64,000 nt of DNA from a virus. The number at the start of each line of letters is the position of its first letter. Position 1 is the first letter of the stretch. The notes below the pieces were generated by a model. The model made no database searches, had not been told where the DNA came from, and saw only the letters and a list, made by a program, of their open reading frames with translations. The position numbers were made by a program, and so were the translations under genes. The stretch spans positions 1 through 64,000 of IMG/VR virus record IMGVR_UViG_3300009550_000013; one strand, 5' to 3'. Below, in pieces: positions 1 to 64,000 of the stretch.

Positions 1-352
1 GACATAAAAAAATCTGGAGTGAATTATTTTCAAAAAAGTTTCATAGAGACCCAGAGAGTATAGGGTAATATAGGGCTCTAGTCACCCCCAAACTTGGAGC
101 TTTTGGAGAATTCGGGCTCGGTGAGAATGGGGTGGAATGCCGCGAATAAAGCCTCTCGACTCTTCTTAAAGTGTTCTCAACATGGCTCTCCTCTCTAGAC
201 TTTTCTTACTATAATAGCGCCCCATCAATAAAGTGTGTCACCTTTGTGAGGGCATTATGTCTTCCGGGCCGGTCAAAATTTCCAGGGTCCGGGAAAAGAA
301 TAAAAAACCTTTTTTGCAGGTGATATATAAGTTATAATAAAAACGAACGACT
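1..352. other. Non-coding leader region, relatively GC-rich
   Basis: No ORF longer than about 26 codons is visible. The composition is clearly richer in G and C than the neighbouring genes, and there are several G- or C-runs. I see no tRNA or rRNA signature. The last 30 bases carry the TATATAA promoter-like motif of the next gene. The stretch could hold a structured RNA, a replication or packaging site, or simply be a module boundary. Nothing in it allows a firm choice. Confidence 0.5.
322..330 (+). promoter_or_regulatory. Putative phage promoter motif GATATATAA
   Basis: GATATATAA lies 31 bases before the ATG at 353. The same core recurs 27-37 bases before many other operon starts in this window, so it is probably a phage-specific -10-type (late-like) element. 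Confidence 0.45.
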
Positions 353-838
353 ATGAACAACTTAGACAACTTTAACGAATTTAATGAATCTTTAAATGAA
401 TCCTTAAATGAAGAAAGACACGATGCTACAACAAGAGATTTAGCAAGTAAAGTTACACAGCTTTTTTATAACGTTGAATTCTGGAGATTTAGAGATGCTA
501 TGAATTTGGTTATAAGAAGACACTATAACAGAAAAGCACAGTTTCAAGAAAGTGTGGTGACTGAAGCTAAAATTTCAAACCAAGAATTCTATACTATTAA
601 ACAACATGCTGAAGATTATCCCTTGGATGATGGAAGTAGACTATATGTATGGCAGGAAACTATTAATGGTTTTGGTGGTGAAGGTGAAACCATGGTTAGA
701 ATGGCTTTAGCTAATGGAACTATAGTAGATTTCAAGAAGGTTGAAAATAGATTGGAACTAAGACATAGACTTGATATAGAGAGTTGGATGGATGATGCTG
801 AATCTGGAAACAAGGCTGCTATAGCAGGTTTAAGATAA
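353..838 (+). CDS. Hypothetical protein with capsid-targeting-like N-terminus
   Basis: A 161-residue protein of unknown function. Its first 24 residues are rich in N, F, L and E and contain two L-N-E triplets. They resemble the N-termini of the next two genes and of the ATP-grasp protein at 22982. In T4, internal head proteins carry a comparable leader (F-x-x-F then I/L-x-E) that is cut by the prohead protease. The remainder looks globular, mixed alpha/beta and acidic. It is the first of three adjacent genes with this leader, behind a TATATAA motif. Packaging in the head is inferred only from the leader. Confidence 0.75.
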   Translation: MNNLDNFNEFNESLNESLNEERHDATTRDLASKVTQLFYNVEFWRFRDAMNLVIRRHYNRKAQFQESVVTEAKISNQEFYTIKQHAEDYPLDDGSRLYVWQETINGFGGEGETMVRMALANGTIVDFKKVENRLELRHRLDIESWMDDAESGNKAAIAGLR

Positions 839-850
839 AAATAAATAATT

Positions 851-1234
851 ATGAAAAGAGTAGGGAATTTTAAAGACTTTTTAAATGAAGAGTTAAATGA
901 AAAAATTGCTAGTAACCAAGTAAGAGGATTCCGTAAGGAATTAGACAGTGCTATTACTAGTGCAGTAACTAGAGCATTTGATTTAGGAGCTAGTCCTTCT
1001 GAGTCTGCTGAGAATGTTCAAGAATTAGAGACTATGATTAATCAGATATTTGCAGATGCTGTAAAGAGTGTATCTGAATCTAATGATATTAATAGTGTAA
1101 ATGAATCTAAAGGTCCTAGTTTATCAATGACTTGTGCTTCTGATTCAGAGGAACATGCTGATTCTATCAAAGACGAATTAGGTCGTTGGTTAGGTAAAGC
1201 AGGTGCTAGTAACGTTGATATAAGTATCAAGTAA
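851..1234 (+). CDS. Hypothetical protein with capsid-targeting-like N-terminus
   Basis: A 127-residue protein starting M-K-R-V-G-N-F-K-D-F-L-N-E-E-L-N-E. The F-x-x-F-L-N-E leader matches the neighbouring genes and is followed by a second possible L-N-E cleavage site. The body is predicted mostly helical, with many Ser, Ala and Glu residues. I recognise no domain. It lies 12 bases after the previous stop, so it is co-transcribed. A small internal head protein is a reasonable guess; function is unknown. Confidence 0.75.
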   Translation: MKRVGNFKDFLNEELNEKIASNQVRGFRKELDSAITSAVTRAFDLGASPSESAENVQELETMINQIFADAVKSVSESNDINSVNESKGPSLSMTCASDSEEHADSIKDELGRWLGKAGASNVDISIK

Positions 1235-1236
1235 TT

Positions 1237-1665
1237 ATGAGAAATCTACAGTATTTTAATGACTTCTTAAATGAAGGTAAAGATAATTGGTTAGCTAAAA
1301 TCAAAAAGTATTTCTTTGGACTTAAACCTGGTAATTTAATTTTAAGACCTCAAACTGGTTCAGATAGAGAGGGAAGGTTGTATATGTTAGTAGACCCTTT
1401 AGAAGATAATGAAGGATTTATCAAGGTTCATCAAGTTGGAGGTATACATAGAAGAGAATTTGACAATTCATTATATTGTAGTTTAGTTTTTAATACTAAA
1501 AATACTAAAGTAGTAGGAATAATGCAGAACCATGATGACTTTACATCATATAGGAAATTAAAGTCTGAAGAGATTAAGATGGTTAAAGAGGCATTAAAAG
1601 AATCAGATTCTAAAAGGTATATTGACATTGTAAAAAAGAATACGGGTCTAGATATAAAAATATAA
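1237..1665 (+). CDS. Hypothetical protein with capsid-targeting-like N-terminus
   Basis: A 142-residue protein starting M-R-N-L-Q-Y-F-N-D-F-L-N-E-G, the cleanest example of the shared leader. After the leader comes a basic helix and then a compact beta-rich domain at about residues 30-100, containing P-G-N-L-I-L-R-P, which could be a small SH3-like barrel. That fold guess is weak. It starts two bases after the previous stop. A terminator-like hairpin follows at 1695, so this ends the three-gene unit. Confidence 0.75.
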   Translation: MRNLQYFNDFLNEGKDNWLAKIKKYFFGLKPGNLILRPQTGSDREGRLYMLVDPLEDNEGFIKVHQVGGIHRREFDNSLYCSLVFNTKNTKVVGIMQNHDDFTSYRKLKSEEIKMVKEALKESDSKRYIDIVKKNTGLDIKI

Positions 1666-1694
1666 GTATACGACCCACTCGAAAAAAGGATTCT

Positions 1695-1725
1695 CCCCGA
1701 TGTTATCGTAGCATTGGGGTTCTTT
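1695..1725 (+). terminator. Terminator-like hairpin
   Basis: CCCCGATG and CATTGGGG pair (one G-T pair) around a 9-base loop, followed by a short T-rich run. It sits 30 bases after the stop of the preceding gene. The T-run is interrupted, so termination efficiency is uncertain. Confidence 0.4.
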
Positions 1726-1816
1726 ATGCCCCATTATTAGACCTACAAGAGGGGGTTGTGGCTGACTTAAAGAGCCCGTAGGGGTTATAGAATAAAAATT
1801 TCCTTGATAAAATAGA

Positions 1817-1848
1817 CTTTAGAGGGTGAATACTTTTTTTCTCTAAAG
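1817..1848. other. Perfect 8-bp inverted repeat in non-coding DNA
   Basis: CTTTAGAG and CTCTAAAG enclose a 16-base T-rich loop. It lies between genes with no adjacent T-tail, so it is more likely RNA structure or a protein site than a terminator. Confidence 0.35.
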
Positions 1849-1983
1849 AAAATCCGAGAGGAAAATAAGTGATTATATTAGAATACTTTTGAGAATCAGA
1901 GGGGTTAAGCTATAATCTTAGAATAGATTATTATCATAATATAATGTTGTTTCACGGAGGGACTATTTTATAGGTTTCATCAA

Positions 1984-1993
1984 ATATATAAAA
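1984..1993 (+). promoter_or_regulatory. Putative phage promoter motif ATATATAAAA
   Basis: This is the TATATAA core found before many operons here. It lies about 60 bases upstream of the structural gene at 2045, longer than the usual 27-37 base spacing. Confidence 0.35.
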
Positions 1994-2044
1994 AGAATAA
2001 CTTACATAGTGTGAGTTTAAAAAAATAAAAAAAACAAAATTAAA

Positions 2045-4069
2045 ATGGCAGAATTAAACGCAGGCGTCAATAGATACGTTCTAGGCGCGACCGGACCTAA
2101 TGGAAAGACGGCATTTACAACAGAAACACCTGGAGCTACAGGTTTCGGTGAATCTACACACCACTTTGAAAAATCATCAGGAGATACAGGAGTATTTGTA
2201 TATAGTTCTGATGTTACTTCAATTACAGTATGGCAAAAAATATCCGGATCTTGGAAAAATTGTGGTACCACTGGTAATATAGGGCAATTAAGTGAAACAT
2301 CACCTATGTGGAATTTATCCTTTGCATGGCGAGATGGAGCAACACACATGCATTTTCAAGCAGATGGTGTTAGCTCAGCCGGTGAAGAATTAAGAGTTAT
2401 TAGAATTGAAGAAAATATGATAGCTTCACTTAAAGGAAATGGTAAAGAACTTATACTATTATTAGATGGTGCAGGAGTTGATGATTCGGATTCTGATGGA
2501 GATATCGAAGTAACTAGTGGAGTTGGATATGTTAGACATAAAATAGACTATAAAACTACAACAGTTGACGGAACAACAGGAGCATTCGATATTGAACTAG
2601 GCGTTCAAGCTTCAGGAGGTGTTATTATCTTAAACGATACTACGGTATTAAAAGTTTCTGAAAAAACAGCATGGGATGGAACGAATACCGTATTTGAAGG
2701 TATTAATCCAACACTAGTTGCATTTAAGAAAAAAGATGAGGTATATTTTTGGTACCAAGAAGGTAGTACTTATACAGGTAACGTATCTGATGGTGCTATT
2801 TCTGGAGCTACTGTAACTGATGTTGCAACAGGAGCTACAGCATTAACAGATTCTAATGGAGACTTTACATTCTCATCAACACCAAGTGGAGTTATTGAAT
2901 CTACAGGAGGAGTTGATGTCGTAACTGGAGATGCGTACGTTGGTACACTTAAAGGAAATGGAGACTACTTAGTAATTTCCCCATTAACTACTGCAGCAAT
3001 TGAAGTTGCAGCTGATTCTGGTGTTTCATTTGACCAAGCAGTTGATGATATTTTAGATAATTCAGAAGCTCTTTTTGGAATTGCATTCTCAAAAGATGAC
3101 AAAGATGAATTATTAACTAAAAGATTTATCGATGAAGCGGCAAATGGAAATACTAAAGCTATTAAAGGTTCAGCATTGATGTCATTATTAGATTCTTCAG
3201 CTGAAGTTTATGGTGAAGCATTAACACACATGTCAGATGCAACTGCAGGAAACCTTGCAAGTGATTCTTCTGATGGTAAAAAAGAAGCATACAAAGGTAT
3301 TGCAAGATTAGTTAGAGAAGCAAAATTATTGACAAGCGACCAAGTAAACGACCTTTCAGAACCTTTAGTTGCTGATGCTACTAAAGTAACTGATAACGTA
3401 GCTTTAAATAAAGGAGCAGCTACTGTTAATATAACATTATTAAATTCAAGAGGTTCAGCTTATAAATCTCAAGTTGGAAATTTAGTAAAAGAAAGAAGTG
3501 AAGATTTTAGAGAAGCACTAGATGATAGATATGATGAGAACTATGCTATCACAAGAGTACAGTCTATCGCTAAAACTACTAAGAATGAAGATAAAACAGC
3601 TTTAGAAGCATTCACAGGTGCAGGTATAAATGATACCTTAACTAAAACTACAGTAGACAATACTAAAGTTAATCAAATTGGTAGTGTTCCAAATAAAACA
3701 GTAGAAGAGACTAAGTATTCAATAACTGAGGCTACTGTAACAAGCCTATCTACCACTGATACTTCCGATCTAGATGAAGTAGCTTCAGATTTAAAACTTG
3801 GAAAAGGTGAAACAAGAGCATACGGATATATTAGTTTAGCTGTAAAATCTCAGCTTTACTTAAAAGTAGGAGGTAAAGAGGCAAAATACGAACCTATAAC
3901 TTTTAAAAATGGAAAAGATGGTTACATAGGTAATTCTATTGAGTTGAGTAAATCAAAAAAATATAGAGGAGGTAAAATGACTATAGGTCTAAATATTTAT
4001 ACTTTTGATTTTAATGGTATAATAACTGCAATAGAATCAGCAGCTCCAGGTAAAGGTAAAGGTAAATAA
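2045..4069 (+). CDS. Large virion surface protein with Ig/CNA-B-like domain
   Basis: A 674-residue protein, probably a fibre, head decoration or adhesin. The N-terminal 120 residues are Gly/Thr/Ser-rich and beta-like. Around residues 245-290 is a segment with S-G-A-T-V-T-D and S-N-G-D-F-T-F, typical of carboxypeptidase-regulatory-like/CNA-B beta-sandwich domains. A helical, Asp/Glu/Lys-rich middle part (about 310-560) follows, then a short beta C-terminus ending in Gly-Lys repeats. The start ATG is preceded by an A-rich tract. A strong terminator follows directly, so it is probably a single-gene unit. Host-surface binding or capsid decoration is inferred; the location on the particle is unknown. 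Confidence 0.7.
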   Translation: MAELNAGVNRYVLGATGPNGKTAFTTETPGATGFGESTHHFEKSSGDTGVFVYSSDVTSITVWQKISGSWKNCGTTGNIGQLSETSPMWNLSFAWRDGATHMHFQADGVSSAGEELRVIRIEENMIASLKGNGKELILLLDGAGVDDSDSDGDIEVTSGVGYVRHKIDYKTTTVDGTTGAFDIELGVQASGGVIILNDTTVLKVSEKTAWDGTNTVFEGINPTLVAFKKKDEVYFWYQEGSTYTGNVSDGAISGATVTDVATGATALTDSNGDFTFSSTPSGVIESTGGVDVVTGDAYVGTLKGNGDYLVISPLTTAAIEVAADSGVSFDQAVDDILDNSEALFGIAFSKDDKDELLTKRFIDEAANGNTKAIKGSALMSLLDSSAEVYGEALTHMSDATAGNLASDSSDGKKEAYKGIARLVREAKLLTSDQVNDLSEPLVADATKVTDNVALNKGAATVNITLLNSRGSAYKSQVGNLVKERSEDFREALDDRYDENYAITRVQSIAKTTKNEDKTALEAFTGAGINDTLTKTTVDNTKVNQIGSVPNKTVEETKYSITEATVTSLSTTDTSDLDEVASDLKLGKGETRAYGYISLAVKSQLYLKVGGKEAKYEPITFKNGKDGYIGNSIELSKSKKYRGGKMTIGLNIYTFDFNGIITAIESAAPGKGKGK

Positions 4070-4094
4070 AAATAATTTTTACTGAAACATAATT

Positions 4095-4122
4095 AAAAAG
4101 CCAGCATTTGCTGGCTTTTTTT
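4095..4122 (+). terminator. Strong rho-independent terminator
   Basis: A 12-bp stem, with AAAAAGCCAGCA pairing with TGCTGGCTTTTT and almost no loop, ends in a T-run just after the structural gene at 2045. Confidence 0.9.
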
Positions 4123-4156
4123 GTTAAACATTTTTGAGAAATCATATATAAATTAT

Positions 4157-4468
4157 ATGAAACAAATGCCAGAACAATTAGAGTATTTTACAGAACCTGA
4201 AAAACTTGAACTCTTTTTAAAAGAAAGACATGCTGAAATTTCTAAAAAAATAGCAGAATTTTTAATATGGGCTCTAGAAAACGATGAAGAAGCATTTATA
4301 TTTGCAGATATTTTATTAGACGATGGAGAAAGACTAGAAAATATGCAGCTTGGATGTGAAAAAAGAGACTATTTAGAAGCATTAGAAAAACAATTAAATC
4401 ACATGGTAGAATTCGAAGAATTCGAATTATGTGAAGAATTACAAAAATGGATAACTTTATTAAAATGA
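4157..4468 (+). CDS. Small acidic helical protein, UVR-like C-terminus
   Basis: A 103-residue all-helical acidic protein of unknown function. I place the start at the ATG at 4157; an in-frame TTG at 4121 lies inside the terminator tail and is unlikely. CATATATAAA lies immediately upstream. The C-terminus F-E-E-F-E-L-C-E-E-L-Q-K matches a motif (E-Y/F-E-x-C-x-x-L/V) shared by small proteins at 9988, 25907, 27942 and 28473. The motif resembles the UVR helical hairpin of UvrB, ClpC and McsA. It may be an adaptor, as inferred from the phage ClpC also having a UVR motif. Confidence 0.7.
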   Translation: MKQMPEQLEYFTEPEKLELFLKERHAEISKKIAEFLIWALENDEEAFIFADILLDDGERLENMQLGCEKRDYLEALEKQLNHMVEFEEFELCEELQKWITLLK

Positions 4469-4563
4469 AATACTACTCAACATGTACTGTAGAAGGGCTT
4501 ATATGGAAATGGGAATTAGTAGGTAGGTCCCTGTAACCGGGCACCCAATCAAAAATTAAAATT

Positions 4564-5220
4564 ATGAATGAAAACGATAGAGCAAGAGATGCTTGGCAAG
4601 TATTAAGAATACAAGGAGAATTTACAAAAGGATTCGACGAATTAGCAGAATTAGGACCATGTATATCGATTTTTGGTTCGGCTAGAACTAAAGAAGATAA
4701 CAAATATTATACCAACGCGAAAGAATTTTCAGAATTATGTGTTAAGAACGGATTTGGTGTTATAACCGGAGGAGGACCTGGTATTATGGAAGCAGCTAAC
4801 AAGGGCGCATATAAATCTAAAGAAGGATCTGTAGGTCTTTCAATACAACTACCTTTTGAGGCTAAAGAAAATGACTATATAGATAAATTAGTAGAATGCA
4901 GATACTTTTTTACTAGAAAAGTTTTCTTTTTAAAATATGCACAAGCATTTGTTGGGTATCCTGGAGGTTTTGGAACTTTAGATGAGTTATTCGAAACCTT
5001 AACACTTATTCAATGTGGACACATGAGAAGAGTACCGGTAGTTCTTGTAGGTGTAAGTTATTGGAGACCACTTATACATTGGTTAAAAGATACTATGTGT
5101 AAAGAGGAAGGTAATATTTCTGAAAAAGATTTTGACTTATTTACAATAGTAGATACTCCACAAGAAGCAATGGATTATATTATTCAAACACGAAAATATC
5201 AAGCAGATATTAATTTTTAA
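4564..5220 (+). CDS. LOG-family (lysine decarboxylase-like) phosphoribohydrolase
   Basis: A 218-residue protein of the LOG/Rossmann family. The family motifs are clear: I-F-G-S-A-R at about 37-42, G-G-G-P-G-I-M-E-A at 69-77 and P-G-G-F-G-T-L-D-E at 133-141. Characterised members cleave nucleoside 5'-monophosphates to base plus ribose 5-phosphate, and some act in cytokinin activation. Length is normal for the family. In a phage it might recycle nucleotides or remove a modified or signalling nucleotide; the substrate is not readable from sequence. Roughly 95 bases of mostly non-coding DNA precede it. Confidence 0.9.
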   Translation: MNENDRARDAWQVLRIQGEFTKGFDELAELGPCISIFGSARTKEDNKYYTNAKEFSELCVKNGFGVITGGGPGIMEAANKGAYKSKEGSVGLSIQLPFEAKENDYIDKLVECRYFFTRKVFFLKYAQAFVGYPGGFGTLDELFETLTLIQCGHMRRVPVVLVGVSYWRPLIHWLKDTMCKEEGNISEKDFDLFTIVDTPQEAMDYIIQTRKYQADINF

Positions 5221-5264
5221 ACAAAAAAGATTATTATAATATAATAATAAAATATTAACGTACT

Positions 5265-5483
5265 ATGAAAAAAAGTAAAATTGTAGAAGCTTTAAGAACA
5301 CAAGCACTTGCTGATAAAGCAAAAGCATTAATGGCATTAGACCTTTTAGAAAATCAAGCAGCTGGTATCGGTGACCATACAGCAAATGACTTTATGAAAG
5401 ACGCTCAAGAAGCGTTATCACTTCTTGTAGATGCAGATGATAAATTAGAGGCGATTCGAATCTATTTCCCGACAAAATTATGA
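5265..5483 (+). CDS. Small helical hypothetical protein
   Basis: A 72-residue Ala/Leu/Asp-rich protein predicted to form two or three helices. I recognise no domain. It starts after an AT-rich gap with ATAATATAATAATAAA and overlaps the next gene by ATGA, so translation of the two is probably coupled. Unknown function. Confidence 0.7.
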   Translation: MKKSKIVEALRTQALADKAKALMALDLLENQAAGIGDHTANDFMKDAQEALSLLVDADDKLEAIRIYFPTKL

Positions 5484-5716
5484 GTGATTTAACCATAACT
5501 TTGATTATTTCTGGTTTAGTAATAACAAGTCTTCTTCTTTTGGTTAAAACTTGGAGGTCTCTAAATAATAAAGTAGATTTTAAAGAATTAAACAGAAGAC
5601 AGATTCTTTTAGAAAAAGAGTTTTATGAAGTAATTTATAAGAATAAAAAAGACATCGAATACTTAAAAGAAAATAATCTTAACAAAAAATCTTTAAATAA
5701 AAACAAAGTTTCTTAA
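5480..5716 (+). CDS. Small membrane protein with coiled tail
   Basis: A 78-residue protein with one N-terminal membrane segment (about residues 4-24) followed by a charged Lys/Asn/Glu-rich helix. The start overlaps the stop of the previous gene (ATGA). The single-span anchor and cytoplasmic coil recall spanins or holin partners, but no lysis gene is next to it, so I assign no role. Confidence 0.65.
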   Translation: MSDLTITLIISGLVITSLLLLVKTWRSLNNKVDFKELNRRQILLEKEFYEVIYKNKKDIEYLKENNLNKKSLNKNKVS

Positions 5717-5796
5717 TAATATATTATATAAAATTGATATAAAACTTTGAATTCTTAAGTGCTTTCTAGATAGATATAATAAATACCATTCTATTT

Positions 5797-6483
5797 ATGA
5801 GCATTGACTTTACACTAATCTTTTATTCGATAGGTATACCATTTATTTATTTATGGTTTCTATACGGGTTTTCTAAAAAAAATCTTTTTGAAATAAGCGA
5901 TTTAGTTAAAGCTGTTTTTTTAGGATTTATTTCAACAATATTTACAACATATAGTTATGCTGCTTTTCCAGTAGATTGGTATGACTTAGATGTTTTTCAA
6001 CAATATTTCTATCAAGTTGCAGTAAGAGAAGAAGTTTCAAAGTTTTTAGCATTTTTATTACTAATTAATTTTTCTATAAAAAGAAAATTAAAACCATTAG
6101 CATTAATGTATTTATGCGGTATAGTAGGGTTTGGTTTTGGAGTCCAAGAAAATATGATTTATTATCATAGATATGGTATAGAAACTTTATTAGTTAGAAA
6201 CTTCAGTTCTTTATTAGCGCATACTATATTTGGAATGTTTACTGGTTATTGGTTTGCATTAGGACAATCTAAGTTAAAAGAACTTAATATAAATTATCTT
6301 AAAAAAGTTCAACCCTATTTTTATACTACTATTGGTTTGGTTTCATCAATTATGTTTCATGGACTTTGGAATTATAATTTAGGAACTTCAGGTTGGGCAG
6401 CAGATTCTATAATGTACTTAATGATGATAATTGGATTTTTAATTATCAGCATATATAATAATAATTTAAAAAATATAAAATAA
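5797..6483 (+). CDS. PrsW-family intramembrane metalloprotease
   Basis: A 228-residue multi-pass membrane protein with about seven hydrophobic segments. All PrsW motifs are present: E-E-V-S-K (78-82), Q-E-N-M-I-Y-Y (117-123), H142 in L-A-H-T, and H-G-L-W-N (188-192). PrsW proteases cut membrane-anchored regulators such as anti-sigma factors within the lipid bilayer; Bacillus PrsW cleaves RsiW. The active-site residues look intact, so it is probably an active protease. A role in rewiring host envelope-stress signalling or in removing host or competing-phage membrane proteins is inferred. It is followed by a gene starting one base after its stop. Confidence 0.85.
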   Translation: MSIDFTLIFYSIGIPFIYLWFLYGFSKKNLFEISDLVKAVFLGFISTIFTTYSYAAFPVDWYDLDVFQQYFYQVAVREEVSKFLAFLLLINFSIKRKLKPLALMYLCGIVGFGFGVQENMIYYHRYGIETLLVRNFSSLLAHTIFGMFTGYWFALGQSKLKELNINYLKKVQPYFYTTIGLVSSIMFHGLWNYNLGTSGWAADSIMYLMMIIGFLIISIYNNNLKNIK

Positions 6484-6484
6484 A

Positions 6485-6946
6485 TTGCTATTTAAAAAAA
6501 TAAACGATGAGTCATTATTTGAATTATCAAGCTACATCAAAGAATATATTGAGCTTAATAAAGAACATAATGTTAAAATTTACTTAGGAACTGATAGTCA
6601 AAATAAGTCTAATAGAACTACTTACGCAACTACAATAGTTTTTCATATAGGAAATACTGGGTGCCATGTTATATACTCTAAAGAAAATGTACCCTTAATA
6701 TCAGTTGCTAATTATTGGGATAGATTATGGGGAGAAGTTGAAAGATCTGTGAAAGTAGCAATATATTTAAGAGATAATAATATCGAAATACACAGTATAG
6801 GGTTAGACTTAAATTCAGACCCCAATACTAAATCAAATAAACTTGTTCAGTCGGCAGTAGGTTACGTAGAAGGTTTAGGTTTTAAAGCTAAAATAAAACC
6901 AGATATATTACCAAGTATAAAAGCTGCTGACGATTTAGCAAGATAA
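6485..6946 (+). CDS. YkuK/DUF458-like RNase H-fold protein
   Basis: A 153-residue protein. The N-terminal core Y-L-G-T-D-S-Q (about 33-39), a T-T-Y-A-T-T-I-V strand and a later acidic L-D-L-N-S-D motif fit the DUF458/YkuK family of predicted RNase H-like nucleases. The start is TTG at 6485, one base after the prsW stop; no ATG lies early enough to keep the first strand. Substrate is unknown. A role in RNA processing or turnover is possible for the family. Confidence 0.75.
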   Translation: MLFKKINDESLFELSSYIKEYIELNKEHNVKIYLGTDSQNKSNRTTYATTIVFHIGNTGCHVIYSKENVPLISVANYWDRLWGEVERSVKVAIYLRDNNIEIHSIGLDLNSDPNTKSNKLVQSAVGYVEGLGFKAKIKPDILPSIKAADDLAR

Positions 6947-6997
6947 ATAAATAAACATTTTGTAGATTTTAAATACAATAAATATAAAAAAGAAACA

Positions 6998-9007
6998 ATG
7001 AGTTACGCTGGTGATTTTGATAAGAACGAAGGTTCAAAAAGTAATAGAAAAAAAGGTACTCCTTTTTTAGACACGTTTGGTGAAGATTTAACTAAAATGG
7101 CTAAAGAAAATAAACTAGATTCTATTATAGGTAGAGATAAGGAAGTATTTAGAATATGTCAAATTCTTTCTAGAAAAAAGAAAAACAATCCAATTATTCT
7201 TGGGGATCCTGGTGTCGGTAAAACTGCGCTTGTTGAGGCTATAGCCCAAAGAATAGTAGATAAAAAAGTGCCAAGACTTCTTTTAAATAAAAGAGTAATA
7301 AGTCTCAATATGACAACAATAGTTGCAGGTACAAAATATAGAGGTGAATTTGAGGAGAGAATGAAAATGATTGTTGATGAATTAAAGACGTCACCAAATA
7401 TTATTGTTTTTGTAGATGAAATTCATACTATCGTCGGTGCAGGAGGAGTAAGTGGCTCTTTAGATGCAAGCAATATTCTTAAGCCAGCACTTGCTAGAGG
7501 TCAAGTACAATGCATAGGTGCAACTACACTTGATGAGTATAGAGAAAATATCGAGGAAGATGGTGCATTAACTAGAAGGTTTCAGGAGGTATTCATAGAC
7601 CCTCCTTCTTCTGAAGAAGCAGTAGAGATACTTATGAAAATAAAAGAATCTTATGAAGACCATCACAACGTAGTTTATGATGATGCTGCTATTACTGCAT
7701 GTGTAAGATTAAGTGAAAGATATTTAAAAAGTAGAGAGCTTCCAGATAAAGCTATTGATTTATTAGATGAAACTGGAGCTAGAAAAAACTTAGCAGATGT
7801 TAAAGTTCCACCAACTATTAAGAAGTTGGAAGAAGAACTTGCAAAATGTGGAAATGATAAAAATGCTGCAGTTAAAAAACAAGACTACGAAAAAGCTGCA
7901 TATTGTAGAGACCATGAAATAGAAATAAGAAAAAAGATAAATCTTGAAAATAAAAAATGGGAAGATTCTCTTAAAAAGAAAAAAAGACCTGTAACTGAAG
8001 AAGACGTTGCTGAAACTATTTCTCTTCAAACTGGAATTCCTTTAAAAAGACTTGCTGGAGATGATTTATCAATGGTTCTTAAAATGGAAGATGAATTAAA
8101 ATCTAATATAATAGGCCAAGACAATGCTATTGAAACTCTTTCTAGAGTGATTAAAAGAACCAGAGCAGGGGTAGCGTCTCATAATAAACCAACTGGAAGT
8201 TTTATGTTTTTAGGACCTACTGGAGTTGGTAAGACACAGACTGTAAAAGCACTTTCAGATTATTTATTTGGAGATGAATCTGCTTTCATAAGAATAGATA
8301 TGTCAGAGTATCAAGAAAAATTTAATGTTAGTAGATTAGTTGGTTCACCTCCAGGATATGTTGGTCATGAAGAAGGAGGTCAATTGACTGAACAGGTTAG
8401 ACGTAAACCGTATTCTGTAGTATTATTTGATGAAATAGAGAAAGCACATCCTGATGTATTTAATATATTGTTACAAGTGTTAGATGAAGGTAGATTAACA
8501 GATTCTCTTGGAAGAACTATTGATTTTACAAATACTATTATTGTACTTACATCAAATGTTGGAGCTAGAAAAATAGCAGACTTCGGTACTGGAATAGGTT
8601 TTCAATCTAAAAAAGAAGCAGCACATCATAATGAAAAAATAGATAGTATCATTAAGAAAGAACTTAAAAATAAATTTAGTCCCGAGTTTTTAAATAGACT
8701 CGACGATATTGTATTATTCGATCAGCTTTCTGAAGATAACATTTTAAAAATTGTAGAAGTAGAGTTGAAAGACTTTATGGAAAGAATGTTAGAAATAGAA
8801 ATTGAAGTTTCTTTAGATGATGCAGCCAAAAAGTTTTTAGCAAAAGAAGGTTATGAACCAGCATACGGTGCTAGACCTTTAAAGAGAGCTATTCAAAATC
8901 ACGTTGAAGATTTATTAGCAGATGCTATAATAAGAGGTGATGTCAAAAAAGGTTCTAAAATTAAAATCGTAAAAAAATCTAAGGATATTAAACTTTCTAT
9001 AAAATAA
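6998..9007 (+). CDS. ClpC-type AAA+ unfoldase lacking the N-domain
   Basis: A 669-residue Clp/Hsp100 protein. The usual repeated N-domain is missing: the protein starts at the linker before the first AAA module. Walker A1 is G-D-P-G-V-G-K-T (69-76) with Walker B V-F-V-D-E (137-141). A short middle domain carries a UVR motif, D-Y-E-K-A-A (296-301), as in ClpC. Walker A2 is G-P-T-G-V-G-K-T (406-413) with Walker B L-F-D-E. T-G-I-G-F (531-535) lies at the position of the loop that docks ClpA/ClpC/ClpX on ClpP. A clpP gene lies 1.3 kb downstream, so a phage ClpCP protease is likely. Loss of the N-domain suggests different adaptors or substrates. Confidence 0.95.
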   Translation: MSYAGDFDKNEGSKSNRKKGTPFLDTFGEDLTKMAKENKLDSIIGRDKEVFRICQILSRKKKNNPIILGDPGVGKTALVEAIAQRIVDKKVPRLLLNKRVISLNMTTIVAGTKYRGEFEERMKMIVDELKTSPNIIVFVDEIHTIVGAGGVSGSLDASNILKPALARGQVQCIGATTLDEYRENIEEDGALTRRFQEVFIDPPSSEEAVEILMKIKESYEDHHNVVYDDAAITACVRLSERYLKSRELPDKAIDLLDETGARKNLADVKVPPTIKKLEEELAKCGNDKNAAVKKQDYEKAAYCRDHEIEIRKKINLENKKWEDSLKKKKRPVTEEDVAETISLQTGIPLKRLAGDDLSMVLKMEDELKSNIIGQDNAIETLSRVIKRTRAGVASHNKPTGSFMFLGPTGVGKTQTVKALSDYLFGDESAFIRIDMSEYQEKFNVSRLVGSPPGYVGHEEGGQLTEQVRRKPYSVVLFDEIEKAHPDVFNILLQVLDEGRLTDSLGRTIDFTNTIIVLTSNVGARKIADFGTGIGFQSKKEAAHHNEKIDSIIKKELKNKFSPEFLNRLDDIVLFDQLSEDNILKIVEVELKDFMERMLEIEIEVSLDDAAKKFLAKEGYEPAYGARPLKRAIQNHVEDLLADAIIRGDVKKGSKIKIVKKSKDIKLSIK

Positions 9008-9016
9008 TCATATAAT

Positions 9017-9025
9017 TTATATAAA
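9017..9025 (+). promoter_or_regulatory. Putative promoter motif TTATATAAA
   Basis: This TATATAA-type core lies 18 bases before the ATG at 9035, closer than at most other sites. The surrounding DNA is very AT-rich, so a chance match is possible. Confidence 0.25.
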
Positions 9026-9034
9026 TTAATTATT

Positions 9035-9985
9035 ATGAAAAAAGTTAAAGATAGAACTTTAAACGAAATTAGACAAACTAAAGACTCATATTATACTGTT
9101 AAAAGCGAATCAACCAACAGCTTTTCAAAAGTTTTTAGAGATAATTTACAAACAATTAGTGGTGAAACTTCTCCTAGAGGTTTAAAAGTCAAAGAAAAAA
9201 TCTTTGGTCAAATGACAATAGACCCTTTACGTCCTATTGCTGATTTTGAATCAAGGCCTTTTAATTGGAAGTATTTTGCAGGTGAATTAGCATGGTATTT
9301 AAAGAAAGATAGAGATATCGACTACATAAATAATTTTAGTTCATTTTGGAAAGGTATTACAAATACTGGGACAAATGAAATAAATTCTAATTATGGCTCA
9401 CTAGTATTTAATGAACAATTAGAATGGGTTGTTGATAGTCTTGTAAAAGATAGAGATAGCAGACAGGCTATTATGTTTTTCAATAGACCTGAATTTCAGT
9501 TTGAAGGTAATAAAGATTTTGTATGTACAATGTACGCTAATTTCTTTATTAGAGATAATAAACTCCATATGAAAGTTCAAATGAGATCGAACGATATGTT
9601 TTATGGTCTTACATTCGACGCACCTTTCTTTTCTTTCCTACATCAATCAGTTTATCGTTTAGTATGGTCAGAAAGAATGAAGAATGGTGGTCATGCAAAT
9701 GATGAGGTATTAGAGTTAGGTAACTATTATCATTTTGCAGATAATTTACATTTTTATGAAAGACATTTTGACTTAGCAGATAAAATTATTGATGGAGATA
9801 AATATAATGATTATGGTCTTAAATTAAAATATCCATGGTTTACTTTTAAAGATGGTCAAATTGTAATGACGGTTGAAGCGGTTACTTTTTTAAAAGAAAT
9901 TGACATGTATGTCAATTCAACTAATTTTAAAGATTTAGACCAAGCCCATTGGAAAAGTATTATTGAAGACTATTTTATTATTTAA
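9035..9985 (+). CDS. Thymidylate synthase/dCMP hydroxymethylase family enzyme
   Basis: A 316-residue ThyA-superfamily enzyme. Visible landmarks are A-G-E-L-A-W (82-87), catalytic Cys164 in F-V-C-T-M, the phosphate/substrate motif R-S-N-D (184-187) and G-L-T-F-D (191-195). In classical ThyA the last position is Asn (E. coli N177), which selects dUMP. In T4 dCMP hydroxymethylase the equivalent residue is Asp. This protein has Asp195, so dCMP is the more likely substrate and 5-hydroxymethyl- or methyl-dCMP the product. This suggests modified cytosine in phage DNA. A thymidylate synthase role cannot be excluded. A dCMP deaminase gene lies at 33593. Confidence 0.85.
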   Translation: MKKVKDRTLNEIRQTKDSYYTVKSESTNSFSKVFRDNLQTISGETSPRGLKVKEKIFGQMTIDPLRPIADFESRPFNWKYFAGELAWYLKKDRDIDYINNFSSFWKGITNTGTNEINSNYGSLVFNEQLEWVVDSLVKDRDSRQAIMFFNRPEFQFEGNKDFVCTMYANFFIRDNKLHMKVQMRSNDMFYGLTFDAPFFSFLHQSVYRLVWSERMKNGGHANDEVLELGNYYHFADNLHFYERHFDLADKIIDGDKYNDYGLKLKYPWFTFKDGQIVMTVEAVTFLKEIDMYVNSTNFKDLDQAHWKSIIEDYFII

Positions 9986-9987
9986 TT

Positions 9988-10293
9988 ATGATAAATATAC
10001 CAACATTTGAAATGAACGCCGAGAATCTATTGAAAGATGATTTTGAAATGTATCTTCATAAAAATTATGATTTATTTTTTAGAAGAATTTTAGAACATGT
10101 AACTAATAGAATAGAATCAGTAGAAAATGAAGATTTATTATGTTGGATAAAAGATGAAGATGAAGAGATTTACGAGTTAAGACTTCCAGAAACAGGATTT
10201 CATACTGCACTAGCTCAATCATGGACATATTTCGAAAAAATAGAAGAATACGAAACATGTCAATTAGTAAAAGAACTTAAAAAAAGAATATAA
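9988..10293 (+). CDS. Small acidic helical protein, UVR-like C-terminus
   Basis: A 101-residue Glu-rich helical protein starting two bases after the previous stop. It ends in E-E-Y-E-T-C-Q-L-V-K-E-L-K, the same C-terminal motif as the small genes at 4157, 25907, 27942 and 28473. It sits directly upstream of clpP and 1 kb from clpC. Given the UVR motif in the phage ClpC, an adaptor or regulator role is a plausible inference. No enzymatic motif is visible. Confidence 0.75.
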   Translation: MINIPTFEMNAENLLKDDFEMYLHKNYDLFFRRILEHVTNRIESVENEDLLCWIKDEDEEIYELRLPETGFHTALAQSWTYFEKIEEYETCQLVKELKKRI

Positions 10294-10295
10294 AT

Positions 10296-10988
10296 ATGTG
10301 GTATTACCCAAAAGACGAAGAATTTAAAAGATTTGCAAAATCAGAAGGAGTATCTTCAAGCAAATTAGATTATTATAATTCACAAATAGAAAATTCTATG
10401 ACTCCCTACATTCTTGAGGAAAGACAATTGAGAGCAACTCAAATGGATATATTTTCTAGATTAATGATGGATAGATTATTATGGGTTGCAGGACCTGTTA
10501 ATGATAATATGTCGACAATTGTACAAGCTCAATTAATGTTTTTAAGTAATTCTTCTAATGAAGATATTACAATGCATATAGATAGCCCAGGAGGTTCAGT
10601 TAAATCCGGACTTTCTATGGTAGATGTTATGGACTATATTGGAAATGATATTAGAACGATAAACACTGGAATGGCAGCTTCAATGGGTTCTGTTTTATTA
10701 GGAGCAGGAACTAAAGGAAAAAGAATGAGTTTAAGATTTAGTAGAACAATGCTACATCAATCAAGTGGAGGTGCTGGCGGAAATATACAAGATGCTAGAA
10801 TTCAATTTGAGGAATGGGAAAAAGTCAATAAAACTTTATTTGAATTATTAGGAGAGTACTGTGGAAAAAACGCAGATCAAGTTAAAAAAGATGCTGAAAG
10901 AGATTTATGGTTAGGAGCAAAAGAAGCTTTAGACTACGGAATTATAGATGAAATAGTAGAAGGTACTGGAAAAACAAAACCGTGGTAA
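10296..10988 (+). CDS. ClpP-like serine peptidase
   Basis: A 230-residue ClpP homologue with an N-terminal extension of about 40 residues. The catalytic triad is visible: Ser129 in G-M-A-A-S-M-G, His154 in M-L-H-Q and Asp203 in E-R-D. D-S-P-G-G-S (96-101) forms the substrate/oxyanion strand. It should form the tetradecameric chamber that degrades proteins fed by ClpC (6998), which carries an I-G-F docking loop. Phage ClpP-like proteins are also used as prohead proteases, but that role is less likely with a paired Clp ATPase. The gene follows 9988 by two bases. Confidence 0.93.
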   Translation: MWYYPKDEEFKRFAKSEGVSSSKLDYYNSQIENSMTPYILEERQLRATQMDIFSRLMMDRLLWVAGPVNDNMSTIVQAQLMFLSNSSNEDITMHIDSPGGSVKSGLSMVDVMDYIGNDIRTINTGMAASMGSVLLGAGTKGKRMSLRFSRTMLHQSSGGAGGNIQDARIQFEEWEKVNKTLFELLGEYCGKNADQVKKDAERDLWLGAKEALDYGIIDEIVEGTGKTKPW

Positions 10989-10989
10989 A

Positions 10990-11199
10990 ATGAAGATAAA
11001 TATCTATATAATGGAAGAAGATTTGGAAATATTACATAGACATATTTCTAAAGAAGAGTTTCTAGAAGAAGGAGAGCTTTTGTGGTATACTACAAATATT
11101 TTCAGTTCTAGTGTTACCTCAACAAATTGGCTTAGTATATCTTTAGACCCAGATAAATTTATAATGCTAAAAGAAAACAACATTTTAAGAAAACTATAA
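10990..11199 (+). CDS. Small hypothetical protein
   Basis: A 69-residue protein starting one base after the clpP stop and followed two bases later by the next gene, so it is in the same operon. It has an acidic N-terminal half and no recognised motif. Unknown function. Confidence 0.65.
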   Translation: MKINIYIMEEDLEILHRHISKEEFLEEGELLWYTTNIFSSSVTSTNWLSISLDPDKFIMLKENNILRKL

Positions 11200-11201
11200 A
11201 A

Positions 11202-11480
11202 ATGGAAAATACAATACTAAAAAAATTAATTAATAAGCAACTGGAGCCATATAATAAAACTTATAAAGATATTGAGTCAGACCCAAACTGGACTCATAAA
11301 TTTGAAACTACTAAAGAAGCACAAGAAGAGTATATTAATTGGGCCGTAGATTATTTAATAACTGAAATGAAATTCAGTAGGAAGCTTGCAGAAATAGAAA
11401 TCAGCTGGTTTATTTTAAATCATGGAATAGTAATAGAATCTGAACTTTCTCAAAAATTTCAATCCGAAAGAAAGAGATAA
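11202..11480 (+). CDS. Small hypothetical protein
   Basis: A 92-residue mainly helical protein with several Trp and charged residues. Gaps of two and seven bases link it to its neighbours. No domain recognised. Confidence 0.65.
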   Translation: MENTILKKLINKQLEPYNKTYKDIESDPNWTHKFETTKEAQEEYINWAVDYLITEMKFSRKLAEIEISWFILNHGIVIESELSQKFQSERKR

Positions 11481-11487
11481 ATAATAC

Positions 11488-12195
11488 ATGTCGGAAAGTA
11501 TTACTTCTTGGTTTTTTGAACCACCAATAGATTTTGAATCAAAAAAATATAGGCTTCTAGATAATGCTTTAAAAGCAGAAAAACTTATCGAAGATGAAGA
11601 TATAAAAGGCGCTATGGATTTCATAGAAGAACATTTAGTTTGTTTTTATAAGTTTAAAACTGAAAAAGAAATCATTAATTTTAATAAAAAAGAAATTATA
11701 GGAATCGACCCTTTAATGATGAATCTTATTTTTGCAGACCCTGAAATAGGAGTAGATAGACAAAAAGATATCGATATTTTATGTGATGTTGCTGAATTAG
11801 GAGTTTCAGAATTTGAAGCACTTCATTCTATATTTAGAATTAAATGGAGAGAAATTGACGATGCTATTAATTTAGCATATATGCCAGAAAAAACACCATT
11901 ACTTAAAGGAGGTCATGTATTTTTATCTAACCCTGAAGAAAATTGGACAAGATTATATACGTTTGAAAATCCAGAAAATTGTAAAGATTGGAATTCTTTT
12001 AAGCTTAATTGGCATGCTAGTCATGACTACGACCATTCAAAAGTTCTTGACTTTGTAAGAAAGTTAAAAGAAAATAATGTTCAAAATATAATTATAAACG
12101 GTAGTATAAACGAGTCTTTTAAAAATATTAATTCAATAGATTTTATACTTTCCTGTAAAGTTTACTACAAATTACTGAAAGATTATATGTTTTAA
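11488..12195 (+). CDS. Hypothetical protein
   Basis: A 235-residue acidic protein with no family I recognise. The N-terminal half is helical. The C-terminal 60 residues alternate short hydrophobic strands and helices and end in an aromatic run. It closes the clpC-clpP gene run; the next gene has its own promoter-like motif. Unknown function. Confidence 0.7.
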   Translation: MSESITSWFFEPPIDFESKKYRLLDNALKAEKLIEDEDIKGAMDFIEEHLVCFYKFKTEKEIINFNKKEIIGIDPLMMNLIFADPEIGVDRQKDIDILCDVAELGVSEFEALHSIFRIKWREIDDAINLAYMPEKTPLLKGGHVFLSNPEENWTRLYTFENPENCKDWNSFKLNWHASHDYDHSKVLDFVRKLKENNVQNIIINGSINESFKNINSIDFILSCKVYYKLLKDYMF

Positions 12196-12196
12196 A

Positions 12197-12210
12197 GAAT
12201 ATATAAACAA
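12197..12210 (+). promoter_or_regulatory. Putative late promoter GAATATATAAACAA
   Basis: ATATATAAACAA followed by TAGAATAAA is nearly identical to the sequence at 22209 and close to that at 16204. All three precede fibre genes. It lies about 37 bases before the ATG at 12236. Confidence 0.5.
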
Positions 12211-12235
12211 TAGAATAAAAAAATAATAAACCAAA

Positions 12236-14167
12236 ATGGCTTACGTTACTAGAGAAGATGTCATATTATATGTTCAGCAGATTACAGAATTTTCAGCGGG
12301 TGTTGACTGCCCTATCAGACTTATATTATATAAAGATTATTTAACAACACAGTTAGATTTATCTAAAGTAGATTCAATAACAGTTACACTTTTTGATGAT
12401 GTTGGTAGAAGAGTTTTAACATATCATGAACCTGCAATTCCAGGAAAATCATTAGATTTATTATTAGGACAAGCTCAAAATGCAGAACAAGGTTTTTTAG
12501 AATTTATAATACCTGCTGCAAATAGTAACGACTTTGTAGGAGAAGACATATATGCTGTAGTAGGATTAGTTTGGACTGATTTCTTTCCAACACCTAAAAC
12601 ACTACAAACTCCAAAAATAAAAATAGCTAAAGTTTTAGGTTCTGCTGGTATTGCACCATCATTACCAAACGCTGTTATTGGAGAAACAGGACCAACTGGT
12701 CCAGCAGGATCAGGAAACGGGCAAATAGGTCCTCAAGGTCCTCAAGGACCAGCAGGAGCTACAGGACCTCAAGGACCCGCTGGTCCAGCAGGCTCTGGAG
12801 GAACTGGTTCTGGTAGTGGAGCAACAGGTGCTACTGGTCCTCAAGGTGCTACTGGTCCTCAAGGTGCTACTGGTCCTCAAGGACCTGCAGGATCTGATGG
12901 TTCTCCAGGTGCTCAAGGACTTCAAGGACCTGCAGGATCAGATGGAGCTACTGGACCACAAGGTGCTCAAGGAATTCAAGGAACTGCCGGTACTGATGGG
13001 GCTACAGGTGCTCAAGGTATTCAAGGTATTCAAGGACCTGCTGGAGATAAAGGCGCAACAGGTGCTCAAGGTATTCAAGGACCTGCTGGAGATAAAGGCG
13101 CAACAGGTGCTCAAGGTATTCAAGGACCCGCAGGTGCTGATGGTGCTGATGGTGCTAAAGGTGATAAAGGAGCTACAGGTGCTCAAGGACCTCAAGGTAT
13201 TCAAGGACCTGCTGGAACAGGAGGTTCTGGTAGCGGAGCAACAGGAGCTACTGGTCCTAAAGGAGACAAAGGAGAGAAAGGAGATAAAGGAGATCCGGGA
13301 GATGCTGGACTTCAAGGACTTCAAGGACTTCAAGGACTTATTGGAGCTACTGGAGCACAAGGACTTATTGGAGCTACTGGAGCACAAGGACTTCAAGGAC
13401 TTCAAGGACTTCAAGGAGATGTAGGACCTGCTGGTGCTGATGGTGCTACTGGACCACAAGGTATTCAAGGACCTGCCGGAACTGCAGGTTCTCCAGGTGC
13501 AGCAGGTCAAGCGGGACCTCAAGGTATTCAAGGACCCGCAGGTGCTGATGGTGCTCAAGGTATTCAAGGAGTACAAGGTCCTCAAGGAGATGTAGGTCCT
13601 CAAGGAGATGTAGGTCCTCAAGGAGATGTAGGTCCTCAAGGTGCTACCGGTCCCCAAGGTATTCAAGGTATTCAAGGTATTCAAGGACCTGCTGGTAATG
13701 GTGGAGGTGGCGGCTCTAGTACTTTATATTTAGCTAGAGTAAATTATGATGCTACTGAATTACCATCAGATATTTCATTTGAAGATCCGGGAGGTAATGG
13801 AGCATACGTTACCTCTAATGTAAGTGCTTTTGTTATTAACGTTCCTGAATGTGAATTTGAATTTACTAATGAAGATAATCCTCCAGTAAGTATAGTTGTT
13901 TATGGATGGGACTCAGTTGCGAGTAGATATAACATAACACATTTGAATGCAGGTGGAGATGAAGAATTATATAATTTAACCAACTTTACGATTTCACAAA
14001 TAGGAGGAACAGACCACTATGAACCAGATTTGTTTGGTAGCTTTTCTAGTTCTAAAATAAAAATAGATATGGATAGATTAAATTTCAACGTTACAAAAAC
14101 TGCAGGAGGTTTTGGTGGTTCTACTAAATTAGGACATGCTTATGTATTGTTTACATTTAATTCATAA
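12236..14167 (+). CDS. Collagen-like tail fibre protein
   Basis: A 643-residue protein. The first 148 residues form a non-repetitive beta-rich attachment domain. Residues about 149-493 are Gly-X-Y collagen repeats rich in G-P-Q, G-A-T, G-I-Q and G-P-A, broken by two short G-S-G linkers. The last 150 residues form a globular beta domain, probably for receptor binding. Collagen-like phage fibres trimerise through this helix. Bacteria and phages lack standard prolyl hydroxylation, so stability would come from charge pairs. It heads the fibre operon; the next gene starts eight bases after its stop. Confidence 0.9.
12680..13715 (+). repeat. Collagen Gly-X-Y coding repeat
   Basis: About one kilobase of nine-base periodic coding repeats built from a few near-identical blocks (for example GGTATTCAAGGACCTGC). 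Blocks such as the one near 13040-13130 are tandemly duplicated. Such DNA recombines and slips easily, so fibre length can vary. Confidence 0.9.
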
Positions 14168-14175
14168 AATAAAAA

Positions 14176-16134
14176 ATGGCTAAATACGACCCAACCCACC
14201 CAGCACTATGTCTATCAGGAGTAGTGCAAACTAGTCCACCTACTGCAGTAGCCCAGTATGTTGAAGTAGATGAGACTGGTATGGCTGGTGTAGATATTGA
14301 ATATAGACTAGTCTTAAATTCTATAAGTACACAATATATTTCTGATGAATCTGTAAGAGAGTCTAATTTGTACAATGCTATAGATATAAAAACTGGAGAT
14401 TATATAACAGATACTAATGGGGAAATCGTTTTAAGAATAAAAACAGTTCATTCAAAAAGCCCATCAAGTATTGATATTGTTGTGGAGGATGTTGATGGTA
14501 TATCTTATAGAACATATAATTCAAATACATTAGCACCATCTTCAAATGTTGTTATATTTGAATTAAGTGAAAATGGTTTACCTGTTTTTGCTGGAACAGC
14601 AGCAAATTCGTTTGTTGGAAATGCAATGGATAAATTACAATCTAGATTTTCAATAGATGAACATGACGAAAGATATAGATTTGACCATTCTTCGCCAATA
14701 AATGTTACAACTGGTGAAATAGTTACAGTTGACGATTTTGGTTCTTTAGTAAGACACGGAGCTACAGGTGCTGGAGAATTACCAGTAGGAACTGTTATTT
14801 CTACAACTAGAAACGGAAAAAGTATTTATGTAAAGCCTTTTAATAAAATAATAGAAAACTACCCAGATCCTAGTATTTTAACAGGAACTCCTGGAAATAT
14901 TTATTATACTGATATTCAAAATCCAGGAAAAATTACAACAACTCAATCACCTGGTTCAAAATCAATCTATATGCATTTAAAAGATGCTACACCATCTGAA
15001 GTAAATACAACTTCAGCAACGGCTTTACCAGGTGTACAAGATATAATCAACATAAATAATATTACTATATTTGACGGTACTATAGGGCATAGTGTAAATA
15101 CAAGTATAGATTTGATGAATATGATTAATGCTCAAACTTCAGCAACTAAAGTTTCAGCAACTGCAAATATTGCAAATATCGATGATTCCACTAATGTTTC
15201 ATATTTACATGGTTCAATTGGAGAAGCAGTGGCTCTTTTATCTTCTGATTCTGGTGCAAATTTCACATATCCTGAAATAACTATAAGTGATGGGACTAAT
15301 CAAACAAATGTGGTTTTTAATCCAAGCAATTATGGTTTAACTACCGTTGGTTATAATAATTCTACTCAATTTTTAGTTATAAGAGCTGAGGAAATATCAC
15401 AGATTCTTAATACCGAATTTCAAAATTCAGGTTTAGATTTATTAGCATCTTTTTATACAGAGCCTAATAAAAATTATTCTTTCTTAAAAATAGAAGGACA
15501 GAATGGAGCTTCTATAATAATTACTAATGTTTCACCAGATGCATTTGGAACTAATTTTGCAGGTTCAACAAGTCCAGGTTCAATATCAGGTTTAGAACTA
15601 AATACACCTATAGGAACTCAAGCGTTTTTAAAATTATCAAGAGCAGATGGTGGAGATATATTAATTACCGGAGGAATAAAAGTCGGTAATGTTATTTCAC
15701 CTAGTGGTGGTTATATTAATACAAACGGTTTTTGTTCATCTTCTTCCGGAAGTCCTGCATTAATAATGATGATAGAAGGTTCTTCTGACGGAGGTTCTTC
15801 TGATACTGGTGTAAATGTTCCTGACGACCATGATATGACACCTAACGCTACTAACGGAAATAACTCTCCAACTGGATTGTTTATTACATATAAGCCGTTC
15901 TTAGGTTCTAAGGTAGGTGTAAGAGTCAATGGAATCGATGCTAATTTAGGAGATTCTAATAATTATCAAACTAAAAGTTGTTATTTTAGCCCAGACGGAT
16001 TTATAGTTAGAGATTTTAAAGACGTAGAAGCAGGAGACCAATTATATTGGAATGGAACCTTTGTTGGGTTTGAACTAGACTCAGGAGACGACTTAGATTT
16101 TATCTACCAGGCATCAGCCTCAAACTTCCCTTAA
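14176..16134 (+). CDS. Tail fibre or virion structural protein
   Basis: A 652-residue Ser/Thr/Asn/Gly-rich, beta-type protein with low charge, typical of fibre shafts. Its last 75 residues contain V-R-V-N-G-I and later F-E-L-D-S-G-D-D-L-D-F-I-Y. They match in layout the C-terminus of the next fibre (V-F-I-N-G-I and D-L-D-S-S-D-E-I-V-F-K-Y), so both probably end in the same beta module. It lies eight bases after the collagen fibre gene. Exact position in the tail is unknown. Confidence 0.75.
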   Translation: MAKYDPTHPALCLSGVVQTSPPTAVAQYVEVDETGMAGVDIEYRLVLNSISTQYISDESVRESNLYNAIDIKTGDYITDTNGEIVLRIKTVHSKSPSSIDIVVEDVDGISYRTYNSNTLAPSSNVVIFELSENGLPVFAGTAANSFVGNAMDKLQSRFSIDEHDERYRFDHSSPINVTTGEIVTVDDFGSLVRHGATGAGELPVGTVISTTRNGKSIYVKPFNKIIENYPDPSILTGTPGNIYYTDIQNPGKITTTQSPGSKSIYMHLKDATPSEVNTTSATALPGVQDIININNITIFDGTIGHSVNTSIDLMNMINAQTSATKVSATANIANIDDSTNVSYLHGSIGEAVALLSSDSGANFTYPEITISDGTNQTNVVFNPSNYGLTTVGYNNSTQFLVIRAEEISQILNTEFQNSGLDLLASFYTEPNKNYSFLKIEGQNGASIIITNVSPDAFGTNFAGSTSPGSISGLELNTPIGTQAFLKLSRADGGDILITGGIKVGNVISPSGGYINTNGFCSSSSGSPALIMMIEGSSDGGSSDTGVNVPDDHDMTPNATNGNNSPTGLFITYKPFLGSKVGVRVNGIDANLGDSNNYQTKSCYFSPDGFIVRDFKDVEAGDQLYWNGTFVGFELDSGDDLDFIYQASASNFP

Positions 16135-16203
16135 AAACTTCAGAATATAGTATTCTAAGATTATCTTAAAGTTGCTTTTTTAGTGCTCCGGCCAGAAAAG
16201 CTG

Positions 16204-16217
16204 TAATATATAAACAA
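16204..16217 (+). promoter_or_regulatory. Putative late promoter TAATATATAAACAA
   Basis: Same ATATATAAACAA core as at 12197 and 22209, but about 160 bases before the gene at 16374, with a hairpin in between. Confidence 0.45.
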
Positions 16218-16318
16218 CATAGAAAATTACACGAATCTGTTGGATAAATACATACAAGAACATATTTTAAAATATTAAAAATAATTGGTCACGACAATAA
16301 CGTCGCGGCTAATTTTTT
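16218..16318 (+). ncRNA. Candidate small RNA between promoter and terminator
   Basis: A promoter-like motif at 16204 and a terminator-like hairpin at 16283-16318 bound about 100 bases with no ORF. This is an inference from layout only; the same elements could instead be a leader with conditional termination upstream of the giant fibre gene. Confidence 0.2.
16283..16318 (+). terminator. Terminator-like hairpin in fibre leader
   Basis: AATTGGTCACGAC pairs fully with GTCGCGGCTAATT when G-T pairs are allowed (13 bp, 6-base loop), followed by TTTTTTG. It is unusual because it lies between a promoter motif and the gene rather than after a gene. Confidence 0.55.
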
Positions 16319-16373
16319 GTGGTAAAACACAAAAGCCACACTAACGTGGAAATAAAAAAAACAAAAATAAAAC

Positions 16374-19300
16374 ATGAATTTAATACGTGCAAAACAATTA
16401 AATGCTTACAGACAATCAGGTGCAAACCAATTGCTTGCTTCATCAAGTTGGGCTAACCTAGATGCTTCTTTCGTTATCGATGCAAAGACTATCGGACTTA
16501 AGTTTGAATCTATGGATACTGCTTTAGCTTCTGAAGAGTCTGCAAGAATCGCTGCAGATGCTTCATTAGAAGTTAGAATTTCTGCCGATGTTGTCGCTTT
16601 ACAAGACGAAATCGCTGCAACAAACACTGATTTCACATCAATTGACTTAAGAGTTTCTAACGATGAGGACGCTTTAGCTGCTGAAATAGCTGCTACTGAT
16701 GCTAACTTTACTTCTTTAGACTTAAGAGTTTCTAATGATGAGGACGCTTTAGCTGCTGAAATCGCTGCTACTGATGCTGAAGTTTCATCTTTATCATTAA
16801 GAGTTTCTAACGATGAAGACGCTTTAGCTGCTGAAATCGCTGCTACTGATGCTGATTTTGTATCATCTGATGCAAGAATCGCTGCTGACGAAGCTGCTTT
16901 AGCTGCTGAAATAGCTGCTACTGACGCTGAAGTTTCATCTTTATCATTAAGAATTTCTAATGACGAAGACGCTTTAGCTGCTGAAATCGCTGCAACTAAC
17001 GCTGATTTCATATCTGCTGACGCAAGAATGTCTGCTGATGAAGCGGCATTAGCTGCTGAAATATCTGCTACTAATGCTGATGTTACTTCAATCGACTCAA
17101 GAGTTTCTGCTGATGAAGCTGCTTTAGCTGCTGAAATTTCTGCTACTAACGCAGATGTTACTTCTTTAGACTCTAGAGTTTCTGCTGACCAGGCTGCTTT
17201 AGCTGCTGAGATAGCTGACACAAACCAAGACGTTAATGACTTAAATGATAGAGTTGATAACGTTCTTTCTTTAGGAGAAAACTCAAACGGAGTTGTTGAG
17301 AGTTTTATCGAAATGGTAAACGTTGTTACTTCAATCGATACTGAAAATGACCAAATCGTTTCAGATTTAATCGCTACAACTACCGCTTCTGTATCTTCAT
17401 TAGATACAAGAGTTTCTGATTCAGAAGATGCATTAGCTGCTGAGATTGCTGCTACTGATGCTGATTTTGTATCACTAGACTTAAGAGTTTCTAACGATGA
17501 AGATGCATTAGCTGCTGAAATCGCTGCTACTGACGCTGAAGTTACTTCTTTATCATTAAGAATTTCTAATGACGAAGATGCATTAGCTGCTGAGATTGCT
17601 GCTACAGATGCTGACTTTACTTCATTAGACTCAAGAGTTTCTGCTGACGAAGCTGCATTAGCTGCTGAAATCGCTGCTACTAACGCTGATTTCGTATCGT
17701 CTGACTTAAGAGTTTCTCAAGAAGAAGACGCTAGAGTTGCTGGAGATGCTTCATTAACTACTAGAGTTTCTAACGAAGAAGATGCTAGAGTTGCTGGAGA
17801 TGCTTCATTAACTACTAGAGTTGGTAACGAAGAAACTGCTAGAGCTGCTGCTGATTCTTCATTAGACTTAAGAGTTTCTAACGAAGAAGATGCTAGAGCT
17901 GCTGCAGATACTTCATTAACTACTAGAGTTTCTAACGAAGAAGATGCTAGAGCTGCTGCAGATACTTCATTAGAAGTTAGAATTTCTGCTGACGTTGTTG
18001 CTTTACAAGACGAAATCGCTGCTACAAACACTGATTTCACGTCTATAGACTTAAGAGTTTCTAACGACGAAGATGCATTAGCTGCTGAGATTGCTGCTAC
18101 AGATGCTGATTTCGTATCGTCTGACTTAAGAGTTTCTAACGAAGAAGATGCTAGAGTTGCTGGAGATGCTTCATTAACTACTAGAATTTCTGCTGACGAG
18201 GCTGCATTAGCTGCTGAAATAGCTGCAACTAACGCTGACTTTATATCAGTTGACAACAGAGTTTCTGCTGACGAGGCTGCTTTAGCTGCTGAAATCGCTG
18301 CTACTAATGCTGACTTTACTTCATTAGACTCAAGAGTTTCTGCTGACGAAGCTGCTTTAGCTGCTGAAATCGCTGCAACTAACGCTGATGTTACTTCAAT
18401 TGACACTGCAATTGCTGACGAAGAAGCTGCAAGAATCGCTGCTGATAATACCCTACAGGCTAATATCACTGCTGAGGCTTTAGCAAGAGCAAACGCTGAT
18501 ACTTCTTTAGAGACAAGACTTTCTGCTGAAGAAGCTACTCAGGTTGCAAATGTATCTTCATTAGATTTAAGAATTTCTAATGATGAGGATGCATTAGCTG
18601 CTGAAATCGCTGCAACTAACGCTGATGTTACTTCAATTGACTCAAGAGTTTCTGCTGATGAAGCTGCTTTAGCTGCTGAAATTTCTGCTACTAACGCTGA
18701 CGTTACTTCAATCGACGCGAGAGTTTCTGCTGAAATCGCTGCTACTGATGCTGAAGTTGTATCTTTAGACGCTAGAGTTTCTGCTGACCAGGCTGATTTA
18801 GCTGCTGAGATTGCTGCTACTAATACAGATGTTAACGACTTAAATGATAGAGTTGATAACGTTCTTTCTTTAGGAGAAAACTCGAATGGAGTTGTTGAAA
18901 GTTTCGTAGAGATGGTTAATTTTGTTACTTCAGTAGATACTGAAAACGACCAAATCGTTACAGACTTAATTGCTACTACATCTGCTTCTGTATCTTCATT
19001 AGATACAAGAGTTTCTACAGAAGAAGCTACTACTGATGCTGAAGTTAATTCTTTAGACTCAAGAGTTTCTGCTGACGAAGCTGCTTTAGCTGCTGAGATT
19101 GCTGCTACTAACGCTGACTTCACTTCATTAGACTTAAGAGTTTCTAATGATGAAGATGCTTTAGCTGCTGAGATTGCTGCAACAGATGCTGACTTCACTT
19201 CATTAGACTCAAGAGTTTCTGCTGACGAAGCTGCTTTAGCTGCTGAGATTGCTGCTACTAACGCTGACTTCACGTCATTAGACTTAAGAGTTTCTAACGA

Positions 19301-19799
19301 TGAGGACGCATTAGCTGCTGAAATCGCTGCTACTAACGCTGACTTCACTTCATTAGACTCAAGAGTTTCTGCTGACGAAGCTGCTTTAGCTGCTGAGATT
19401 GCTGCTACTAACGCTGACTTCACTTCATTAGACTTAAGAGTTTCTAATGATGAAGATGCTTTAGCTGCTGAAATCGCGTCTACTGATGCTGATGTTACTT
19501 CAATTGACGTTAGAATTTCTAATGTTGAAGAAGACATAATCGTTGAAGGTGACTTTGCTATGACAATGGTTGCAGGACCTGCAGTTGCTGGTTCTTTCAT
19601 TGAAGAAGTTGTTACTGGAGATATCATCACAAAATCTTTAGAGGTATTCATTAACGGAATTCAATATTTCGATGGTGTTGCTACTGGAGACGTATCTATT
19701 ACCGTTGCAGGTGGAAATACTACTATCAAAGTAGACCCATCTAACTTCGATTTAGATTCATCTGATGAAATCGTTTTCAAATATACTAAATTATCGTAA
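16374..19799 (+). CDS. Giant coiled-coil repeat tail fibre
   Basis: A 1141-residue protein. After about 60 unique residues it consists of some 35-40 repeats of about 25 residues, built on R-V-S-x-D-E-x-A-L-A-A-E-I-A-A-T-x-A-D. The units are predicted to form a long parallel trimeric coiled coil with regular breaks. Two 63-codon segments (17229-17417 and 18828-19016) are near-identical and interrupt the array. The last 90 residues are a beta domain with V-F-I-N-G-I and D-L-D-S-S-D-E, like the fibre at 14176. It is highly acidic and lacks Cys and Trp in the shaft. A strong terminator follows. It is probably a long tail fibre or whisker. Confidence 0.88.
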   Translation: MNLIRAKQLNAYRQSGANQLLASSSWANLDASFVIDAKTIGLKFESMDTALASEESARIAADASLEVRISADVVALQDEIAATNTDFTSIDLRVSNDEDALAAEIAATDANFTSLDLRVSNDEDALAAEIAATDAEVSSLSLRVSNDEDALAAEIAATDADFVSSDARIAADEAALAAEIAATDAEVSSLSLRISNDEDALAAEIAATNADFISADARMSADEAALAAEISATNADVTSIDSRVSADEAALAAEISATNADVTSLDSRVSADQAALAAEIADTNQDVNDLNDRVDNVLSLGENSNGVVESFIEMVNVVTSIDTENDQIVSDLIATTTASVSSLDTRVSDSEDALAAEIAATDADFVSLDLRVSNDEDALAAEIAATDAEVTSLSLRISNDEDALAAEIAATDADFTSLDSRVSADEAALAAEIAATNADFVSSDLRVSQEEDARVAGDASLTTRVSNEEDARVAGDASLTTRVGNEETARAAADSSLDLRVSNEEDARAAADTSLTTRVSNEEDARAAADTSLEVRISADVVALQDEIAATNTDFTSIDLRVSNDEDALAAEIAATDADFVSSDLRVSNEEDARVAGDASLTTRISADEAALAAEIAATNADFISVDNRVSADEAALAAEIAATNADFTSLDSRVSADEAALAAEIAATNADVTSIDTAIADEEAARIAADNTLQANITAEALARANADTSLETRLSAEEATQVANVSSLDLRISNDEDALAAEIAATNADVTSIDSRVSADEAALAAEISATNADVTSIDARVSAEIAATDAEVVSLDARVSADQADLAAEIAATNTDVNDLNDRVDNVLSLGENSNGVVESFVEMVNFVTSVDTENDQIVTDLIATTSASVSSLDTRVSTEEATTDAEVNSLDSRVSADEAALAAEIAATNADFTSLDLRVSNDEDALAAEIAATDADFTSLDSRVSADEAALAAEIAATNADFTSLDLRVSNDEDALAAEIAATNADFTSLDSRVSADEAALAAEIAATNADFTSLDLRVSNDEDALAAEIASTDADVTSIDVRISNVEEDIIVEGDFAMTMVAGPAVAGSFIEEVVTGDIITKSLEVFINGIQYFDGVATGDVSITVAGGNTTIKVDPSNFDLDSSDEIVFKYTKLS
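17229..17417 (+). repeat. 63-codon duplicated module, copy 1
   Basis: Encodes D-V-N-D-L-N-D-R-V-D-N-V-L-S-L-G-E and following residues up to S-L-D-T-R-V-S. Copy 2 lies at 18828-19016 with the same length and only a handful of amino-acid changes. It divides the coiled-coil array into similar super-repeats. Confidence 0.85.
18828..19016 (+). repeat. 63-codon duplicated module, copy 2
   Basis: Second copy of the module at 17229-17417, same length, with changes such as F-V-E-M-V-N-F for F-I-E-M-V-N-V. Confidence 0.85.
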
Positions 19800-19816
19800 T
19801 AAATAATTTAATATGG

Positions 19817-19840
19817 AAAGGGCCTTCGGGCCCTTTTTTT
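19817..19840 (+). terminator. Rho-independent terminator
   Basis: AAAGGGCC-TTCG-GGCCCTTTTTTT: an 8-bp stem with a stable UUCG tetraloop and a seven-T tail, just after the giant fibre gene. Confidence 0.95.
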
Positions 19841-19873
19841 ATGAACTAAAAAAAATAAATACATATAATAATT

Positions 19874-21046
19874 ATGAAGATAGGAATCACAATTTCATTT
19901 AGAGAAAATTATTCAATATGGTCTAACGGTATTCAATTAAATGCTCTTATGTTAGCTGAAACCTTATCATTAATTAAAGGTGTAGAAGTATTTTTTTTAA
20001 ATATAGCAAAATGCCCTGAAGAAAAAATACCATGGAGCTTAGAAGAATTTCCTACTTACTATCTTTATGATAAGTATTTAGAAGCTGATTTATTAATTTT
20101 TTTAGGTGGTAGAATTCAAAAACAATATGTTGATTTATTTAAAAAAGTAAAAGATAAAAAAGTTGTATTTTACAAATGTGGGAATGAGTTTATAGTTAAC
20201 TTAGAAAAGAATCTTTTTGGGGAGGATATGAAAGAAGACGATAAATTAGAAAGCATATATGGATGTGACGAGATATGGTATGTTCCTCAACAACATGATA
20301 CAAATAAAAATTACTTTGAGTGTTTATATAGAACACCTTCTAGACCAGCTCCTTTTGTTTATAGCCCAAGATGGTTGAACAAAGATATAAAAAAGAAAGA
20401 AGCTATATATAAGAAAACTATGTTATACAGTAATACAGGGGAACCAAAGAGAATATCTATAATGGAACCAAATATGAATATTGTTAAATATGCAATGTAC
20501 CCTCTGATGATAGCTGAAACATACTACAGAAAAAATCCTGATAAAATAAAAGAAGTAAATATTGTTGGTGGAGATAGATTAAGTAAAAAACAAAATTTTC
20601 TATCAGTTGTAGATACTTTTGATTTAAAAAGAGATAAAAAGTTATTTGTTGAAGGTAGACAAGTTACTAGTTCATTTTTAGGAAACCATTCAGATATTTT
20701 AATATGTCATCAAACGATGAATCCTTTAAATTACATATATTTAGATGCCGCTTGGATGGGATATCCCATAATTCACAATGCCGAATATGTTAAAGATTTA
20801 GGGTATTACTATAGTGGAAATGAGGTAAAATCAGGTGCTAATAAATTAAAAGACGTGATAGACCATTTTGACGATGATGTGTCATATAATAAAAGACAGA
20901 AAAAAGTATTTGAAAGGTTTGATAATACTTCAAATGAAATGGTATTACAATATGATAAATTAATTAATAACATTTTTGCTAAAAAAGATTTAATGATTGA
21001 TTCTAAGTTTGATTTTATGAAAAATAAATACGTTTTGTGCAAATGA
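19874..21046 (+). CDS. DUF2827-like glycosyltransferase
   Basis: A 390-residue GT-B-like protein. The N-terminus I-G-I-T-I-S-F-R-E-N-Y and S-I-W-S-N-G-I-Q-L-N-A fits the DUF2827 family. A C-terminal half with H-Q-T-M-N-P-L-N-Y and A-W-M-G-Y-P-I-I-H-N resembles the nucleotide-sugar-binding domain. It lies directly after the giant fibre gene, so it may glycosylate fibre Ser/Thr residues or alter host surface glycans. No donor specificity can be read. The following gene overlaps it by ATGA. Confidence 0.8.
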   Translation: MKIGITISFRENYSIWSNGIQLNALMLAETLSLIKGVEVFFLNIAKCPEEKIPWSLEEFPTYYLYDKYLEADLLIFLGGRIQKQYVDLFKKVKDKKVVFYKCGNEFIVNLEKNLFGEDMKEDDKLESIYGCDEIWYVPQQHDTNKNYFECLYRTPSRPAPFVYSPRWLNKDIKKKEAIYKKTMLYSNTGEPKRISIMEPNMNIVKYAMYPLMIAETYYRKNPDKIKEVNIVGGDRLSKKQNFLSVVDTFDLKRDKKLFVEGRQVTSSFLGNHSDILICHQTMNPLNYIYLDAAWMGYPIIHNAEYVKDLGYYYSGNEVKSGANKLKDVIDHFDDDVSYNKRQKKVFERFDNTSNEMVLQYDKLINNIFAKKDLMIDSKFDFMKNKYVLCK

Positions 21047-21621
21047 AAAACTATAAAAAAAATATCATAAAAATATACGAAAAGTCTAACTTACCATTAA
21101 AATTAGAATTGACGCCAGAAACAGTTAGTGAGTTAATAATTAAAATAAGAAAATTAGATGCTTATAGAATTTCAGGAGGTGTTACAGATTCTATATTTGA
21201 TTTAAACCCACAGTATGGTAAAACTCTTGCACATTTAATAACAGCAAATACTTTTTTTAAAAAAATAAGTTTTATCTATAATGAAGATACTTTTGATAAA
21301 ATTAGTAGGCTTTTAAAACAAATAAAACTAGAATCAAACCAAGATTGGAATGGTAATAGTAAAGATTTTTTTAAAATTAAAGAATTCGCGAGTGTAAATA
21401 TTAGTATAGACTCTCTTGTAGAGGGAAATGAACAAATAGAACATGTATGGGCTCATTTAGAACCAAATCAACTTTTAATTACAACTAAAAATATAAAAGA
21501 CACATATCCAATAAAGGTAATAGAAGCTAAATTTATAGGTTTAAAAACAACAACAAAATTAAATATTTACAGAAAAACTTGGGTAAGACATGGTATACCA
21601 AGTAGATTTGGTGTTTTATAA
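21043..21621 (+). CDS. Hypothetical protein beside glycosyltransferase
   Basis: A 192-residue basic protein without recognised domain. I take the ATG at 21043 (ATGA overlap with the glycosyltransferase stop) rather than the TTG six bases earlier. Mixed alpha/beta content. Co-expression with the glycosyltransferase suggests a linked role, possibly as accessory protein. Its 3' end overlaps the convergent J-domain gene by six bases. Confidence 0.7.
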   Translation: MKNYKKNIIKIYEKSNLPLKLELTPETVSELIIKIRKLDAYRISGGVTDSIFDLNPQYGKTLAHLITANTFFKKISFIYNEDTFDKISRLLKQIKLESNQDWNGNSKDFFKIKEFASVNISIDSLVEGNEQIEHVWAHLEPNQLLITTKNIKDTYPIKVIEAKFIGLKTTTKLNIYRKTWVRHGIPSRFGVL

Positions 21622-22185
21622 ATCTTCTAGATTTTTTCCTTTTGTTAAAGATACAAATTTCTTTATAAACTCTTCTTTTTCTTTCTCTTCTTTTAAAACA
21701 TGTTCATAGTACCATGCTGCAGTTCCTTGAATTTCATCTATCATGTTTTGAATATCATTACATGCATTTTCTATTTCTTCAATATCTTCTTCAAAATCAG
21801 TAACATCAATATCTAATTTTACAGCACATACTATCAAAGGTGTTGGCTCTCCTAAATCATAAGACTCTGTACATATTTCATATATAGACCTAAGTTCTAA
21901 TTTCTCAGTTTCGGATAAATTATCTGATATTTTATCAGGATGGCATTTTAAAACAATCTTTCTGAAAAGTTTTTTATACTTAGAAGACATTTCAATATGT
22001 TCTTTTTCTTCTTCTTCAATATCTTCTTCTCCATTAGGTAAATATTGGTCTGCATTATCAGATCCCGAAAGGGCCTTATTAAAATTTCTAGTTGCTTCAG
22101 AGTGCATTTCTTGTATGTCAATAAGTTCTTCGCTTAAGTATTCATACTTTCTTATTAATCTCTTGAAGTTTGATTTTTTAGCCAT
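21616..22185 (-). CDS. J-domain-like protein, only minus-strand gene
   Basis: An acidic helical protein of about 189 residues. It contains K-C-H-P-D-K, the J-domain H-P-D loop, preceded by a basic helix (K-Y-K-K-L-F-R-K-I-V-L) and followed by E-L-R-S-I-Y-E-I. It is therefore a probable DnaK co-chaperone or J-like decoy. I place the start at the ATG at 22185, because the upstream extension to 22263 is hydrophobic, low complexity and lies over the divergent promoter. It is the only convincing gene on the minus strand here and lies among fibre genes. It could help fibre folding or act at a different time. Confidence 0.75.
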   Translation of the reverse strand: MAKKSNFKRLIRKYEYLSEELIDIQEMHSEATRNFNKALSGSDNADQYLPNGEEDIEEEEKEHIEMSSKYKKLFRKIVLKCHPDKISDNLSETEKLELRSIYEICTESYDLGEPTPLIVCAVKLDIDVTDFEEDIEEIENACNDIQNMIDEIQGTAAWYYEHVLKEEKEKEEFIKKFVSLTKGKNLEDL

Positions 22186-22208
22186 ATCAATATATATTAA
22201 AATAAAAA

Positions 22209-22222
22209 GATATATAAACAAA
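22209..22222 (+). promoter_or_regulatory. Putative late promoter AGATATATAAACAA
   Basis: AGATATATAAACAA, followed by ATAGAATAAA, is nearly the same as at 12197. It lies 37 bases before the ATG at 22246, in the 60-base divergent gap shared with the minus-strand J-domain gene. Confidence 0.5.
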
Positions 22223-22245
22223 TAGAATAAAGTGTAAAAGTTTTC

Positions 22246-22980
22246 ATGAACAATATTGCGCAAAAACAGATTAAAAATCTGGTCTTTGATATTTCACGTT
22301 TGTATAGAGCTTCTGATATTTTTAACAGAGCAACGACATATACAATAGGAACTCCTGGAGAAGGAGAGGCTCAGCTTGATAATCAGACAGCTTCTTCAGT
22401 AACTACACTTCATATTCACACAAAAGACAACCTTACCGGAAATAGATTTTCTAATTTAGATTCTTTTCAAAAAGACGACACGTTAATAATACATACTCAG
22501 TCAGGTGATGTTGCAAAATATAATATTTTATCAATTCAATCAGTGGTCGACTCTTCTAGCGAAGGTCACTTTATTCTAACACTTCAACATTCTTTCGGTT
22601 ATAGCGGAAGCTTTTCTATAGAAGAGCTAAGTTATTATTTTAGAAGATCGGCTTCTGATGAATTGATACAAGATTTAAAGGCAGAATTGGCATTTATTAG
22701 CGCAGGTTTTGATGCTAGGTCAACTGCAGAAACAATAGCACGTGCAAATGGAGACAGTGCAATAAATCAAACTATTTCTTCTAAAAAGAAAGTATTTAAT
22801 GAAACGCTTAGTTCTACTGCAACTACTATAAATCATGACATGGGAGATGAAGATGTAATAGTACAGGTATTAGATTCTTCTGGTAATGTAGTATTAGCTA
22901 CCATAAATAACTTTACACTAAATTCTATTAATGTTGCAGTAAGCGTTACAGGAACTTATAAAATAATAATTATAGCATAA
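22246..22980 (+). CDS. Tail fibre-like structural protein
   Basis: A 244-residue protein. The N-terminal 130 residues are beta-rich. A short coil with S-T-A-E-T-I-A-R-A-N-G-D follows, similar to the repeat-fibre style. The C-terminal 60 residues have the layout of a common phage-fibre end domain: T-I-N-H-D-M-G-D-E-D-V-I-V-Q-V-L-D and a final Y-K-I-I-I-I-A strand. It is probably a short fibre or fibre-tip protein. It ends one base before the ATP-grasp gene starts. Confidence 0.78.
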   Translation: MNNIAQKQIKNLVFDISRLYRASDIFNRATTYTIGTPGEGEAQLDNQTASSVTTLHIHTKDNLTGNRFSNLDSFQKDDTLIIHTQSGDVAKYNILSIQSVVDSSSEGHFILTLQHSFGYSGSFSIEELSYYFRRSASDELIQDLKAELAFISAGFDARSTAETIARANGDSAINQTISSKKKVFNETLSSTATTINHDMGDEDVIVQVLDSSGNVVLATINNFTLNSINVAVSVTGTYKIIIIA

Positions 22981-22981
22981 A

Positions 22982-24046
22982 ATGAAACTAAAACTATTTG
23001 AACAATATCTTAACGAAAAAGAGGAATCCGATATTAAAAAGTATTTTAAAAAAGTAACTTTTTTACTTCCAGGAACCAGTAGTAACTCTCTATCAGGAAC
23101 TGCATCGTCATACCAAAAATTAAATGATGGCTGTTTAGAAGAGGTTTTTAATACTGTTTTTTGTAGAAGTAACCAATCCCATTTTAAACACATGCCTGCC
23201 AAACAGGTAAAATATATCAACTCTTTAAAAGTAAGTAATAAAATGCCCGTAGTTTATTATGGCGGTAATCAACCAGCACCTTTGCTTTTATTAAAAAATA
23301 ATAAAATACCAGAAACAATAATGTACAATAACCCAAAATCAATGGGTATAAGTTCAAATAAATCTGATTTCTATAAAATGTTTAAAGACTCTAATTTTAT
23401 ATGCAAAACAGAATATACAGCAGATGATGCTATTAAAAAATTAAAATTTCCTATAATAGCAAAACCAGATGCTGGACATTCAGGTGCTGATATAGAATTT
23501 TTTAAAACATCTTCTGATTTAGAAAAATCTGAAAACAAATCAAAATTTCAAAACTATTCAGAAGCTAAAAATTTAAAAAGCGAATATCGTGTAATGGTTA
23601 TGAACGATAGTATTATTTCTATATATGAAAGAGTTTCTAAAAAAGGAGACCCTATTAAAGATAAGAAGAGCGAAGATTACGTTAGTTTTGTATATGTAAG
23701 ACAAGAGCTCTCTAAATTAGATTTTGTAAAAGACACTGAAAACATTATTAAAGAAATAAGAGAAAAGGTTAAAGGTGGAATATGGTCTGTTGACTTGATG
23801 ATAGATGAAAATAATGATAAATGGGTTGCAGAAATAAATAGTGCATCTGGTCTTTCAGCTGAAAGAATGGTTGAAGTATATTCTGCAGTTTATAAAGATT
23901 TTTATAAAGAAGAACTTCCTGAAAAAGTTACGAAATATCTATATGACAACTATGTTGTTCCAGTCCATGAAATAAACGTCAAAGAAAATGCAAAATGGAT
24001 AAAAATGTCTAAGGGAAAGTCTAATGAATATGAGAAATATCTTTGA
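22982..24046 (+). CDS. ATP-grasp ligase with capsid-targeting-like leader
   Basis: A 354-residue ATP-grasp protein. The leader M-K-L-K-L-F-E-Q-Y-L-N-E-K matches the F-x-x-F/Y-L-N-E leaders of the genes at 353-1665. ATP-grasp features are F-P-I-I-A-K-P-D-A-G-H-S-G-A-D (about 156-170), E-Y-R-V-M-V-M and the metal-binding end W-V-A-E-I-N-S-A-S-G-L. This resembles RimK/glutathione-synthetase-like ligases, which join a carboxylate to an amine using ATP. If the leader is a packaging signal, the enzyme would be carried in the head and injected. Substrate unknown; a protein or peptide target is plausible. Confidence 0.85.
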   Translation: MKLKLFEQYLNEKEESDIKKYFKKVTFLLPGTSSNSLSGTASSYQKLNDGCLEEVFNTVFCRSNQSHFKHMPAKQVKYINSLKVSNKMPVVYYGGNQPAPLLLLKNNKIPETIMYNNPKSMGISSNKSDFYKMFKDSNFICKTEYTADDAIKKLKFPIIAKPDAGHSGADIEFFKTSSDLEKSENKSKFQNYSEAKNLKSEYRVMVMNDSIISIYERVSKKGDPIKDKKSEDYVSFVYVRQELSKLDFVKDTENIIKEIREKVKGGIWSVDLMIDENNDKWVAEINSASGLSAERMVEVYSAVYKDFYKEELPEKVTKYLYDNYVVPVHEINVKENAKWIKMSKGKSNEYEKYL

Positions 24047-24076
24047 AACAATTTAATAGCTTGACATATAAGCTAT

Positions 24077-24832
24077 ATGTACACTAAAGACCAACTTAAA
24101 AGACTTATTTTTATAGACATTGAAACTTCAAGCGGATATGAAGATTATGCTACTTTTTCTAAAAAACACCCAAAAGAAATAAAATTTTGGAATAGAAAAG
24201 CTGAACAATTAAGAGATACTAAAGAACTTCAAGATAAAACCGATGGTGAGTTATACAAATCGCATTCTGCTCTCTATCCAGAATTTGGAAGAATTGTTTG
24301 TATTTCTATAGGACAAATTAGATTCGATCAGTTTGATAAACCTGAATTTTTAGCTAAATCTTTTTATGGAGAAGATGAAACTAAAAACGTACAAGACTTT
24401 ATAGATTTTTCACGTGGACTCTTTAATAAAGTTCCAGATATTAAATTCGTAGGACATAATTTAAAAAACTTTGACATGCCTTATATCATGAAAAAGGCAT
24501 TCATCTACAATATTAAAATACCTGCAAGATTTCATTTTCATGATGTCAAACCATGGGAAAACTGTTTAGTAGATACCCTTAATCTCTGGAGGTCTTCAGG
24601 TATAGGCTACGTATCTTTAGAACATTTGACTATATTACTAAATGTAGATAATCCAAAAGAAGCAGAAGTTTATGAAAATGACCATGGTGGTATTGCACGT
24701 GCTTTTTGGAATAATAAACTTGAAGAACTTAAAGATTATTGTGAAGAAGATATAAAAGCTACTGCAAATATTTTACTTAGATTATCACACTATGATACAA
24801 TTACTGAAAACATAGAGATAAATAAAGTATGA
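24077..24832 (+). CDS. DEDD-family 3'-5' exonuclease
   Basis: A 251-residue RNase H-fold exonuclease. Exo I is F-I-D-I-E-T (12-17). Exo II is G-H-N-L-K-N-F-D-M-P-Y (about 128-138). Exo III is C-E-E-D-I-K-A-T, with the late Asp. It resembles the predicted 3'-5' exonuclease group related to PolB proofreading domains, but without a polymerase. Roles in DNA repair, recombination or host DNA breakdown are possible. CATATAAGCTAT lies just upstream. It overlaps the GIY-YIG gene by ATGA. Confidence 0.85.
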   Translation: MYTKDQLKRLIFIDIETSSGYEDYATFSKKHPKEIKFWNRKAEQLRDTKELQDKTDGELYKSHSALYPEFGRIVCISIGQIRFDQFDKPEFLAKSFYGEDETKNVQDFIDFSRGLFNKVPDIKFVGHNLKNFDMPYIMKKAFIYNIKIPARFHFHDVKPWENCLVDTLNLWRSSGIGYVSLEHLTILLNVDNPKEAEVYENDHGGIARAFWNNKLEELKDYCEEDIKATANILLRLSHYDTITENIEINKV

Positions 24833-25299
24833 CAGTATTAAAATTTGAAGATTGGCAAATATTAGAAAAACTAGATGATTCTAAATTTTACACATATCTT
24901 ATTCATAAAGGGGATAAATCAAAACCAGAATATATAGGCTACGGTACTGCAGGAAGAACTAAGTCTTCATTAAGTAATTTTAGAAAAAAGTACGGTAAAA
25001 ATGCTGAATTAGAAATAATGGGAACATTTAATTCTAAAGAAGGCGCTCTTAAAAAAGAAGCAGACCTAACTAAAAAATACGGTATTAAATCAGAAGGTGG
25101 TAAACTTAAAAATGAAAGAATAGCAAAAGAACCATCTGATAAACTCAAGAAAAAACACAGTGATGGTCTAAAAGGAATAAAGAAATCTGATGAGCATAAA
25201 AAAAATATCAGTAAAACTCTTTCTAAGTCTACAAAATCTAAAGAACATTCAGCTGCAATAAGTGCTGCAATGAAAGGAAATTCTAACGCATCAAAATAA
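24829..25299 (+). CDS. GIY-YIG nuclease with NUMOD3-like repeats
   Basis: A 156-residue protein. The N-terminal domain has Y-T-Y-L-I and Y-I-G-Y-G, a variant GIY-YIG core, with E in K-K-E-A-D-L as the likely catalytic Glu. The C-terminal 50 residues carry two NUMOD3-type DNA-binding segments (K-K-S-D-E-H-K-K-N-I-S and K-S-K-E-H-S-A-A-I-S). It looks like a free-standing homing endonuclease, with no intron or intein visible nearby. The first residues M-T-V-L-K-F-E-D-W-Q-I-L-E weakly resemble the capsid-targeting leader. It is translationally coupled to the exonuclease. Confidence 0.8.
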   Translation: MTVLKFEDWQILEKLDDSKFYTYLIHKGDKSKPEYIGYGTAGRTKSSLSNFRKKYGKNAELEIMGTFNSKEGALKKEADLTKKYGIKSEGGKLKNERIAKEPSDKLKKKHSDGLKGIKKSDEHKKNISKTLSKSTKSKEHSAAISAAMKGNSNASK

Positions 25300-25320
25300 T
25301 TTACTGGAACTTACTTACTG

Positions 25321-25338
25321 TATGACAAATATGGCATA
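25321..25338. promoter_or_regulatory. Imperfect palindrome upstream of hsp20
   Basis: TATGACA-AATA-TGGCATA, half-sites matching at six of seven positions. It lies 32 bases (about three helical turns) from a perfect version at 25353, as expected for a dimeric or multimeric activator or repressor. Confidence 0.55.
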
Positions 25339-25352
25339 CAATATCTTGAATA

Positions 25353-25369
25353 TATGACAATTTGTCATA
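25353..25369. promoter_or_regulatory. Perfect palindrome upstream of hsp20
   Basis: TATGACAA-T-TTGTCATA, a perfect 8-bp inverted repeat with a one-base centre. It is probably the main operator of the hsp20 promoter. Confidence 0.65.
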
Positions 25370-25378
25370 AAAACAACT

Positions 25379-25394
25379 TTGGCATAGTTTTTGA
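25379..25394 (+). promoter_or_regulatory. Sigma-54-like promoter of hsp20
   Basis: TTGGCATAGTTTTTGA fits the -24/-12 layout TGGCAC-N5-TTGC, except C-to-T at one position and GA instead of GC at -12. It lies about 60 bases before the ATG, with two palindromes 10-60 bases upstream as for a sigma-54 enhancer-binding protein. TGGCATA also matches an operator half-site, so a repeated operator is the alternative. Confidence 0.45.
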
Positions 25395-25452
25395 CACTAT
25401 ATTATATGTAACACAAAGTTGCAATTAAATATAAATTAAAAACGAAAACAAA

Positions 25453-25779
25453 ATGATTTACAGAAATTTTTTTAACGCATCAATCGATAATTTTTTTAAT
25501 GATGTACATGAAAGCTGTCAAGCTGAAGTAACTAATTTAGAATTAGCCTTACCTGGTTTTTCTAAAAAAGATATTAACATAGAAATAGAAGGTAGAACTT
25601 TAACTATTTCTTCAGAGGTAGAAAAAGAAAAAGAGACTAAATATATTAGGTCTTTTGAAAAATCTTATATTCTACCTTCAAATGCAGATGGCAATGCTCT
25701 TACTGCGAAAATGGAAAATGGTTTATTGACAATTGATTTTGGAAATAAATCTGAAAAAAAGAGTGTCACTATAAAGTAA
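25453..25779 (+). CDS. Small heat-shock protein (Hsp20/alpha-crystallin)
   Basis: A 108-residue alpha-crystallin-domain protein. Landmarks are L-A-L-P-G-F-S-K-K-D-I (domain entry), I-E-G-R-T-L-T-I-S and the late A-K-M-E-N-G-L-L-T-I, equivalent to the conserved A-x-x-x-N-G-V-L. Both N- and C-terminal arms are short. Small Hsps hold unfolding proteins in an ATP-independent way, and T4-like cyanophages also carry them. It has its own elaborate promoter region and a long terminator hairpin, so it is a single-gene unit, probably stress-controlled. Confidence 0.95.
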   Translation: MIYRNFFNASIDNFFNDVHESCQAEVTNLELALPGFSKKDINIEIEGRTLTISSEVEKEKETKYIRSFEKSYILPSNADGNALTAKMENGLLTIDFGNKSEKKSVTIK

Positions 25780-25790
25780 AACCATAATAT

Positions 25791-25843
25791 ATCTGGGGTA
25801 ACTTTTTAAAATAATTGAAAAAAGGTTGCTCCAGATTTTTTTA
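25791..25843 (+). terminator. Rho-independent terminator of hsp20
   Basis: A long stem starting ATCTGGGGTAAC and closing GGTTGCTCCAGAT, extended by T/A pairs to about 17 bp, followed by seven T. Confidence 0.85.
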
Positions 25844-25871
25844 TGTCGTTTTTTATTCTTATATTTATACT
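25829..25871 (+). repeat. 43-bp direct repeat, copy 1
   Basis: Starts CTCCAGATTTTTTTATGTCG and ends TTATATTTATACT. It is identical to 30451-30493 at 42 of 43 positions. It ends 35 bases before the ATG at 25907. ATGTCG and TATACT are 17 bases apart, so it may be a promoter. Confidence 0.8.
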
Positions 25872-25906
25872 ATAATAAAACAAAAATAAATAAAGATAAA
25901 TATAAT

Positions 25907-26392
25907 ATGAAAGATTATTTTGATAATGAATTTAATAGTGAAGATTTTGAATTTAATAACGAAGAGTGGTTAAATAAAATAAATAAGCTATTTAATAATG
26001 GTGATTTAGGTAATAATCTAAATTCTGAAAATTCGTTTTTTAGCGAATTAGATTCATGGGACGATGCTAGTTATATTGATGATATAAACAACGTTGAAAA
26101 AATGGAGGAATTTAAAGCAGAAGATTTATTAGACCCAGATAGCGCATTTTCAGAAATCATGAGAAAACTTGAAAGAATCAAGTTTGAAAAATCAATGAAT
26201 GATAACTTTGAAAATATTAAGAAGCATGGGATTGATGTTATAGAATTAAAAAGTAAATCTAAAGAAGATAGAAGAAGAGTTGTTGAAACTATCAACATAA
26301 TGAATGAAACTTATTTAGAGCGCGAAGAATACGAGAAATGTCAGGTTCTTAAACCCATTTTAAATAAGATTAAAAAAGAGATAAAGATATGA
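25907..26392 (+). CDS. Acidic protein with UVR-like C-terminus
   Basis: A 161-residue very acidic protein. I use the ATG at 25907; the upstream in-frame extension is hydrophobic low-complexity sequence within the repeat and promoter. The N-terminal 80 residues are Asp/Glu/Asn-rich and probably disordered. The C-terminal half is helical and ends R-E-E-Y-E-K-C-Q-V-L-K-P, the motif shared with the small genes at 4157, 9988, 27942 and 28473. It overlaps the next gene by ATGA. Adaptor role inferred only. Confidence 0.75.
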   Translation: MKDYFDNEFNSEDFEFNNEEWLNKINKLFNNGDLGNNLNSENSFFSELDSWDDASYIDDINNVEKMEEFKAEDLLDPDSAFSEIMRKLERIKFEKSMNDNFENIKKHGIDVIELKSKSKEDRRRVVETINIMNETYLEREEYEKCQVLKPILNKIKKEIKI

Positions 26393-26640
26393 AACATTTA
26401 GCAAATTTTGAAATGAACGAAGGGAATTCAAAAGCAGATTTTAATCTTAAAATAAGAGAGCTTAAAGAAAAGATAGATGATACTGAAGATAAACTAGATG
26501 ATTTGACAGATAAGCTTAAAGATGTAAAAGACCCTTTAAAAAATGAGCTAATGACAATGACTATCCAAAAATTAGAATTTAAACTTAAAATGCTAGAAGT
26601 TGACCTTAAAATCAATAGAATAAAAAGATCGGAAGTTTAA
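26389..26640 (+). CDS. Coiled-coil protein, possible capsid-targeting leader
   Basis: An 83-residue protein whose residues 20-80 form a clear heptad coiled coil rich in K, D, E and L. The first residues M-K-H-L-A-N-F-E-M-N-E resemble the shared leader (F-x-M-N-E). In T4 small helical proteins with such leaders are head core or internal proteins. Overlaps the preceding gene by ATGA. Confidence 0.7.
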   Translation: MKHLANFEMNEGNSKADFNLKIRELKEKIDDTEDKLDDLTDKLKDVKDPLKNELMTMTIQKLEFKLKMLEVDLKINRIKRSEV

Positions 26641-26641
26641 A

Positions 26642-26911
26642 ATGAAATACTTAAAATCATTTAAACTCTTTGAACATCAAGGCACTGGAGATTCCACTGG
26701 AGAAAATAACTCTCTATATAATATAAGAAACTTTAAAGGAAGTATAAAAGACTTTGACGATTATATAAAATCTAAGATGGGTGAAACAAATCCTTATAAA
26801 GATACTATAATGGTTAACGGACCACATACTGGTGAAAAGGACAATAGTCTGCCTTATCAAGATTTTCAAAATGGTAAATCAGACCTCGTAAATAATAGAT
26901 ATGGAAAATAA
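26642..26911 (+). CDS. Small hypothetical protein, possible capsid-targeting leader
   Basis: An 89-residue polar protein, probably partly disordered, starting M-K-Y-L-K-S-F-K-L-F-E. The leader matches M-K-x-L-x-x-F-x-x-F and ends in L-F-E rather than L-N-E. It starts one base after the previous stop and overlaps the next gene by 11 bases. No domain recognised. Confidence 0.7.
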   Translation: MKYLKSFKLFEHQGTGDSTGENNSLYNIRNFKGSIKDFDDYIKSKMGETNPYKDTIMVNGPHTGEKDNSLPYQDFQNGKSDLVNNRYGK

Positions 26912-27143
26912 TAAACTCACACAAGAACTTTTAAAAAGTTTAAAAAGAATTGCAGACGCTTTAGAGAATTCTAATAAATTAAAAGAAGATGCTCAAAAAA
27001 GAACTGTAAAATTTGAAAAAATTCAAGAAAAGAAAGCTGCTTTAGAATTAAAAGAACTTCAAGAAAAAAGAAAAGTTACTCAAGTAACCGAGTTTTTTGC
27101 TACAAAAATAGAAGAAGACTCTAAACCTAAAGATGTTGAGTAA
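26901..27143 (+). CDS. Small coiled-coil protein
   Basis: An 80-residue Lys/Glu/Leu-rich protein predicted almost wholly helical. It overlaps both neighbours (11 bases each side), including the DnaJ-like gene, so translation is coupled. Unknown function. Confidence 0.65.
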
Positions 27144-27945
27144 TTACTATGAAGTTCTTGGTTTAAAAAAAGGAGCATCTGATTCTGAAATCAAAAAAGC
27201 TTATAGAAAACTAGCAAAACAGCACCATCCTGATGCTAACGGGGATGAAGAAAAATTCAAGAAAGTATCTGAAGCATACGAAGTTTTAGGAGATAAAACT
27301 AAAAGAGAAAATTACGATAGATATGGAAGTGCGGGAGGAAATCAGTGGGGAGGTTCCAATAATCCTTTTGGTGGTTTTGAAGATTTATTTAAAGAACATT
27401 TTGGTAGAGGGTTTTCATCAAGTGCACGAGCAAAGGGTCGTGATATGACTTTAATATTGACTGTAACTTTTGATGAGGCATATTTTGGTTGTAGAAAAAA
27501 CGTAGACATGCCAGGAGGAGGTCCTAAATTAGCAATGAACTTTAAGCCAGGTTTAAAAAATGGACAAAAATTTAAAGTTGCTGGAAAAGGAGGAGTAAAC
27601 CCATACAATGTTGATGCACCTCGAGGTGATTTAATTATTAATATTGAGGTTTTGCATGATGTTAGATGGATATTACAAGGAAACGATTTATGGTATGAAT
27701 TAACTTTAGACTGGTATGATATTTTATTGGGTTGTAAAAAAGAGGTGTATACACCAGAAGGGCCTGTATTAATTAAGATACCTGAAAAAAGTATACCAGA
27801 TAGAGTATTAAGAATAGCAGGAAAAGGTTTTCCGATATATAATAGTAATAATAAAGGAAATTTGCTTGTAAAATTAAACCCTAATTGGGGAAATTTAACA
27901 CAAGAAGATTTAGAATTACTTAAAAAAATAAAAGATAAAAAGTGA
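27133..27945 (+). CDS. DnaJ/CbpA-like type II J-protein
   Basis: A 270-residue co-chaperone. The J-domain spans residues 4-67 with H-H-P-D-A (H-P-D at about 33-35). A Gly/Phe-rich linker (about 70-95) and two beta C-terminal domains follow, with G-L-K-N-G-Q-K-F and the closing I-A-G-K-G-F-P. The Cys-rich zinc finger of DnaJ is absent, so it is CbpA-like. It should stimulate the host DnaK; no phage DnaK is visible. It probably helps fold virion or replication proteins. Confidence 0.93.
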
Positions 27946-28190
27946 GTATATTTTTTGAAGATGGAGAACATGAAGATTTATTAAGTATGTTAGTTAATAA
28001 TGAAGTAAATAATCCTAAAGTTTATGAAGAAGTATATTTAGCAGTTATAAAAAATGAAGACTATGTACTTTATGGCCAATATCCTAAAGAAACAAAAATT
28101 AAAGCAGTTGAGTCTTTAATAGAATACTTCATAAAAACAGATGAATTTGAAAAATGTCAAGTTTTACATAAAATAAAAAATAAATTATAG
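27942..28190 (+). CDS. Small acidic protein, UVR-like C-terminus
   Basis: An 82-residue acidic helical protein with a GTG start overlapping the dnaJ-like stop (GTGA). The C-terminus [14 protein letters not shown] is the shared motif of the 4157/9988/25907/28473 family. It lies between the J-protein and the bS21 gene, so it may be tied to chaperone or protease work. Confidence 0.75.
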
Positions 28191-28388
28191 ATGTTACTAG
28201 TAAGCAATAAAGATGGGAATATTGAAAAAGCTCTAAAGGTTTTAAAAAGAAAAGTAATTAAAACTAAGCAAAATCGTAAATTAAATGATAGAAAACAATT
28301 TACAAAAAAATGTGTTAAAAGAAGAGCTGAAATAGGTAAAGCTAAATATGTTCAGCATAAATTCAAAGATGGAAAATCTAAGAGATGA
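28191..28388 (+). CDS. Ribosomal protein bS21
   Basis: A 65-residue very basic protein. It matches bS21 along its length: an N-terminal M-L-L-V-x-x-K-D-G-N-I-E-K-A-L, a Lys/Arg-rich middle, and V-K-R-R-A-E-I-G-K-A-K-Y-V-Q, typical of Bacteroidota bS21. bS21 sits on the 30S platform near the 16S 3' end. In Bacteroidota it takes part in hiding the anti-Shine-Dalgarno sequence, so a phage version could replace the host copy and shift mRNA choice. The start follows the previous stop without a gap. Confidence 0.85.
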   Translation: MLLVSNKDGNIEKALKVLKRKVIKTKQNRKLNDRKQFTKKCVKRRAEIGKAKYVQHKFKDGKSKR

Positions 28389-28441
28389 TATTATCATAAT
28401 CTCTTAATTTATACCCCAGATCAAATACGGAAGGCCAACTT

Positions 28442-28460
28442 AAATATATAACATATAATA
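28442..28460 (+). promoter_or_regulatory. Putative phage promoter AAATATATAACATATAATA
   Basis: Two overlapping TATATAA-like cores lie 13-31 bases before the ATG at 28473, after an 84-base gap downstream of the bS21 gene. Confidence 0.4.
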
Positions 28461-28472
28461 AAAATTATAAGT

Positions 28473-28733
28473 ATGTTACCTTATTTAAACAACGAAGACC
28501 ATGATAAACTCTTATCTGATTCATACGAACTTCTTACTAAAAATTTAACGAAGAGCGTAAATAGGTTTGTGGTTTATAAAGAAGGTACTCAATCTATCGA
28601 AATACCGCATGGTATAGGACAAAGGTCTAAATACATAGACTTATTAATCAAACACTTTACAGAAAAAGAAGAATACGAAAAATGTTCAGTTCTTCTAGAA
28701 CTTAAAGAGCTTGTTGAAATGGCAGGCGACTAA
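28473..28733 (+). CDS. Small protein with UVR-like C-terminus
   Basis: An 86-residue helical protein. It ends K-E-E-Y-E-K-C-S-V-L-L-E-L-K, the same motif as in the genes at 4157, 9988, 25907 and 27942. It heads a transcription unit that continues with PhoH and RNase HII. Function unknown; adaptor role inferred. Confidence 0.75.
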   Translation: MLPYLNNEDHDKLLSDSYELLTKNLTKSVNRFVVYKEGTQSIEIPHGIGQRSKYIDLLIKHFTEKEEYEKCSVLLELKELVEMAGD

Positions 28734-28747
28734 AAATAATATAATGA

Positions 28748-29443
28748 ATGGCAGGAAGTAACCGGAAAGGAGCTAGTTTAAAAACAAAAATTACAAACTC
28801 TCTCAAAAAAGTACAACTAAGAAGGTCTCAAGAAAATTATGTAAGAACTGTAGAAAATAATGAGATTGTCTTTTGTCACGGACCTGCAGGAACTTCTAAA
28901 ACTTTTACAGCATGTTATTTAGGACTAAAGATGTTAGCATCTGGAGAAATAGATAAAATAATACTATGTAAGCCTCTTGAAGAAAGCGGAAAGAGTTTAG
29001 GATATATTCCTGGAGGAATGGATGAAAAGATAGCACCTTGGGTAAAATCATATAAATCAAATATAGAAAAAATAATAGGCGTTGAAGAATGTGAAACTCT
29101 TTTTGAAAAAAAGGTTATTAGTTTCGAACCACTTGCATTTATGAGAGGAGATACATTTGATAGTGCGCTTATGATATTAGATGAAGCACAAAATGCTGAA
29201 ATGAAAAGTTTAATGCTATTTATAACTAGAATGGGCAAAAAAAGTAAATGCATTGTAGCTGGAGATATTAATCAATATGACATCAAAGAAAATAAAGTTA
29301 GTCTTCCTAAATTTATAGAAATTATAGAGGGTGTCAAAGGTGTTGGCAAACATGAGTTTACCGAAGAAGATATTGTTAGAGCTAAAATTTTAAAAGATAT
29401 TGTTAAGAAATACGATAAGTGGAAATATAATAACGGTAAATAA
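28748..29443 (+). CDS. PhoH-like ATPase
   Basis: A 231-residue P-loop ATPase of the PhoH family, common in marine phages. Walker A is G-P-A-G-T-S-K-T (45-52), Walker B M-I-L-D-E-A-Q, and the family strand V-A-G-D-I-N-Q follows. PhoH proteins are linked to RNA helicase or RNA-degradation activity and to phosphate stress in some hosts, but the phage role is not settled. The ATG at 28748 fits; an earlier ATG at 28744 gives only a few codons. Confidence 0.93.
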   Translation: MAGSNRKGASLKTKITNSLKKVQLRRSQENYVRTVENNEIVFCHGPAGTSKTFTACYLGLKMLASGEIDKIILCKPLEESGKSLGYIPGGMDEKIAPWVKSYKSNIEKIIGVEECETLFEKKVISFEPLAFMRGDTFDSALMILDEAQNAEMKSLMLFITRMGKKSKCIVAGDINQYDIKENKVSLPKFIEIIEGVKGVGKHEFTEEDIVRAKILKDIVKKYDKWKYNNGK

Positions 29444-29472
29444 ACTTTTTACATTTTTTTCATATAACATAT

Positions 29473-30105
29473 ATGGATAAAGCGATACAAATTAAGTTAA
29501 AGACTTTTTTAAATGAAGACCTAGTAGAAGTAGGCTTAGATGAAGCAGGAAGAGGAGCCTTAGCAGGTCCAGTAGTTACTTCTGCTGTTATAATGCCAAA
29601 AGACTTTAATCATCCTTTAATCAAAGATAGTAAACTCTTAAATGAATCCCAAAGACAAGAGGCTAGAGAACTTGTATTAGAAAATGCAATAGCACATCAG
29701 ACTTGTGCGATTGATGTAGATAAAATAGAAGAAATGAATATTTTAAGAGCTACAATGGAGGGAATGAAAACATGTTTAGATAATATGTCTCGGGGATATG
29801 ATGAGTTTGATTTTATTCTTGTAGATGGCGATCAGTTTAAAGGATGGAATGGTATTCCATTTAAAACAATAACAGGTGGAGATAATAAATACACTTCTAT
29901 TGCAGCGGCATCTATTCTTGCTAAAACAGAAAGAGACTTAATTATGAAAAAATTAAATGAAGGTAATGAACATTATGGTTGGAATAGTAATAAAGGCTAT
30001 GGTACCGCAGCCCATATTAAAGCTATTAAAGAACATGGTCCTACACCTCAGCATAGACATAGTTTCATTAGCCACATGTTAACCACAACTAATACTTTAT
30101 TTTGA
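29473..30105 (+). CDS. Ribonuclease HII
   Basis: A 210-residue RNase HII. G-L-D-E-A-G-R-G (21-28) carries the first catalytic Asp-Glu pair, D118 in V-D-G-D is the next, and S-I-A-A-A-S-I-L-A-K completes the active site. It cuts RNA in DNA-RNA hybrids and single ribonucleotides in DNA, so it could remove primers. The residues before the fold include K-T-F-L-N-E-D, oddly like the capsid-targeting leaders, but this may be chance. CATATAACAT lies upstream. It overlaps the next gene. Confidence 0.95.
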   Translation: MDKAIQIKLKTFLNEDLVEVGLDEAGRGALAGPVVTSAVIMPKDFNHPLIKDSKLLNESQRQEARELVLENAIAHQTCAIDVDKIEEMNILRATMEGMKTCLDNMSRGYDEFDFILVDGDQFKGWNGIPFKTITGGDNKYTSIAAASILAKTERDLIMKKLNEGNEHYGWNSNKGYGTAAHIKAIKEHGPTPQHRHSFISHMLTTTNTLF

Positions 30106-30446
30106 AAGGCCTCATAATAGGCATATCACTCTACTTTTTAGCTCAAATCATGGTTTGGTTTCAGACTAACAGTCAATTTATATGGCCATGGGCTAAAAAC
30201 AATCCTTTAATAATTTCAATGGTTTTTGGAGGGTTTACGACATACATATTTATTCTTGGAACAAAATTTGTTGCGGCACATTATGGTGGATTAGTTTGGC
30301 CAGGAAGATTTATAGGTTTTTCAGCAGGAATGTTAGTTTTCGCAGGTCTTACTTGGTTTATTTTAGGAGAAGCTATAAACTTAAAAACAATAATAAGTTT
30401 AATTTTAACAACATGTTTGATTTTAATTCAATTATTTTGGAAATAA
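30102..30446 (+). CDS. Small multi-pass membrane protein
   Basis: A 114-residue hydrophobic protein with three or four membrane segments. The start is a TTG overlapping the RNase HII stop (TTGA); no better start is visible. The layout recalls DMT-type or small multidrug-resistance-like proteins, but no motif is decisive. A holin is possible in principle, but no endolysin is adjacent. Confidence 0.65.
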   Translation: MKGLIIGISLYFLAQIMVWFQTNSQFIWPWAKNNPLIISMVFGGFTTYIFILGTKFVAAHYGGLVWPGRFIGFSAGMLVFAGLTWFILGEAINLKTIISLILTTCLILIQLFWK

Positions 30447-30450
30447 ATCA

Positions 30451-30493
30451 CTCCAGATTTTTTTATGTCGTTTTTTTTTCTTATATTTATACT
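30451..30493 (+). repeat. 43-bp direct repeat, copy 2
   Basis: One mismatch to 25829-25871. It starts five bases after the preceding stop and ends 39 bases before the ATG at 30533, the same distance to the next gene as copy 1 (35 bases). It lacks the left arm of the hsp20 terminator, so what is conserved is probably a promoter or leader. Confidence 0.8.
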
Positions 30494-30532
30494 GTAGTTA
30501 ATTAATAATAACAACCTTTAAATATAATAAAC

Positions 30533-30769
30533 ATGAACAAAACTGATAAAATGAACCCAACCGTTAAACACTTTTTAGACCAAATAAGAAAAGGTCAATA
30601 TAAAGCAGCCGCTCAAATTTACTTTAATAGAGCTTATCAATATCAAAAAGAATTCAATGAAATTCTAGATAACTGTTTTCTCGATCCCTATTATAACGGT
30701 GTAAAAGAAGTTGTTATGTTAGAACTAGAAAATTTAGAAGGTTATGGAGAACATAACGACCAAATATAA
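30533..30769 (+). CDS. Small hypothetical protein
   Basis: A 78-residue helical protein, Tyr/Gln/Asn-rich, headed by copy 2 of the 43-bp repeat. No domain recognised. First gene of a run of small tightly linked genes. Confidence 0.7.
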   Translation: MNKTDKMNPTVKHFLDQIRKGQYKAAAQIYFNRAYQYQKEFNEILDNCFLDPYYNGVKEVVMLELENLEGYGEHNDQI

Positions 30770-30774
30770 TAAAA

Positions 30775-30948
30775 ATGCTAGAAAATTTAAACGAAAGAGA
30801 ACAAAAAATAGTCAAAGAATATTCTAGACTACACCAAGAGTTAGCTCAAATAACAAAAACAATGGACTTGCTCAAAAAAAAATCTAATGAAATATTAGAG
30901 GATTTAGAAAAATTAAGAAAATACGAAAAAGAGACAAATGACCGTTAA
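30775..30948 (+). CDS. Small coiled-coil protein
   Basis: A 57-residue ORF (M-L-E-N-L-N-E-R-E-Q and onward) that is almost entirely a charged helix with leucine heptads. It starts five bases after the previous stop and its end overlaps the next start by 11 bases, which supports that it is real despite its size. Confidence 0.65.
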   Translation: MLENLNEREQKIVKEYSRLHQELAQITKTMDLLKKKSNEILEDLEKLRKYEKETNDR

Positions 30949-31204
30949 AGAACAAAGAGAAATATTGTTTCAAGAAATAGAGAAACATTTTATGGTAGAA
31001 GATTTTTTAGAATCTATACAAGCCAACGTTGAATCTCCTGGAGAAAAAGAGTTAGATATGCTTTGGAGATGGCTCATTAAAAGAAAGCAATTTTCTCGAG
31101 TAATTGCTAAAGGGCAGCCTATAACTAGAATTCATCTAGCAATGTTTATTAAATATCGATATAATGATAGTTGGTATATGGACTTTCAAAAAACTAAATC
31201 ATAA
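30938..31204 (+). CDS. Small hypothetical protein
   Basis: An 88-residue protein, acidic N-terminal half and basic, aromatic C-terminal half. It overlaps both neighbours. Unknown function. Confidence 0.65.
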   Translation: MTVKEQREILFQEIEKHFMVEDFLESIQANVESPGEKELDMLWRWLIKRKQFSRVIAKGQPITRIHLAMFIKYRYNDSWYMDFQKTKS

Positions 31205-31431
31205 TGGCAGAACCAAGACCACCAATAGTTGTAATTTACAAAAAAAGCGAAAGGGCTAACAAGAAATATATGACCGTTATTTATAACAGAAATATAGATG
31301 ATGTCATAACTAAAAAAAGAAAGCCTTTAATCGATAATAACTTTGTAATAGAGGATATCGGTGTGGGCACATTCTTTATTAAGGAATACATGAAACAACA
31401 TAAATTAAATAAATATAATAAAATAAAGTAA
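31204..31431 (+). CDS. Small basic hypothetical protein
   Basis: A 75-residue Lys-rich protein with a short beta core. Start and previous stop overlap as TAATG. Y-K-K-S-E-R-A near its N-terminus recalls W-T-K-S-E-R-A in the protein at 36055, but the rest does not align clearly. Unknown function. Confidence 0.65.
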   Translation: MAEPRPPIVVIYKKSERANKKYMTVIYNRNIDDVITKKRKPLIDNNFVIEDIGVGTFFIKEYMKQHKLNKYNKIK

Positions 31432-31433
31432 CT

Positions 31434-31745
31434 ATGATGAAAGAAAGCGATTTGAAATACCTTAACCATCTACATTATGTGTTAGATGAAACTGTTGAAA
31501 ATTTAGAATCTGTAAAAAATGCTAAAAAAGATTTTATTGAAGAACAAGAGCGTTCATGGACTAGAAAAGGTTCTAGAGCAGATGGTAATTTAAGATTTAA
31601 AAACTTCATAGAAAAAAACCCTGATTCAGAATCTGCTAAAAGACTTAACAGTTTTGAAAAAAGACAAAGACATTTGGTTAAAGAAATAGATAGACAGAAG
31701 AATTACATAAAAGACTTTGAATCTAAAAAAGAATCATCATGCTAA
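31434..31745 (+). CDS. Coiled-coil hypothetical protein
   Basis: A 103-residue strongly charged helical protein, probably two coiled-coil segments around a loop near residue 50. It overlaps the next gene by seven bases. Unknown function. Confidence 0.65.
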   Translation: MMKESDLKYLNHLHYVLDETVENLESVKNAKKDFIEEQERSWTRKGSRADGNLRFKNFIEKNPDSESAKRLNSFEKRQRHLVKEIDRQKNYIKDFESKKESSC

Positions 31746-31969
31746 CTATATTATTGACATATATTTCTCTTGGAATTCTATTTAATTTATTTATAGACTT
31801 TCTTGTATGGCTTTTCTTTAAATTAGAAGTGTTACCTTTAGATGATGCTGAATTTATTCCATGGGATACTAGAACTAAATTTTGGGTAACATTTGCGTGG
31901 CCTCTAGTTATGGGTTTTCTATTGCTATGTATATTTATTAAACCATCAAAAAAAGAAAATAATGAATAA
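31739..31969 (+). CDS. Small membrane protein
   Basis: A 76-residue protein with two hydrophobic segments (about 3-25 and 48-68) and an acidic loop between. It overlaps its neighbours on both sides. No motif; function unknown. Confidence 0.65.
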   Translation: MLTILLTYISLGILFNLFIDFLVWLFFKLEVLPLDDAEFIPWDTRTKFWVTFAWPLVMGFLLLCIFIKPSKKENNE

Positions 31970-32918
31970 AGTAAATTTAGGATATTGCTGCATAAACCTT
32001 ACATTAGGTGAAAAAGGTATTAAAGTTGGCAGAAGTATGATTAAAAAGACGTTTCATGAAAAAGGTCTTGAATATGCAGGTGAATTGGCACTCCAAAACG
32101 TGAGAGACCTTGTTGAAATTATTAAATGGAATAATTCAAATGGTGTAAAGCTGTACCGAATGTCAAGCAATATGTTTCCATGGATGTCTGAGTACGAACT
32201 TAAAGACCTTCCTACATATTACAGAATTAAAAATTTATTGATAGGTGCTGGTCATATTGCTAGAAAAAACGGGCAGCGAATTACTTTTCATCCAGGTCAT
32301 TTTTGTGTTATTGCAAGTTTAAACCCTGAAGTTGTTAAAAAATCTATGAAAGAACTTAACCAACATGGAGAAATAATGGACTTAATGGGACTTCCTAGAA
32401 CTCATGCATTTCCTATCAATGTTCATATTAATAGTGCACAAGGAGGTAAAGAAGCAGCAATGAGAAGATTTTGTAATTCTTTCATCATGTTGGACGAATC
32501 TGTACAAAAAAGACTTGTTGTAGAAAATGACGATAAAAAAGCACAGTATTCTGTGAAAGACCTTAAAGAAGGAATCAGTGATGTTATTGGCTGTCCAGTA
32601 ATGTTTGACTACCACCATCATTGGTGTTATGAAGACCCAATGCCAGTAAAGGAAGCATTTGAACTTGCACGTTCTACTTGGCCTACTGATATTACGCAGT
32701 GTACTCATTATAGTTCATGTAAGAAATTACATGAAGATACTAGTGTTATGAATCGTGCGCACGCTGATTATATTTATGAAGACATTCCAACCTTTGGTTA
32801 TGATGTTGACGTTGAATTAGAAGCAAAAGCCAAAGAGCTTGCTTTTATCATGTATCGAAAAAAAGAATTTCCTATGTCAATATCTTCTATCGATCCTATG
32901 TTAGTAGACCAATACTAA
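31962..32918 (+). CDS. UV damage endonuclease (UvdE/UvsE)
   Basis: A 318-residue TIM-barrel nuclease. Family landmarks are L-G-Y-C-C-I-N-L-T-L near the start, L-Y-R-M-S-S-N-M-F-P-W, I-T-F-H-P-G, V-V-E-N-D-D and F-D-Y-H-H-H. It cuts 5' of UV photoproducts, so it starts repair without glycosylase. This suits a phage of sunlit surface water, and T4 uses a different enzyme (DenV) for the same problem. Metal-binding His and Glu residues appear intact. Confidence 0.95.
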   Translation: MNKVNLGYCCINLTLGEKGIKVGRSMIKKTFHEKGLEYAGELALQNVRDLVEIIKWNNSNGVKLYRMSSNMFPWMSEYELKDLPTYYRIKNLLIGAGHIARKNGQRITFHPGHFCVIASLNPEVVKKSMKELNQHGEIMDLMGLPRTHAFPINVHINSAQGGKEAAMRRFCNSFIMLDESVQKRLVVENDDKKAQYSVKDLKEGISDVIGCPVMFDYHHHWCYEDPMPVKEAFELARSTWPTDITQCTHYSSCKKLHEDTSVMNRAHADYIYEDIPTFGYDVDVELEAKAKELAFIMYRKKEFPMSISSIDPMLVDQY

Positions 32919-32938
32919 AATATTAATATAATATAAGG

Positions 32939-32947
32939 GATATATAA
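32939..32947 (+). promoter_or_regulatory. Putative phage promoter GATATATAA
   Basis: GATATATAA lies 36 bases before the ATG at 32975, the usual spacing of this motif. Confidence 0.45.
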
Positions 32948-32974
32948 TATCTAAACGTAAAAAGAAATAATAAC

Positions 32975-33520
32975 ATGGAACGTACAGAAACAAAAGTATT
33001 ATCGTTTGAAGAATATTCATCTAGAAATTCTACAGCGACTGAAGAAACAGAAGAAATCAACGGTGATGTTGAATCTACAGATGAACTAGAAGAGACTGAA
33101 GAAGATGAACTAGAAGAGACTGAAGAAGAAGTAGAAGAGGCTGAGGATGATGAAGACAATATCTCAGAAACAAAAACAGTAGCTGAAATGATGGAAGCTA
33201 TGAAAGAAGCTATGAAATCTGAAGCAAAAGCTTACGAGGCTGATGACTATGATGAACATACTATAGAAGCTTATTTAAAAGAAACTGCTGCTCTAGTAGG
33301 AGGAAACGCTGCAGATGCATTAGAAGAAATGCATGATACCGATGAAGACTATACTAAAGAAGCTTACGAAGGAACTTTAAATGCTATGAAAGAGGCATAC
33401 GCTAAAAAAATAGATGAGGCATGCGAAGCTTATAAAGCTGAAGGAACTGAAATTAAAGAAACTGAAGACGAAGCTGAACCTAAAGTAAATGATAGCGCTG
33501 AGGAAGAATTAGAAGATTAA
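32975..33520 (+). CDS. Highly acidic helical protein (scaffold-like)
   Basis: A 181-residue protein. Residues 20-60 are nearly pure Glu/Asp/Thr. The remainder is Ala/Glu/Lys helix with two similar segments (M-M-E-A-M-K-E-A-M-K and T-L-N-A-M-K-E-A-Y). The N-terminus V-L-S-F-E-E-Y is a distant match to the capsid-targeting leader. Composition fits a prohead core/scaffold or internal protein, or a DNA-mimic; none is proven. Own promoter and terminator. Confidence 0.75.
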   Translation: MERTETKVLSFEEYSSRNSTATEETEEINGDVESTDELEETEEDELEETEEEVEEAEDDEDNISETKTVAEMMEAMKEAMKSEAKAYEADDYDEHTIEAYLKETAALVGGNAADALEEMHDTDEDYTKEAYEGTLNAMKEAYAKKIDEACEAYKAEGTEIKETEDEAEPKVNDSAEEELED

Positions 33521-33530
33521 TAATTACACA

Positions 33531-33543
33531 GTATATAAACAAA
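33531..33543 (+). promoter_or_regulatory. Promoter-like motif GTATATAAACAAA
   Basis: Good match to the late-type core TATATAAACAA. It sits just before a terminator hairpin, so it may be accidental. Confidence 0.25.
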
Positions 33544-33545
33544 TG

Positions 33546-33580
33546 AAAAGCTAGCTATATAAATTATAGTTAGCTTTTTT
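33546..33580 (+). terminator. Rho-independent terminator
   Basis: AAAAGCTAGCTATA pairs with TATAGTTAGCTTTT (14 bp, one G-T pair), loop of five, T-tail. Ends the acidic-protein gene. Confidence 0.85.
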
Positions 33581-33592
33581 AATATAAAGAAT

Positions 33593-34024
33593 ATGCCTAA
33601 AATAGAAATCAATAAAGTATATATGAATGTCGCATATCAGTTTGCTAAATGCAGCTATGCTGAAAGGAGACAAGTAGGTGCGGTAATTGTAAAAGATGGA
33701 GCTATAATCAGTTTCGGATATAACGGTACACCAAATGGCTTTGATAATTGTTGTGAAGTTAATGACACTACAAAGAAAGAAGTCCTTCATGCCGAATCTA
33801 ATGCTATCTCGAAAGTGGCCCAATCCACTATAAGTTCGACAGGGGCGTCGTTATATGTCACTACCTCCCCATGTTTTGACTGTGCAAAACTGATAATACA
33901 ATCTGGAATAACGAAAGTATATTGGACAGAAGCATATAGAGACCTATCAGGTATAGAGTTACTAAAGAAAGCTAACATAGAAGTAGAACGTATTCACCCT
34001 GAAGAACTAAACATTAATGAATAG
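33593..34024 (+). CDS. dCMP deaminase-like protein
   Basis: A 143-residue zinc deaminase. H-A-E (66-68) gives the zinc His and proton-shuttle Glu, and S-P-C-F-D-C (92-97) the two zinc Cys. N-G-T-P-N-G and R-R-Q-V-G-A-V-I-V are typical of dCMP deaminases. It turns dCMP into dUMP for thymidylate synthesis. Together with the ThyA-family enzyme at 9035 it controls the dCMP pool. Overlaps the helicase start by eight bases. Confidence 0.93.
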   Translation: MPKIEINKVYMNVAYQFAKCSYAERRQVGAVIVKDGAIISFGYNGTPNGFDNCCEVNDTTKKEVLHAESNAISKVAQSTISSTGASLYVTTSPCFDCAKLIIQSGITKVYWTEAYRDLSGIELLKKANIEVERIHPEELNINE

Positions 34025-35828
34025 TATAAAAGATATAATAGACACAGCTTTAGATAAAAAACTTTTTGGTACAGATTTCAAGTTTAGAACTAATCAAAGA
34101 GAAACTATAGAAGCAATTTGTAATTTATATCTTAAAGACCCTGAAAGTACATTAATACTAGATGCTCCTACAGGTACAGGTAAATCTATAATAGCCTTAT
34201 GGTCTTCATACATATTAAAGGAACTAGGTAACACTGGGTATTTAATAACCTCCGACAAATCACTACAAGACCAGTATGAAAGAGACATCATCAAGTTTAA
34301 AACTGGAAGTGCTTCAGTACGAGGAATCGATAACTACATCTGTGACGTAAACGGGCTAAGTTATAGTATGGGAGAGTGTAAGATGAGAGGTTACAGCATT
34401 AACCAGTCTTTGGCCCTTCAATGTTCTTCTACCTGTGGATATATTAATAGCCGCCAAAAAGCCATTAATAGTCCTGTTACTTTAGCAAACTACAGTTGGT
34501 GGCTAATACAACAGAATTATGTTAATCTTAAAATAGCCCAGCACCAGCAAAGCTTAGAGAAATCTGATACTGGGCCGAAGGCCCTTGAATCTAGTGTAGA
34601 TTTGGATGAATATGATAATTTTTTTCCGTTTAAAAAACGGGACTTTGCTTTCTTTGATGAAGCACATAAAGTAGATGAAATAGTTCAGCAACATTTTTCT
34701 CCAATTTTAAAAAAATTTCCCCTTTTTTCAACGGTAGATTTGATTGACTTTTTGATTTCAGAGGGCATAAGAACTTCAACAGCTGGAAGAACATACATTG
34801 AAGGTCTAATAGATGAGATTCTATTTGAGGAGACAAATGAAGGAATGTTCTTTAGACTAAATAAACTAAAAACTTTTTTAAGTGGTGTCTTAAGTAAAAG
34901 AAAGGAATTGCAAAAAGCAAGTAGGTTTAAATTTGGAAGAAGTGTTGAAAAACCTCTTCCTAAAAAATGGAGTAAAGCATTTAAACAGTTTGACTACATA
35001 AAAGACGTGCATTGTAAGTTGGAAGACTATTTAGAAATAATAGAAAAAGAAGGGCTTCAATCGATGCTCTTTAGTAAAAATATCCAAGAAGGTGAAATAA
35101 AGTTGATGTGTCTAAATGAGGCAACAATGATTAAAAAACACCTTCATAAAAGATCTGGTTTTAAAGTTTTTATGTCAGCAACAATTGGAGACCCAAAGAC
35201 ATATATTAGAGTAATGGGAATTAAAAATGCAAATGTAATTAGATTATCAAACGACTTCAACTATGAGAAGTCACCTATTATATTTGTAAATAGATTTAAA
35301 ATGTCAATGCAACATAAAGAGAAAAGTCTTCCTGAAGCGATTAAAATGCTAGATAAGATACTTGACAGGCACGAAAGTCAAAGAGGACTTATTCACACGG
35401 GAAGCTACGAGTTTACTCAATATATAAAACAACATTCTAAACATATTAAAAGAATTATAGAATATAAAAATTCTTCTGAAAAAGAAGATGCTTTAATAAA
35501 ATTTAAAAAAGGAGTTAATGGAATAATTATGGGACCTTCTATTTTAGAAGGGCTAGATTTTAATGATGAGTCATGTAGATTTCAAATATTCTTTAAAATA
35601 CCATTTCCTTCTTTGGGAGACCCTTTGACTATAGCAAAAATGAAAGGTTCTCCAGGATGGTATGATTGGAAAACTGGTGTAACCATAGAACAGGGTATAG
35701 GCAGATCTGTTAGAAATTCTAATGATTGGGCTATAACTTATATTTTAGATGCCTGTTTTAATAATATAATGCAAAAAACTAACTTTTTGTCTAATGACTT
35801 AAAAAATAGGATTAAGATAATAAAATAA
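34017..35828 (+). CDS. DinG/XPD-like superfamily 2 helicase
   Basis: A 603-residue helicase. Walker A is A-P-T-G-T-G-K-S (50-57), DEAH box F-D-E-A-H (213-217), and the motif VI region Q-G-I-G-R-S-V-R-N lies near residue 560. Four Cys (109, 121, 136, 140) between motifs I and II match the iron-sulphur cluster layout of XPD/DinG. Such enzymes unwind DNA 5'-3' and clear R-loops or repair intermediates. Coupled to the dCMP deaminase gene by an eight-base overlap. Confidence 0.9.
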   Translation: MNSIKDIIDTALDKKLFGTDFKFRTNQRETIEAICNLYLKDPESTLILDAPTGTGKSIIALWSSYILKELGNTGYLITSDKSLQDQYERDIIKFKTGSASVRGIDNYICDVNGLSYSMGECKMRGYSINQSLALQCSSTCGYINSRQKAINSPVTLANYSWWLIQQNYVNLKIAQHQQSLEKSDTGPKALESSVDLDEYDNFFPFKKRDFAFFDEAHKVDEIVQQHFSPILKKFPLFSTVDLIDFLISEGIRTSTAGRTYIEGLIDEILFEETNEGMFFRLNKLKTFLSGVLSKRKELQKASRFKFGRSVEKPLPKKWSKAFKQFDYIKDVHCKLEDYLEIIEKEGLQSMLFSKNIQEGEIKLMCLNEATMIKKHLHKRSGFKVFMSATIGDPKTYIRVMGIKNANVIRLSNDFNYEKSPIIFVNRFKMSMQHKEKSLPEAIKMLDKILDRHESQRGLIHTGSYEFTQYIKQHSKHIKRIIEYKNSSEKEDALIKFKKGVNGIIMGPSILEGLDFNDESCRFQIFFKIPFPSLGDPLTIAKMKGSPGWYDWKTGVTIEQGIGRSVRNSNDWAITYILDACFNNIMQKTNFLSNDLKNRIKIIK

Positions 35829-35845
35829 TATAATAATATAATAAT

Positions 35846-36043
35846 ATGAGTATAAAAAAATATAGAGTAGAAAGCCTTGATTTTGTAAAACAACAATATG
35901 ATGATTGGGGTAATGAAAAGTTTTTTAACTATTACGTTAAAGGTGAGGCTTTTATAGGTAATGCGGAAGCTATTGATTTTATAGATAAAGTGTTAAAAGA
36001 AAATATAAACGGTTGGGTTATTAAAAATAATGCCGAAGATTAA
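35846..36043 (+). CDS. Small hypothetical protein
   Basis: A 65-residue mixed alpha/beta protein after an AT-rich 17-base gap. No motif. Unknown function. Confidence 0.6.
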   Translation: MSIKKYRVESLDFVKQQYDDWGNEKFFNYYVKGEAFIGNAEAIDFIDKVLKENINGWVIKNNAED

Positions 36044-36054
36044 ATATACATGCT

Positions 36055-36675
36055 ATGGGTTTCTTAAAGAAACTTTTTGGAAAAACTAAATATAAACCTA
36101 AAAGAAGTAAAAAAATGGCAGAAAAATCTGATAAAAAAATATATGTTTGGACCAAGTCTGAACGGGCAGGTAAAATAGTTATTGAAAAAGGAATAGAAGA
36201 CGGATGGTTATATTTTGAAGATGGCTCTAGAATAAATCCTACATTAATAACAGAATATTTAGAAGAATGTGAATCTATGGAAATTGCTAAAGAAAATTCA
36301 ACTATATTAGGTGCTAGCGTTGCAAAACCTGTTTTTGCAGATACCCCAGAAAAAATGGAAAAAGTAGAAAACAGTAGGAAAGTTCCAGTAACCGGTGATG
36401 ACCCTTCGTATGTAGCCGAAGAAGAGACTGCTGCTAGCAGTAGTTCTATTATATCTAGTATAGTTTCCAAGCTAAGTAAAAAGAAAAAGACAAATTTTGA
36501 AATTAAAATAGGAGTTAACGTTCCTGGAAAAACAGTGTTTAATGCTTTAAAAGACGAATTAGGAGAAGAAGAACTTTTAGAAGGACTAGACTATCATGTA
36601 GAAAATCAAATAAATAATATAATTGACGATATTAAAAATCAAGTAAAAACCCAAATATCAAAAACCTATGAGTAA
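36055..36675 (+). CDS. Hypothetical protein
   Basis: A 206-residue protein. A basic N-terminal tail comes first, then a small beta domain (about 27-65) with Y-V-W-T-K-S-E-R-A-G, a Ser/Ala/Glu-rich linker, and a helical C-terminus. An internal ATG at 36115 (M-A-E-K-S) is an alternative start that would omit the basic tail. Overlaps the next gene by eight bases. Unknown function. Confidence 0.65.
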   Translation: MGFLKKLFGKTKYKPKRSKKMAEKSDKKIYVWTKSERAGKIVIEKGIEDGWLYFEDGSRINPTLITEYLEECESMEIAKENSTILGASVAKPVFADTPEKMEKVENSRKVPVTGDDPSYVAEEETAASSSSIISSIVSKLSKKKKTNFEIKIGVNVPGKTVFNALKDELGEEELLEGLDYHVENQINNIIDDIKNQVKTQISKTYE

Positions 36676-37042
36676 TAGAAGAGAAAAGAGAAGAATGTTT
36701 AGGCAATTAGGAGTACTTAAAAAATTAAGTGAATTGCAATTTATGGACCCTACTCGAATTGAGTTTAGAAAAAGAAATAGAGAGGAAGGCAGAGCAAAGC
36801 ATGAAAAAATGCTTGAAGAAATTGAAACTGCAAGATATGAAAGATTAGAACATTTATCAGTACAGTATCTAGAAAAAATGAAAGAAAAAGGACACAATAC
36901 TGAAGAGTTAGGTTTTTTGGAAGAAGCATTTGCTCTGCGATCTGTTAAAACAGAAAATTATAGAGCAGATAGAAAACAAGCAAAAAAATTAGAGTTAAAA
37001 GCTCAAACTTCGCTACAAAAAAGAAGTAAAAAGAATGACTAA
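36668..37042 (+). CDS. Basic coiled-coil hypothetical protein
   Basis: A 124-residue Arg/Lys/Glu-rich helical protein. Overlaps at both ends (eight bases each) place it in a coupled row leading to the baseplate genes, so an assembly-chaperone role is possible. No domain recognised. Confidence 0.65.
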   Translation: MSNRREKRRMFRQLGVLKKLSELQFMDPTRIEFRKRNREEGRAKHEKMLEEIETARYERLEHLSVQYLEKMKEKGHNTEELGFLEEAFALRSVKTENYRADRKQAKKLELKAQTSLQKRSKKND

Positions 37043-37379
37043 TATCGACATAGAAATAGCTGATAATGGTGTTGTCAAAATATTAGAAGATGATAACATT
37101 AATGGAGCTGGAGAAATATACACTTCTAGAACACTATATGTTTTCGATGAAGATGCTGATTTTAAAAATAGATTAAAATTTTTAAATGATATATGTTTAG
37201 ACGTTGGTTTAGAAAAAGGAAGTGACCTAGACCCTAAAAAATTAGAAATAAAGGTCACTCCAAAACCTAAAAAATTAGAAGAGTTAACGGCAGCCGAATT
37301 AAAAGGCAGAATAACTAGTGCTGAAAGACTTCTTGATAGGTATAAAAAACAACTCAGTAAATATGAAATTAAAAGTTGA
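37035..37379 (+). CDS. Hypothetical protein
   Basis: A 114-residue acidic protein with a beta N-terminal part and a helical C-terminus. It overlaps both neighbours (8 and 17 bases). Unknown function; context suggests tail assembly. Confidence 0.65.
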   Translation: MTNIDIEIADNGVVKILEDDNINGAGEIYTSRTLYVFDEDADFKNRLKFLNDICLDVGLEKGSDLDPKKLEIKVTPKPKKLEELTAAELKGRITSAERLLDRYKKQLSKYEIKS

Positions 37380-37803
37380 TTGTATTTGGTGCAAAAATAA
37401 AACTCAATTTAATAAACTTGCTAAAGAAATAAGAAAGCAAGAAGATTTTGACAAAACAAAAAATCAAATTATTTCTTACAATGAAGTTTGTGATAGATTA
37501 TCTAAGAGCGATCCCTTTGGTCATGTTCCTTCAGATACTATAATATCTTTACAAATTCAAAAGATGATAAGAAACTTAGTTGAGAAAAACAAAAAATCAG
37601 AAAATTATAATGAAGAAGATACTGCAAACATAACATATCTTCTAAAAAATTTAGATAAAGATAATGTATTAAACTTTAAAAGCTTCTTATCGGAAATATC
37701 AGGTGGATTAAAATTTGATTTAGTAGTTATTAATGTTGAAGAAAATTTAGACCCTTCAGTGTTAAGTAAGTTTGATAACGTGAAGTTTCTAGATAATGAT
37801 TAG
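37363..37803 (+). CDS. Hypothetical protein with N-terminal CxxC
   Basis: A 146-residue protein. I take the ATG at 37363 (M-K-L-K-V-D-C-I-W-C); the longer in-frame reading to 37318 lies wholly inside the previous gene. C7 and C10 could bind a metal, but no second pair is visible. The remainder is helical and charged. Overlaps the next gene by eight bases. Confidence 0.65.
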   Translation: MKLKVDCIWCKNKTQFNKLAKEIRKQEDFDKTKNQIISYNEVCDRLSKSDPFGHVPSDTIISLQIQKMIRNLVEKNKKSENYNEEDTANITYLLKNLDKDNVLNFKSFLSEISGGLKFDLVVINVEENLDPSVLSKFDNVKFLDND

Positions 37804-38389
37804 ACATAAACTTTTCTCTAAAGGAGATTCTATACATGCTTTAATTTCTACAACAACTCACCCCAATATTTTATTTGCAGTAAGAGGAGTCATACACGAT
37901 ATTCAATTCGACGAATACAATCCACAATATCAAATTAAAATAGATAAAATGTATGAGGATATTGCCTTTGTAAAAAGATTCTTGATTAAAGGCAGAACTA
38001 TTAGAGATTTTAGTGGTTCTGATTCTAGATACAAATTAGTTAGAAAAAACCTTAAAACAATAGATGATTTTGTAGAAAAAACATACAATGGCGATAATTG
38101 GGAAAAGTATTTAGTAGTTGTAGACAGTGTGTATTGTTGTAAAACAAGAAAAGAGCAAATAGACTTTTTTAATAATATACAGACATTTCTTATAGAACAA
38201 AATCTTAAAGAACTATTTGATATGAGTACTCGTAAACAATATAGTAGAGGAGAGTTGTATTTCCATACAAGATTTGATTTTATTAATTCACTTAAAAGAT
38301 TCTTAGGAGAAAGAGCCCCAAATAACAAACAGTGGTTTGATGACTTAACTGAAAAACCAGGAGCCGAAGATTTAGACAAACACGTCTAA
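37796..38389 (+). CDS. Hypothetical protein before baseplate genes
   Basis: A 197-residue mixed alpha/beta protein. The first 70 residues are beta-rich, perhaps a small barrel; the rest is helical and basic. It is the last of the coupled row 36055-38389 and is followed by a promoter-like motif and the baseplate module. Unknown function. Confidence 0.65.
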   Translation: MIRHKLFSKGDSIHALISTTTHPNILFAVRGVIHDIQFDEYNPQYQIKIDKMYEDIAFVKRFLIKGRTIRDFSGSDSRYKLVRKNLKTIDDFVEKTYNGDNWEKYLVVVDSVYCCKTRKEQIDFFNNIQTFLIEQNLKELFDMSTRKQYSRGELYFHTRFDFINSLKRFLGERAPNNKQWFDDLTEKPGAEDLDKHV

Positions 38390-38397
38390 ATTTATTA

Positions 38398-38406
38398 GAT
38401 ATATAA
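38398..38406 (+). promoter_or_regulatory. Putative late promoter GATATATAA
   Basis: GATATATAATAAA lies 27 bases before the first baseplate-module gene (38425). Confidence 0.45.
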
Positions 38407-38424
38407 TAAAAAATCTTTTTATTT

Positions 38425-40191
38425 ATGGCTTATATTCCAGTAGTTGATGATTTAATTTGGGTAGCAACTGAAGTAGGTTCAGCAGGTGTTGACGCAGCAA
38501 AATGGATATATAAAAACGCTAAGACTGGTGTTGACGAAGTTTTAAATGCTAGAGTTATAGGTGCTAAAGGAAATCCTCCATTAACTAAAGAAGAGAAAAA
38601 AGCTGCTTTGCAGGCAGAACTGGTAGGAAATGTTAAGCAATTAGTATCTGATATTAAAAAAGACATAAGTGGACCACCATCTTACGAAACTTTTAAAAGA
38701 CCAGGAAAATACAATATAAGTAAAAAACACGGAAAGGTAAAAACTTTTCAAGAAAGCGGAACCTCGCCAAGGTCTATTGCTAATAGATGGAGTCTCTTTA
38801 GATATAGAGGTACTCCGATGCAAGGGCTTAGTAAAAAAGAAGGTATTGTTCCCGGAGAATATGGAAAAGCTCAAATTTATGGAGGAGCAGACGGTAACAT
38901 GCCAGTTAACCCATCTGCTAAAATGATTGTAGTTGAAACTTCAAGATTATCATATTCACCAGGATATCAATTCCAATATAGAGACTTTATTTATACTAAG
39001 TATTATGGAAAGATACCTAATAATCAGATGCTAACTCTTAGAAGATTTGCATTTCCATGCGAAGATAACATTATTAGACCTATTCAATTTAATGCAAACG
39101 GAAAACCTTTTAGAACTCAGCAACCTGCTTTGGCACAAGCTATAACTTTTATGGGTGAAAAACCCGGTAATAATATGAAAGAGATACTTAAATTCAGTGT
39201 TGGTTTTAAATGGAAAGAGGCAACTTCAGAATTACAAACTATTAATAGTCAGCCTAGAGATAGGGGTAAAATAGGAGCATTTATAGATTCTAGCCCTATT
39301 GCTCAAAGAATAGAAGGTGGTTTAGCTGGAGAAAGTGCAACTCAAACTAGAATGCGACAAAAGCAAGGATCTGGATGGGACCCAATGACACAGACTTATC
39401 CTAACCATGAACTAGTTCCTTTAAATATAATTAAATCAGTTCAGGTCAGAGAAGCTGGTTTAAATTTCAGCCAAGATTTTACTTTGAAATTTCATTATGA
39501 TTTAAAGGGAATTCCAGGTGTAAGTCCTAAGCTTGCTTTTCTAGATGTTCTTGCTAATCTATTAGTTTTAACATATAATCAAGCACCGTTTTGGGGAGGA
39601 GCTGTACGATATACTGGAGGTGGTAAAGTTGGTAAACCTTTTGGTGACCTTAAAAAACTACAAAGTGGAGATTTAAAAGGGTTTTTAGGAAGTGTTGTTC
39701 AAGATTTAGCAAAAACTATTACGTCAGGTGTACAAGATATTCTGAAAGGTGGGTCTAGTAAAATACTAAACAATGTAATTGGTGGAGCCATGATGGATTT
39801 ATTAGGAGGGCCCCAAGGTGGAGAAGTAGCTAAAGCATTTTTAACTGGAGACCCGACTGGTAGTTGGCATCTTACAATAGGAAATCCTCTTAACCCAATC
39901 GCAGTTATAGGAAATTTAGCATGTACCGATACTGATTTCGAATTTGACGGGCCGTTGGGTTACGAAGATTTTCCAACTAAACTTACAGTTACTATTAAAT
40001 TAAAACCTGCTAGACCAAGAGATAAAGCAGATATTGAATCTATGTTTAACGCAGGTAGAGGTAGACTGTATATTACTGAAGAAGGTGCAATAGACCCTTC
40101 AATAACGTTTGACGCCGATCCTTATGGAAAAATATACGGTGATAAAAGCGGAAACTTAGCTAGAAAAGCTTCAAATTTTGGAAATGGATAA
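38425..40191 (+). CDS. Virion structural protein, tail tube/baseplate junction
   Basis: A 588-residue protein. The middle (about 170-360) and the C-terminal 100 residues look like beta-sandwich tail-tube-type modules separated by a Gly-rich helical segment (about 410-475). The end has P-T-K-L-T-V-T-I-K-L-K and K-A-D-I-E-S-M-F-N. I recall similar motifs in T4-like structural proteins but cannot name the exact counterpart; gp48/gp54-type proteins at the tube-baseplate boundary are the best guess. It starts the baseplate operon. Its stop overlaps the next ATG by one base. Confidence 0.65.
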   Translation: MAYIPVVDDLIWVATEVGSAGVDAAKWIYKNAKTGVDEVLNARVIGAKGNPPLTKEEKKAALQAELVGNVKQLVSDIKKDISGPPSYETFKRPGKYNISKKHGKVKTFQESGTSPRSIANRWSLFRYRGTPMQGLSKKEGIVPGEYGKAQIYGGADGNMPVNPSAKMIVVETSRLSYSPGYQFQYRDFIYTKYYGKIPNNQMLTLRRFAFPCEDNIIRPIQFNANGKPFRTQQPALAQAITFMGEKPGNNMKEILKFSVGFKWKEATSELQTINSQPRDRGKIGAFIDSSPIAQRIEGGLAGESATQTRMRQKQGSGWDPMTQTYPNHELVPLNIIKSVQVREAGLNFSQDFTLKFHYDLKGIPGVSPKLAFLDVLANLLVLTYNQAPFWGGAVRYTGGGKVGKPFGDLKKLQSGDLKGFLGSVVQDLAKTITSGVQDILKGGSSKILNNVIGGAMMDLLGGPQGGEVAKAFLTGDPTGSWHLTIGNPLNPIAVIGNLACTDTDFEFDGPLGYEDFPTKLTVTIKLKPARPRDKADIESMFNAGRGRLYITEEGAIDPSITFDADPYGKIYGDKSGNLARKASNFGNG

Positions 40192-41258
40192 TGGAATTTA
40201 AAAGTATATTAGATAAAATAGTAAATGCCGGTAGATTAATTCTTACACAACCTACCATGCTTTTTGTAAATAAAGAAGAAATAGGTCTTATGGAAAAAGA
40301 GCACTACGTTACAAAGGATGAGCAAGGCAGAATAGATTTAATTTGTTTAGATTATTATGGTACTTCAGAACACATAGATTATTTACTAAAGTTTAATGGT
40401 ATTTCAGACCCGTTTTCTATTAAAGAAGGTGATACATTAAAGATACCAGTAGTTGGTAATTTTTTTAAGAAATTAGAAAGACCTTCTGTTGCTATAGATA
40501 ATATTGTTAGGCAAGAGTTTTTAGATGGTAAACGTTTAACACCTAAAGACCAAAAAAGAATAGATTTTCTTAAGAAAAAGTATAAAATAAAAGAAGTTTT
40601 ACCCCCAAATGTTCTTAAAACCGGATTTAAAACTTTTAAATTTACGGAAAAGAATGGTGAAAAGGCAACTGAATTTGGAATGGGGGCAATGTTACCAGAT
40701 CCAGTAAAACCTAAAAAAAATAAAATTGAAGTTTCTAAAGGTTTAGGTAATGTTAGCGATGAAAATTGGAAGAAGGTAGACCCTGTTATATTTGATAAGG
40801 ATATGAAAGACTTAACTTTAAAAGAAGTTGATGTACTAAAAAAAGCAGGAATAGAATTAGAAAAATTTGAAGAGGCAAAAGCCGCTAAACTAGATAGCAA
40901 TAAAAATGCATCTGAGGATTCTGATGTTGAAAAAATATATGATGATTCTGGTAAATTAATAGGTAAAGAATCTACTAAAAAATCAGTAGTATACGACGCT
41001 GGTAAAAAGACTACAACTATTACAAAGACTACTGTAAAATATGATGGTACTATAGAGACAAATCAAACTACCACGTTTTCATTAGCAGGAGATAAGTCTA
41101 ATGATTTAGATATTAAACAACAAGATGAAAAGTCTAAAAATATTAAAGATACTGAAAAGGGTCTAGATGAAAAGCTTAAGAAAAAAGAAAACATTAAAAA
41201 GAAAGATATTCTTAAGAAAAAAGAAAGTGATATAAAGAATAAAAAGAAGAAAAGATAG
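40191..41258 (+). CDS. LysM-containing baseplate protein (gp53-like)
   Basis: A 355-residue protein. Residues about 35-90 form a LysM-like unit (D-L-I-C-L-D-Y-Y-G-T to I-K-E-G-D-T-L-K-I-P), as in baseplate wedge gp53 and many tail proteins. The remainder is Lys-rich, low complexity, with a long charged C-terminal helix that is probably disordered until assembly. The LysM fold could bind peptidoglycan or only serve assembly. The next gene begins three bases after its stop. Confidence 0.65.
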   Translation: MEFKSILDKIVNAGRLILTQPTMLFVNKEEIGLMEKEHYVTKDEQGRIDLICLDYYGTSEHIDYLLKFNGISDPFSIKEGDTLKIPVVGNFFKKLERPSVAIDNIVRQEFLDGKRLTPKDQKRIDFLKKKYKIKEVLPPNVLKTGFKTFKFTEKNGEKATEFGMGAMLPDPVKPKKNKIEVSKGLGNVSDENWKKVDPVIFDKDMKDLTLKEVDVLKKAGIELEKFEEAKAAKLDSNKNASEDSDVEKIYDDSGKLIGKESTKKSVVYDAGKKTTTITKTTVKYDGTIETNQTTTFSLAGDKSNDLDIKQQDEKSKNIKDTEKGLDEKLKKKENIKKKDILKKKESDIKNKKKKR

Positions 41259-41261
41259 ATA

Positions 41262-42758
41262 ATGGCTGAATTAGATAATAATATATTAGTAGTATCTGAA
41301 CCATCTATTAGACCTATTTCAATTGAAGTACCTCGATTAGATGAAGACGAGGGAGGTGATAAACAAAGTAAAGCTTTCGGTACAGACGTTCCTAAAATTT
41401 CAGTAAATTCATACGATTTTCAAGAGGCAGATATTTTAAATTTTAAAATATCTGTAACTGATGCTTTACCTAGACTTTCCGTAAGAATAAAAGATTCTCA
41501 AGGTGCTTTTGATACTTCACAATATCCTAGAGACGGTGATGTCATTAGTGTTTATATAGGTTCAAAAAATCAAGAAACATTTAAAAGTATACACATGGAC
41601 TTTGATATAATTTCAATAAAGTCTCCTAAAAAAGGATTGCCACATAGTGAAAGAACTTATGGTTTTATAGGTGTTGCTAAAATACCTAAACTTTTTACAG
41701 AAGAGTGTAGGTCTTTTACTGAAGGAAATAGTTTAGAACACCTTGAACAAATTGCCTCTGATTTAGGTTTAGGATTGGCAACCAATATTAATTCTACTGA
41801 AGATGCTCAAATAAGAATTCAAGCATACGACAGAACTATTGACTTTATTAAAGGATTGGTCAACGCATCGTATGTTAAAGAAGAAGCTTTTCAAACGTTT
41901 TATATAGACCAATACTATTACTTAAATTTTATAGAAGTAAATAAAATATTTAATTCTAAAAATGTTAAAGGAGAAGATGGGCAAGACTTTATTACATCAT
42001 TTGACTTATCAGTTTCAGAAGATAAAGCAACTGAAGATAATGACCAAATAAAATCAAAATTGTATTTAACTAATAACATGTCAGCGGAAGGCACTGGTAA
42101 TAAAATATCTCAATGGTCTTTAACTAATAATTCGAGTACTGTATCACTACAGAACGGATACAAGAGGATACTACAGATGTACGATGAATTAGAGAGTGAT
42201 AAACTTATTGAGTTTGATATTGAATCTTATTCTAGTAAAAATTTAAGAGATTCTGAAGAACCTCTTAAAGGCAGAAGAGATGAAGACCATTATGAAAGCC
42301 ATGTAAAACATAAGTATATAGGAAGACAACAGGATTATAATAGAGAGGGAAATGTTCATTCTAACCATAAATATTCTATTCTTAATAATTATCAAAACTT
42401 AATAGAATTAGATAAAATTCAATTAACTGTAGAATTACAGTCTTTTAACCCAGGTCTTTATAGATTTCAAAAACTTCCAGTTGTAATGTATAATGTTGAA
42501 CCGCAAAAAGTTCAAGGTAATAAAAAAACCGATGAAGCATTAAAAGAAAAAGGTGTAAAAGCAGAAGAAAAAGCTTTTGATTTTGAAGACAAAGGAGAAT
42601 CTGATGTTGGGCAAGAAGCTCACCTAGATGATTTCGTGAGTGGGCATTACATAATAGGTGGAATAGAATATATATACAAACAAGGAGAGCGTTCTATTAG
42701 ACAAAGATTAACACTTCTTAGAAGAGAATGGCCAGTATTAGTAAATAGTATAAAATAA
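41262..42758 (+). CDS. Baseplate hub protein (gp27/gpD-like)
   Basis: A 498-residue protein with the arrangement of phage hub proteins. An early beta domain has V-T-D-A-L-P-R-L-S-V-R-I-K-D, followed by a central domain with H-L-E-Q-I-A-S-D-L-G-L and late barrel strands ending R-Q-R-L-T-L-L-R-R-E-W-P. Hub trimers sit on top of the spike encoded at 44247. Sequence likeness to T4 gp27 is not obvious by eye, so the call rests on pattern and position. Confidence 0.65.
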   Translation: MAELDNNILVVSEPSIRPISIEVPRLDEDEGGDKQSKAFGTDVPKISVNSYDFQEADILNFKISVTDALPRLSVRIKDSQGAFDTSQYPRDGDVISVYIGSKNQETFKSIHMDFDIISIKSPKKGLPHSERTYGFIGVAKIPKLFTEECRSFTEGNSLEHLEQIASDLGLGLATNINSTEDAQIRIQAYDRTIDFIKGLVNASYVKEEAFQTFYIDQYYYLNFIEVNKIFNSKNVKGEDGQDFITSFDLSVSEDKATEDNDQIKSKLYLTNNMSAEGTGNKISQWSLTNNSSTVSLQNGYKRILQMYDELESDKLIEFDIESYSSKNLRDSEEPLKGRRDEDHYESHVKHKYIGRQQDYNREGNVHSNHKYSILNNYQNLIELDKIQLTVELQSFNPGLYRFQKLPVVMYNVEPQKVQGNKKTDEALKEKGVKAEEKAFDFEDKGESDVGQEAHLDDFVSGHYIIGGIEYIYKQGERSIRQRLTLLRREWPVLVNSIK

Positions 42759-42759
42759 T

Positions 42760-44088
42760 ATGAGTAATTACAAAAAAGAAAGATTTAAGTTTCAAAAAGG
42801 ATATACGACACATAAGTATGGGGACCCAACATATCTTACATTTTTTATGCTTTTTGATTGGGGTGGTTCTCCTCTTTTTAACGGGAAAGCTGAACAATTT
42901 TTAAGAGAGGTATTAGTTGAACCAGAAAGAGCAGATAGTTTAGTTAGATTTACCCAACTTTTACAAAAATTAAATAAAGAAATGCCTTGGTATTTTTACG
43001 AGCTAGAAGGTTTCGAAAATATTTTTAAATTCGATGAATTTAAAGAAGCTTATAGAGGTACTGATGACGGGTTAAAAATAAAATGTACAGAGACTTTAGA
43101 TTTATCAATAGCAGGTCTTATGGATATGTATAGAAATATTGCATACGATATAAATAGATGGTGTAGAGTACTTCCAAGTAACCTTACGTATTTCAATATG
43201 TTTATTATTGTTTCTGATGCAAGAAATATAGCCAATAAAAAACTTAATACTACTAAAACCCAAACAAGTGATTTTGTAAAGCAAGATAGAGAATACACTG
43301 TAGTAAATAAAGATATTGCGTATACAGCTAGAGCCCATTTTATGGTAGGATTAAAAAAATGTTCTTTTAAAACTGATTCAGGTGTTGCAATATTTTCAGG
43401 ACTTTCACAAGTTGAGCCAAAAATGGCTGAAAATGAAATAGGTATTAATTATCAAATAGTAAAATATTATAGTAAGCAATATTTGAACGAATTTGAGGGA
43501 ATTATGGGTGCTAATAAGATACATGAATATCACACATCAAATCAAAATTCGAATGGAGAAACTGAAAGCTCAGGTGCTACTAGTGAAGGAGATAAAGTAA
43601 GTGGTAAAGAACAATCTGAAACTCAAGTTAATGGAGATACTAGAACAATAACAAAACCTGGTAAAAACATAGAAAGAATACAAGGTTATGGAGAGTCTAC
43701 TAATACAGAAAACCCAATTGCACCTAATGTTCCTAACACACTTGCGGAAAATCTGTTAGAAGATGCAATTGCAGCACTCGAAGGTGGAGCAGAGAGACTA
43801 ACACAAGATGCATTTGCTAAACTTCTTCTAGGTAATGTATATGGTTTAAATGCCGCAAGTAATATACAAGATGCTATTAGTGCTGGAAGCTTAAATGCCA
43901 TAAGAAATCTTGCAACTAAAACCATCGATGCTGTTTCTAAAGCTGAAAATTCAGTATCGAATGGTAAAGTGGGGATTGGCGATAATGTATTTCCAAATGT
44001 AACACCAGAGCAAGATTCTGATTTAGGAAACATATTTCCAAAAACTTCGCCAGAAAAAGATTCTGATTTAGGAAACATCAATGGATAA
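42760..44088 (+). CDS. Virion structural protein, tail region
   Basis: A 442-residue protein. The first 260 residues are globular, with many aromatics and motifs such as W-Y-F-Y-E-L-E-G and Y-D-I-N-R-W. A Ser/Gly/Glu linker (about 265-310) follows, then an Ala-rich helical C-terminus ending in two copies of F-P-x-x-x-P-E-x-D-S-D-L-G-N. It is between hub and spike genes, so it is probably a baseplate or tape-like component. No exact family recognised. Confidence 0.65.
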   Translation: MSNYKKERFKFQKGYTTHKYGDPTYLTFFMLFDWGGSPLFNGKAEQFLREVLVEPERADSLVRFTQLLQKLNKEMPWYFYELEGFENIFKFDEFKEAYRGTDDGLKIKCTETLDLSIAGLMDMYRNIAYDINRWCRVLPSNLTYFNMFIIVSDARNIANKKLNTTKTQTSDFVKQDREYTVVNKDIAYTARAHFMVGLKKCSFKTDSGVAIFSGLSQVEPKMAENEIGINYQIVKYYSKQYLNEFEGIMGANKIHEYHTSNQNSNGETESSGATSEGDKVSGKEQSETQVNGDTRTITKPGKNIERIQGYGESTNTENPIAPNVPNTLAENLLEDAIAALEGGAERLTQDAFAKLLLGNVYGLNAASNIQDAISAGSLNAIRNLATKTIDAVSKAENSVSNGKVGIGDNVFPNVTPEQDSDLGNIFPKTSPEKDSDLGNING

Positions 44089-44233
44089 AGAGCTAGAAAA
44101 CAAAATTTTAGAATTTTGTGAACATATAATGAATGGCAATTTAGAAATACTAAGAAAACCAGAAAATCTACAATTTTACTTAAACTATAGTACTGAAATA
44201 GAGGAGGCTCTTAAGAATAGTCCTAAAAAATAA
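44081..44233 (+). CDS. Small acidic protein between hub and spike genes
   Basis: A 50-residue ORF (M-D-K-E-L-E-N-K-I-L and onward) overlapping the previous stop by eight bases and ending 13 bases before the spike gene. Helical and acidic. The overlap and tight fit support translation. Unknown function. Confidence 0.6.
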   Translation: MDKELENKILEFCEHIMNGNLEILRKPENLQFYLNYSTEIEEALKNSPKK

Positions 44234-44246
44234 GATAAATATATTA

Positions 44247-44930
44247 ATGGAAGCTCAAGATTTACAGAAAGATAATTTAAGAGATAGTCACTGGATAGGA
44301 GAGGTTGTAGATAACGCAGACCCTCTTTTAGATGGAAGGTGTAGAGTAAAAGTTTTTGGAAAATTCGATAATATTCCTAATAGCTCTATTCCTTGGGCTA
44401 GTCCCTCTAATAGAAATACTCCAGGTGCACATGCTATTCCAAGAGTTGGAGATATAGTTGCAATTATTTTTGATAATGGAGATATTTATCACCCTGAATA
44501 TATCTATCAAGTTAATCAAAATTCTGATTTAAAATCAGATATTTTATCAGAAAGTGGAGCACCACAAGACTGTATATCTTTAGTATATGATGCTGCTAGA
44601 AATCTAAGAGCTTATTATAGTCCTGAAAAAGGTTTTATAGTAACTACAGGCGTTGGTGCTGAAGAATCTCCCTTAATTCAACTAGATGCTGAAAATAGAA
44701 TTTATCTTTTTACAGAAAATGAAGTAGAAGTAAAAGCTCCTAGAACATATATAAACAGCCCTAATATTGAATTAGGAGAACAGGCAGCGGAACAAGTAAT
44801 TAAAGGAAATACTTTTCAAGCTTTATTTAATGCACATACACATGGTAGTGCAGCTCCTGGAGCACCAACCACCCCTCCTATTATACCTTTAAGTGGGGCT
44901 GAATTAAGTCAAGTAACTAAAACTCAATAA
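44247..44930 (+). CDS. Central spike protein (gp5/gpV-like)
   Basis: A 227-residue spike. The N-terminal OB-fold (about 15-95) contains W-I-G-E-V-V-D-N-A-D-P and R-V-G-D-I-V-A-I-I-F-D-N-G-D, typical of Phage_base_V/VgrG. A beta-helical stalk with Y-I-N-S-P-N-I-E-L-G follows, then H-T-H-G-S-A-A-P-G-A-P-T, the usual spike end. No lysozyme domain is inserted, unlike T4 gp5. It forms the trimeric membrane-piercing needle under the hub. Confidence 0.88.
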   Translation: MEAQDLQKDNLRDSHWIGEVVDNADPLLDGRCRVKVFGKFDNIPNSSIPWASPSNRNTPGAHAIPRVGDIVAIIFDNGDIYHPEYIYQVNQNSDLKSDILSESGAPQDCISLVYDAARNLRAYYSPEKGFIVTTGVGAEESPLIQLDAENRIYLFTENEVEVKAPRTYINSPNIELGEQAAEQVIKGNTFQALFNAHTHGSAAPGAPTTPPIIPLSGAELSQVTKTQ

Positions 44931-44931
44931 A

Positions 44932-45411
44932 ATGTTAGATAAAAACTCATTAAAATCTAAAATAGAATCAAGAATTAAAGACCTCGAAGAGAAGCTAGCT
45001 AAAAAATTAGCAGGTGGTGATAGCAATGTTAGAAATGGAGATTTTATTTCTGAAGAATACGGTACTGAAGAGCTAGTTATACCTCCAGCAGGTCTTTATA
45101 AGGCACAAAGAGATATAGATAAATGGTATCAAGATAATTTAGAACCTCCTGGTGTAAACCAAGATAATTTTAAAAAGAAGCAATGGAAAAACTTTGCAGA
45201 TCAAATGTCAAAGCAAATATCTAAAGAATTAATTGATGTTTTATCAAAAGAACTTTCTAAAATTATATCGGAAGAAATAGATGATTATGTAAAAGATGCA
45301 GACATTAAATTAACAATACCTTCTGGGTTTTTGCAACTACAGAGTCCAGCCGGACCTGCAACAAATGCTGCACCTATCACGCTTAGTGCAATGAACTTTA
45401 CATTAAAATAA
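44932..45411 (+). CDS. Small structural protein beside spike
   Basis: A 159-residue helical protein with a beta C-terminus (L-T-I-P-S-G-F-L-Q-L-Q-S-P-A-G-P-A) like a spike stalk or tip repeat. It begins one base after the spike stop. It may be a tip or hub accessory protein; exact role unknown. Confidence 0.65.
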   Translation: MLDKNSLKSKIESRIKDLEEKLAKKLAGGDSNVRNGDFISEEYGTEELVIPPAGLYKAQRDIDKWYQDNLEPPGVNQDNFKKKQWKNFADQMSKQISKELIDVLSKELSKIISEEIDDYVKDADIKLTIPSGFLQLQSPAGPATNAAPITLSAMNFTLK

Positions 45412-45416
45412 TAAAA

Positions 45417-45425
45417 GATATATAC
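45417..45425 (+). promoter_or_regulatory. Putative promoter GATATATAC
   Basis: A near match to GATATATAA, 31 bases before the S1-protein ATG at 45448. Spacing fits the other sites. Confidence 0.35.
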
Positions 45426-45447
45426 TTAAACCTTAAAAACAAAAAAA

Positions 45448-46662
45448 ATGATTAACAAATCTGACGCCGAGTGGTATGATGCCAACGGAAATTTTGATTG
45501 GGAAGGCTATGAAGCTACATGCCCATCAGTGATTAGGAAAGGAAATCCTCACATTAAAACAAAAAATCCAAAACACAAAGTATTCTGTAGAGAAAGTTAT
45601 GCTCAAGAATTATATGACAAATATAATAAACATGAGGAAGACACCAATACTATTTCTAAAATAGAGCAAGGAAGACAATACTCTGGAGTTATTTATTCCA
45701 GTAAAGATAGCGTCGCTACTGTAGATATTGGCTATAGACAATTAGTTTTTATTAACCTTCAGAAAGAAGACTCTGTATTTAGAGAATTAGGAAAAACAAT
45801 AGGAACTGAAGTAGACGTTACGATAACTTCTGACCCATTTGATGATTCAGTTTCTTTATATGGCTCATTGACTGAAGGCGCCAGAAAGAAAACTTTTACA
45901 GAAATGCAGACTGCAATTAAGACACAAGATACTGCTTGGAGTGGTAATGTTACTAGAATGATGGAAGAAGCGGGTTATATTGTAAGAGTAAATGGAATAG
46001 ACTGTTTTATGCCAGGAAGCTTAGCAGGAATAAATAAGCTACACGACTTCACTTCTATTTTAGATAAAGATTTATATGTTGTACCTGTAAGTTTTAGTAA
46101 AGAAAAAGGAACTATTGTTGTTTCTCATAGGTCATATTTAAAAACTTTAATTCCAGAAAGTATTGAAAGGCTTAAAGAAAATTTAACTCAAGAAATTACA
46201 GGAACCGTAACAGGAAGTGCGAAATATGGTGTATTTTGTGAATTTAATCAGTGTTTAACTGGTATGATTCATGTAAATGATTTAGAGCCTGACGTATTAA
46301 CGCGCCATAAAAATAGAGAAATTATTGCTGGTGAAGAAATAACTTTCAGAATTAAAGATATTATTTCTAATGAAAAAATAACGCTTACTCAAAAAGAAGA
46401 GTTACAAGTTAATCCATGGTTAAAGATAAATGAAAAATTTAAACCTAATTCAGAAGTTTTAGCTACGGTAAAATCATGTAAAGATTATGGATTATTTATT
46501 GAAATAGAAGAAGGAGTTGTTGGTTTATTACATATTAGTGAATTTGAAAACACTGAAGCTTTAAAAGCATATAAACCTAAACATCAGATTAAAGTTATAA
46601 TAACTAGAATAGAAGAAGACACCAAAAAAGTTTTCTTAAAACTTCCAGTTGAAGTAGAGTAG
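45448..46662 (+). CDS. Ribosomal protein S1-like RNA-binding protein
   Basis: A 404-residue protein with four S1-type OB folds at about 75-140, 162-228, 248-315 and 335-398. The last two are canonical: G-T-V-T-G-S-A-K-Y-G-V-F-C-E and A-T-V-K-S-C-K-D-Y-G-L-F-I-E with L-L-H-I-S-E. The first two are degenerate. The N-terminal 70 residues are unrelated. S1 brings mRNA to the 30S subunit, so a phage S1-like protein could favour phage mRNAs, in line with the phage bS21. Odd location inside the baseplate module, with its own promoter-like motif. Confidence 0.88.
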   Translation: MINKSDAEWYDANGNFDWEGYEATCPSVIRKGNPHIKTKNPKHKVFCRESYAQELYDKYNKHEEDTNTISKIEQGRQYSGVIYSSKDSVATVDIGYRQLVFINLQKEDSVFRELGKTIGTEVDVTITSDPFDDSVSLYGSLTEGARKKTFTEMQTAIKTQDTAWSGNVTRMMEEAGYIVRVNGIDCFMPGSLAGINKLHDFTSILDKDLYVVPVSFSKEKGTIVVSHRSYLKTLIPESIERLKENLTQEITGTVTGSAKYGVFCEFNQCLTGMIHVNDLEPDVLTRHKNREIIAGEEITFRIKDIISNEKITLTQKEELQVNPWLKINEKFKPNSEVLATVKSCKDYGLFIEIEEGVVGLLHISEFENTEALKAYKPKHQIKVIITRIEEDTKKVFLKLPVEVE

Positions 46663-46692
46663 ACTTGCAATATTATATTATTAGATTATTGT

Positions 46693-46704
46693 GATATATA
46701 AAAA
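46693..46704 (+). promoter_or_regulatory. Putative promoter GATATATAAAAA
   Basis: GATATATAAAAA lies 27 bases before the ATG at 46720; strong match to the recurring motif. Confidence 0.45.
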
Positions 46705-46719
46705 AAGTAAAAGTATCAC

Positions 46720-48033
46720 ATGCTCACGTATCAAATTGTTAATGACACTCAAAAAGAAGACATTCTAGAAATGGGATTGGTTGGAGTAGAGTTTGAATTT
46801 TACTCCAACCTACCTCTTGAAAAAACACGTGAATCTCTTTCTTCTCTTTTAAATAAAAAAATTAGAATTGAGGATAAAGCTCACAGTGATTTTAAACCTA
46901 CTGATAAAGAATTTAAGTTAGAACCTGATATGTCAGGTGGTAAAGGACTTGTAGAATTAGTTACAGGCGCTATCTCATACGGTAATGCCAGAAAAATGAT
47001 TATTGATACTTTAGCTTGGATAGATAAGAATGGATATACAACTGAAAAATCATCAATTCATTTAAACGTAAGTTTTGATTCTAAAAAAGTTAATAAGCCT
47101 GAGTTTATTCAAAGAATGGACCCTTTAAAATTTATATTAGATTTTAATGAAGACGAAGTGTATAAAATGTTTCCAAATAGAAAAGATAGTGTATATGCTA
47201 AATCTATTAAGTGGTGCGTACCTAAAATAGAAGCTAGTTATTTTAATGGTCAGCAAATAAATCCTAAATCTTTTGATTTTCCAAAAGAAAAATACTATGG
47301 AGTAAACTTTGAAAAATTATCACTCGGTTATTTAGAATTTAGGTATATTGGAGGTAAAGATTATCAAAAAAAGACTTCAAATGTTTTATATTTATTAGAT
47401 AGGTTTTTATTTCAATTATGGCATTCTTCCACGAATAAAAATTATACTCAATTAAATCTTTTAGAATTAAAGAGGATATTAAATAAAAATGAGCCGTATA
47501 CTGCAATTCTTAAAGATTTTAAAAAAATAAATAAATACTATCCGGAATTAAAATTATCAGTTGACTTAAAAACTTCAGATAAAATAATATCTTTATATTG
47601 GGATAAAATAAAATTTAGTGTAGTTAGGTTAATTAGCCATGGTAGTATTTCTAAAGGATTTATAAATTATGATAGTGATATAGGTAGGGTTCAAATTAAA
47701 GATGGTACTTTAGAAAATTGCTTTGATTTAGATAATTATGATTTTATAGATTGCCGACTTACTGGAACATTTTCTTTTTGTGATTTTTTTAGAACAGAAA
47801 TAGAAAATTCAGAATTAAAAAGATGTAATTTTTATCAAAATAGCTTAATTAAATCGTCAAAGATAGAATCTAGTTATGTAAGTAAAGAGTGTGAGGCTAC
47901 AAATTGTTATGTTTATCAATGGGATAGTATATTTAAAGGCAGAATGATCGGTGGTATATTTAGAAATGGGAAGATAAGTAAGTCTGCAAAATTTGATAAA
48001 ACTGAAATAATAAATAGTAAAAAAATAAATTAA
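46720..48033 (+). CDS. Amidoligase-like protein with pentapeptide-like tail
   Basis: A 437-residue protein. Residues about 15-130 fit the amidoligase (glutamine-synthetase fold) layout: G-V-E-F-E-F, then E-P-D-M-S-G-G-K-G-L-V-E-L-V-T-G, and S-S-I-H-L-N-V-S-F-D. The C-terminal 110 residues form a ladder of short repeats with C, F and N at regular spacing (F-I-D-C-R-L, F-S-F-C-D-F, L-K-R-C-N-F), like a pentapeptide right-handed helix. Amidoligases join amines to carboxylates using ATP, and in phages are thought to modify peptides or cell-wall parts. Substrate unknown. Confidence 0.7.
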   Translation: MLTYQIVNDTQKEDILEMGLVGVEFEFYSNLPLEKTRESLSSLLNKKIRIEDKAHSDFKPTDKEFKLEPDMSGGKGLVELVTGAISYGNARKMIIDTLAWIDKNGYTTEKSSIHLNVSFDSKKVNKPEFIQRMDPLKFILDFNEDEVYKMFPNRKDSVYAKSIKWCVPKIEASYFNGQQINPKSFDFPKEKYYGVNFEKLSLGYLEFRYIGGKDYQKKTSNVLYLLDRFLFQLWHSSTNKNYTQLNLLELKRILNKNEPYTAILKDFKKINKYYPELKLSVDLKTSDKIISLYWDKIKFSVVRLISHGSISKGFINYDSDIGRVQIKDGTLENCFDLDNYDFIDCRLTGTFSFCDFFRTEIENSELKRCNFYQNSLIKSSKIESSYVSKECEATNCYVYQWDSIFKGRMIGGIFRNGKISKSAKFDKTEIINSKKIN

Positions 48034-48034
48034 A

Positions 48035-48877
48035 ATGGCGAAAATAAGAACAGGACAGGCTGGTGATTTTGAAAATGAAAGAGATTTTGGAACAGAGTGT
48101 TTAAATGATTTTTTAGCTGAAATTGGCTCAGAAATTACAGGTGCATGTATGGTTCCTTTAAATTTACCGGAACCAGAAGTAAAAAATATAGTGAAGCGAG
48201 CTATTAAATGGTTTAGAAAAAATTATGAATATAGTTTAAGAGAAAACTATTATCACGTTCCTAAAGAAGTTTTTTCATCTAGTTATTTTAAAGATAACAG
48301 ATGTGTTAATTTTGCAGAAGCAGGTACTGATGGTTCTGGAGAGGTTTTTTCTATTTATGGTGTATACGACTTGGCATCTGGATGGAATCAAGGAGGAAGT
48401 GGTCTAGACTTAAGATTCACAGAAGGAAATGATTTTGCAATAGACAAGATGTTATTTAGAAATGCATTTGAAGGAGCAGGGGCTTCGGAATCTGCAGAAG
48501 AGTTACAATACTATGTAATTAATCAAAGTTATTTTGACATGGCTAGACAGATATTAGAAAATCCTTTAAGTTTTCATTATTCTAGATTAACTGGAGAATT
48601 AAAATTTATGGGAGATACTCCTAAAGGCGATGTTATTTTAGAACTTTATGAAAGTATTCCAGACTGCGCTCTTTATGACGATGAAATCTTTTTTAGATAT
48701 GTTGCTGCTAAAGTAAAAGTAGCTATAGGTTCTAAATTATCGGTATTTAAGTTTTCTTTACCAGGCGGTGTAGAAATAGACTATGATGGAATTCTTTCTA
48801 TGGGACAAGAAGAATTAGAAGCTGTAAAAGAAGAAATAAAAGGTGATGAAGGAGTAGATTGGATGTTTCACTCTTAA
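48035..48877 (+). CDS. Virion structural protein upstream of gp25
   Basis: A 280-residue acidic protein beginning one base after the amidoligase stop. It has E-V-K-N-I-V-K-R-A-I-K-W-F near the N-terminus and F-R-Y-V-A-A-K-V-K-V-A-I-G near the C-terminus. I recall similar proteins beside baseplate genes of T4-like phages, but the role is not established to my knowledge. Position suggests a baseplate or neck component. Confidence 0.65.
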   Translation: MAKIRTGQAGDFENERDFGTECLNDFLAEIGSEITGACMVPLNLPEPEVKNIVKRAIKWFRKNYEYSLRENYYHVPKEVFSSSYFKDNRCVNFAEAGTDGSGEVFSIYGVYDLASGWNQGGSGLDLRFTEGNDFAIDKMLFRNAFEGAGASESAEELQYYVINQSYFDMARQILENPLSFHYSRLTGELKFMGDTPKGDVILELYESIPDCALYDDEIFFRYVAAKVKVAIGSKLSVFKFSLPGGVEIDYDGILSMGQEELEAVKEEIKGDEGVDWMFHS

Positions 48878-48896
48878 AAAATTAGATAAATAATCT

Positions 48897-49253
48897 ATGG
48901 AATTATATGTTAAAACAATAGAAGACCCAAATCACGATGTAAATATGGTTCATGTTGAAAATGAGATAGCTCAGCTCATGGTTCAAATAGAAACTATGCT
49001 TTTTACAGATAGAGGTACTGTTTTAGGAAGTCCTAATTTTGGAGCAAGCTTAGAAAGTATGATATATGAGCTAAATGCAAATGGAGAACAAATAAAAAGT
49101 CTTATTAACGAACAAATGGACATGTATATACCATTAGCTGAAAAATTTGATACTAGAGTAGATGTTACATTCCAAAGAGGGCAAATAAGAGATATTGCAA
49201 ATATAAATATAACAATAGATGCACAATATTTAGTTGTGGTCACATTAGAATAA
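48897..49253 (+). CDS. Baseplate wedge protein gp25
   Basis: A 118-residue gp25-like (GPW/gp25 family) protein. The core L-F-T-D-R-G-T-V-L-G-S-P-N-F-G-A-S-L fits the family. gp25 links the wedge to the sheath start in T4 and contractile injection systems. Length is normal. It is followed 11 bases later by gp6, the conserved order in contractile tails. Confidence 0.85.
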   Translation: MELYVKTIEDPNHDVNMVHVENEIAQLMVQIETMLFTDRGTVLGSPNFGASLESMIYELNANGEQIKSLINEQMDMYIPLAEKFDTRVDVTFQRGQIRDIANINITIDAQYLVVVTLE

Positions 49254-49264
49254 TAATTAAAAAA

Positions 49265-51121
49265 ATGGCTGAATTAAAATTTTTAAAGAAAGCAAGAGTT
49301 AATGCTAAACAAATATTTGACGATGCTTCAAATTACATAGGAAGAGTATATGGTAGGGCAGGAGACTTTCTTACAACAGCTTCTCCATTCGCACAAATAT
49401 TAGAGGTGATGTCTGAAATGAATGAAATGCTTATGTTCTACATAGAAGATTCTACAGTAGAACAAAACATATATACAGCTCAACAACCAGAATCTATATA
49501 TGGTTTAGCTAGACTTGCAGGGCACGATCCGACTAGAGGTTTTGCAGCAACCGGAGAAATAAGATTTAGATGGAAACCAGGAGCAGCAACAGATGTTGCA
49601 GGTAACAATTTAATAATACCAGTAAATACTAAAATAACTTTTGAAAATAATGGACTTACATATTTTTTAAGGACTCAAAAAGATGAATTTCTTTTACCTA
49701 AATCTTCTAACGGATGGGTTCAAGCTAGTATTATGCAAGGTGAGTTAGAGTCACAAAATGTTACTGGAACTGGAGAAAAACTCCAAAGCTTTAATGTTAA
49801 AGTAAGCGGAACAACAGACCATAATCTTATTAAAGTTTCTGTAAATGGGGAATTATGGACTAAATTTGAAAGTCTTTATGAAATGAGGCCTACTGATAAA
49901 GGAGTCTTAATAAAAACTGGTATTAGTGGAGGAATTGATATTTATTTCGGTACTGGTAATTTTGGGTTAATTCCACCAAATGGCTCTACTATAGAAATAC
50001 AATATTTGAAATGTGAAGGGGCTGCTGGTAATTTGAATCAGTCTGGAGATTTAACTTTTAAATGGAGTGATGAAGGTAGTGATTCTGTAGGAGATGATTA
50101 CGACTTAAATGAATTATTAGATTCTGAAGTTTTAGTTTCACCTTTCATGGGAGCAGATCCAGAATCTACTGAATTTACAAAAATGCTTACACCAATGGCT
50201 AGTAGAAGTTTTGTATTATCAAACCCTGATAATTATGAGTATTTTCTGTCTAAGTATGCTCAATTTAGTTACTTAGACGCATACAACACGACTGAAGATG
50301 GTTATTTAGATGACGATAACGTTATTTATATTTTTGCTATTCCAGATTTAGAAAAAAGACTATTAAGTGGAACTGATTATTTTTCAGTTCCTTTTGAAGA
50401 ATTCTTTTTTAGTAAAGAAGAGACTGATAGATTTATTGGAGTTATAGAAGATAGTGGTCAACAAATGGTTACTAGTGAAGCTGTTTTTGTTGAGCCAAAA
50501 GCTGTTAAATACAGAATGGATATATCTATAAGATGGTTTGAAGGTTTTAAACAGGAAGATATTTTTAATGACATTAGAGCTGCAATTAGTAATTATTTAA
50601 TAAAAGTAACACGAAGAGATAAGCTTCCTAAAAGTGACATTGTTGCATTAATTGAAGGGGTTGAGGGTGTTGATGCCGTAAATGTTCAGTTTGTTTCAAG
50701 TATTGAAGAAGAGGCCAGAAGAAATGGATATTATACTTACAAAAAAGTTACAGTTACCCCCACAACACCCGAACTTCTAGGAAAAGAAGGTGAACAAAAA
50801 AGATTGGTGTTCTTTAAAAGAACAGAAGAAATTAAAAAAATAACGCTTGACCAACCAGACATGTTGATTCCTGTATCAGGAGGAGAAAAAGCAATTTCTG
50901 ATTGGTATGATAAAATAGGTTTAGATAAATATGGTGATATCATTTTAGATAAAGATGAAGTTGCTGTATTTAGAGGTAACTGGGAAGATAGAGAAGGTAA
51001 TTTTGTAAAAGATGAACCTTCTACGGGAGAAATGAGTGCATTGTCAGTTTATTTTGATAATCCTCCAGTTCCTAGAACTATTTATAGCAGAATTCAAGCA
51101 GGAAATAGAAGAGGATTATAA
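49265..51121 (+). CDS. Baseplate wedge protein gp6-like (gpJ family)
   Basis: A 618-residue protein right after gp25. The N-terminal helical region, the middle beta region and the late K-Y-R-M-D-I-S-I-R-W-F, D-I-R-A-A-I-S-N-Y, L-P-K-S-D-I-V-A-L-I-E-G-V-E-G-V-D-A pattern are typical of the baseplate J/gp6 family. In T4, gp6 forms the ring that holds the wedges together. Its last base overlaps the first of the next gene. Confidence 0.82.
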   Translation: MAELKFLKKARVNAKQIFDDASNYIGRVYGRAGDFLTTASPFAQILEVMSEMNEMLMFYIEDSTVEQNIYTAQQPESIYGLARLAGHDPTRGFAATGEIRFRWKPGAATDVAGNNLIIPVNTKITFENNGLTYFLRTQKDEFLLPKSSNGWVQASIMQGELESQNVTGTGEKLQSFNVKVSGTTDHNLIKVSVNGELWTKFESLYEMRPTDKGVLIKTGISGGIDIYFGTGNFGLIPPNGSTIEIQYLKCEGAAGNLNQSGDLTFKWSDEGSDSVGDDYDLNELLDSEVLVSPFMGADPESTEFTKMLTPMASRSFVLSNPDNYEYFLSKYAQFSYLDAYNTTEDGYLDDDNVIYIFAIPDLEKRLLSGTDYFSVPFEEFFFSKEETDRFIGVIEDSGQQMVTSEAVFVEPKAVKYRMDISIRWFEGFKQEDIFNDIRAAISNYLIKVTRRDKLPKSDIVALIEGVEGVDAVNVQFVSSIEEEARRNGYYTYKKVTVTPTTPELLGKEGEQKRLVFFKRTEEIKKITLDQPDMLIPVSGGEKAISDWYDKIGLDKYGDIILDKDEVAVFRGNWEDREGNFVKDEPSTGEMSALSVYFDNPPVPRTIYSRIQAGNRRGL

Positions 51122-51390
51122 TGGGACTATACGACGATTTATATAGATATAAAAGAGAAAAAAGATATAATTACCAGAAGGTGCGAAAAGACAACAGGCT
51201 TAATTTAGGCTATGATTATAAAGATGAACTTATTAGAAATCATATATCTCCCCATATTTTTAGAAATGATGTTATCAGAACTTTTATAGGTTTTTGTACT
51301 GATTACTATATGAATACTATTTTTCAAATACGTAAAATGAAAAATTGGAAAAACTTTACAGTAAAAAAAGACGATACTAACGTAAGATAA
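51121..51390 (+). CDS. Small basic baseplate-region protein
   Basis: An 89-residue basic, Tyr/Arg-rich protein between gp6 and gp7-like genes, starting on the last base of gp6. It could be a wedge accessory; no family recognised. Confidence 0.65.
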   Translation: MGLYDDLYRYKREKRYNYQKVRKDNRLNLGYDYKDELIRNHISPHIFRNDVIRTFIGFCTDYYMNTIFQIRKMKNWKNFTVKKDDTNVR

Positions 51391-51391
51391 A

Positions 51392-54187
51392 ATGGCAGAA
51401 TATCCTTATTTAAGATTTTTTAATGGAGTAGAAAATGAACTTAATTTAAAAGAAGATATAGTTTCAGGAGTTTTAAAAGGTTCAATATTTTTACCAGAAG
51501 TTTCTACAGGACTTTATGAGTCTGCTAACCTTTTTATTCTTGAAGAACAGAAAGACCCTCAAGGAAATCAAGTATGGGGTACACCTATTTCACATGCAGG
51601 TGCTACTGCAGGAACTCAATTTAAAGTTGAGTGGATAGAAGATGTATACTCAAGTAAAGATTTATTTTTCTACAATACTAAATTAGAAAATGAAACTGTA
51701 AAAATACAAGAATTAGATACCATAAATTTAGATACTTTAGACCACACTAATCTTGTTTCAATAGATAGTAATGGCCTTAAAGAAGTTTCAAGCCACATAA
51801 ACAGCGCAATGCAAGTTAATATAGGGCTATCTTCTGAAAATGAAGGAAGACATGATAAGTCTTTAAGAATATCAGATGCTTCTGATAATACAGTATTGGC
51901 AGAAATTTTAGTTTATGGAGAAACTATAGGAGAAGATGAAAGGTTAAAAAATCTTTTACAAAATTTAGGAGCTTCTTTAGATGATGGAGATTTTATTATG
52001 TTTAAGGAACATGATATTAATGAGTATGGTATTGATTGGCGATTAATGAATCAAAAAAGAAGAGAACTTCTTTTAGAATTACACAATATTAAACCTTTTG
52101 TTGGAACATATAAAGCAGTACTTAATGCTATTGACTTTTTTGGATATAACAATATAACATTAAAGGAGTATTGGCTTAATATAAACCAAGACGGTGCTGC
52201 ATTTGGAAAACTTCAAGCAGTTCCTGTACCTGATACTAATTCAGGATTTTCATATAAAAAGAGAAAGAAATTTAATTTACCTTCTTCTAATTTAAAAAAG
52301 ACTTCTAGGTTTTCGTTGGTATATAAACTTAATAATCCTACTGGAGAATTTGATATTTGGGATATCCCAGAAGTAGAAGAATCTTTTGATTTTACTCCTG
52401 AAGAAGTATTGATAAAATTATATGGATTAAAAAGCAAATTACAAAAAGATTATTTACCGCTTCAGGCTAAAATTGTAGATATTACAGGAGAAGGAGACTT
52501 TTTTGACCAAAAAAATATTAATGTTTGGAATAATCAAGAGCCTATTGCTGTTTTTAATGAAGGTAAAGAAGTTGATTTTAAAGTTTATCCAGAAAATAAA
52601 CAATTATACATAGAAGACTATAAACTAATAACAGACTCTAGTATTCTTATAGATTCTAGTAATAATATTATAGGGTTAGAAGAATTTGATGATATTTCTC
52701 AAGCGGATAGAGAGTTATTAATATCTGATTTTGAAGACTTTTATCTAAAATATTACGAAGAAGAAAAAGAAACTTTTAATAACAGTGTTGCTGGATATTA
52801 TGATATTCCAGTAGGCTCTCCTTTAATTTTAGAATGTACTTCTTTACCCCAAACATGGGAAGATGCTGATTTTTGTTGGTTAGATGCCACAGATAATCAA
52901 ATAACATGGAATAATTGGTGGAAAAGAAATGTTTATGAAATTGAATGGGTTGTTACAGGTCCTAGAGATTATTCTCAATCATTTAAAGGAGATATAGGAT
53001 ATTGGGAGACAAATGGTCTTTCTACGCCTAATGAAGAATTAACATGGCATCCTGAGATGTTAAAACTTGCAATTATAGTACCGTATACAGGAGAATATGA
53101 CGTTGAATTAAGATTAACTGACTTAAACGGTTTTACAAGTTTTTACAAAATAGAATCATTTTTTAATGTAGAAGTAAAACCAATAGAACTTTACGGTGTT
53201 TATCAATGGAAGGAAAATACGACATGGAGAAAATGGAAGACTTCTTGGGAAAAAAGCGGCGGTTATTGGGACCTACCTACTGAAAACCTAGAAAAAGTAA
53301 GAGAAAGCTTTCAAAGTTTGTATCTTACTATGGACAGAAGTAATTATATTAATAATGAATCTCAAGGAAAGCAGTTTTCAACAGTAAGAAGATTTATAGA
53401 TAGTGACCCTGCTAATTTAACAGGATATGGCGAAACTACAGGACCTTATACTTGGGATTTTATAGATGATGTTAGATGGAATGACTTTAAACATTGTTGG
53501 TGGAATTCTACAAGAATAGGCTCAGATTTAGCAGCTAGTTTTAAGATATCCACTGCATTTCAAGGTAATGTATTAACAATATCGCATTTCGATCCAGTGA
53601 GTAAAGAAACTAAGATAGGGTATCATACTATCACGTCTTCTACTCCTACAAATACTGGAGATATTACAGGCTGGGAAGCAATTGCAGATGAATTAAATTC
53701 ATCTACTGATGAGATTATTTCTAAATTTAATTACAATCCTGTTTTTGAAGACACTAATAATAATGGAGCTGTAGATACTTTTAATTTTATAATGTGTGTT
53801 GGTAAGAACTATTCGTATTCTTATGATTTTATTGAAGCTTATTTTAGCATAGGTTCTGGAAGTTCGAATGGATTAGTTATGGGAGATGTTCATTTTACAC
53901 CCTACAATCCAACATTTGATAACACTCGCATAATAAATGGATGCGGAGATATAGAGAGGTCTACCCATGTAACTATCTCGGTAGATAAAACTCAAATGCC
54001 TGGTATTAAAAACCCAATATGGAAAATATATAAAGATACTAACACGGATTATAGTGATATATATTATGATAATATGTGGTTACCGTACATTTTTAAAAAA
54101 CAAGGGTCTTATAGAATATCTTTGGAGGTTGAAGATAGTAATGGTAATAAGAATAGTATCGAAAAAAATATGATAAACGTAAAATAA
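51392..54187 (+). CDS. Baseplate wedge protein gp7-like with Ig/PKD-like domains
   Basis: A 931-residue protein following gp25-gp6 order. Around residues 210-260, R-R-E-L-L-L-E-L-H-N-I-K-P-F-V-G-T-Y-K-A-V matches the P2 gpI/T4 gp7 type element. The middle and C-terminal half contain repeated beta-sandwich segments ending in patterns such as Y-D-V-E-L-R-L-T-D and Y-R-I-S-L-E-V-E-D-S-N-G-N, typical of PKD/Ig-like domains. These may contact fibres or the host surface. Trp-rich stretches (W-N-N-W-W, W-R-K-W-K) are notable. Confidence 0.72.
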   Translation: MAEYPYLRFFNGVENELNLKEDIVSGVLKGSIFLPEVSTGLYESANLFILEEQKDPQGNQVWGTPISHAGATAGTQFKVEWIEDVYSSKDLFFYNTKLENETVKIQELDTINLDTLDHTNLVSIDSNGLKEVSSHINSAMQVNIGLSSENEGRHDKSLRISDASDNTVLAEILVYGETIGEDERLKNLLQNLGASLDDGDFIMFKEHDINEYGIDWRLMNQKRRELLLELHNIKPFVGTYKAVLNAIDFFGYNNITLKEYWLNINQDGAAFGKLQAVPVPDTNSGFSYKKRKKFNLPSSNLKKTSRFSLVYKLNNPTGEFDIWDIPEVEESFDFTPEEVLIKLYGLKSKLQKDYLPLQAKIVDITGEGDFFDQKNINVWNNQEPIAVFNEGKEVDFKVYPENKQLYIEDYKLITDSSILIDSSNNIIGLEEFDDISQADRELLISDFEDFYLKYYEEEKETFNNSVAGYYDIPVGSPLILECTSLPQTWEDADFCWLDATDNQITWNNWWKRNVYEIEWVVTGPRDYSQSFKGDIGYWETNGLSTPNEELTWHPEMLKLAIIVPYTGEYDVELRLTDLNGFTSFYKIESFFNVEVKPIELYGVYQWKENTTWRKWKTSWEKSGGYWDLPTENLEKVRESFQSLYLTMDRSNYINNESQGKQFSTVRRFIDSDPANLTGYGETTGPYTWDFIDDVRWNDFKHCWWNSTRIGSDLAASFKISTAFQGNVLTISHFDPVSKETKIGYHTITSSTPTNTGDITGWEAIADELNSSTDEIISKFNYNPVFEDTNNNGAVDTFNFIMCVGKNYSYSYDFIEAYFSIGSGSSNGLVMGDVHFTPYNPTFDNTRIINGCGDIERSTHVTISVDKTQMPGIKNPIWKIYKDTNTDYSDIYYDNMWLPYIFKKQGSYRISLEVEDSNGNKNSIEKNMINVK

Positions 54188-54199
54188 AAACAAAAAACA

Positions 54200-54730
54200 A
54201 TGGCAGTTATAGAAATTTTAGGAACAGATTCATTATCTTCATCAAGAGTGACTATTAATGAAAATTTTAATTCTTTACAGGCAGAAATAGTAGACCTTAA
54301 AGCATTATTAGATCCGACAACAAACGCATTAACAGGTGTTAGTGCAAATTTACTTTCGTTAGTTGTTTCAGGTGCTACTACCTTAGCAGCAGCAAGTTCA
54401 ACTTCATTTAGTAATACTGGAGAAACATCTCTTGGAGGAAGTGTAATAAAATCTGGTTCTTATCAGGATATTGCTTCACCTTCAGCGACTTTGCCAGCGA
54501 GTTTAACAGAATATAATTATTTTGTTGATTGTACAAGTACTCTATCGTTAGTTGCAGGTTCAGAAGGTCAAGAGATTACATTAATAGCAGGAGTTGCAGG
54601 AAATGTCGATGCAACGCTCGTCGCAGCAGCTACTAATATTGCATTAAACAACGTAGGGAGTACATTATCACTAAGATACTTAGGTTCTAGTTGGTATGTT
54701 GTAGGCTCACATGACGTTACAATATCTTAA
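54200..54730 (+). CDS. Small fibre-like structural protein
   Basis: A 176-residue protein. A short N-terminal helix (I-N-E-N-F-N-S-L-Q-A-E-I) typical of T4-like fibre or baseplate attachment units is followed by a Ser/Thr/Ala-rich beta region. Very few Lys or Arg. It is probably a baseplate-bound fibre or collar piece. Confidence 0.7.
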   Translation: MAVIEILGTDSLSSSRVTINENFNSLQAEIVDLKALLDPTTNALTGVSANLLSLVVSGATTLAAASSTSFSNTGETSLGGSVIKSGSYQDIASPSATLPASLTEYNYFVDCTSTLSLVAGSEGQEITLIAGVAGNVDATLVAAATNIALNNVGSTLSLRYLGSSWYVVGSHDVTIS

Positions 54731-54747
54731 TAAAAAACAATAAGTAA

Positions 54748-56667
54748 ATGGCTACACCGTTAGTAAGAATACCGCAAGTACAAGGAGGCACAATGTATGC
54801 CTTCGCAAATGGAACAAGAGATTTAACAAGGGCTTTTAATAATGCTGACCTTGAGTTTGATTTTTCAAAATATGCTCTTTTAGATTTGCCTAATTTTCAA
54901 GCTCCTTCTAGTGGAGAAAACACAATTCAGTTTGATTCATTGATAGATTATTCTGGAGCGGCATACGTTCCTTCTTCTAATGCAGCTGTAGAATTTGCTA
55001 AAACATTTCAAAATTACGCTCTTAATTTAGAGGAACTTCTTTTACAAGATGATGATTTTGATTCTGCTCTTTTTAGTTCGGATTCAGAAAAAATATTCTT
55101 TAAATGGCTAGAAAAAACAGGTGCTATTAGATTTAAAACTGCCGATTCTAATGAAGCATCAAGCGTTGGTTTTTCTACAGAAGAATTTAATGCTAGTGGA
55201 ACAGGTACTGACTATGAAAGAGTTGTAAAATATTTAGGTACTATTGATGTAGGAAATGATATTAGTTACAAAGGTCAAGCTTATCAAGAAGTATTTATAA
55301 ACGTACCTTCTAGTGTAGGTTTTACCCCTACTGTTTTATTTAATAGTACAAACTATAATTCTACACAATCTTCTATTTTAGGAGAGGCTGATATAAATGG
55401 TAGAGCGGGTACGATTCACCCAGACATAAATTTAGATGTTGAAACTTTGGCTGATAATGCTTCTGGTGAATATTTAATAGGTGCTACGGCTTCTAATTAC
55501 GGTATTGATTGGGATGCTGAAAATTATGCAAATGTAGTAAATTCTTCTACATTACAGACTTTAGAAGATTTTGCCAAGACCGGCCAAGACTTTAGGTTTA
55601 ACGCAGTATTAATTTATTACGACCTTTACAGTAAATCTGTACCTTCTAATAGGTCTACAAATCTTTATGGTATATTAATATTAGACAATCCACAAGATAA
55701 TCCTGGCGCGGCAAGTAGCTCTTATATTCCTGAAATTGTAAAATATAAACCTAATGAAATTACTGGTTTAAATGGAAATGCTTTTGGTCTTAAACTAAAT
55801 CTTAAATTTAATTCGTCTTTAGATAACGTTGGTGTAGAAGTAAATGTAAATGACTTTACTACGTTTTCCATGGATTTATTCATGAATACGACTGCTTCTT
55901 TAGAACAGGCTACTAAAATATTAAGAGATGCTAATATTAGATATAACACTATTTCGAAAAGAGTTGATGACGTAGAAAACTTAATTGCAACAACTGAGGG
56001 AACTGACTTAATTTTAAGTAGATTAAATTCTTTAGAAACTTCTTTAGAAAATGCTTCTTTAAATTTATCAGATGCTGAAAGCTTATTAAGTTTAATTAAT
56101 AGTGCTAATAGCAGAATAAATCAAATAGTTGACGGAACTATTCCTACTGAGGTACAATACAATACAGATGTTTTAGTAGCAGATAAAGGTATACTTTTAG
56201 ATAAAAGCATTCCTAACAAAATTAAAATAAAAAATAATTTAAACGGCTACTTTTTAAATAGGCCATATAGGTTTAATGAAAATACTCAGACTAGATATAC
56301 TGAGATAACTTCAGTATCCCAATATGAGCCATTTCAATCTTCTATTTATGGTATTTGGACTTCAATTGGTGGCTATTCAAATCAACTAAGATTGTCAGGT
56401 AAAGTAACCACCGGAAGTGCAGACAGTAATATCAATATATATTTAGATGATAAACTTATCAAGTGGTCCGATGGCCAAAGTTTTAAAGTTGTTTTTGAAG
56501 GTCTAGATTTAAACGGTAATTCTATAAATATTTGGACTAATAACTTAAATAACTATAATACACAGATTGGAAGTTTATCAGATGCTCAATTGAGCGATAA
56601 CCCATATTTTGAAATAGTATGCATAAATGCAGCTAATTATAATTTTGAAATTGATATAATAAGATAA
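54748..56667 (+). CDS. Baseplate wedge/structural protein (possibly gp8-like)
   Basis: A 639-residue beta-rich protein. An early module (M-A-T-P-L-V-R-I-P and T-R-D-L-T-R-A-F) is followed by F-R-F-N-A-V-L-I-Y-Y-D-L-Y and N-L-Y-G-I-L-I-L-D-N near 280-310, which recall gp8-type wedge proteins. A coiled coil (about 395-460) and a beta C-terminal domain follow. The gp8 link is a guess from order and partial pattern. Confidence 0.65.
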   Translation: MATPLVRIPQVQGGTMYAFANGTRDLTRAFNNADLEFDFSKYALLDLPNFQAPSSGENTIQFDSLIDYSGAAYVPSSNAAVEFAKTFQNYALNLEELLLQDDDFDSALFSSDSEKIFFKWLEKTGAIRFKTADSNEASSVGFSTEEFNASGTGTDYERVVKYLGTIDVGNDISYKGQAYQEVFINVPSSVGFTPTVLFNSTNYNSTQSSILGEADINGRAGTIHPDINLDVETLADNASGEYLIGATASNYGIDWDAENYANVVNSSTLQTLEDFAKTGQDFRFNAVLIYYDLYSKSVPSNRSTNLYGILILDNPQDNPGAASSSYIPEIVKYKPNEITGLNGNAFGLKLNLKFNSSLDNVGVEVNVNDFTTFSMDLFMNTTASLEQATKILRDANIRYNTISKRVDDVENLIATTEGTDLILSRLNSLETSLENASLNLSDAESLLSLINSANSRINQIVDGTIPTEVQYNTDVLVADKGILLDKSIPNKIKIKNNLNGYFLNRPYRFNENTQTRYTEITSVSQYEPFQSSIYGIWTSIGGYSNQLRLSGKVTTGSADSNINIYLDDKLIKWSDGQSFKVVFEGLDLNGNSINIWTNNLNNYNTQIGSLSDAQLSDNPYFEIVCINAANYNFEIDIIR

Positions 56668-56673
56668 AAATAG

Positions 56674-59600
56674 ATGGACACACAAAACTCATTAAATAGT
56701 ATACTTAGACAGTTCACTCAAATGAACACAAATGCTTTAGAAACTTTCGAAAGAATTAATCAAGCAGTGACGACTCAGGATGAATCAATAACTGTTTCTA
56801 TAGATTTATTTGGTGCTCCAGACGAAGATGGTAATACTACAATAAAAACTTATCAAATACCTTCTTTTGGTTTTTTAAATAAAGAAATTAAAAGATTAGA
56901 AAATAATATAAAATCTCTTAGTGGTATTGGTACTGCAAATGCAACCGTTCAATTACCAGATGGGAGTTTTCAGAGAGTTATCACTAAAAAATTAAAAACT
57001 CCGGCCAATGATTTAACAGCAGTTGATTTGCCTACAACTTTTGAAACTACAGATAACGACTTTTTTGAAGATTTTTTAAATCCTCTTTTAACAGTTAAAT
57101 TTGATGTAAGCGGTCAAATAGATGTAGATACTGAACGAGTTTTAGTTAAAAGATTTATATTTCCGGCAGAGGATGATTTTGCACCTTCTTATTTTGATGA
57201 TAATTTTAAAGATTTAGAAGAGTTAAATTATGAAACTGTTCTTAACGATATTATTTCTGATGGTGTAAATATAACAATAGATGAACAGGTAAGAGATTTG
57301 CCATTCAAATCTACTCAATATTATGGAGGGTTTGATGTTATAAAAGTAGAAAATGTTTCTAAAACGTTTATAGTTGATGGAGAAGAAGTAACCAGAACTG
57401 TTAAATTATTTACGCTTAATAAATTAACATATAGTGATGGAGAAAAAACTTTAAAAGATACTGAAGCTTTGAGCATAGGAGATAGTCTTCTTGTCAATTC
57501 TGGTAATAACAGCACTAGGTATGAGATAATCAACATATATTCTGGGACAAGTCAACTGGAGTTAAAGCTGATAGAAGGGTTTGATTCCGTCACAATAGGT
57601 TCTAATGTTTTAAATATTTACAAAAATTTAGATAGCTCAGTAAATATAAGCATAAATGTTGGTTTTAATGAAAGACAAATTGTATTTTTTAAAGCTATTG
57701 ACCCTTCTTCTAAAATTATAGCTGAGAATTGGTCTCCTGGAACAGGATTTTATTCTAATGAATTGACAATAGAAGATGCAGATGGAAGTACTAGTACATT
57801 AGCCGCGTATTATAGAAATAATGTTGCTGATTTTGGTCAATTTATTAAATCTCTTAAAGAAGATTTTATTCCACCTGCAACTGTTGGTATTATTCCAGAT
57901 CCTGTAGAATTAATATCTACTAATTTTTCAGTTGTACAAGTAAATACACATTTAACCTCTAATGATGCCTTTGATTCTATTAAAAAATTATCAAGTGATA
58001 AAACTAATGTTTTAGAATCTATTAAAAAACTAGATGATACGATTACTAGTAAAAGGTCTGAGATAGCTACTAAAAAATATACTTCTAAAATAGAACAGAA
58101 TAAAGATAAAAATAATCTTAATTCTTTAATTGAAAAAAGAAGTGCGGAGTCTAAACTTTATACTTCTATAGTTAATCAAATACAAAGTATAAGTACTGAC
58201 CAGAATGTATTAGAGGTAAGTCCTAAATATAGAGTAAGAGGGTTTTGGACTATTCCGGAAGCAAAAGATAACGAAGATACATTGCCTCAAGAGATTATTC
58301 AATTTAAAATTCAATATAGATATGTTTCTTCTAGCGGAAAAACTAGTAATATTGAACAAATTCCTTTTGAAACTAATGGTCAAACAACAACTGCAAGTTT
58401 TTCTAATTGGAATCAATACGAAACTCCTGTAAGAAAAAGATTAAGAGATTCTGTTACTGGTAAGTATATTTGGGTTTCTGAATCTGTTGAGGATGGGCAA
58501 GAAATTAACTTTAATCAATTAGATATTCCAATCAACTTAGGAGAAAGTGTAGAAATAAGAATTAAATCTATTTCAGAAGCTGGATATCCTTCTAATCCAT
58601 TAGAATCTGATTGGTGTGAGGTTGTTAAAATTGATTTTCCAGAAGGTCTTTTAGATACTTCTAATGTTATTAATTTAATAGAAGAAAATTCTAAAGAAAC
58701 TACATTTGTTAAATTAATTGAGGAGCTTGAATCAAAAGGTTTTTATGAACACATTGCACAGGCTTTTATAGCAAATGAAAACTATTTTGCACATGGTGCT
58801 AGAGATATTAGTTCTGGATTTTTATCAGGAGAACAAACACCTATTACTCTTTTTGATAAATTGATAGACCTTCAAAAAGAAATAGATACCCTTAGAGAAA
58901 CTATACAAAATGCTGAAGGTGAATTAACAGTTAGTTTAGTTGACGAAGATGGAACTGTTAATCAAATAGAAGCTAATCAAACTGCTAAGGTATTTGCAGG
59001 ATATTATACAGATGAGGTTGCTGACTTAAATATTAAAAAAGGACATATAGTTACAAAAACTTTTAAATTATTGTTAGAAAATACAAAAGCTACTGATTTA
59101 GAGCTTATTGCTAGGGTTATTGGTAAAAGAGACGACGCTGTATTTCCTTCTTCATCATCTGGTACCGAAGTTGTTTTTGAAATGGGTACTCATGATTATA
59201 GTACGTCTGCAACTCCAGTTTTAGCGTCTAGGGTTGAAAACGATACTTATTACACGGTTGAAGGTAAATACGACTTGGTTCCTTTACAGTATCAAAATTT
59301 ATCGGATAATGAAGCCTCAGCAGAAATATTTAATAATCAATCACCTAATCAATCTGCTCAGAGAAAAGGTCAATTTATTTATAGTAGATTTATGGACGTT
59401 TCAGGAGAAAATCCTCTTTATGCTGTAGCTCCTTTAGATTATTTAAAAGGAACAAACATGTTTACTACTAACGACACTAGTAGATTTGAATTTTTTGGCA
59501 AACAAGGGACCGGTGCTACAGGAGTTGTTAGTTCTGATTTTATCTGGGACGGAACAACTGGCGTAGTTACTTTAGATTCATTAACTTCAGGAGATTATGA

Positions 59601-60216
59601 TGATAATATTTATATACATATAGACCACCCACAAATAGGTGAGGCCGGGTTCTCTCATGAAAGCGTAAATATGAGTCAACTTGCTACACTACAGGAGAGC
59701 GAAGATTTTTCTAGTTTACAAAATGCATATAGATACGATAACGATCCGTCGTATGAAAGAACTATGAAGATGTCATTTGACGATAACGATCAATTTTTAT
59801 TAGGTGGAAAATCATGCGGTGCATATTTATTTGCTTCACCTACAAGGATAGGAAGTTTAAGAGTTAGCGGAGATAATAAATTTGGTAGAAGAAAAATAGG
59901 TAAATTAGATGAAAAGCAAGTAAATTCTACAACTGCTAAAGCTCCTAACATTACATTAGATATTGTGTTTCAGTACAGAATGACTGACTATTTTGGAGCT
60001 ACACCTACAGGAGGCGTTGATACTTCATCTGGAAGAATAGGAGGTTTAAATACTTCTCAGATTAATAATTTGACGTATTCAAAAACAATAGGTATAGACT
60101 TATTTGATTCTAATGATAACCAATTTTCTTTTGATATAGAAGTTTTTGCTAAATATAAACCTAAAGGATTTAATCTTAATAATATTAAAGCAGTAACTCT
60201 TAATAAAACTGTATAG
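56674..60216 (+). CDS. Very large virion structural protein
   Basis: A 1180-residue protein. A short N-terminal helix (F-T-Q-M-N-T-N-A-L-E-T-F) comes first, then a beta-rich body. A coiled coil lies near residues 430-505, then fibronectin-III-like segments (about 520-670; I-Q-F-K-I-Q-Y-R-Y-V) and a C-terminal domain with several F-x-Y patterns. Probably a baseplate arm or fibre-network protein. No catalytic motif. Seven bases after the previous stop. Confidence 0.75.
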   Translation: MDTQNSLNSILRQFTQMNTNALETFERINQAVTTQDESITVSIDLFGAPDEDGNTTIKTYQIPSFGFLNKEIKRLENNIKSLSGIGTANATVQLPDGSFQRVITKKLKTPANDLTAVDLPTTFETTDNDFFEDFLNPLLTVKFDVSGQIDVDTERVLVKRFIFPAEDDFAPSYFDDNFKDLEELNYETVLNDIISDGVNITIDEQVRDLPFKSTQYYGGFDVIKVENVSKTFIVDGEEVTRTVKLFTLNKLTYSDGEKTLKDTEALSIGDSLLVNSGNNSTRYEIINIYSGTSQLELKLIEGFDSVTIGSNVLNIYKNLDSSVNISINVGFNERQIVFFKAIDPSSKIIAENWSPGTGFYSNELTIEDADGSTSTLAAYYRNNVADFGQFIKSLKEDFIPPATVGIIPDPVELISTNFSVVQVNTHLTSNDAFDSIKKLSSDKTNVLESIKKLDDTITSKRSEIATKKYTSKIEQNKDKNNLNSLIEKRSAESKLYTSIVNQIQSISTDQNVLEVSPKYRVRGFWTIPEAKDNEDTLPQEIIQFKIQYRYVSSSGKTSNIEQIPFETNGQTTTASFSNWNQYETPVRKRLRDSVTGKYIWVSESVEDGQEINFNQLDIPINLGESVEIRIKSISEAGYPSNPLESDWCEVVKIDFPEGLLDTSNVINLIEENSKETTFVKLIEELESKGFYEHIAQAFIANENYFAHGARDISSGFLSGEQTPITLFDKLIDLQKEIDTLRETIQNAEGELTVSLVDEDGTVNQIEANQTAKVFAGYYTDEVADLNIKKGHIVTKTFKLLLENTKATDLELIARVIGKRDDAVFPSSSSGTEVVFEMGTHDYSTSATPVLASRVENDTYYTVEGKYDLVPLQYQNLSDNEASAEIFNNQSPNQSAQRKGQFIYSRFMDVSGENPLYAVAPLDYLKGTNMFTTNDTSRFEFFGKQGTGATGVVSSDFIWDGTTGVVTLDSLTSGDYDDNIYIHIDHPQIGEAGFSHESVNMSQLATLQESEDFSSLQNAYRYDNDPSYERTMKMSFDDNDQFLLGGKSCGAYLFASPTRIGSLRVSGDNKFGRRKIGKLDEKQVNSTTAKAPNITLDIVFQYRMTDYFGATPTGGVDTSSGRIGGLNTSQINNLTYSKTIGIDLFDSNDNQFSFDIEVFAKYKPKGFNLNNIKAVTLNKTV

Positions 60217-60243
60217 CTCTTAACTTAAGGTTTTTATTAAAGA

Positions 60244-60254
60244 GATATATAATT
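60244..60254 (+). promoter_or_regulatory. Putative late promoter GATATATAATT
   Basis: GATATATAATT lies 37 bases before the ATG at 60281, in the only gap larger than 20 bases in the last 11 kb. Confidence 0.45.
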
Positions 60255-60280
60255 AGTAAAACTAAAAATATTAATAGTTG

Positions 60281-63200
60281 ATGTCTAAAAGTATTAGAAC
60301 GGATATTGAAACTAATAATGGTTCTGATTTTATATCAAGGCCTATTTTAAGAACTAACCCTAAACTTTCTACAAATGTTAAGATTGTAGTAGAAAATGAT
60401 GAGATTTATTTAGAAAGTTTTGATTCTTCAGAACAATTGTCTAATTTTAAATATAAAAAGAAAAGAGTTAGTAAAAATGGAAAGTATTCTTATGACCTTT
60501 CTAGGTTTTGGATAAAAAACTCAACTCCTTTAGATTTAGCGTTCGGTATAAAGCGAGAGTACAGCGATTTTTCAATACTTGATGATTTCTCAAAACAGTT
60601 TGAAGAGACTTATAATTTCGGAGCTTCATCTAATTTCTCAAAATTATATAATTCTGAATTTAAAATATTTGCACCTATATGGTTAGATAAAAAAATACCT
60701 TCTAAGTTTTTAATTTTTAGAATGAAAGACCCGGTGGATTTAAAACATTCTGAATATGCTAATAACGCAGATAGATTATCTAAAGTATTGTCAGACTCTA
60801 CTTTAATAAAGACGATAGACCTTTCTGATGAAAGCAATATAGGTACTTATATAAGAAATCATGTAAATTCTGAAGATTTTCCAAAGTCTTCTTTAACGGT
60901 TTCTTTTGATAAAGACGAACAAACTTTATACAATGGTATAGATTTAGAAAAAGGTGGTTTTGTTAGTAAAGGGGAATTCCAATATAAAGACACTTTAAAT
61001 ACTGATAAACCTATCATAGAATACAACGATTTTATAACATCAGGATTTTCTAGAAATGGAGTAGCATGTGCTAATTTACTTAATTTAGAATTTATGTTTA
61101 ATGATGAAGAGGCTATAGAGTATGATATAAATAGATATTATGGATTATACGTTGACTCTCATGATATAGGTAAAGGAAAAGTTGAAAAAATATTAAAAGA
61201 CACTATTACTTTTTCTGAAATAGAACATAATTTAGATTTTACTACACTTGATGATTATTGGTCTTTACCATATTCTGATTTTTTTAAAGAATTAGGAATG
61301 TTTGGTTGGGTAAAAACAGATAAAGATTATCATAATGTTAAGAATGGAGTAGATTGGGATATATCTAAATACCAAATAAAGATAGATTCTAATAATAAAG
61401 ATTATTCTGATTTTTTAGGTATTAAAAAATCTGACAAAACTGTAGAGGTATTTGAAAATGCAGAAGCAGAAGGAGATTTTATAAAGTTAAAAGTAATAGG
61501 TTCTCCTAATAATGGAGATAATTTTACTTTAGTTAATTTAAAGAAACAATCTTTTTCCATATTTGTAAATAAAAATGAACCAGGAGAATTAATAACTATA
61601 GAAGATAATCTTTCTAATTCTTTTACTGCTGTTTCTGGTTCTACAGTTGAAGAAACTACACTTAATATAGTTTCTTCGTGGCCTAACACTGGAAATTTTG
61701 CTAAGTATTCAGTTTCTAGAAAATATAATTCTTATGATAATGTTTGGTATGTTGACGTCTTCGAAGATGTAATTAACATGGAAGAAGACCATTCTTTTGT
61801 AAGCTTAAATAATACTAATACATTTTTATTTATTTCTAGAAATGTATATCCTGTAAATGTTGCAGCCAACACTTTTTATGCTGATAATTCTTTAACAAAA
61901 TCACATACTAATGGTAATAACTTTTCTTGTTTAGGGTCTCATGAGAATATAGCAAATGCTATTTCAGAAGTTATCCTTGAAAAAACTAGATTTGAAACAA
62001 TTGTTGAAGGTGAAACAATATATGTTAAGTCTCCTATAAAAGGATATAACTTAAATAATTTTGGTTTTTTCTTTACTAATTCTAATTTTCCATTTTTAGA
62101 AATAGAAATTGGAGAAGATTCTTCTAATGTTTTAGAAATTGCTTCTTCCTTTTTAACAACTAAAACCGCATATTATTTACAAGGAGGTAATGAAAAAAAT
62201 AAATCTATTTATATTAATTTAGATGACGAAGATGATATTTTAATAGGTGAATATTTTAGAGATTCTTTAGGTAATTACAATAAAGTTTTAGATAAGGTAG
62301 CAGATGGTAGGTCAGTTAATTCAGAATTTAAAAAGATTATTTTAGAAAAAGAAATAAAAAATAAACTTAAGGGTGTTTTAAGTGTTTTTTCAGAATTTAA
62401 ACTTTCTTGGGGTTATTTTAGCGGGTATGACGTTTATGATTTTAATTTTGATTTCTTTGATGAATCAAACTCAAATTTAAAAGAGCTTACTGATGATAGG
62501 ACATCTGGATATCCTAAAGATACACCGAGTCCAAAATCAGCATTTAATGAAGAAAGTTTAGAAAGATTATATTCAAATCCTGAAGATTATTACGCGGTGC
62601 TTATGCCTTTATTAAAGCAAGAATCACCAAGTGACGATGAAGATATTGAATATGTGAAAAGTGAATATGATAGGCTTAAAGAAAATTTTACAACTCAATT
62701 TTCTACTAAATCTAGAGTAGTACCTCATATTAATAAGTGGTCTTTAATAAACTCAACAAATGTTCGCGAGAATCCATATTATTTAAACGTATCTGAGGCT
62801 TTTGGAGAAACTAACTTTTCACCTAGTTTAGAAGTTTTAGAAAGAGACCCTAAAAAAATGACACATGAATGGTTTTATATAGATAAAAGACCTGATTATA
62901 ACATTACTCCACTTGATAATTTTAGTTATTTAGAAACTTCACCTGACATTTCTATAGAGTTTGACGATTTTAAAAGTGTTGATTTTAATTATTTTAAATC
63001 TTACTTTTTAAGTATGGGTTATCAACACCAATTCGGATATTTCCATTATGAGAATAAAAAACAAAAGTATACTTTTATAGAAAATGGAAGTAAAGAGAGT
63101 TTCGGGTCTACTATTTTTAAAGGTTTAAAGTTTTCTTTAAAAGATAGAAAAAAAGTAACTAATTCAATTACTAAAGAATTCATAAAGTCAGCTAGTTTTA

Positions 63201-64000
63201 ATGGGTATAAATTTTCTAGTTTTTTAAAAATAAAATTTGATAGTTCTAAACCTAATAAGTTAAGTATAAAGGCTATTAGAAATAAAAAATTTAAGTATGT
63301 TGTTTTGATGTTAGAAATGGAGGTTTCTGACGATAATTTTACTTATCTAAATAGAAGATTATTATACGAATTATCACATAAAATAAATTCTGCTAATGAA
63401 TATGCTGATGCAGAAATAAGTGGTGCTATTGATTTATCGTCTACTTCACTTCCTGCATCAGGTTTTACTACTTTAAATTCTATGGAACATGCAAGCGGAG
63501 AAAATTCGTTATTTAATAGTCAAATTTTAAGAGACCCTTCTAATGGATTATTTGGAATGCTTAAAATAAAAATAGGTTCTATAGAATATGGAATTCAAAT
63601 AGCAAACATTATTAATAATAATACTATTCAGTTTCAAGGAGCAATGATTGAACTTTCTACTGGGCTTATTCAACCTACCGGTTATTACACAGCGTCTCAA
63701 TATAAAACGGCGGAATACACATATGCCGGTGGTGGTATAAATGCACATGAAGCTCTTTTTAATCAGTTATCTGCAGGTAGCATATCTGATATCTTAAACA
63801 ATTCAAATGATGCGGAATATGTTACTGTTGAAAATGACGGAACGTTAATAGAAAACAGTTTTGTAATAAATGTAGAAGATGGAAATGAAGTTATAAAAAG
63901 TTCTAAACTTACATCAGAAGTAGATACAAACAAACCCAAAGCATTTGGTCTTACAAATTCAGTAATAGGTTATGAAATAATAGAATCTTTTGGTCAATAT
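60281..64000 (+). CDS. Giant virion structural protein, 3' end outside window
   Basis: An open reading frame of at least 1240 codons from the ATG at 60281 with no stop before the window edge, checked at several points. The sequence is Asp/Ser/Phe/Lys-rich, mixed beta with short coils, and resembles large baseplate or fibre scaffolding proteins. The N-terminus reads S-R-P-I-L-R-T-N-P-K-L-S-T-N-V-K-I-V, a beta start. It has its own promoter-like motif. C-terminal part and total length are unknown. Confidence 0.85.
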   Translation, partial: MSKSIRTDIETNNGSDFISRPILRTNPKLSTNVKIVVENDEIYLESFDSSEQLSNFKYKKKRVSKNGKYSYDLSRFWIKNSTPLDLAFGIKREYSDFSILDDFSKQFEETYNFGASSNFSKLYNSEFKIFAPIWLDKKIPSKFLIFRMKDPVDLKHSEYANNADRLSKVLSDSTLIKTIDLSDESNIGTYIRNHVNSEDFPKSSLTVSFDKDEQTLYNGIDLEKGGFVSKGEFQYKDTLNTDKPIIEYNDFITSGFSRNGVACANLLNLEFMFNDEEAIEYDINRYYGLYVDSHDIGKGKVEKILKDTITFSEIEHNLDFTTLDDYWSLPYSDFFKELGMFGWVKTDKDYHNVKNGVDWDISKYQIKIDSNNKDYSDFLGIKKSDKTVEVFENAEAEGDFIKLKVIGSPNNGDNFTLVNLKKQSFSIFVNKNEPGELITIEDNLSNSFTAVSGSTVEETTLNIVSSWPNTGNFAKYSVSRKYNSYDNVWYVDVFEDVINMEEDHSFVSLNNTNTFLFISRNVYPVNVAANTFYADNSLTKSHTNGNNFSCLGSHENIANAISEVILEKTRFETIVEGETIYVKSPIKGYNLNNFGFFFTNSNFPFLEIEIGEDSSNVLEIASSFLTTKTAYYLQGGNEKNKSIYINLDDEDDILIGEYFRDSLGNYNKVLDKVADGRSVNSEFKKIILEKEIKNKLKGVLSVFSEFKLSWGYFSGYDVYDFNFDFFDESNSNLKELTDDRTSGYPKDTPSPKSAFNEESLERLYSNPEDYYAVLMPLLKQESPSDDEDIEYVKSEYDRLKENFTTQFSTKSRVVPHINKWSLINSTNVRENPYYLNVSEAFGETNFSPSLEVLERDPKKMTHEWFYIDKRPDYNITPLDNFSYLETSPDISIEFDDFKSVDFNYFKSYFLSMGYQHQFGYFHYENKKQKYTFIENGSKESFGSTIFKGLKFSLKDRKKVTNSITKEFIKSASFNGYKFSSFLKIKFDSSKPNKLSIKAIRNKKFKYVVLMLEMEVSDDNFTYLNRRLLYELSHKINSANEYADAEISGAIDLSSTSLPASGFTTLNSMEHASGENSLFNSQILRDPSNGLFGMLKIKIGSIEYGIQIANIINNNTIQFQGAMIELSTGLIQPTGYYTASQYKTAEYTYAGGGINAHEALFNQLSAGSISDILNNSNDAEYVTVENDGTLIENSFVINVEDGNEVIKSSKLTSEVDTNKPKAFGLTNSVIGYEIIESFGQY

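Follow-up and report, generated by a model that had tools for sequence, protein, structure and literature searches.

A probable T4-type capsid-targeting leader on unrelated proteins of an uncultured jumbo phage and its relatives

Leader proteins in the window

The window analysed, a stretch of 64,000 nt, is part of a 71,334-bp record (IMGVR_UViG_3300009550_000013), a genome fragment of an uncultured jumbo/huge myovirus that is kin to phages of Bacteroidota. A common leader, [FY]-x-x-[FY]...L-N-E, was read directly at the starts of four of its proteins, named here by the first base of their genes (353, 851, 1237 and 22982, Table 1). The first three genes are consecutive, with gaps of 12 and 2 bases. 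Proteins 353, 851, 1237 and 22982 begin with MNNLDNFNEFNESLNESLNE/ER, MKRVGNFKDFLNE/ELNE/K, MRNLQYFNDFLNE/G and MKLKLFEQYLNE/K, respectively (slashes mark putative cut sites). The two aromatic residues stand at the T4 targeting spacing, as F7 and F10 in the first three proteins and as F6 and Y9 in 22982. LNE occupies residues 11–13 in 851 and 1237, 10–12 in 22982, and both 14–16 and 18–20 in 353, the leader of which contains repeated sites (MNNLDNFNE/FNE/SLNE/SLNE/ER).

Table 1. Proteins and candidate leaders in the window
Feature	Position	Strand	Basis or start
353 protein, 161 aa, leader protein	353..838	+	direct reading
353 protein, leader (residues 1-20)	353..412	+	direct reading, motif count
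851 protein, 127 aa, leader protein	851..1234	+	top rank with LR756500 matrix
851 protein, leader (residues 1-13)	851..889	+	matrix, motif count
1237 protein, 142 aa, leader protein	1237..1665	+	second of 79 with LR756500 matrix
1237 protein, leader (residues 1-13)	1237..1275	+	matrix, motif count
ATP-grasp ligase, 354 aa	22982..24046	+	PF08443 (E 4.6e-8), PHROG 2599, invariant residues, model
ATP-grasp protein, leader (residues 1-12)	22982..23017	+	motif count, L053 homolog
24829 protein, 156 aa, basic	24829..25299	+	starts MTVLKFEDWQILE
26389 protein, 83 aa, coiled-coil-like	26389..26640	+	starts MKHLANFEMNE/G
26642 protein, 89 aa	26642..26911	+	leader-like start MKYLKSFKLFE/HQ (MKYLKSFKLFEHQ), matrix
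32975 protein, 181 aa, very acidic	32975..33520	+	starts ...LSFEEYSSR

An aromatic-xx-aromatic...[LIVM]NE start was present in 4 of the 79 N-termini (about 0.04 expected), against 9 of 18,759 internal windows, showing that the leader which an earlier sequence-only reading had noticed on these four proteins is real. LNE within residues 8–20 occurred in 6 of the 79 ORFs (0.30 expected, P = 7e-7). The LNE of thymidylate synthase (9035), one of these six, is probably coincidental, as is that of RNase HII (29473), the syntenic homolog of which in contig G005 (MNKAKHIILKSYMNKELVEVG) lacks the E. A matrix of 13 residues, built solely from 19 leaders of the related 462-kb genome LR756500, placed 851 and 1237 at the head of the window ORFs (per-position p about 1e-4), with 26642 and 22982 ranking next (p about 0.003).

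The proteins encoded at 353, 851 and 1237 gave no significant match to Pfam or PHROG. An identical contig in viral_contigs was the sole source of homologs for three of the four leader proteins; for 353, no homolog beyond this contig was found there. A single-sequence fold prediction of 1237 was poor (pLDDT 59) and was set aside. Within 353, QFQE/SVVTE/A is a possible further joint. Because 851 contains a second site, SVNE/SKG (VNE at residues 83–85), its sequence suggests that it consists of two modules.

That 22982 is an ATP-grasp enzyme was confirmed by the PF08443 match together with the conserved nucleotide and Mg residues K161, the GHSG motif, D271 and E284-x-N286, which place it in the RimK/ArgX/D-Ala-D-Ala ligase superfamily. 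Its model (pLDDT 79.7) matched ArgX, Ddl and RimK in the PDB with a TM of about 0.5. The syntenic homolog in contig L053 begins with MLKTFEQFIVE/K.

Weaker versions of the leader had been proposed for four more proteins, with mixed outcome. The start of 26642 is plausible as a leader: its syntenic homolog in L053/G004 starts with MKYVKTYNVFEHQ, and its body weakly resembles (31% over 29 aa, E 6e-4) the final module of a chain in L176 (10588-11745) that begins with a canonical leader. In 26389, a possible leader, the second aromatic is missing and the assignment is uncertain. The other two were unsupported and were dropped as cleaved cargo. Protein 24829 has no counterpart between the flanking homologs in a syntenic contig. 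Protein 32975 shares a conserved LSFEE[YF]S start with its acidic G005 homolog (49136, MNTNQILSFEEFSTRG), and neither contains an L-x-E site; it is possibly a core-type protein and was left out of the cargo count.

Leaders, head protease and capsid sites in related phages

The genome-wide leader search suggested by the sequence-only reading was run in relatives and was positive: LR756500 encodes about 20–30 leader proteins (control pattern, 0). In IMG/VR the leader pattern was present in at least 120 stretches, with up to 6 leaders each, compared with 23 stretches for a control version in which the first codon is not ATG. With the strict pattern, large genomes contained 2–14 leaders each (reversed-pattern control, 0). 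The strict DNA pattern was unmatched in the cultured relatives PTm5, pT24, MA9V, MaF61 and PAU; PAU has a leader variant of its own, MKT[LI]xQL[FY]E, on seven genes.

Codons of the leaders varied synonymously, indicating conservation at the level of the peptide and not of the DNA. The bodies behind the leaders are mostly unrelated (160 bodies formed 115 clusters, 89 of them single). At the residue after E, which was left free in the search pattern, S, A or G was found in 58% versus 18% (P = 3e-27); the window leaders mostly depart from this preference, with E, K or G following their last LNE. Homologous proteins retained the leader, as seen for the ATP-grasp protein in the window, L053 and L087 and for a ligase-like protein in LR756500 and G005 (MKFLKSYEEFLNE and MLLTYEQFLVE). 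The Glu is missing from some leader proteins of LR756500, including an ATP-grasp homolog (MKFIKPYEEFKIND). Leader proteins of relatives include Acb1, Tad3, ART-PolyVal and NUDIX, besides ATP-grasp, RimK, PNK3P, PAP2 and S41-like types, and counter-immunity proteins are likely to be among the cargo.

A T4 gp21-type protease (S77) is encoded in all 12 large leader-bearing IMG/VR genomes and in 8 of 9 related records. In LR756500 an S77 protease-scaffold fusion adjoins the gene for the Gp23 capsid protein, and contig G003, which encodes a homolog of the window ATP-grasp protein, has a similar S77/Gp23 head module. A search of the 71-kb fragment detected neither an S77 protease nor a Gp23 major capsid protein, and the fragment has no head genes; the gp21-like protease sought was found in the relatives. 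A ClpP-like protein is encoded in the window (10296, PHROG 'head maturation protease') but is not the favoured candidate for cutting the leader: its gene has a Clp ATPase gene and thymidylate synthase nearby, and the S77 of relatives is found next to the capsid gene.

The expected cleavage sites in capsid and scaffold proteins were also found in relatives. At the T4 gp23 maturation position, each of the 9 aligned major capsid proteins carries [LIM]-x-E/[SN], and the scaffold is rich in [LIVMF]xE[SANG]. In G003 the capsid protein carries LNE/SVY and its gene is immediately followed by a leader gene (MKRVKSYNEFIAE/S); LNE/S is also present in the MA9V capsid protein.

Cargo chains and the proposed role of the leader

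In relatives, some leader genes code for strings of modules that are unrelated to each other, with x-x-E at the joints. Module A (..ERGF[NT]E/) is followed by any of four different sequences, module B (..HFGI[SN]E/) by several and module 0 (..LL[x]E/) by many; where module 0 stands alone, it terminates without the LL[x]E site. Within the chains, leader copies are found internally and in frame (G005 1585-3543, L204 and L228). A 'second leader', MEKTRKEVYKQLGREDLL (most of 39 contigs), was rejected, being the final stretch of a first module of 80 residues; read upstream in frame, it has a non-ATG or earlier start, with a canonical leader in most. Further [LIVMF]NE[SAG] sites were enriched in leader proteins (18 of 118 proteins, P = 3e-4), but only 2.4-fold, so most cargo would be single-module.

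Direct observations from the sequences are the leader, its occurrence on unrelated proteins, the accompanying protease, the matching capsid site, the S/A/G preference and the x-x-E joints. On these grounds the shared start is very probably a T4-type capsid-targeting leader, cut in the head by a gp21-like S77 protease, with the cargo injected. The leader, M-K-x-I-x-x-[FY]-x-x-F-[LIV]-N-E with variants, would bind the scaffold core through its two aromatics during head assembly and bring the attached protein into the prohead. The S77 protease, in relatives usually a scaffold fusion, would cleave on the C-terminal side of the Glu in [LIV]-N-E, as well as at similarly formed sites in the capsid protein and scaffold, and so release the mature protein within the head. 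The cargo would then leave with the DNA and act at the start of infection; the ATP-grasp ligase of the window phage may modify a protein or peptide of host or phage origin. Some of the cargo genes in relatives would encode module chains joined by the leader-type cut sites.

Three other explanations were considered. The leader proteins might belong to the structure or scaffold of the head and be degraded in maturation instead of being injected, like the T4 core proteins gp67, gp68 and gp22, which are chopped up by gp21; some are indeed small, charged or coiled-coil (26389; G003 43036-44214). However, enzymes and inhibitors are numerous among them (ATP-grasp, RimK, NUDIX, PNK3P, PAP2, S41-like, Acb1, Tad3, ART-PolyVal), most of which carry the leader site alone, and we regard this explanation as improbable. 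Targeting to a host membrane, a phage compartment or a degradation system, with the leader uncut in the head, appears slightly less probable again. Short basic-aromatic N-termini can serve as other signals, the leader proteins without Glu in LR756500 would fit such a role, and the Clp ATPase (6998) and ClpP-like protein of the window could process tagged proteins, but the capsid-site match (9 of 9), the S/A/G preference, the presence of S77 (12 of 12) and the x-x-E joints fit a substrate of the prohead protease instead.

Recombination behind a common 5' sequence (promoter, ribosome site and first codons) could also have left a mosaic remnant, a peptide without a role. Near-identical leaders on tandem genes within one genome (G016 39510-47465, L109, L112) and the unrelated bodies are in line with this, yet the residues are kept while the codons vary synonymously, one pattern is retained across diverged phages, leaders occur in frame inside chains, and the constraint extends to the residue after E. 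We consider it the least probable of the three, and very unlikely.

Extending the capsid-targeting explanation to the chains, we lean towards cargo polyproteins that are cut by the head protease. A leader followed by interchangeable modules ending in [LIVF]-x-E would supply several effectors from one gene in a fixed ratio, with new ones inserted at the joints, and together with the many leader genes (Acb1 and Tad3 homologs in relatives) would form a pre-loaded counter-immunity kit acting before phage gene expression.

If the capsid-targeting explanation holds, a 13-residue tag would reveal, by sequence alone, which of the many uncharacterised genes of large uncultured phages have products that travel in the head and are injected. 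Many pre-loaded proteins would be predicted, including homologs of CBASS and Thoeris inhibitors in relatives, and leader proteins lacking assigned roles would be promising places to look for new anti-defence activities. With the module chains, a capsid protease would take on the unusual role of cargo processor, and the leader might serve as a tool to load proteins into phages of Bacteroidota.

Comparison with known systems

The likeness to the T4 leader that had been pointed out agrees with the published T4 capsid targeting sequence. That sequence is likewise a short N-terminal leader on unrelated proteins (IPI-III and Alt, gp21 substrates; PMC9026906, PMC3012670), with the same aromatic-x-x-aromatic-[LI]-x-E spacing (PMC9026906). 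Targeting depends on its residues 4 and 7, processing on its residues 8 and 10 (PMC9026906), and the S77 protease cuts after (L/I)-x-E and also matures the capsid protein (PMC9026906, PMC3012670). T4 ipI, for example, starts with MKTFKEF...ITE/A. In contrast, the putative leader described here is usually three residues longer (13) and prefers N before E. It differs from T4 in the number of copies (2–14 per large genome with the strict pattern, about 20–30 in LR756500) and in its cargo, which in some relatives consists of multi-site chains.

The giant phages SPN3US and phiKZ also have large heads with many packaged and ejected proteins, and a gp21-like protease cleaves several of these after a short, E-terminated motif (PMC10052503, PMC5694885, PMC9026906). 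According to PMC10052503, which covers 42 SPN3US head proteins, most packaged proteins are uncut, and a recurrent 13-residue leader or cargo chains were not met in the available parts of this literature. For phiKZ, a 2026 review describes Tad1, an anti-defence protein, as injected (PMC13282480).

Polyvalent proteins (J Bacteriol 2017) carry several domains, among them conflict domains such as ART, and their packaging and injection have been predicted (PMC5512222). For these, an own peptidase domain or action as a single chain was proposed (PMC5512222), whereas the joints described here resemble head-protease substrate sites, at which modules are gained and lost. A literature search among open-licence papers yielded no description of the leader or the cargo chains, and no virion proteomics of a relative. 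Compared with these systems, the leader system is new in its scale, its counter-immunity cargo and its modular chains with cut sites at the joints.

Leaders in the window and its source record

The sequence-only reading had described a basic or Asn-rich start, F-x-x-F/Y and L-N-E on the window proteins starting at 353, 851, 1237 and 22982 and had likened these starts to those of T4 internal head proteins; all four leaders read exactly as claimed. Its weaker examples fared unevenly: 26642 is plausible and 26389 uncertain, and 24829 and 32975, being unsupported, were dropped as leader proteins. L-N-E was present at residues 8–20 of 6 of the 79 ORFs, where chance predicts 0.30 (P = 7e-7); the complete motif stood at 4 of 79 N-termini versus 9 of 18,759 internal windows. 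A matrix built from 19 leaders of the 462-kb huge-phage genome LR756500, a distant relative, and so not fitted to the window, ranked 851 first and 1237 second among the 79 ORFs, followed by 26642 and 22982.

The record totals 71,334 bases, of which the window covers 1–64000. Neither the Gp23 capsid protein nor an S77 protease (T4 gp21 family) was found in the 71,334 bases, indicating that the head module is missing and making the absence of the protease there uninformative. A large structural-region protein of the window matched LR756500, Tenacibaculum phages PTm1, PTm5 and pT24, PAU, Chryseobacterium MA9V, Flavobacterium MaF61 and Lak megaphages, and the IMG/VR contig G005 is syntenic with the record.

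Coordinates of leader genes and neighbouring features (a slash marks the proposed cut)
Record	Coordinates	Feature	Remark
Window	353-1665	Leader genes	Identical copies on 36-kb contig IMGVR_UViG_3300027859_000983
Window	22982-24046	Leader gene	Identical copy on the same contig
Window	6998-9007	Clp-type ATPase	Gene close to that for the ClpP-like protease
Window	10296-10988	ClpP-like protease
Window record beyond base 64,000 (L009)	6380-6748 (record 70380-70748)	Candidate core protein, MKTFVKYLEENKVTKEEMSLLTE/G...	Just outside the window; leader-like start, several x-x-E sites; conserved in G005 (10763)
L085	12243-13727	Leader protein	RimK-like ATP-grasp, weak Zn_protease domain match
LR756500	11706, 13446, 15074, 124308, 180972, 197835, 198758, 313382, 331856	Proteins tagged at both ends
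G016 (contig of L129)	C1:39510-47465	Tandem array	Ten leader starts MKRIxNYKTFINE, spaced ~700-970 bases
Phage PAU	W02:C1:90664-120321	Seven genes starting MKT[LI]xQL[FY]E	Several lie next to its S77 protease
T4 (L259)	3952-4410	Gene 57B	Starts MMEFKDF

Protease, capsid site and leaders in relatives

An S77 protease is encoded by 8 of 9 related records, by the IMG/VR contig G003 and by all 12 of the large genomes that bear leaders. In relatives it usually occupies part of an open reading frame some 600 residues long that looks like a protease-scaffold fusion, and in LR756500 and G003 its gene directly precedes the capsid gene. In an alignment of nine phages, every capsid protein carries [LIM]-x-E/[SN] a short distance ahead of the conserved body, at a position equivalent to T4 gp23 E65; the site reads LNE/S in G003 and MA9V.

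About 20–30 LR756500 proteins start with MKYIKEYEEFLxE or near variants, including leucine-rich-repeat (LRR) proteins, a PNK3P phosphatase, a metallopeptidase-VWA protein and a ligase-like protein (assigned by eye). Many, LRR and non-LRR (L010–L019), share the C-terminal motif KYEHLxNADDFGFFDN or similar, which gives them a shared element at each terminus. The PAU starts would represent a phage-specific variant of the leader.

Across IMG/VR the leader pattern occurred in at least 120 stretches, versus 23 for a control with first codons ending in C, which are together commoner than ATG. The 12 large genomes hold 2–14 leader genes each (reversed control pattern, 0), with leader codons differing synonymously. 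The bodies of 160 leader proteins formed 115 clusters and are largely unrelated, with Pfam matches to Acb1, Tad3, ART-PolyVal, NUDIX, RimK, AAA, PAP2 and DUF5824. The search pattern left the residue after E free; S, A or G stood there in 83 of 142 leaders, compared with 18% at the positions that follow (P = 3e-27), as expected of a protease site.

Proposed ATP-grasp cargo and cargo chains

The window ATP-grasp protein, whose leader is MKLKLFEQYLNE, is a competent-looking ligase. Its structure model matches ArgX, Ddl and RimK, which suggests that it may ligate an amino acid to a protein or peptide. Homologous cargo retains the leader type (MLKTFEQFIVE in L053/G005, MKKIKLFEEFLNE in L087); in LR756500 the homolog shows the targeting part and lacks the Glu. 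The L085 protein is probably a second kind of ATP-grasp cargo.

In L051, L052, L055, L056 and many others of 39 contigs, the frame runs from leader through module 0 (~80 residues, ending LL(K)E) and zero or more further modules to an ATP-grasp or other last domain. Module A ends RGF[NT]E and has four different continuations; module B ends FGI[SN]E before ATP-grasp of two kinds or a different module. Stand-alone module 0 ends LLNKKD, LLDK or LLEK, without the proposed site. A 652-residue G005 protein (weak S41-like match) holds a complete second leader, MKKVKLFEEFLNE/S, internally; L204 and L228 also have internal leaders, and in L176 the leader and further modules are joined by NE/A sites, the last module resembling 26642. 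Chains are a minority, since further sites are only 2.4 times commoner in leader proteins as a whole than in other ORFs.

Interpretation and comparison with T4

A T4-type capsid-targeting leader would explain the aromatic targeting residues, site, protease, capsid site, body variation and module joints, a reading based on sequences mostly from relatives. The leader proteins would then be packaged, cut and injected. Analogy with T4 IPI and with the leader-bearing Acb1 and Tad3 points to counter-defence early in infection, or takeover of the host, as the most likely role of 353, 851 and 1237. Such a leader is already known from T4. What is new, as far as the open-licence literature shows, is its spread in jumbo and huge phages, how many copies a genome holds, that homologs of known immunity inhibitors bear it, and that head-protease-like sites delimit chains of cargo modules.

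The start of T4 57B, the anti-CBASS protein Acb1, is like the MKTFKEF of its neighbour ipI. T4 IPI counters a restriction enzyme (PMC3012670). T4 gp21 cleaves after L/I-x-E, and the T4 leader directs targeting mainly via residues 4 and 7 and processing via 8 and 10 (PMC9026906). This spacing recurs in the window leaders, which carry two or three additional residues in front. The delayed site of T4 ipI (MKTFKEF...ITE/A) resembles that of 353.
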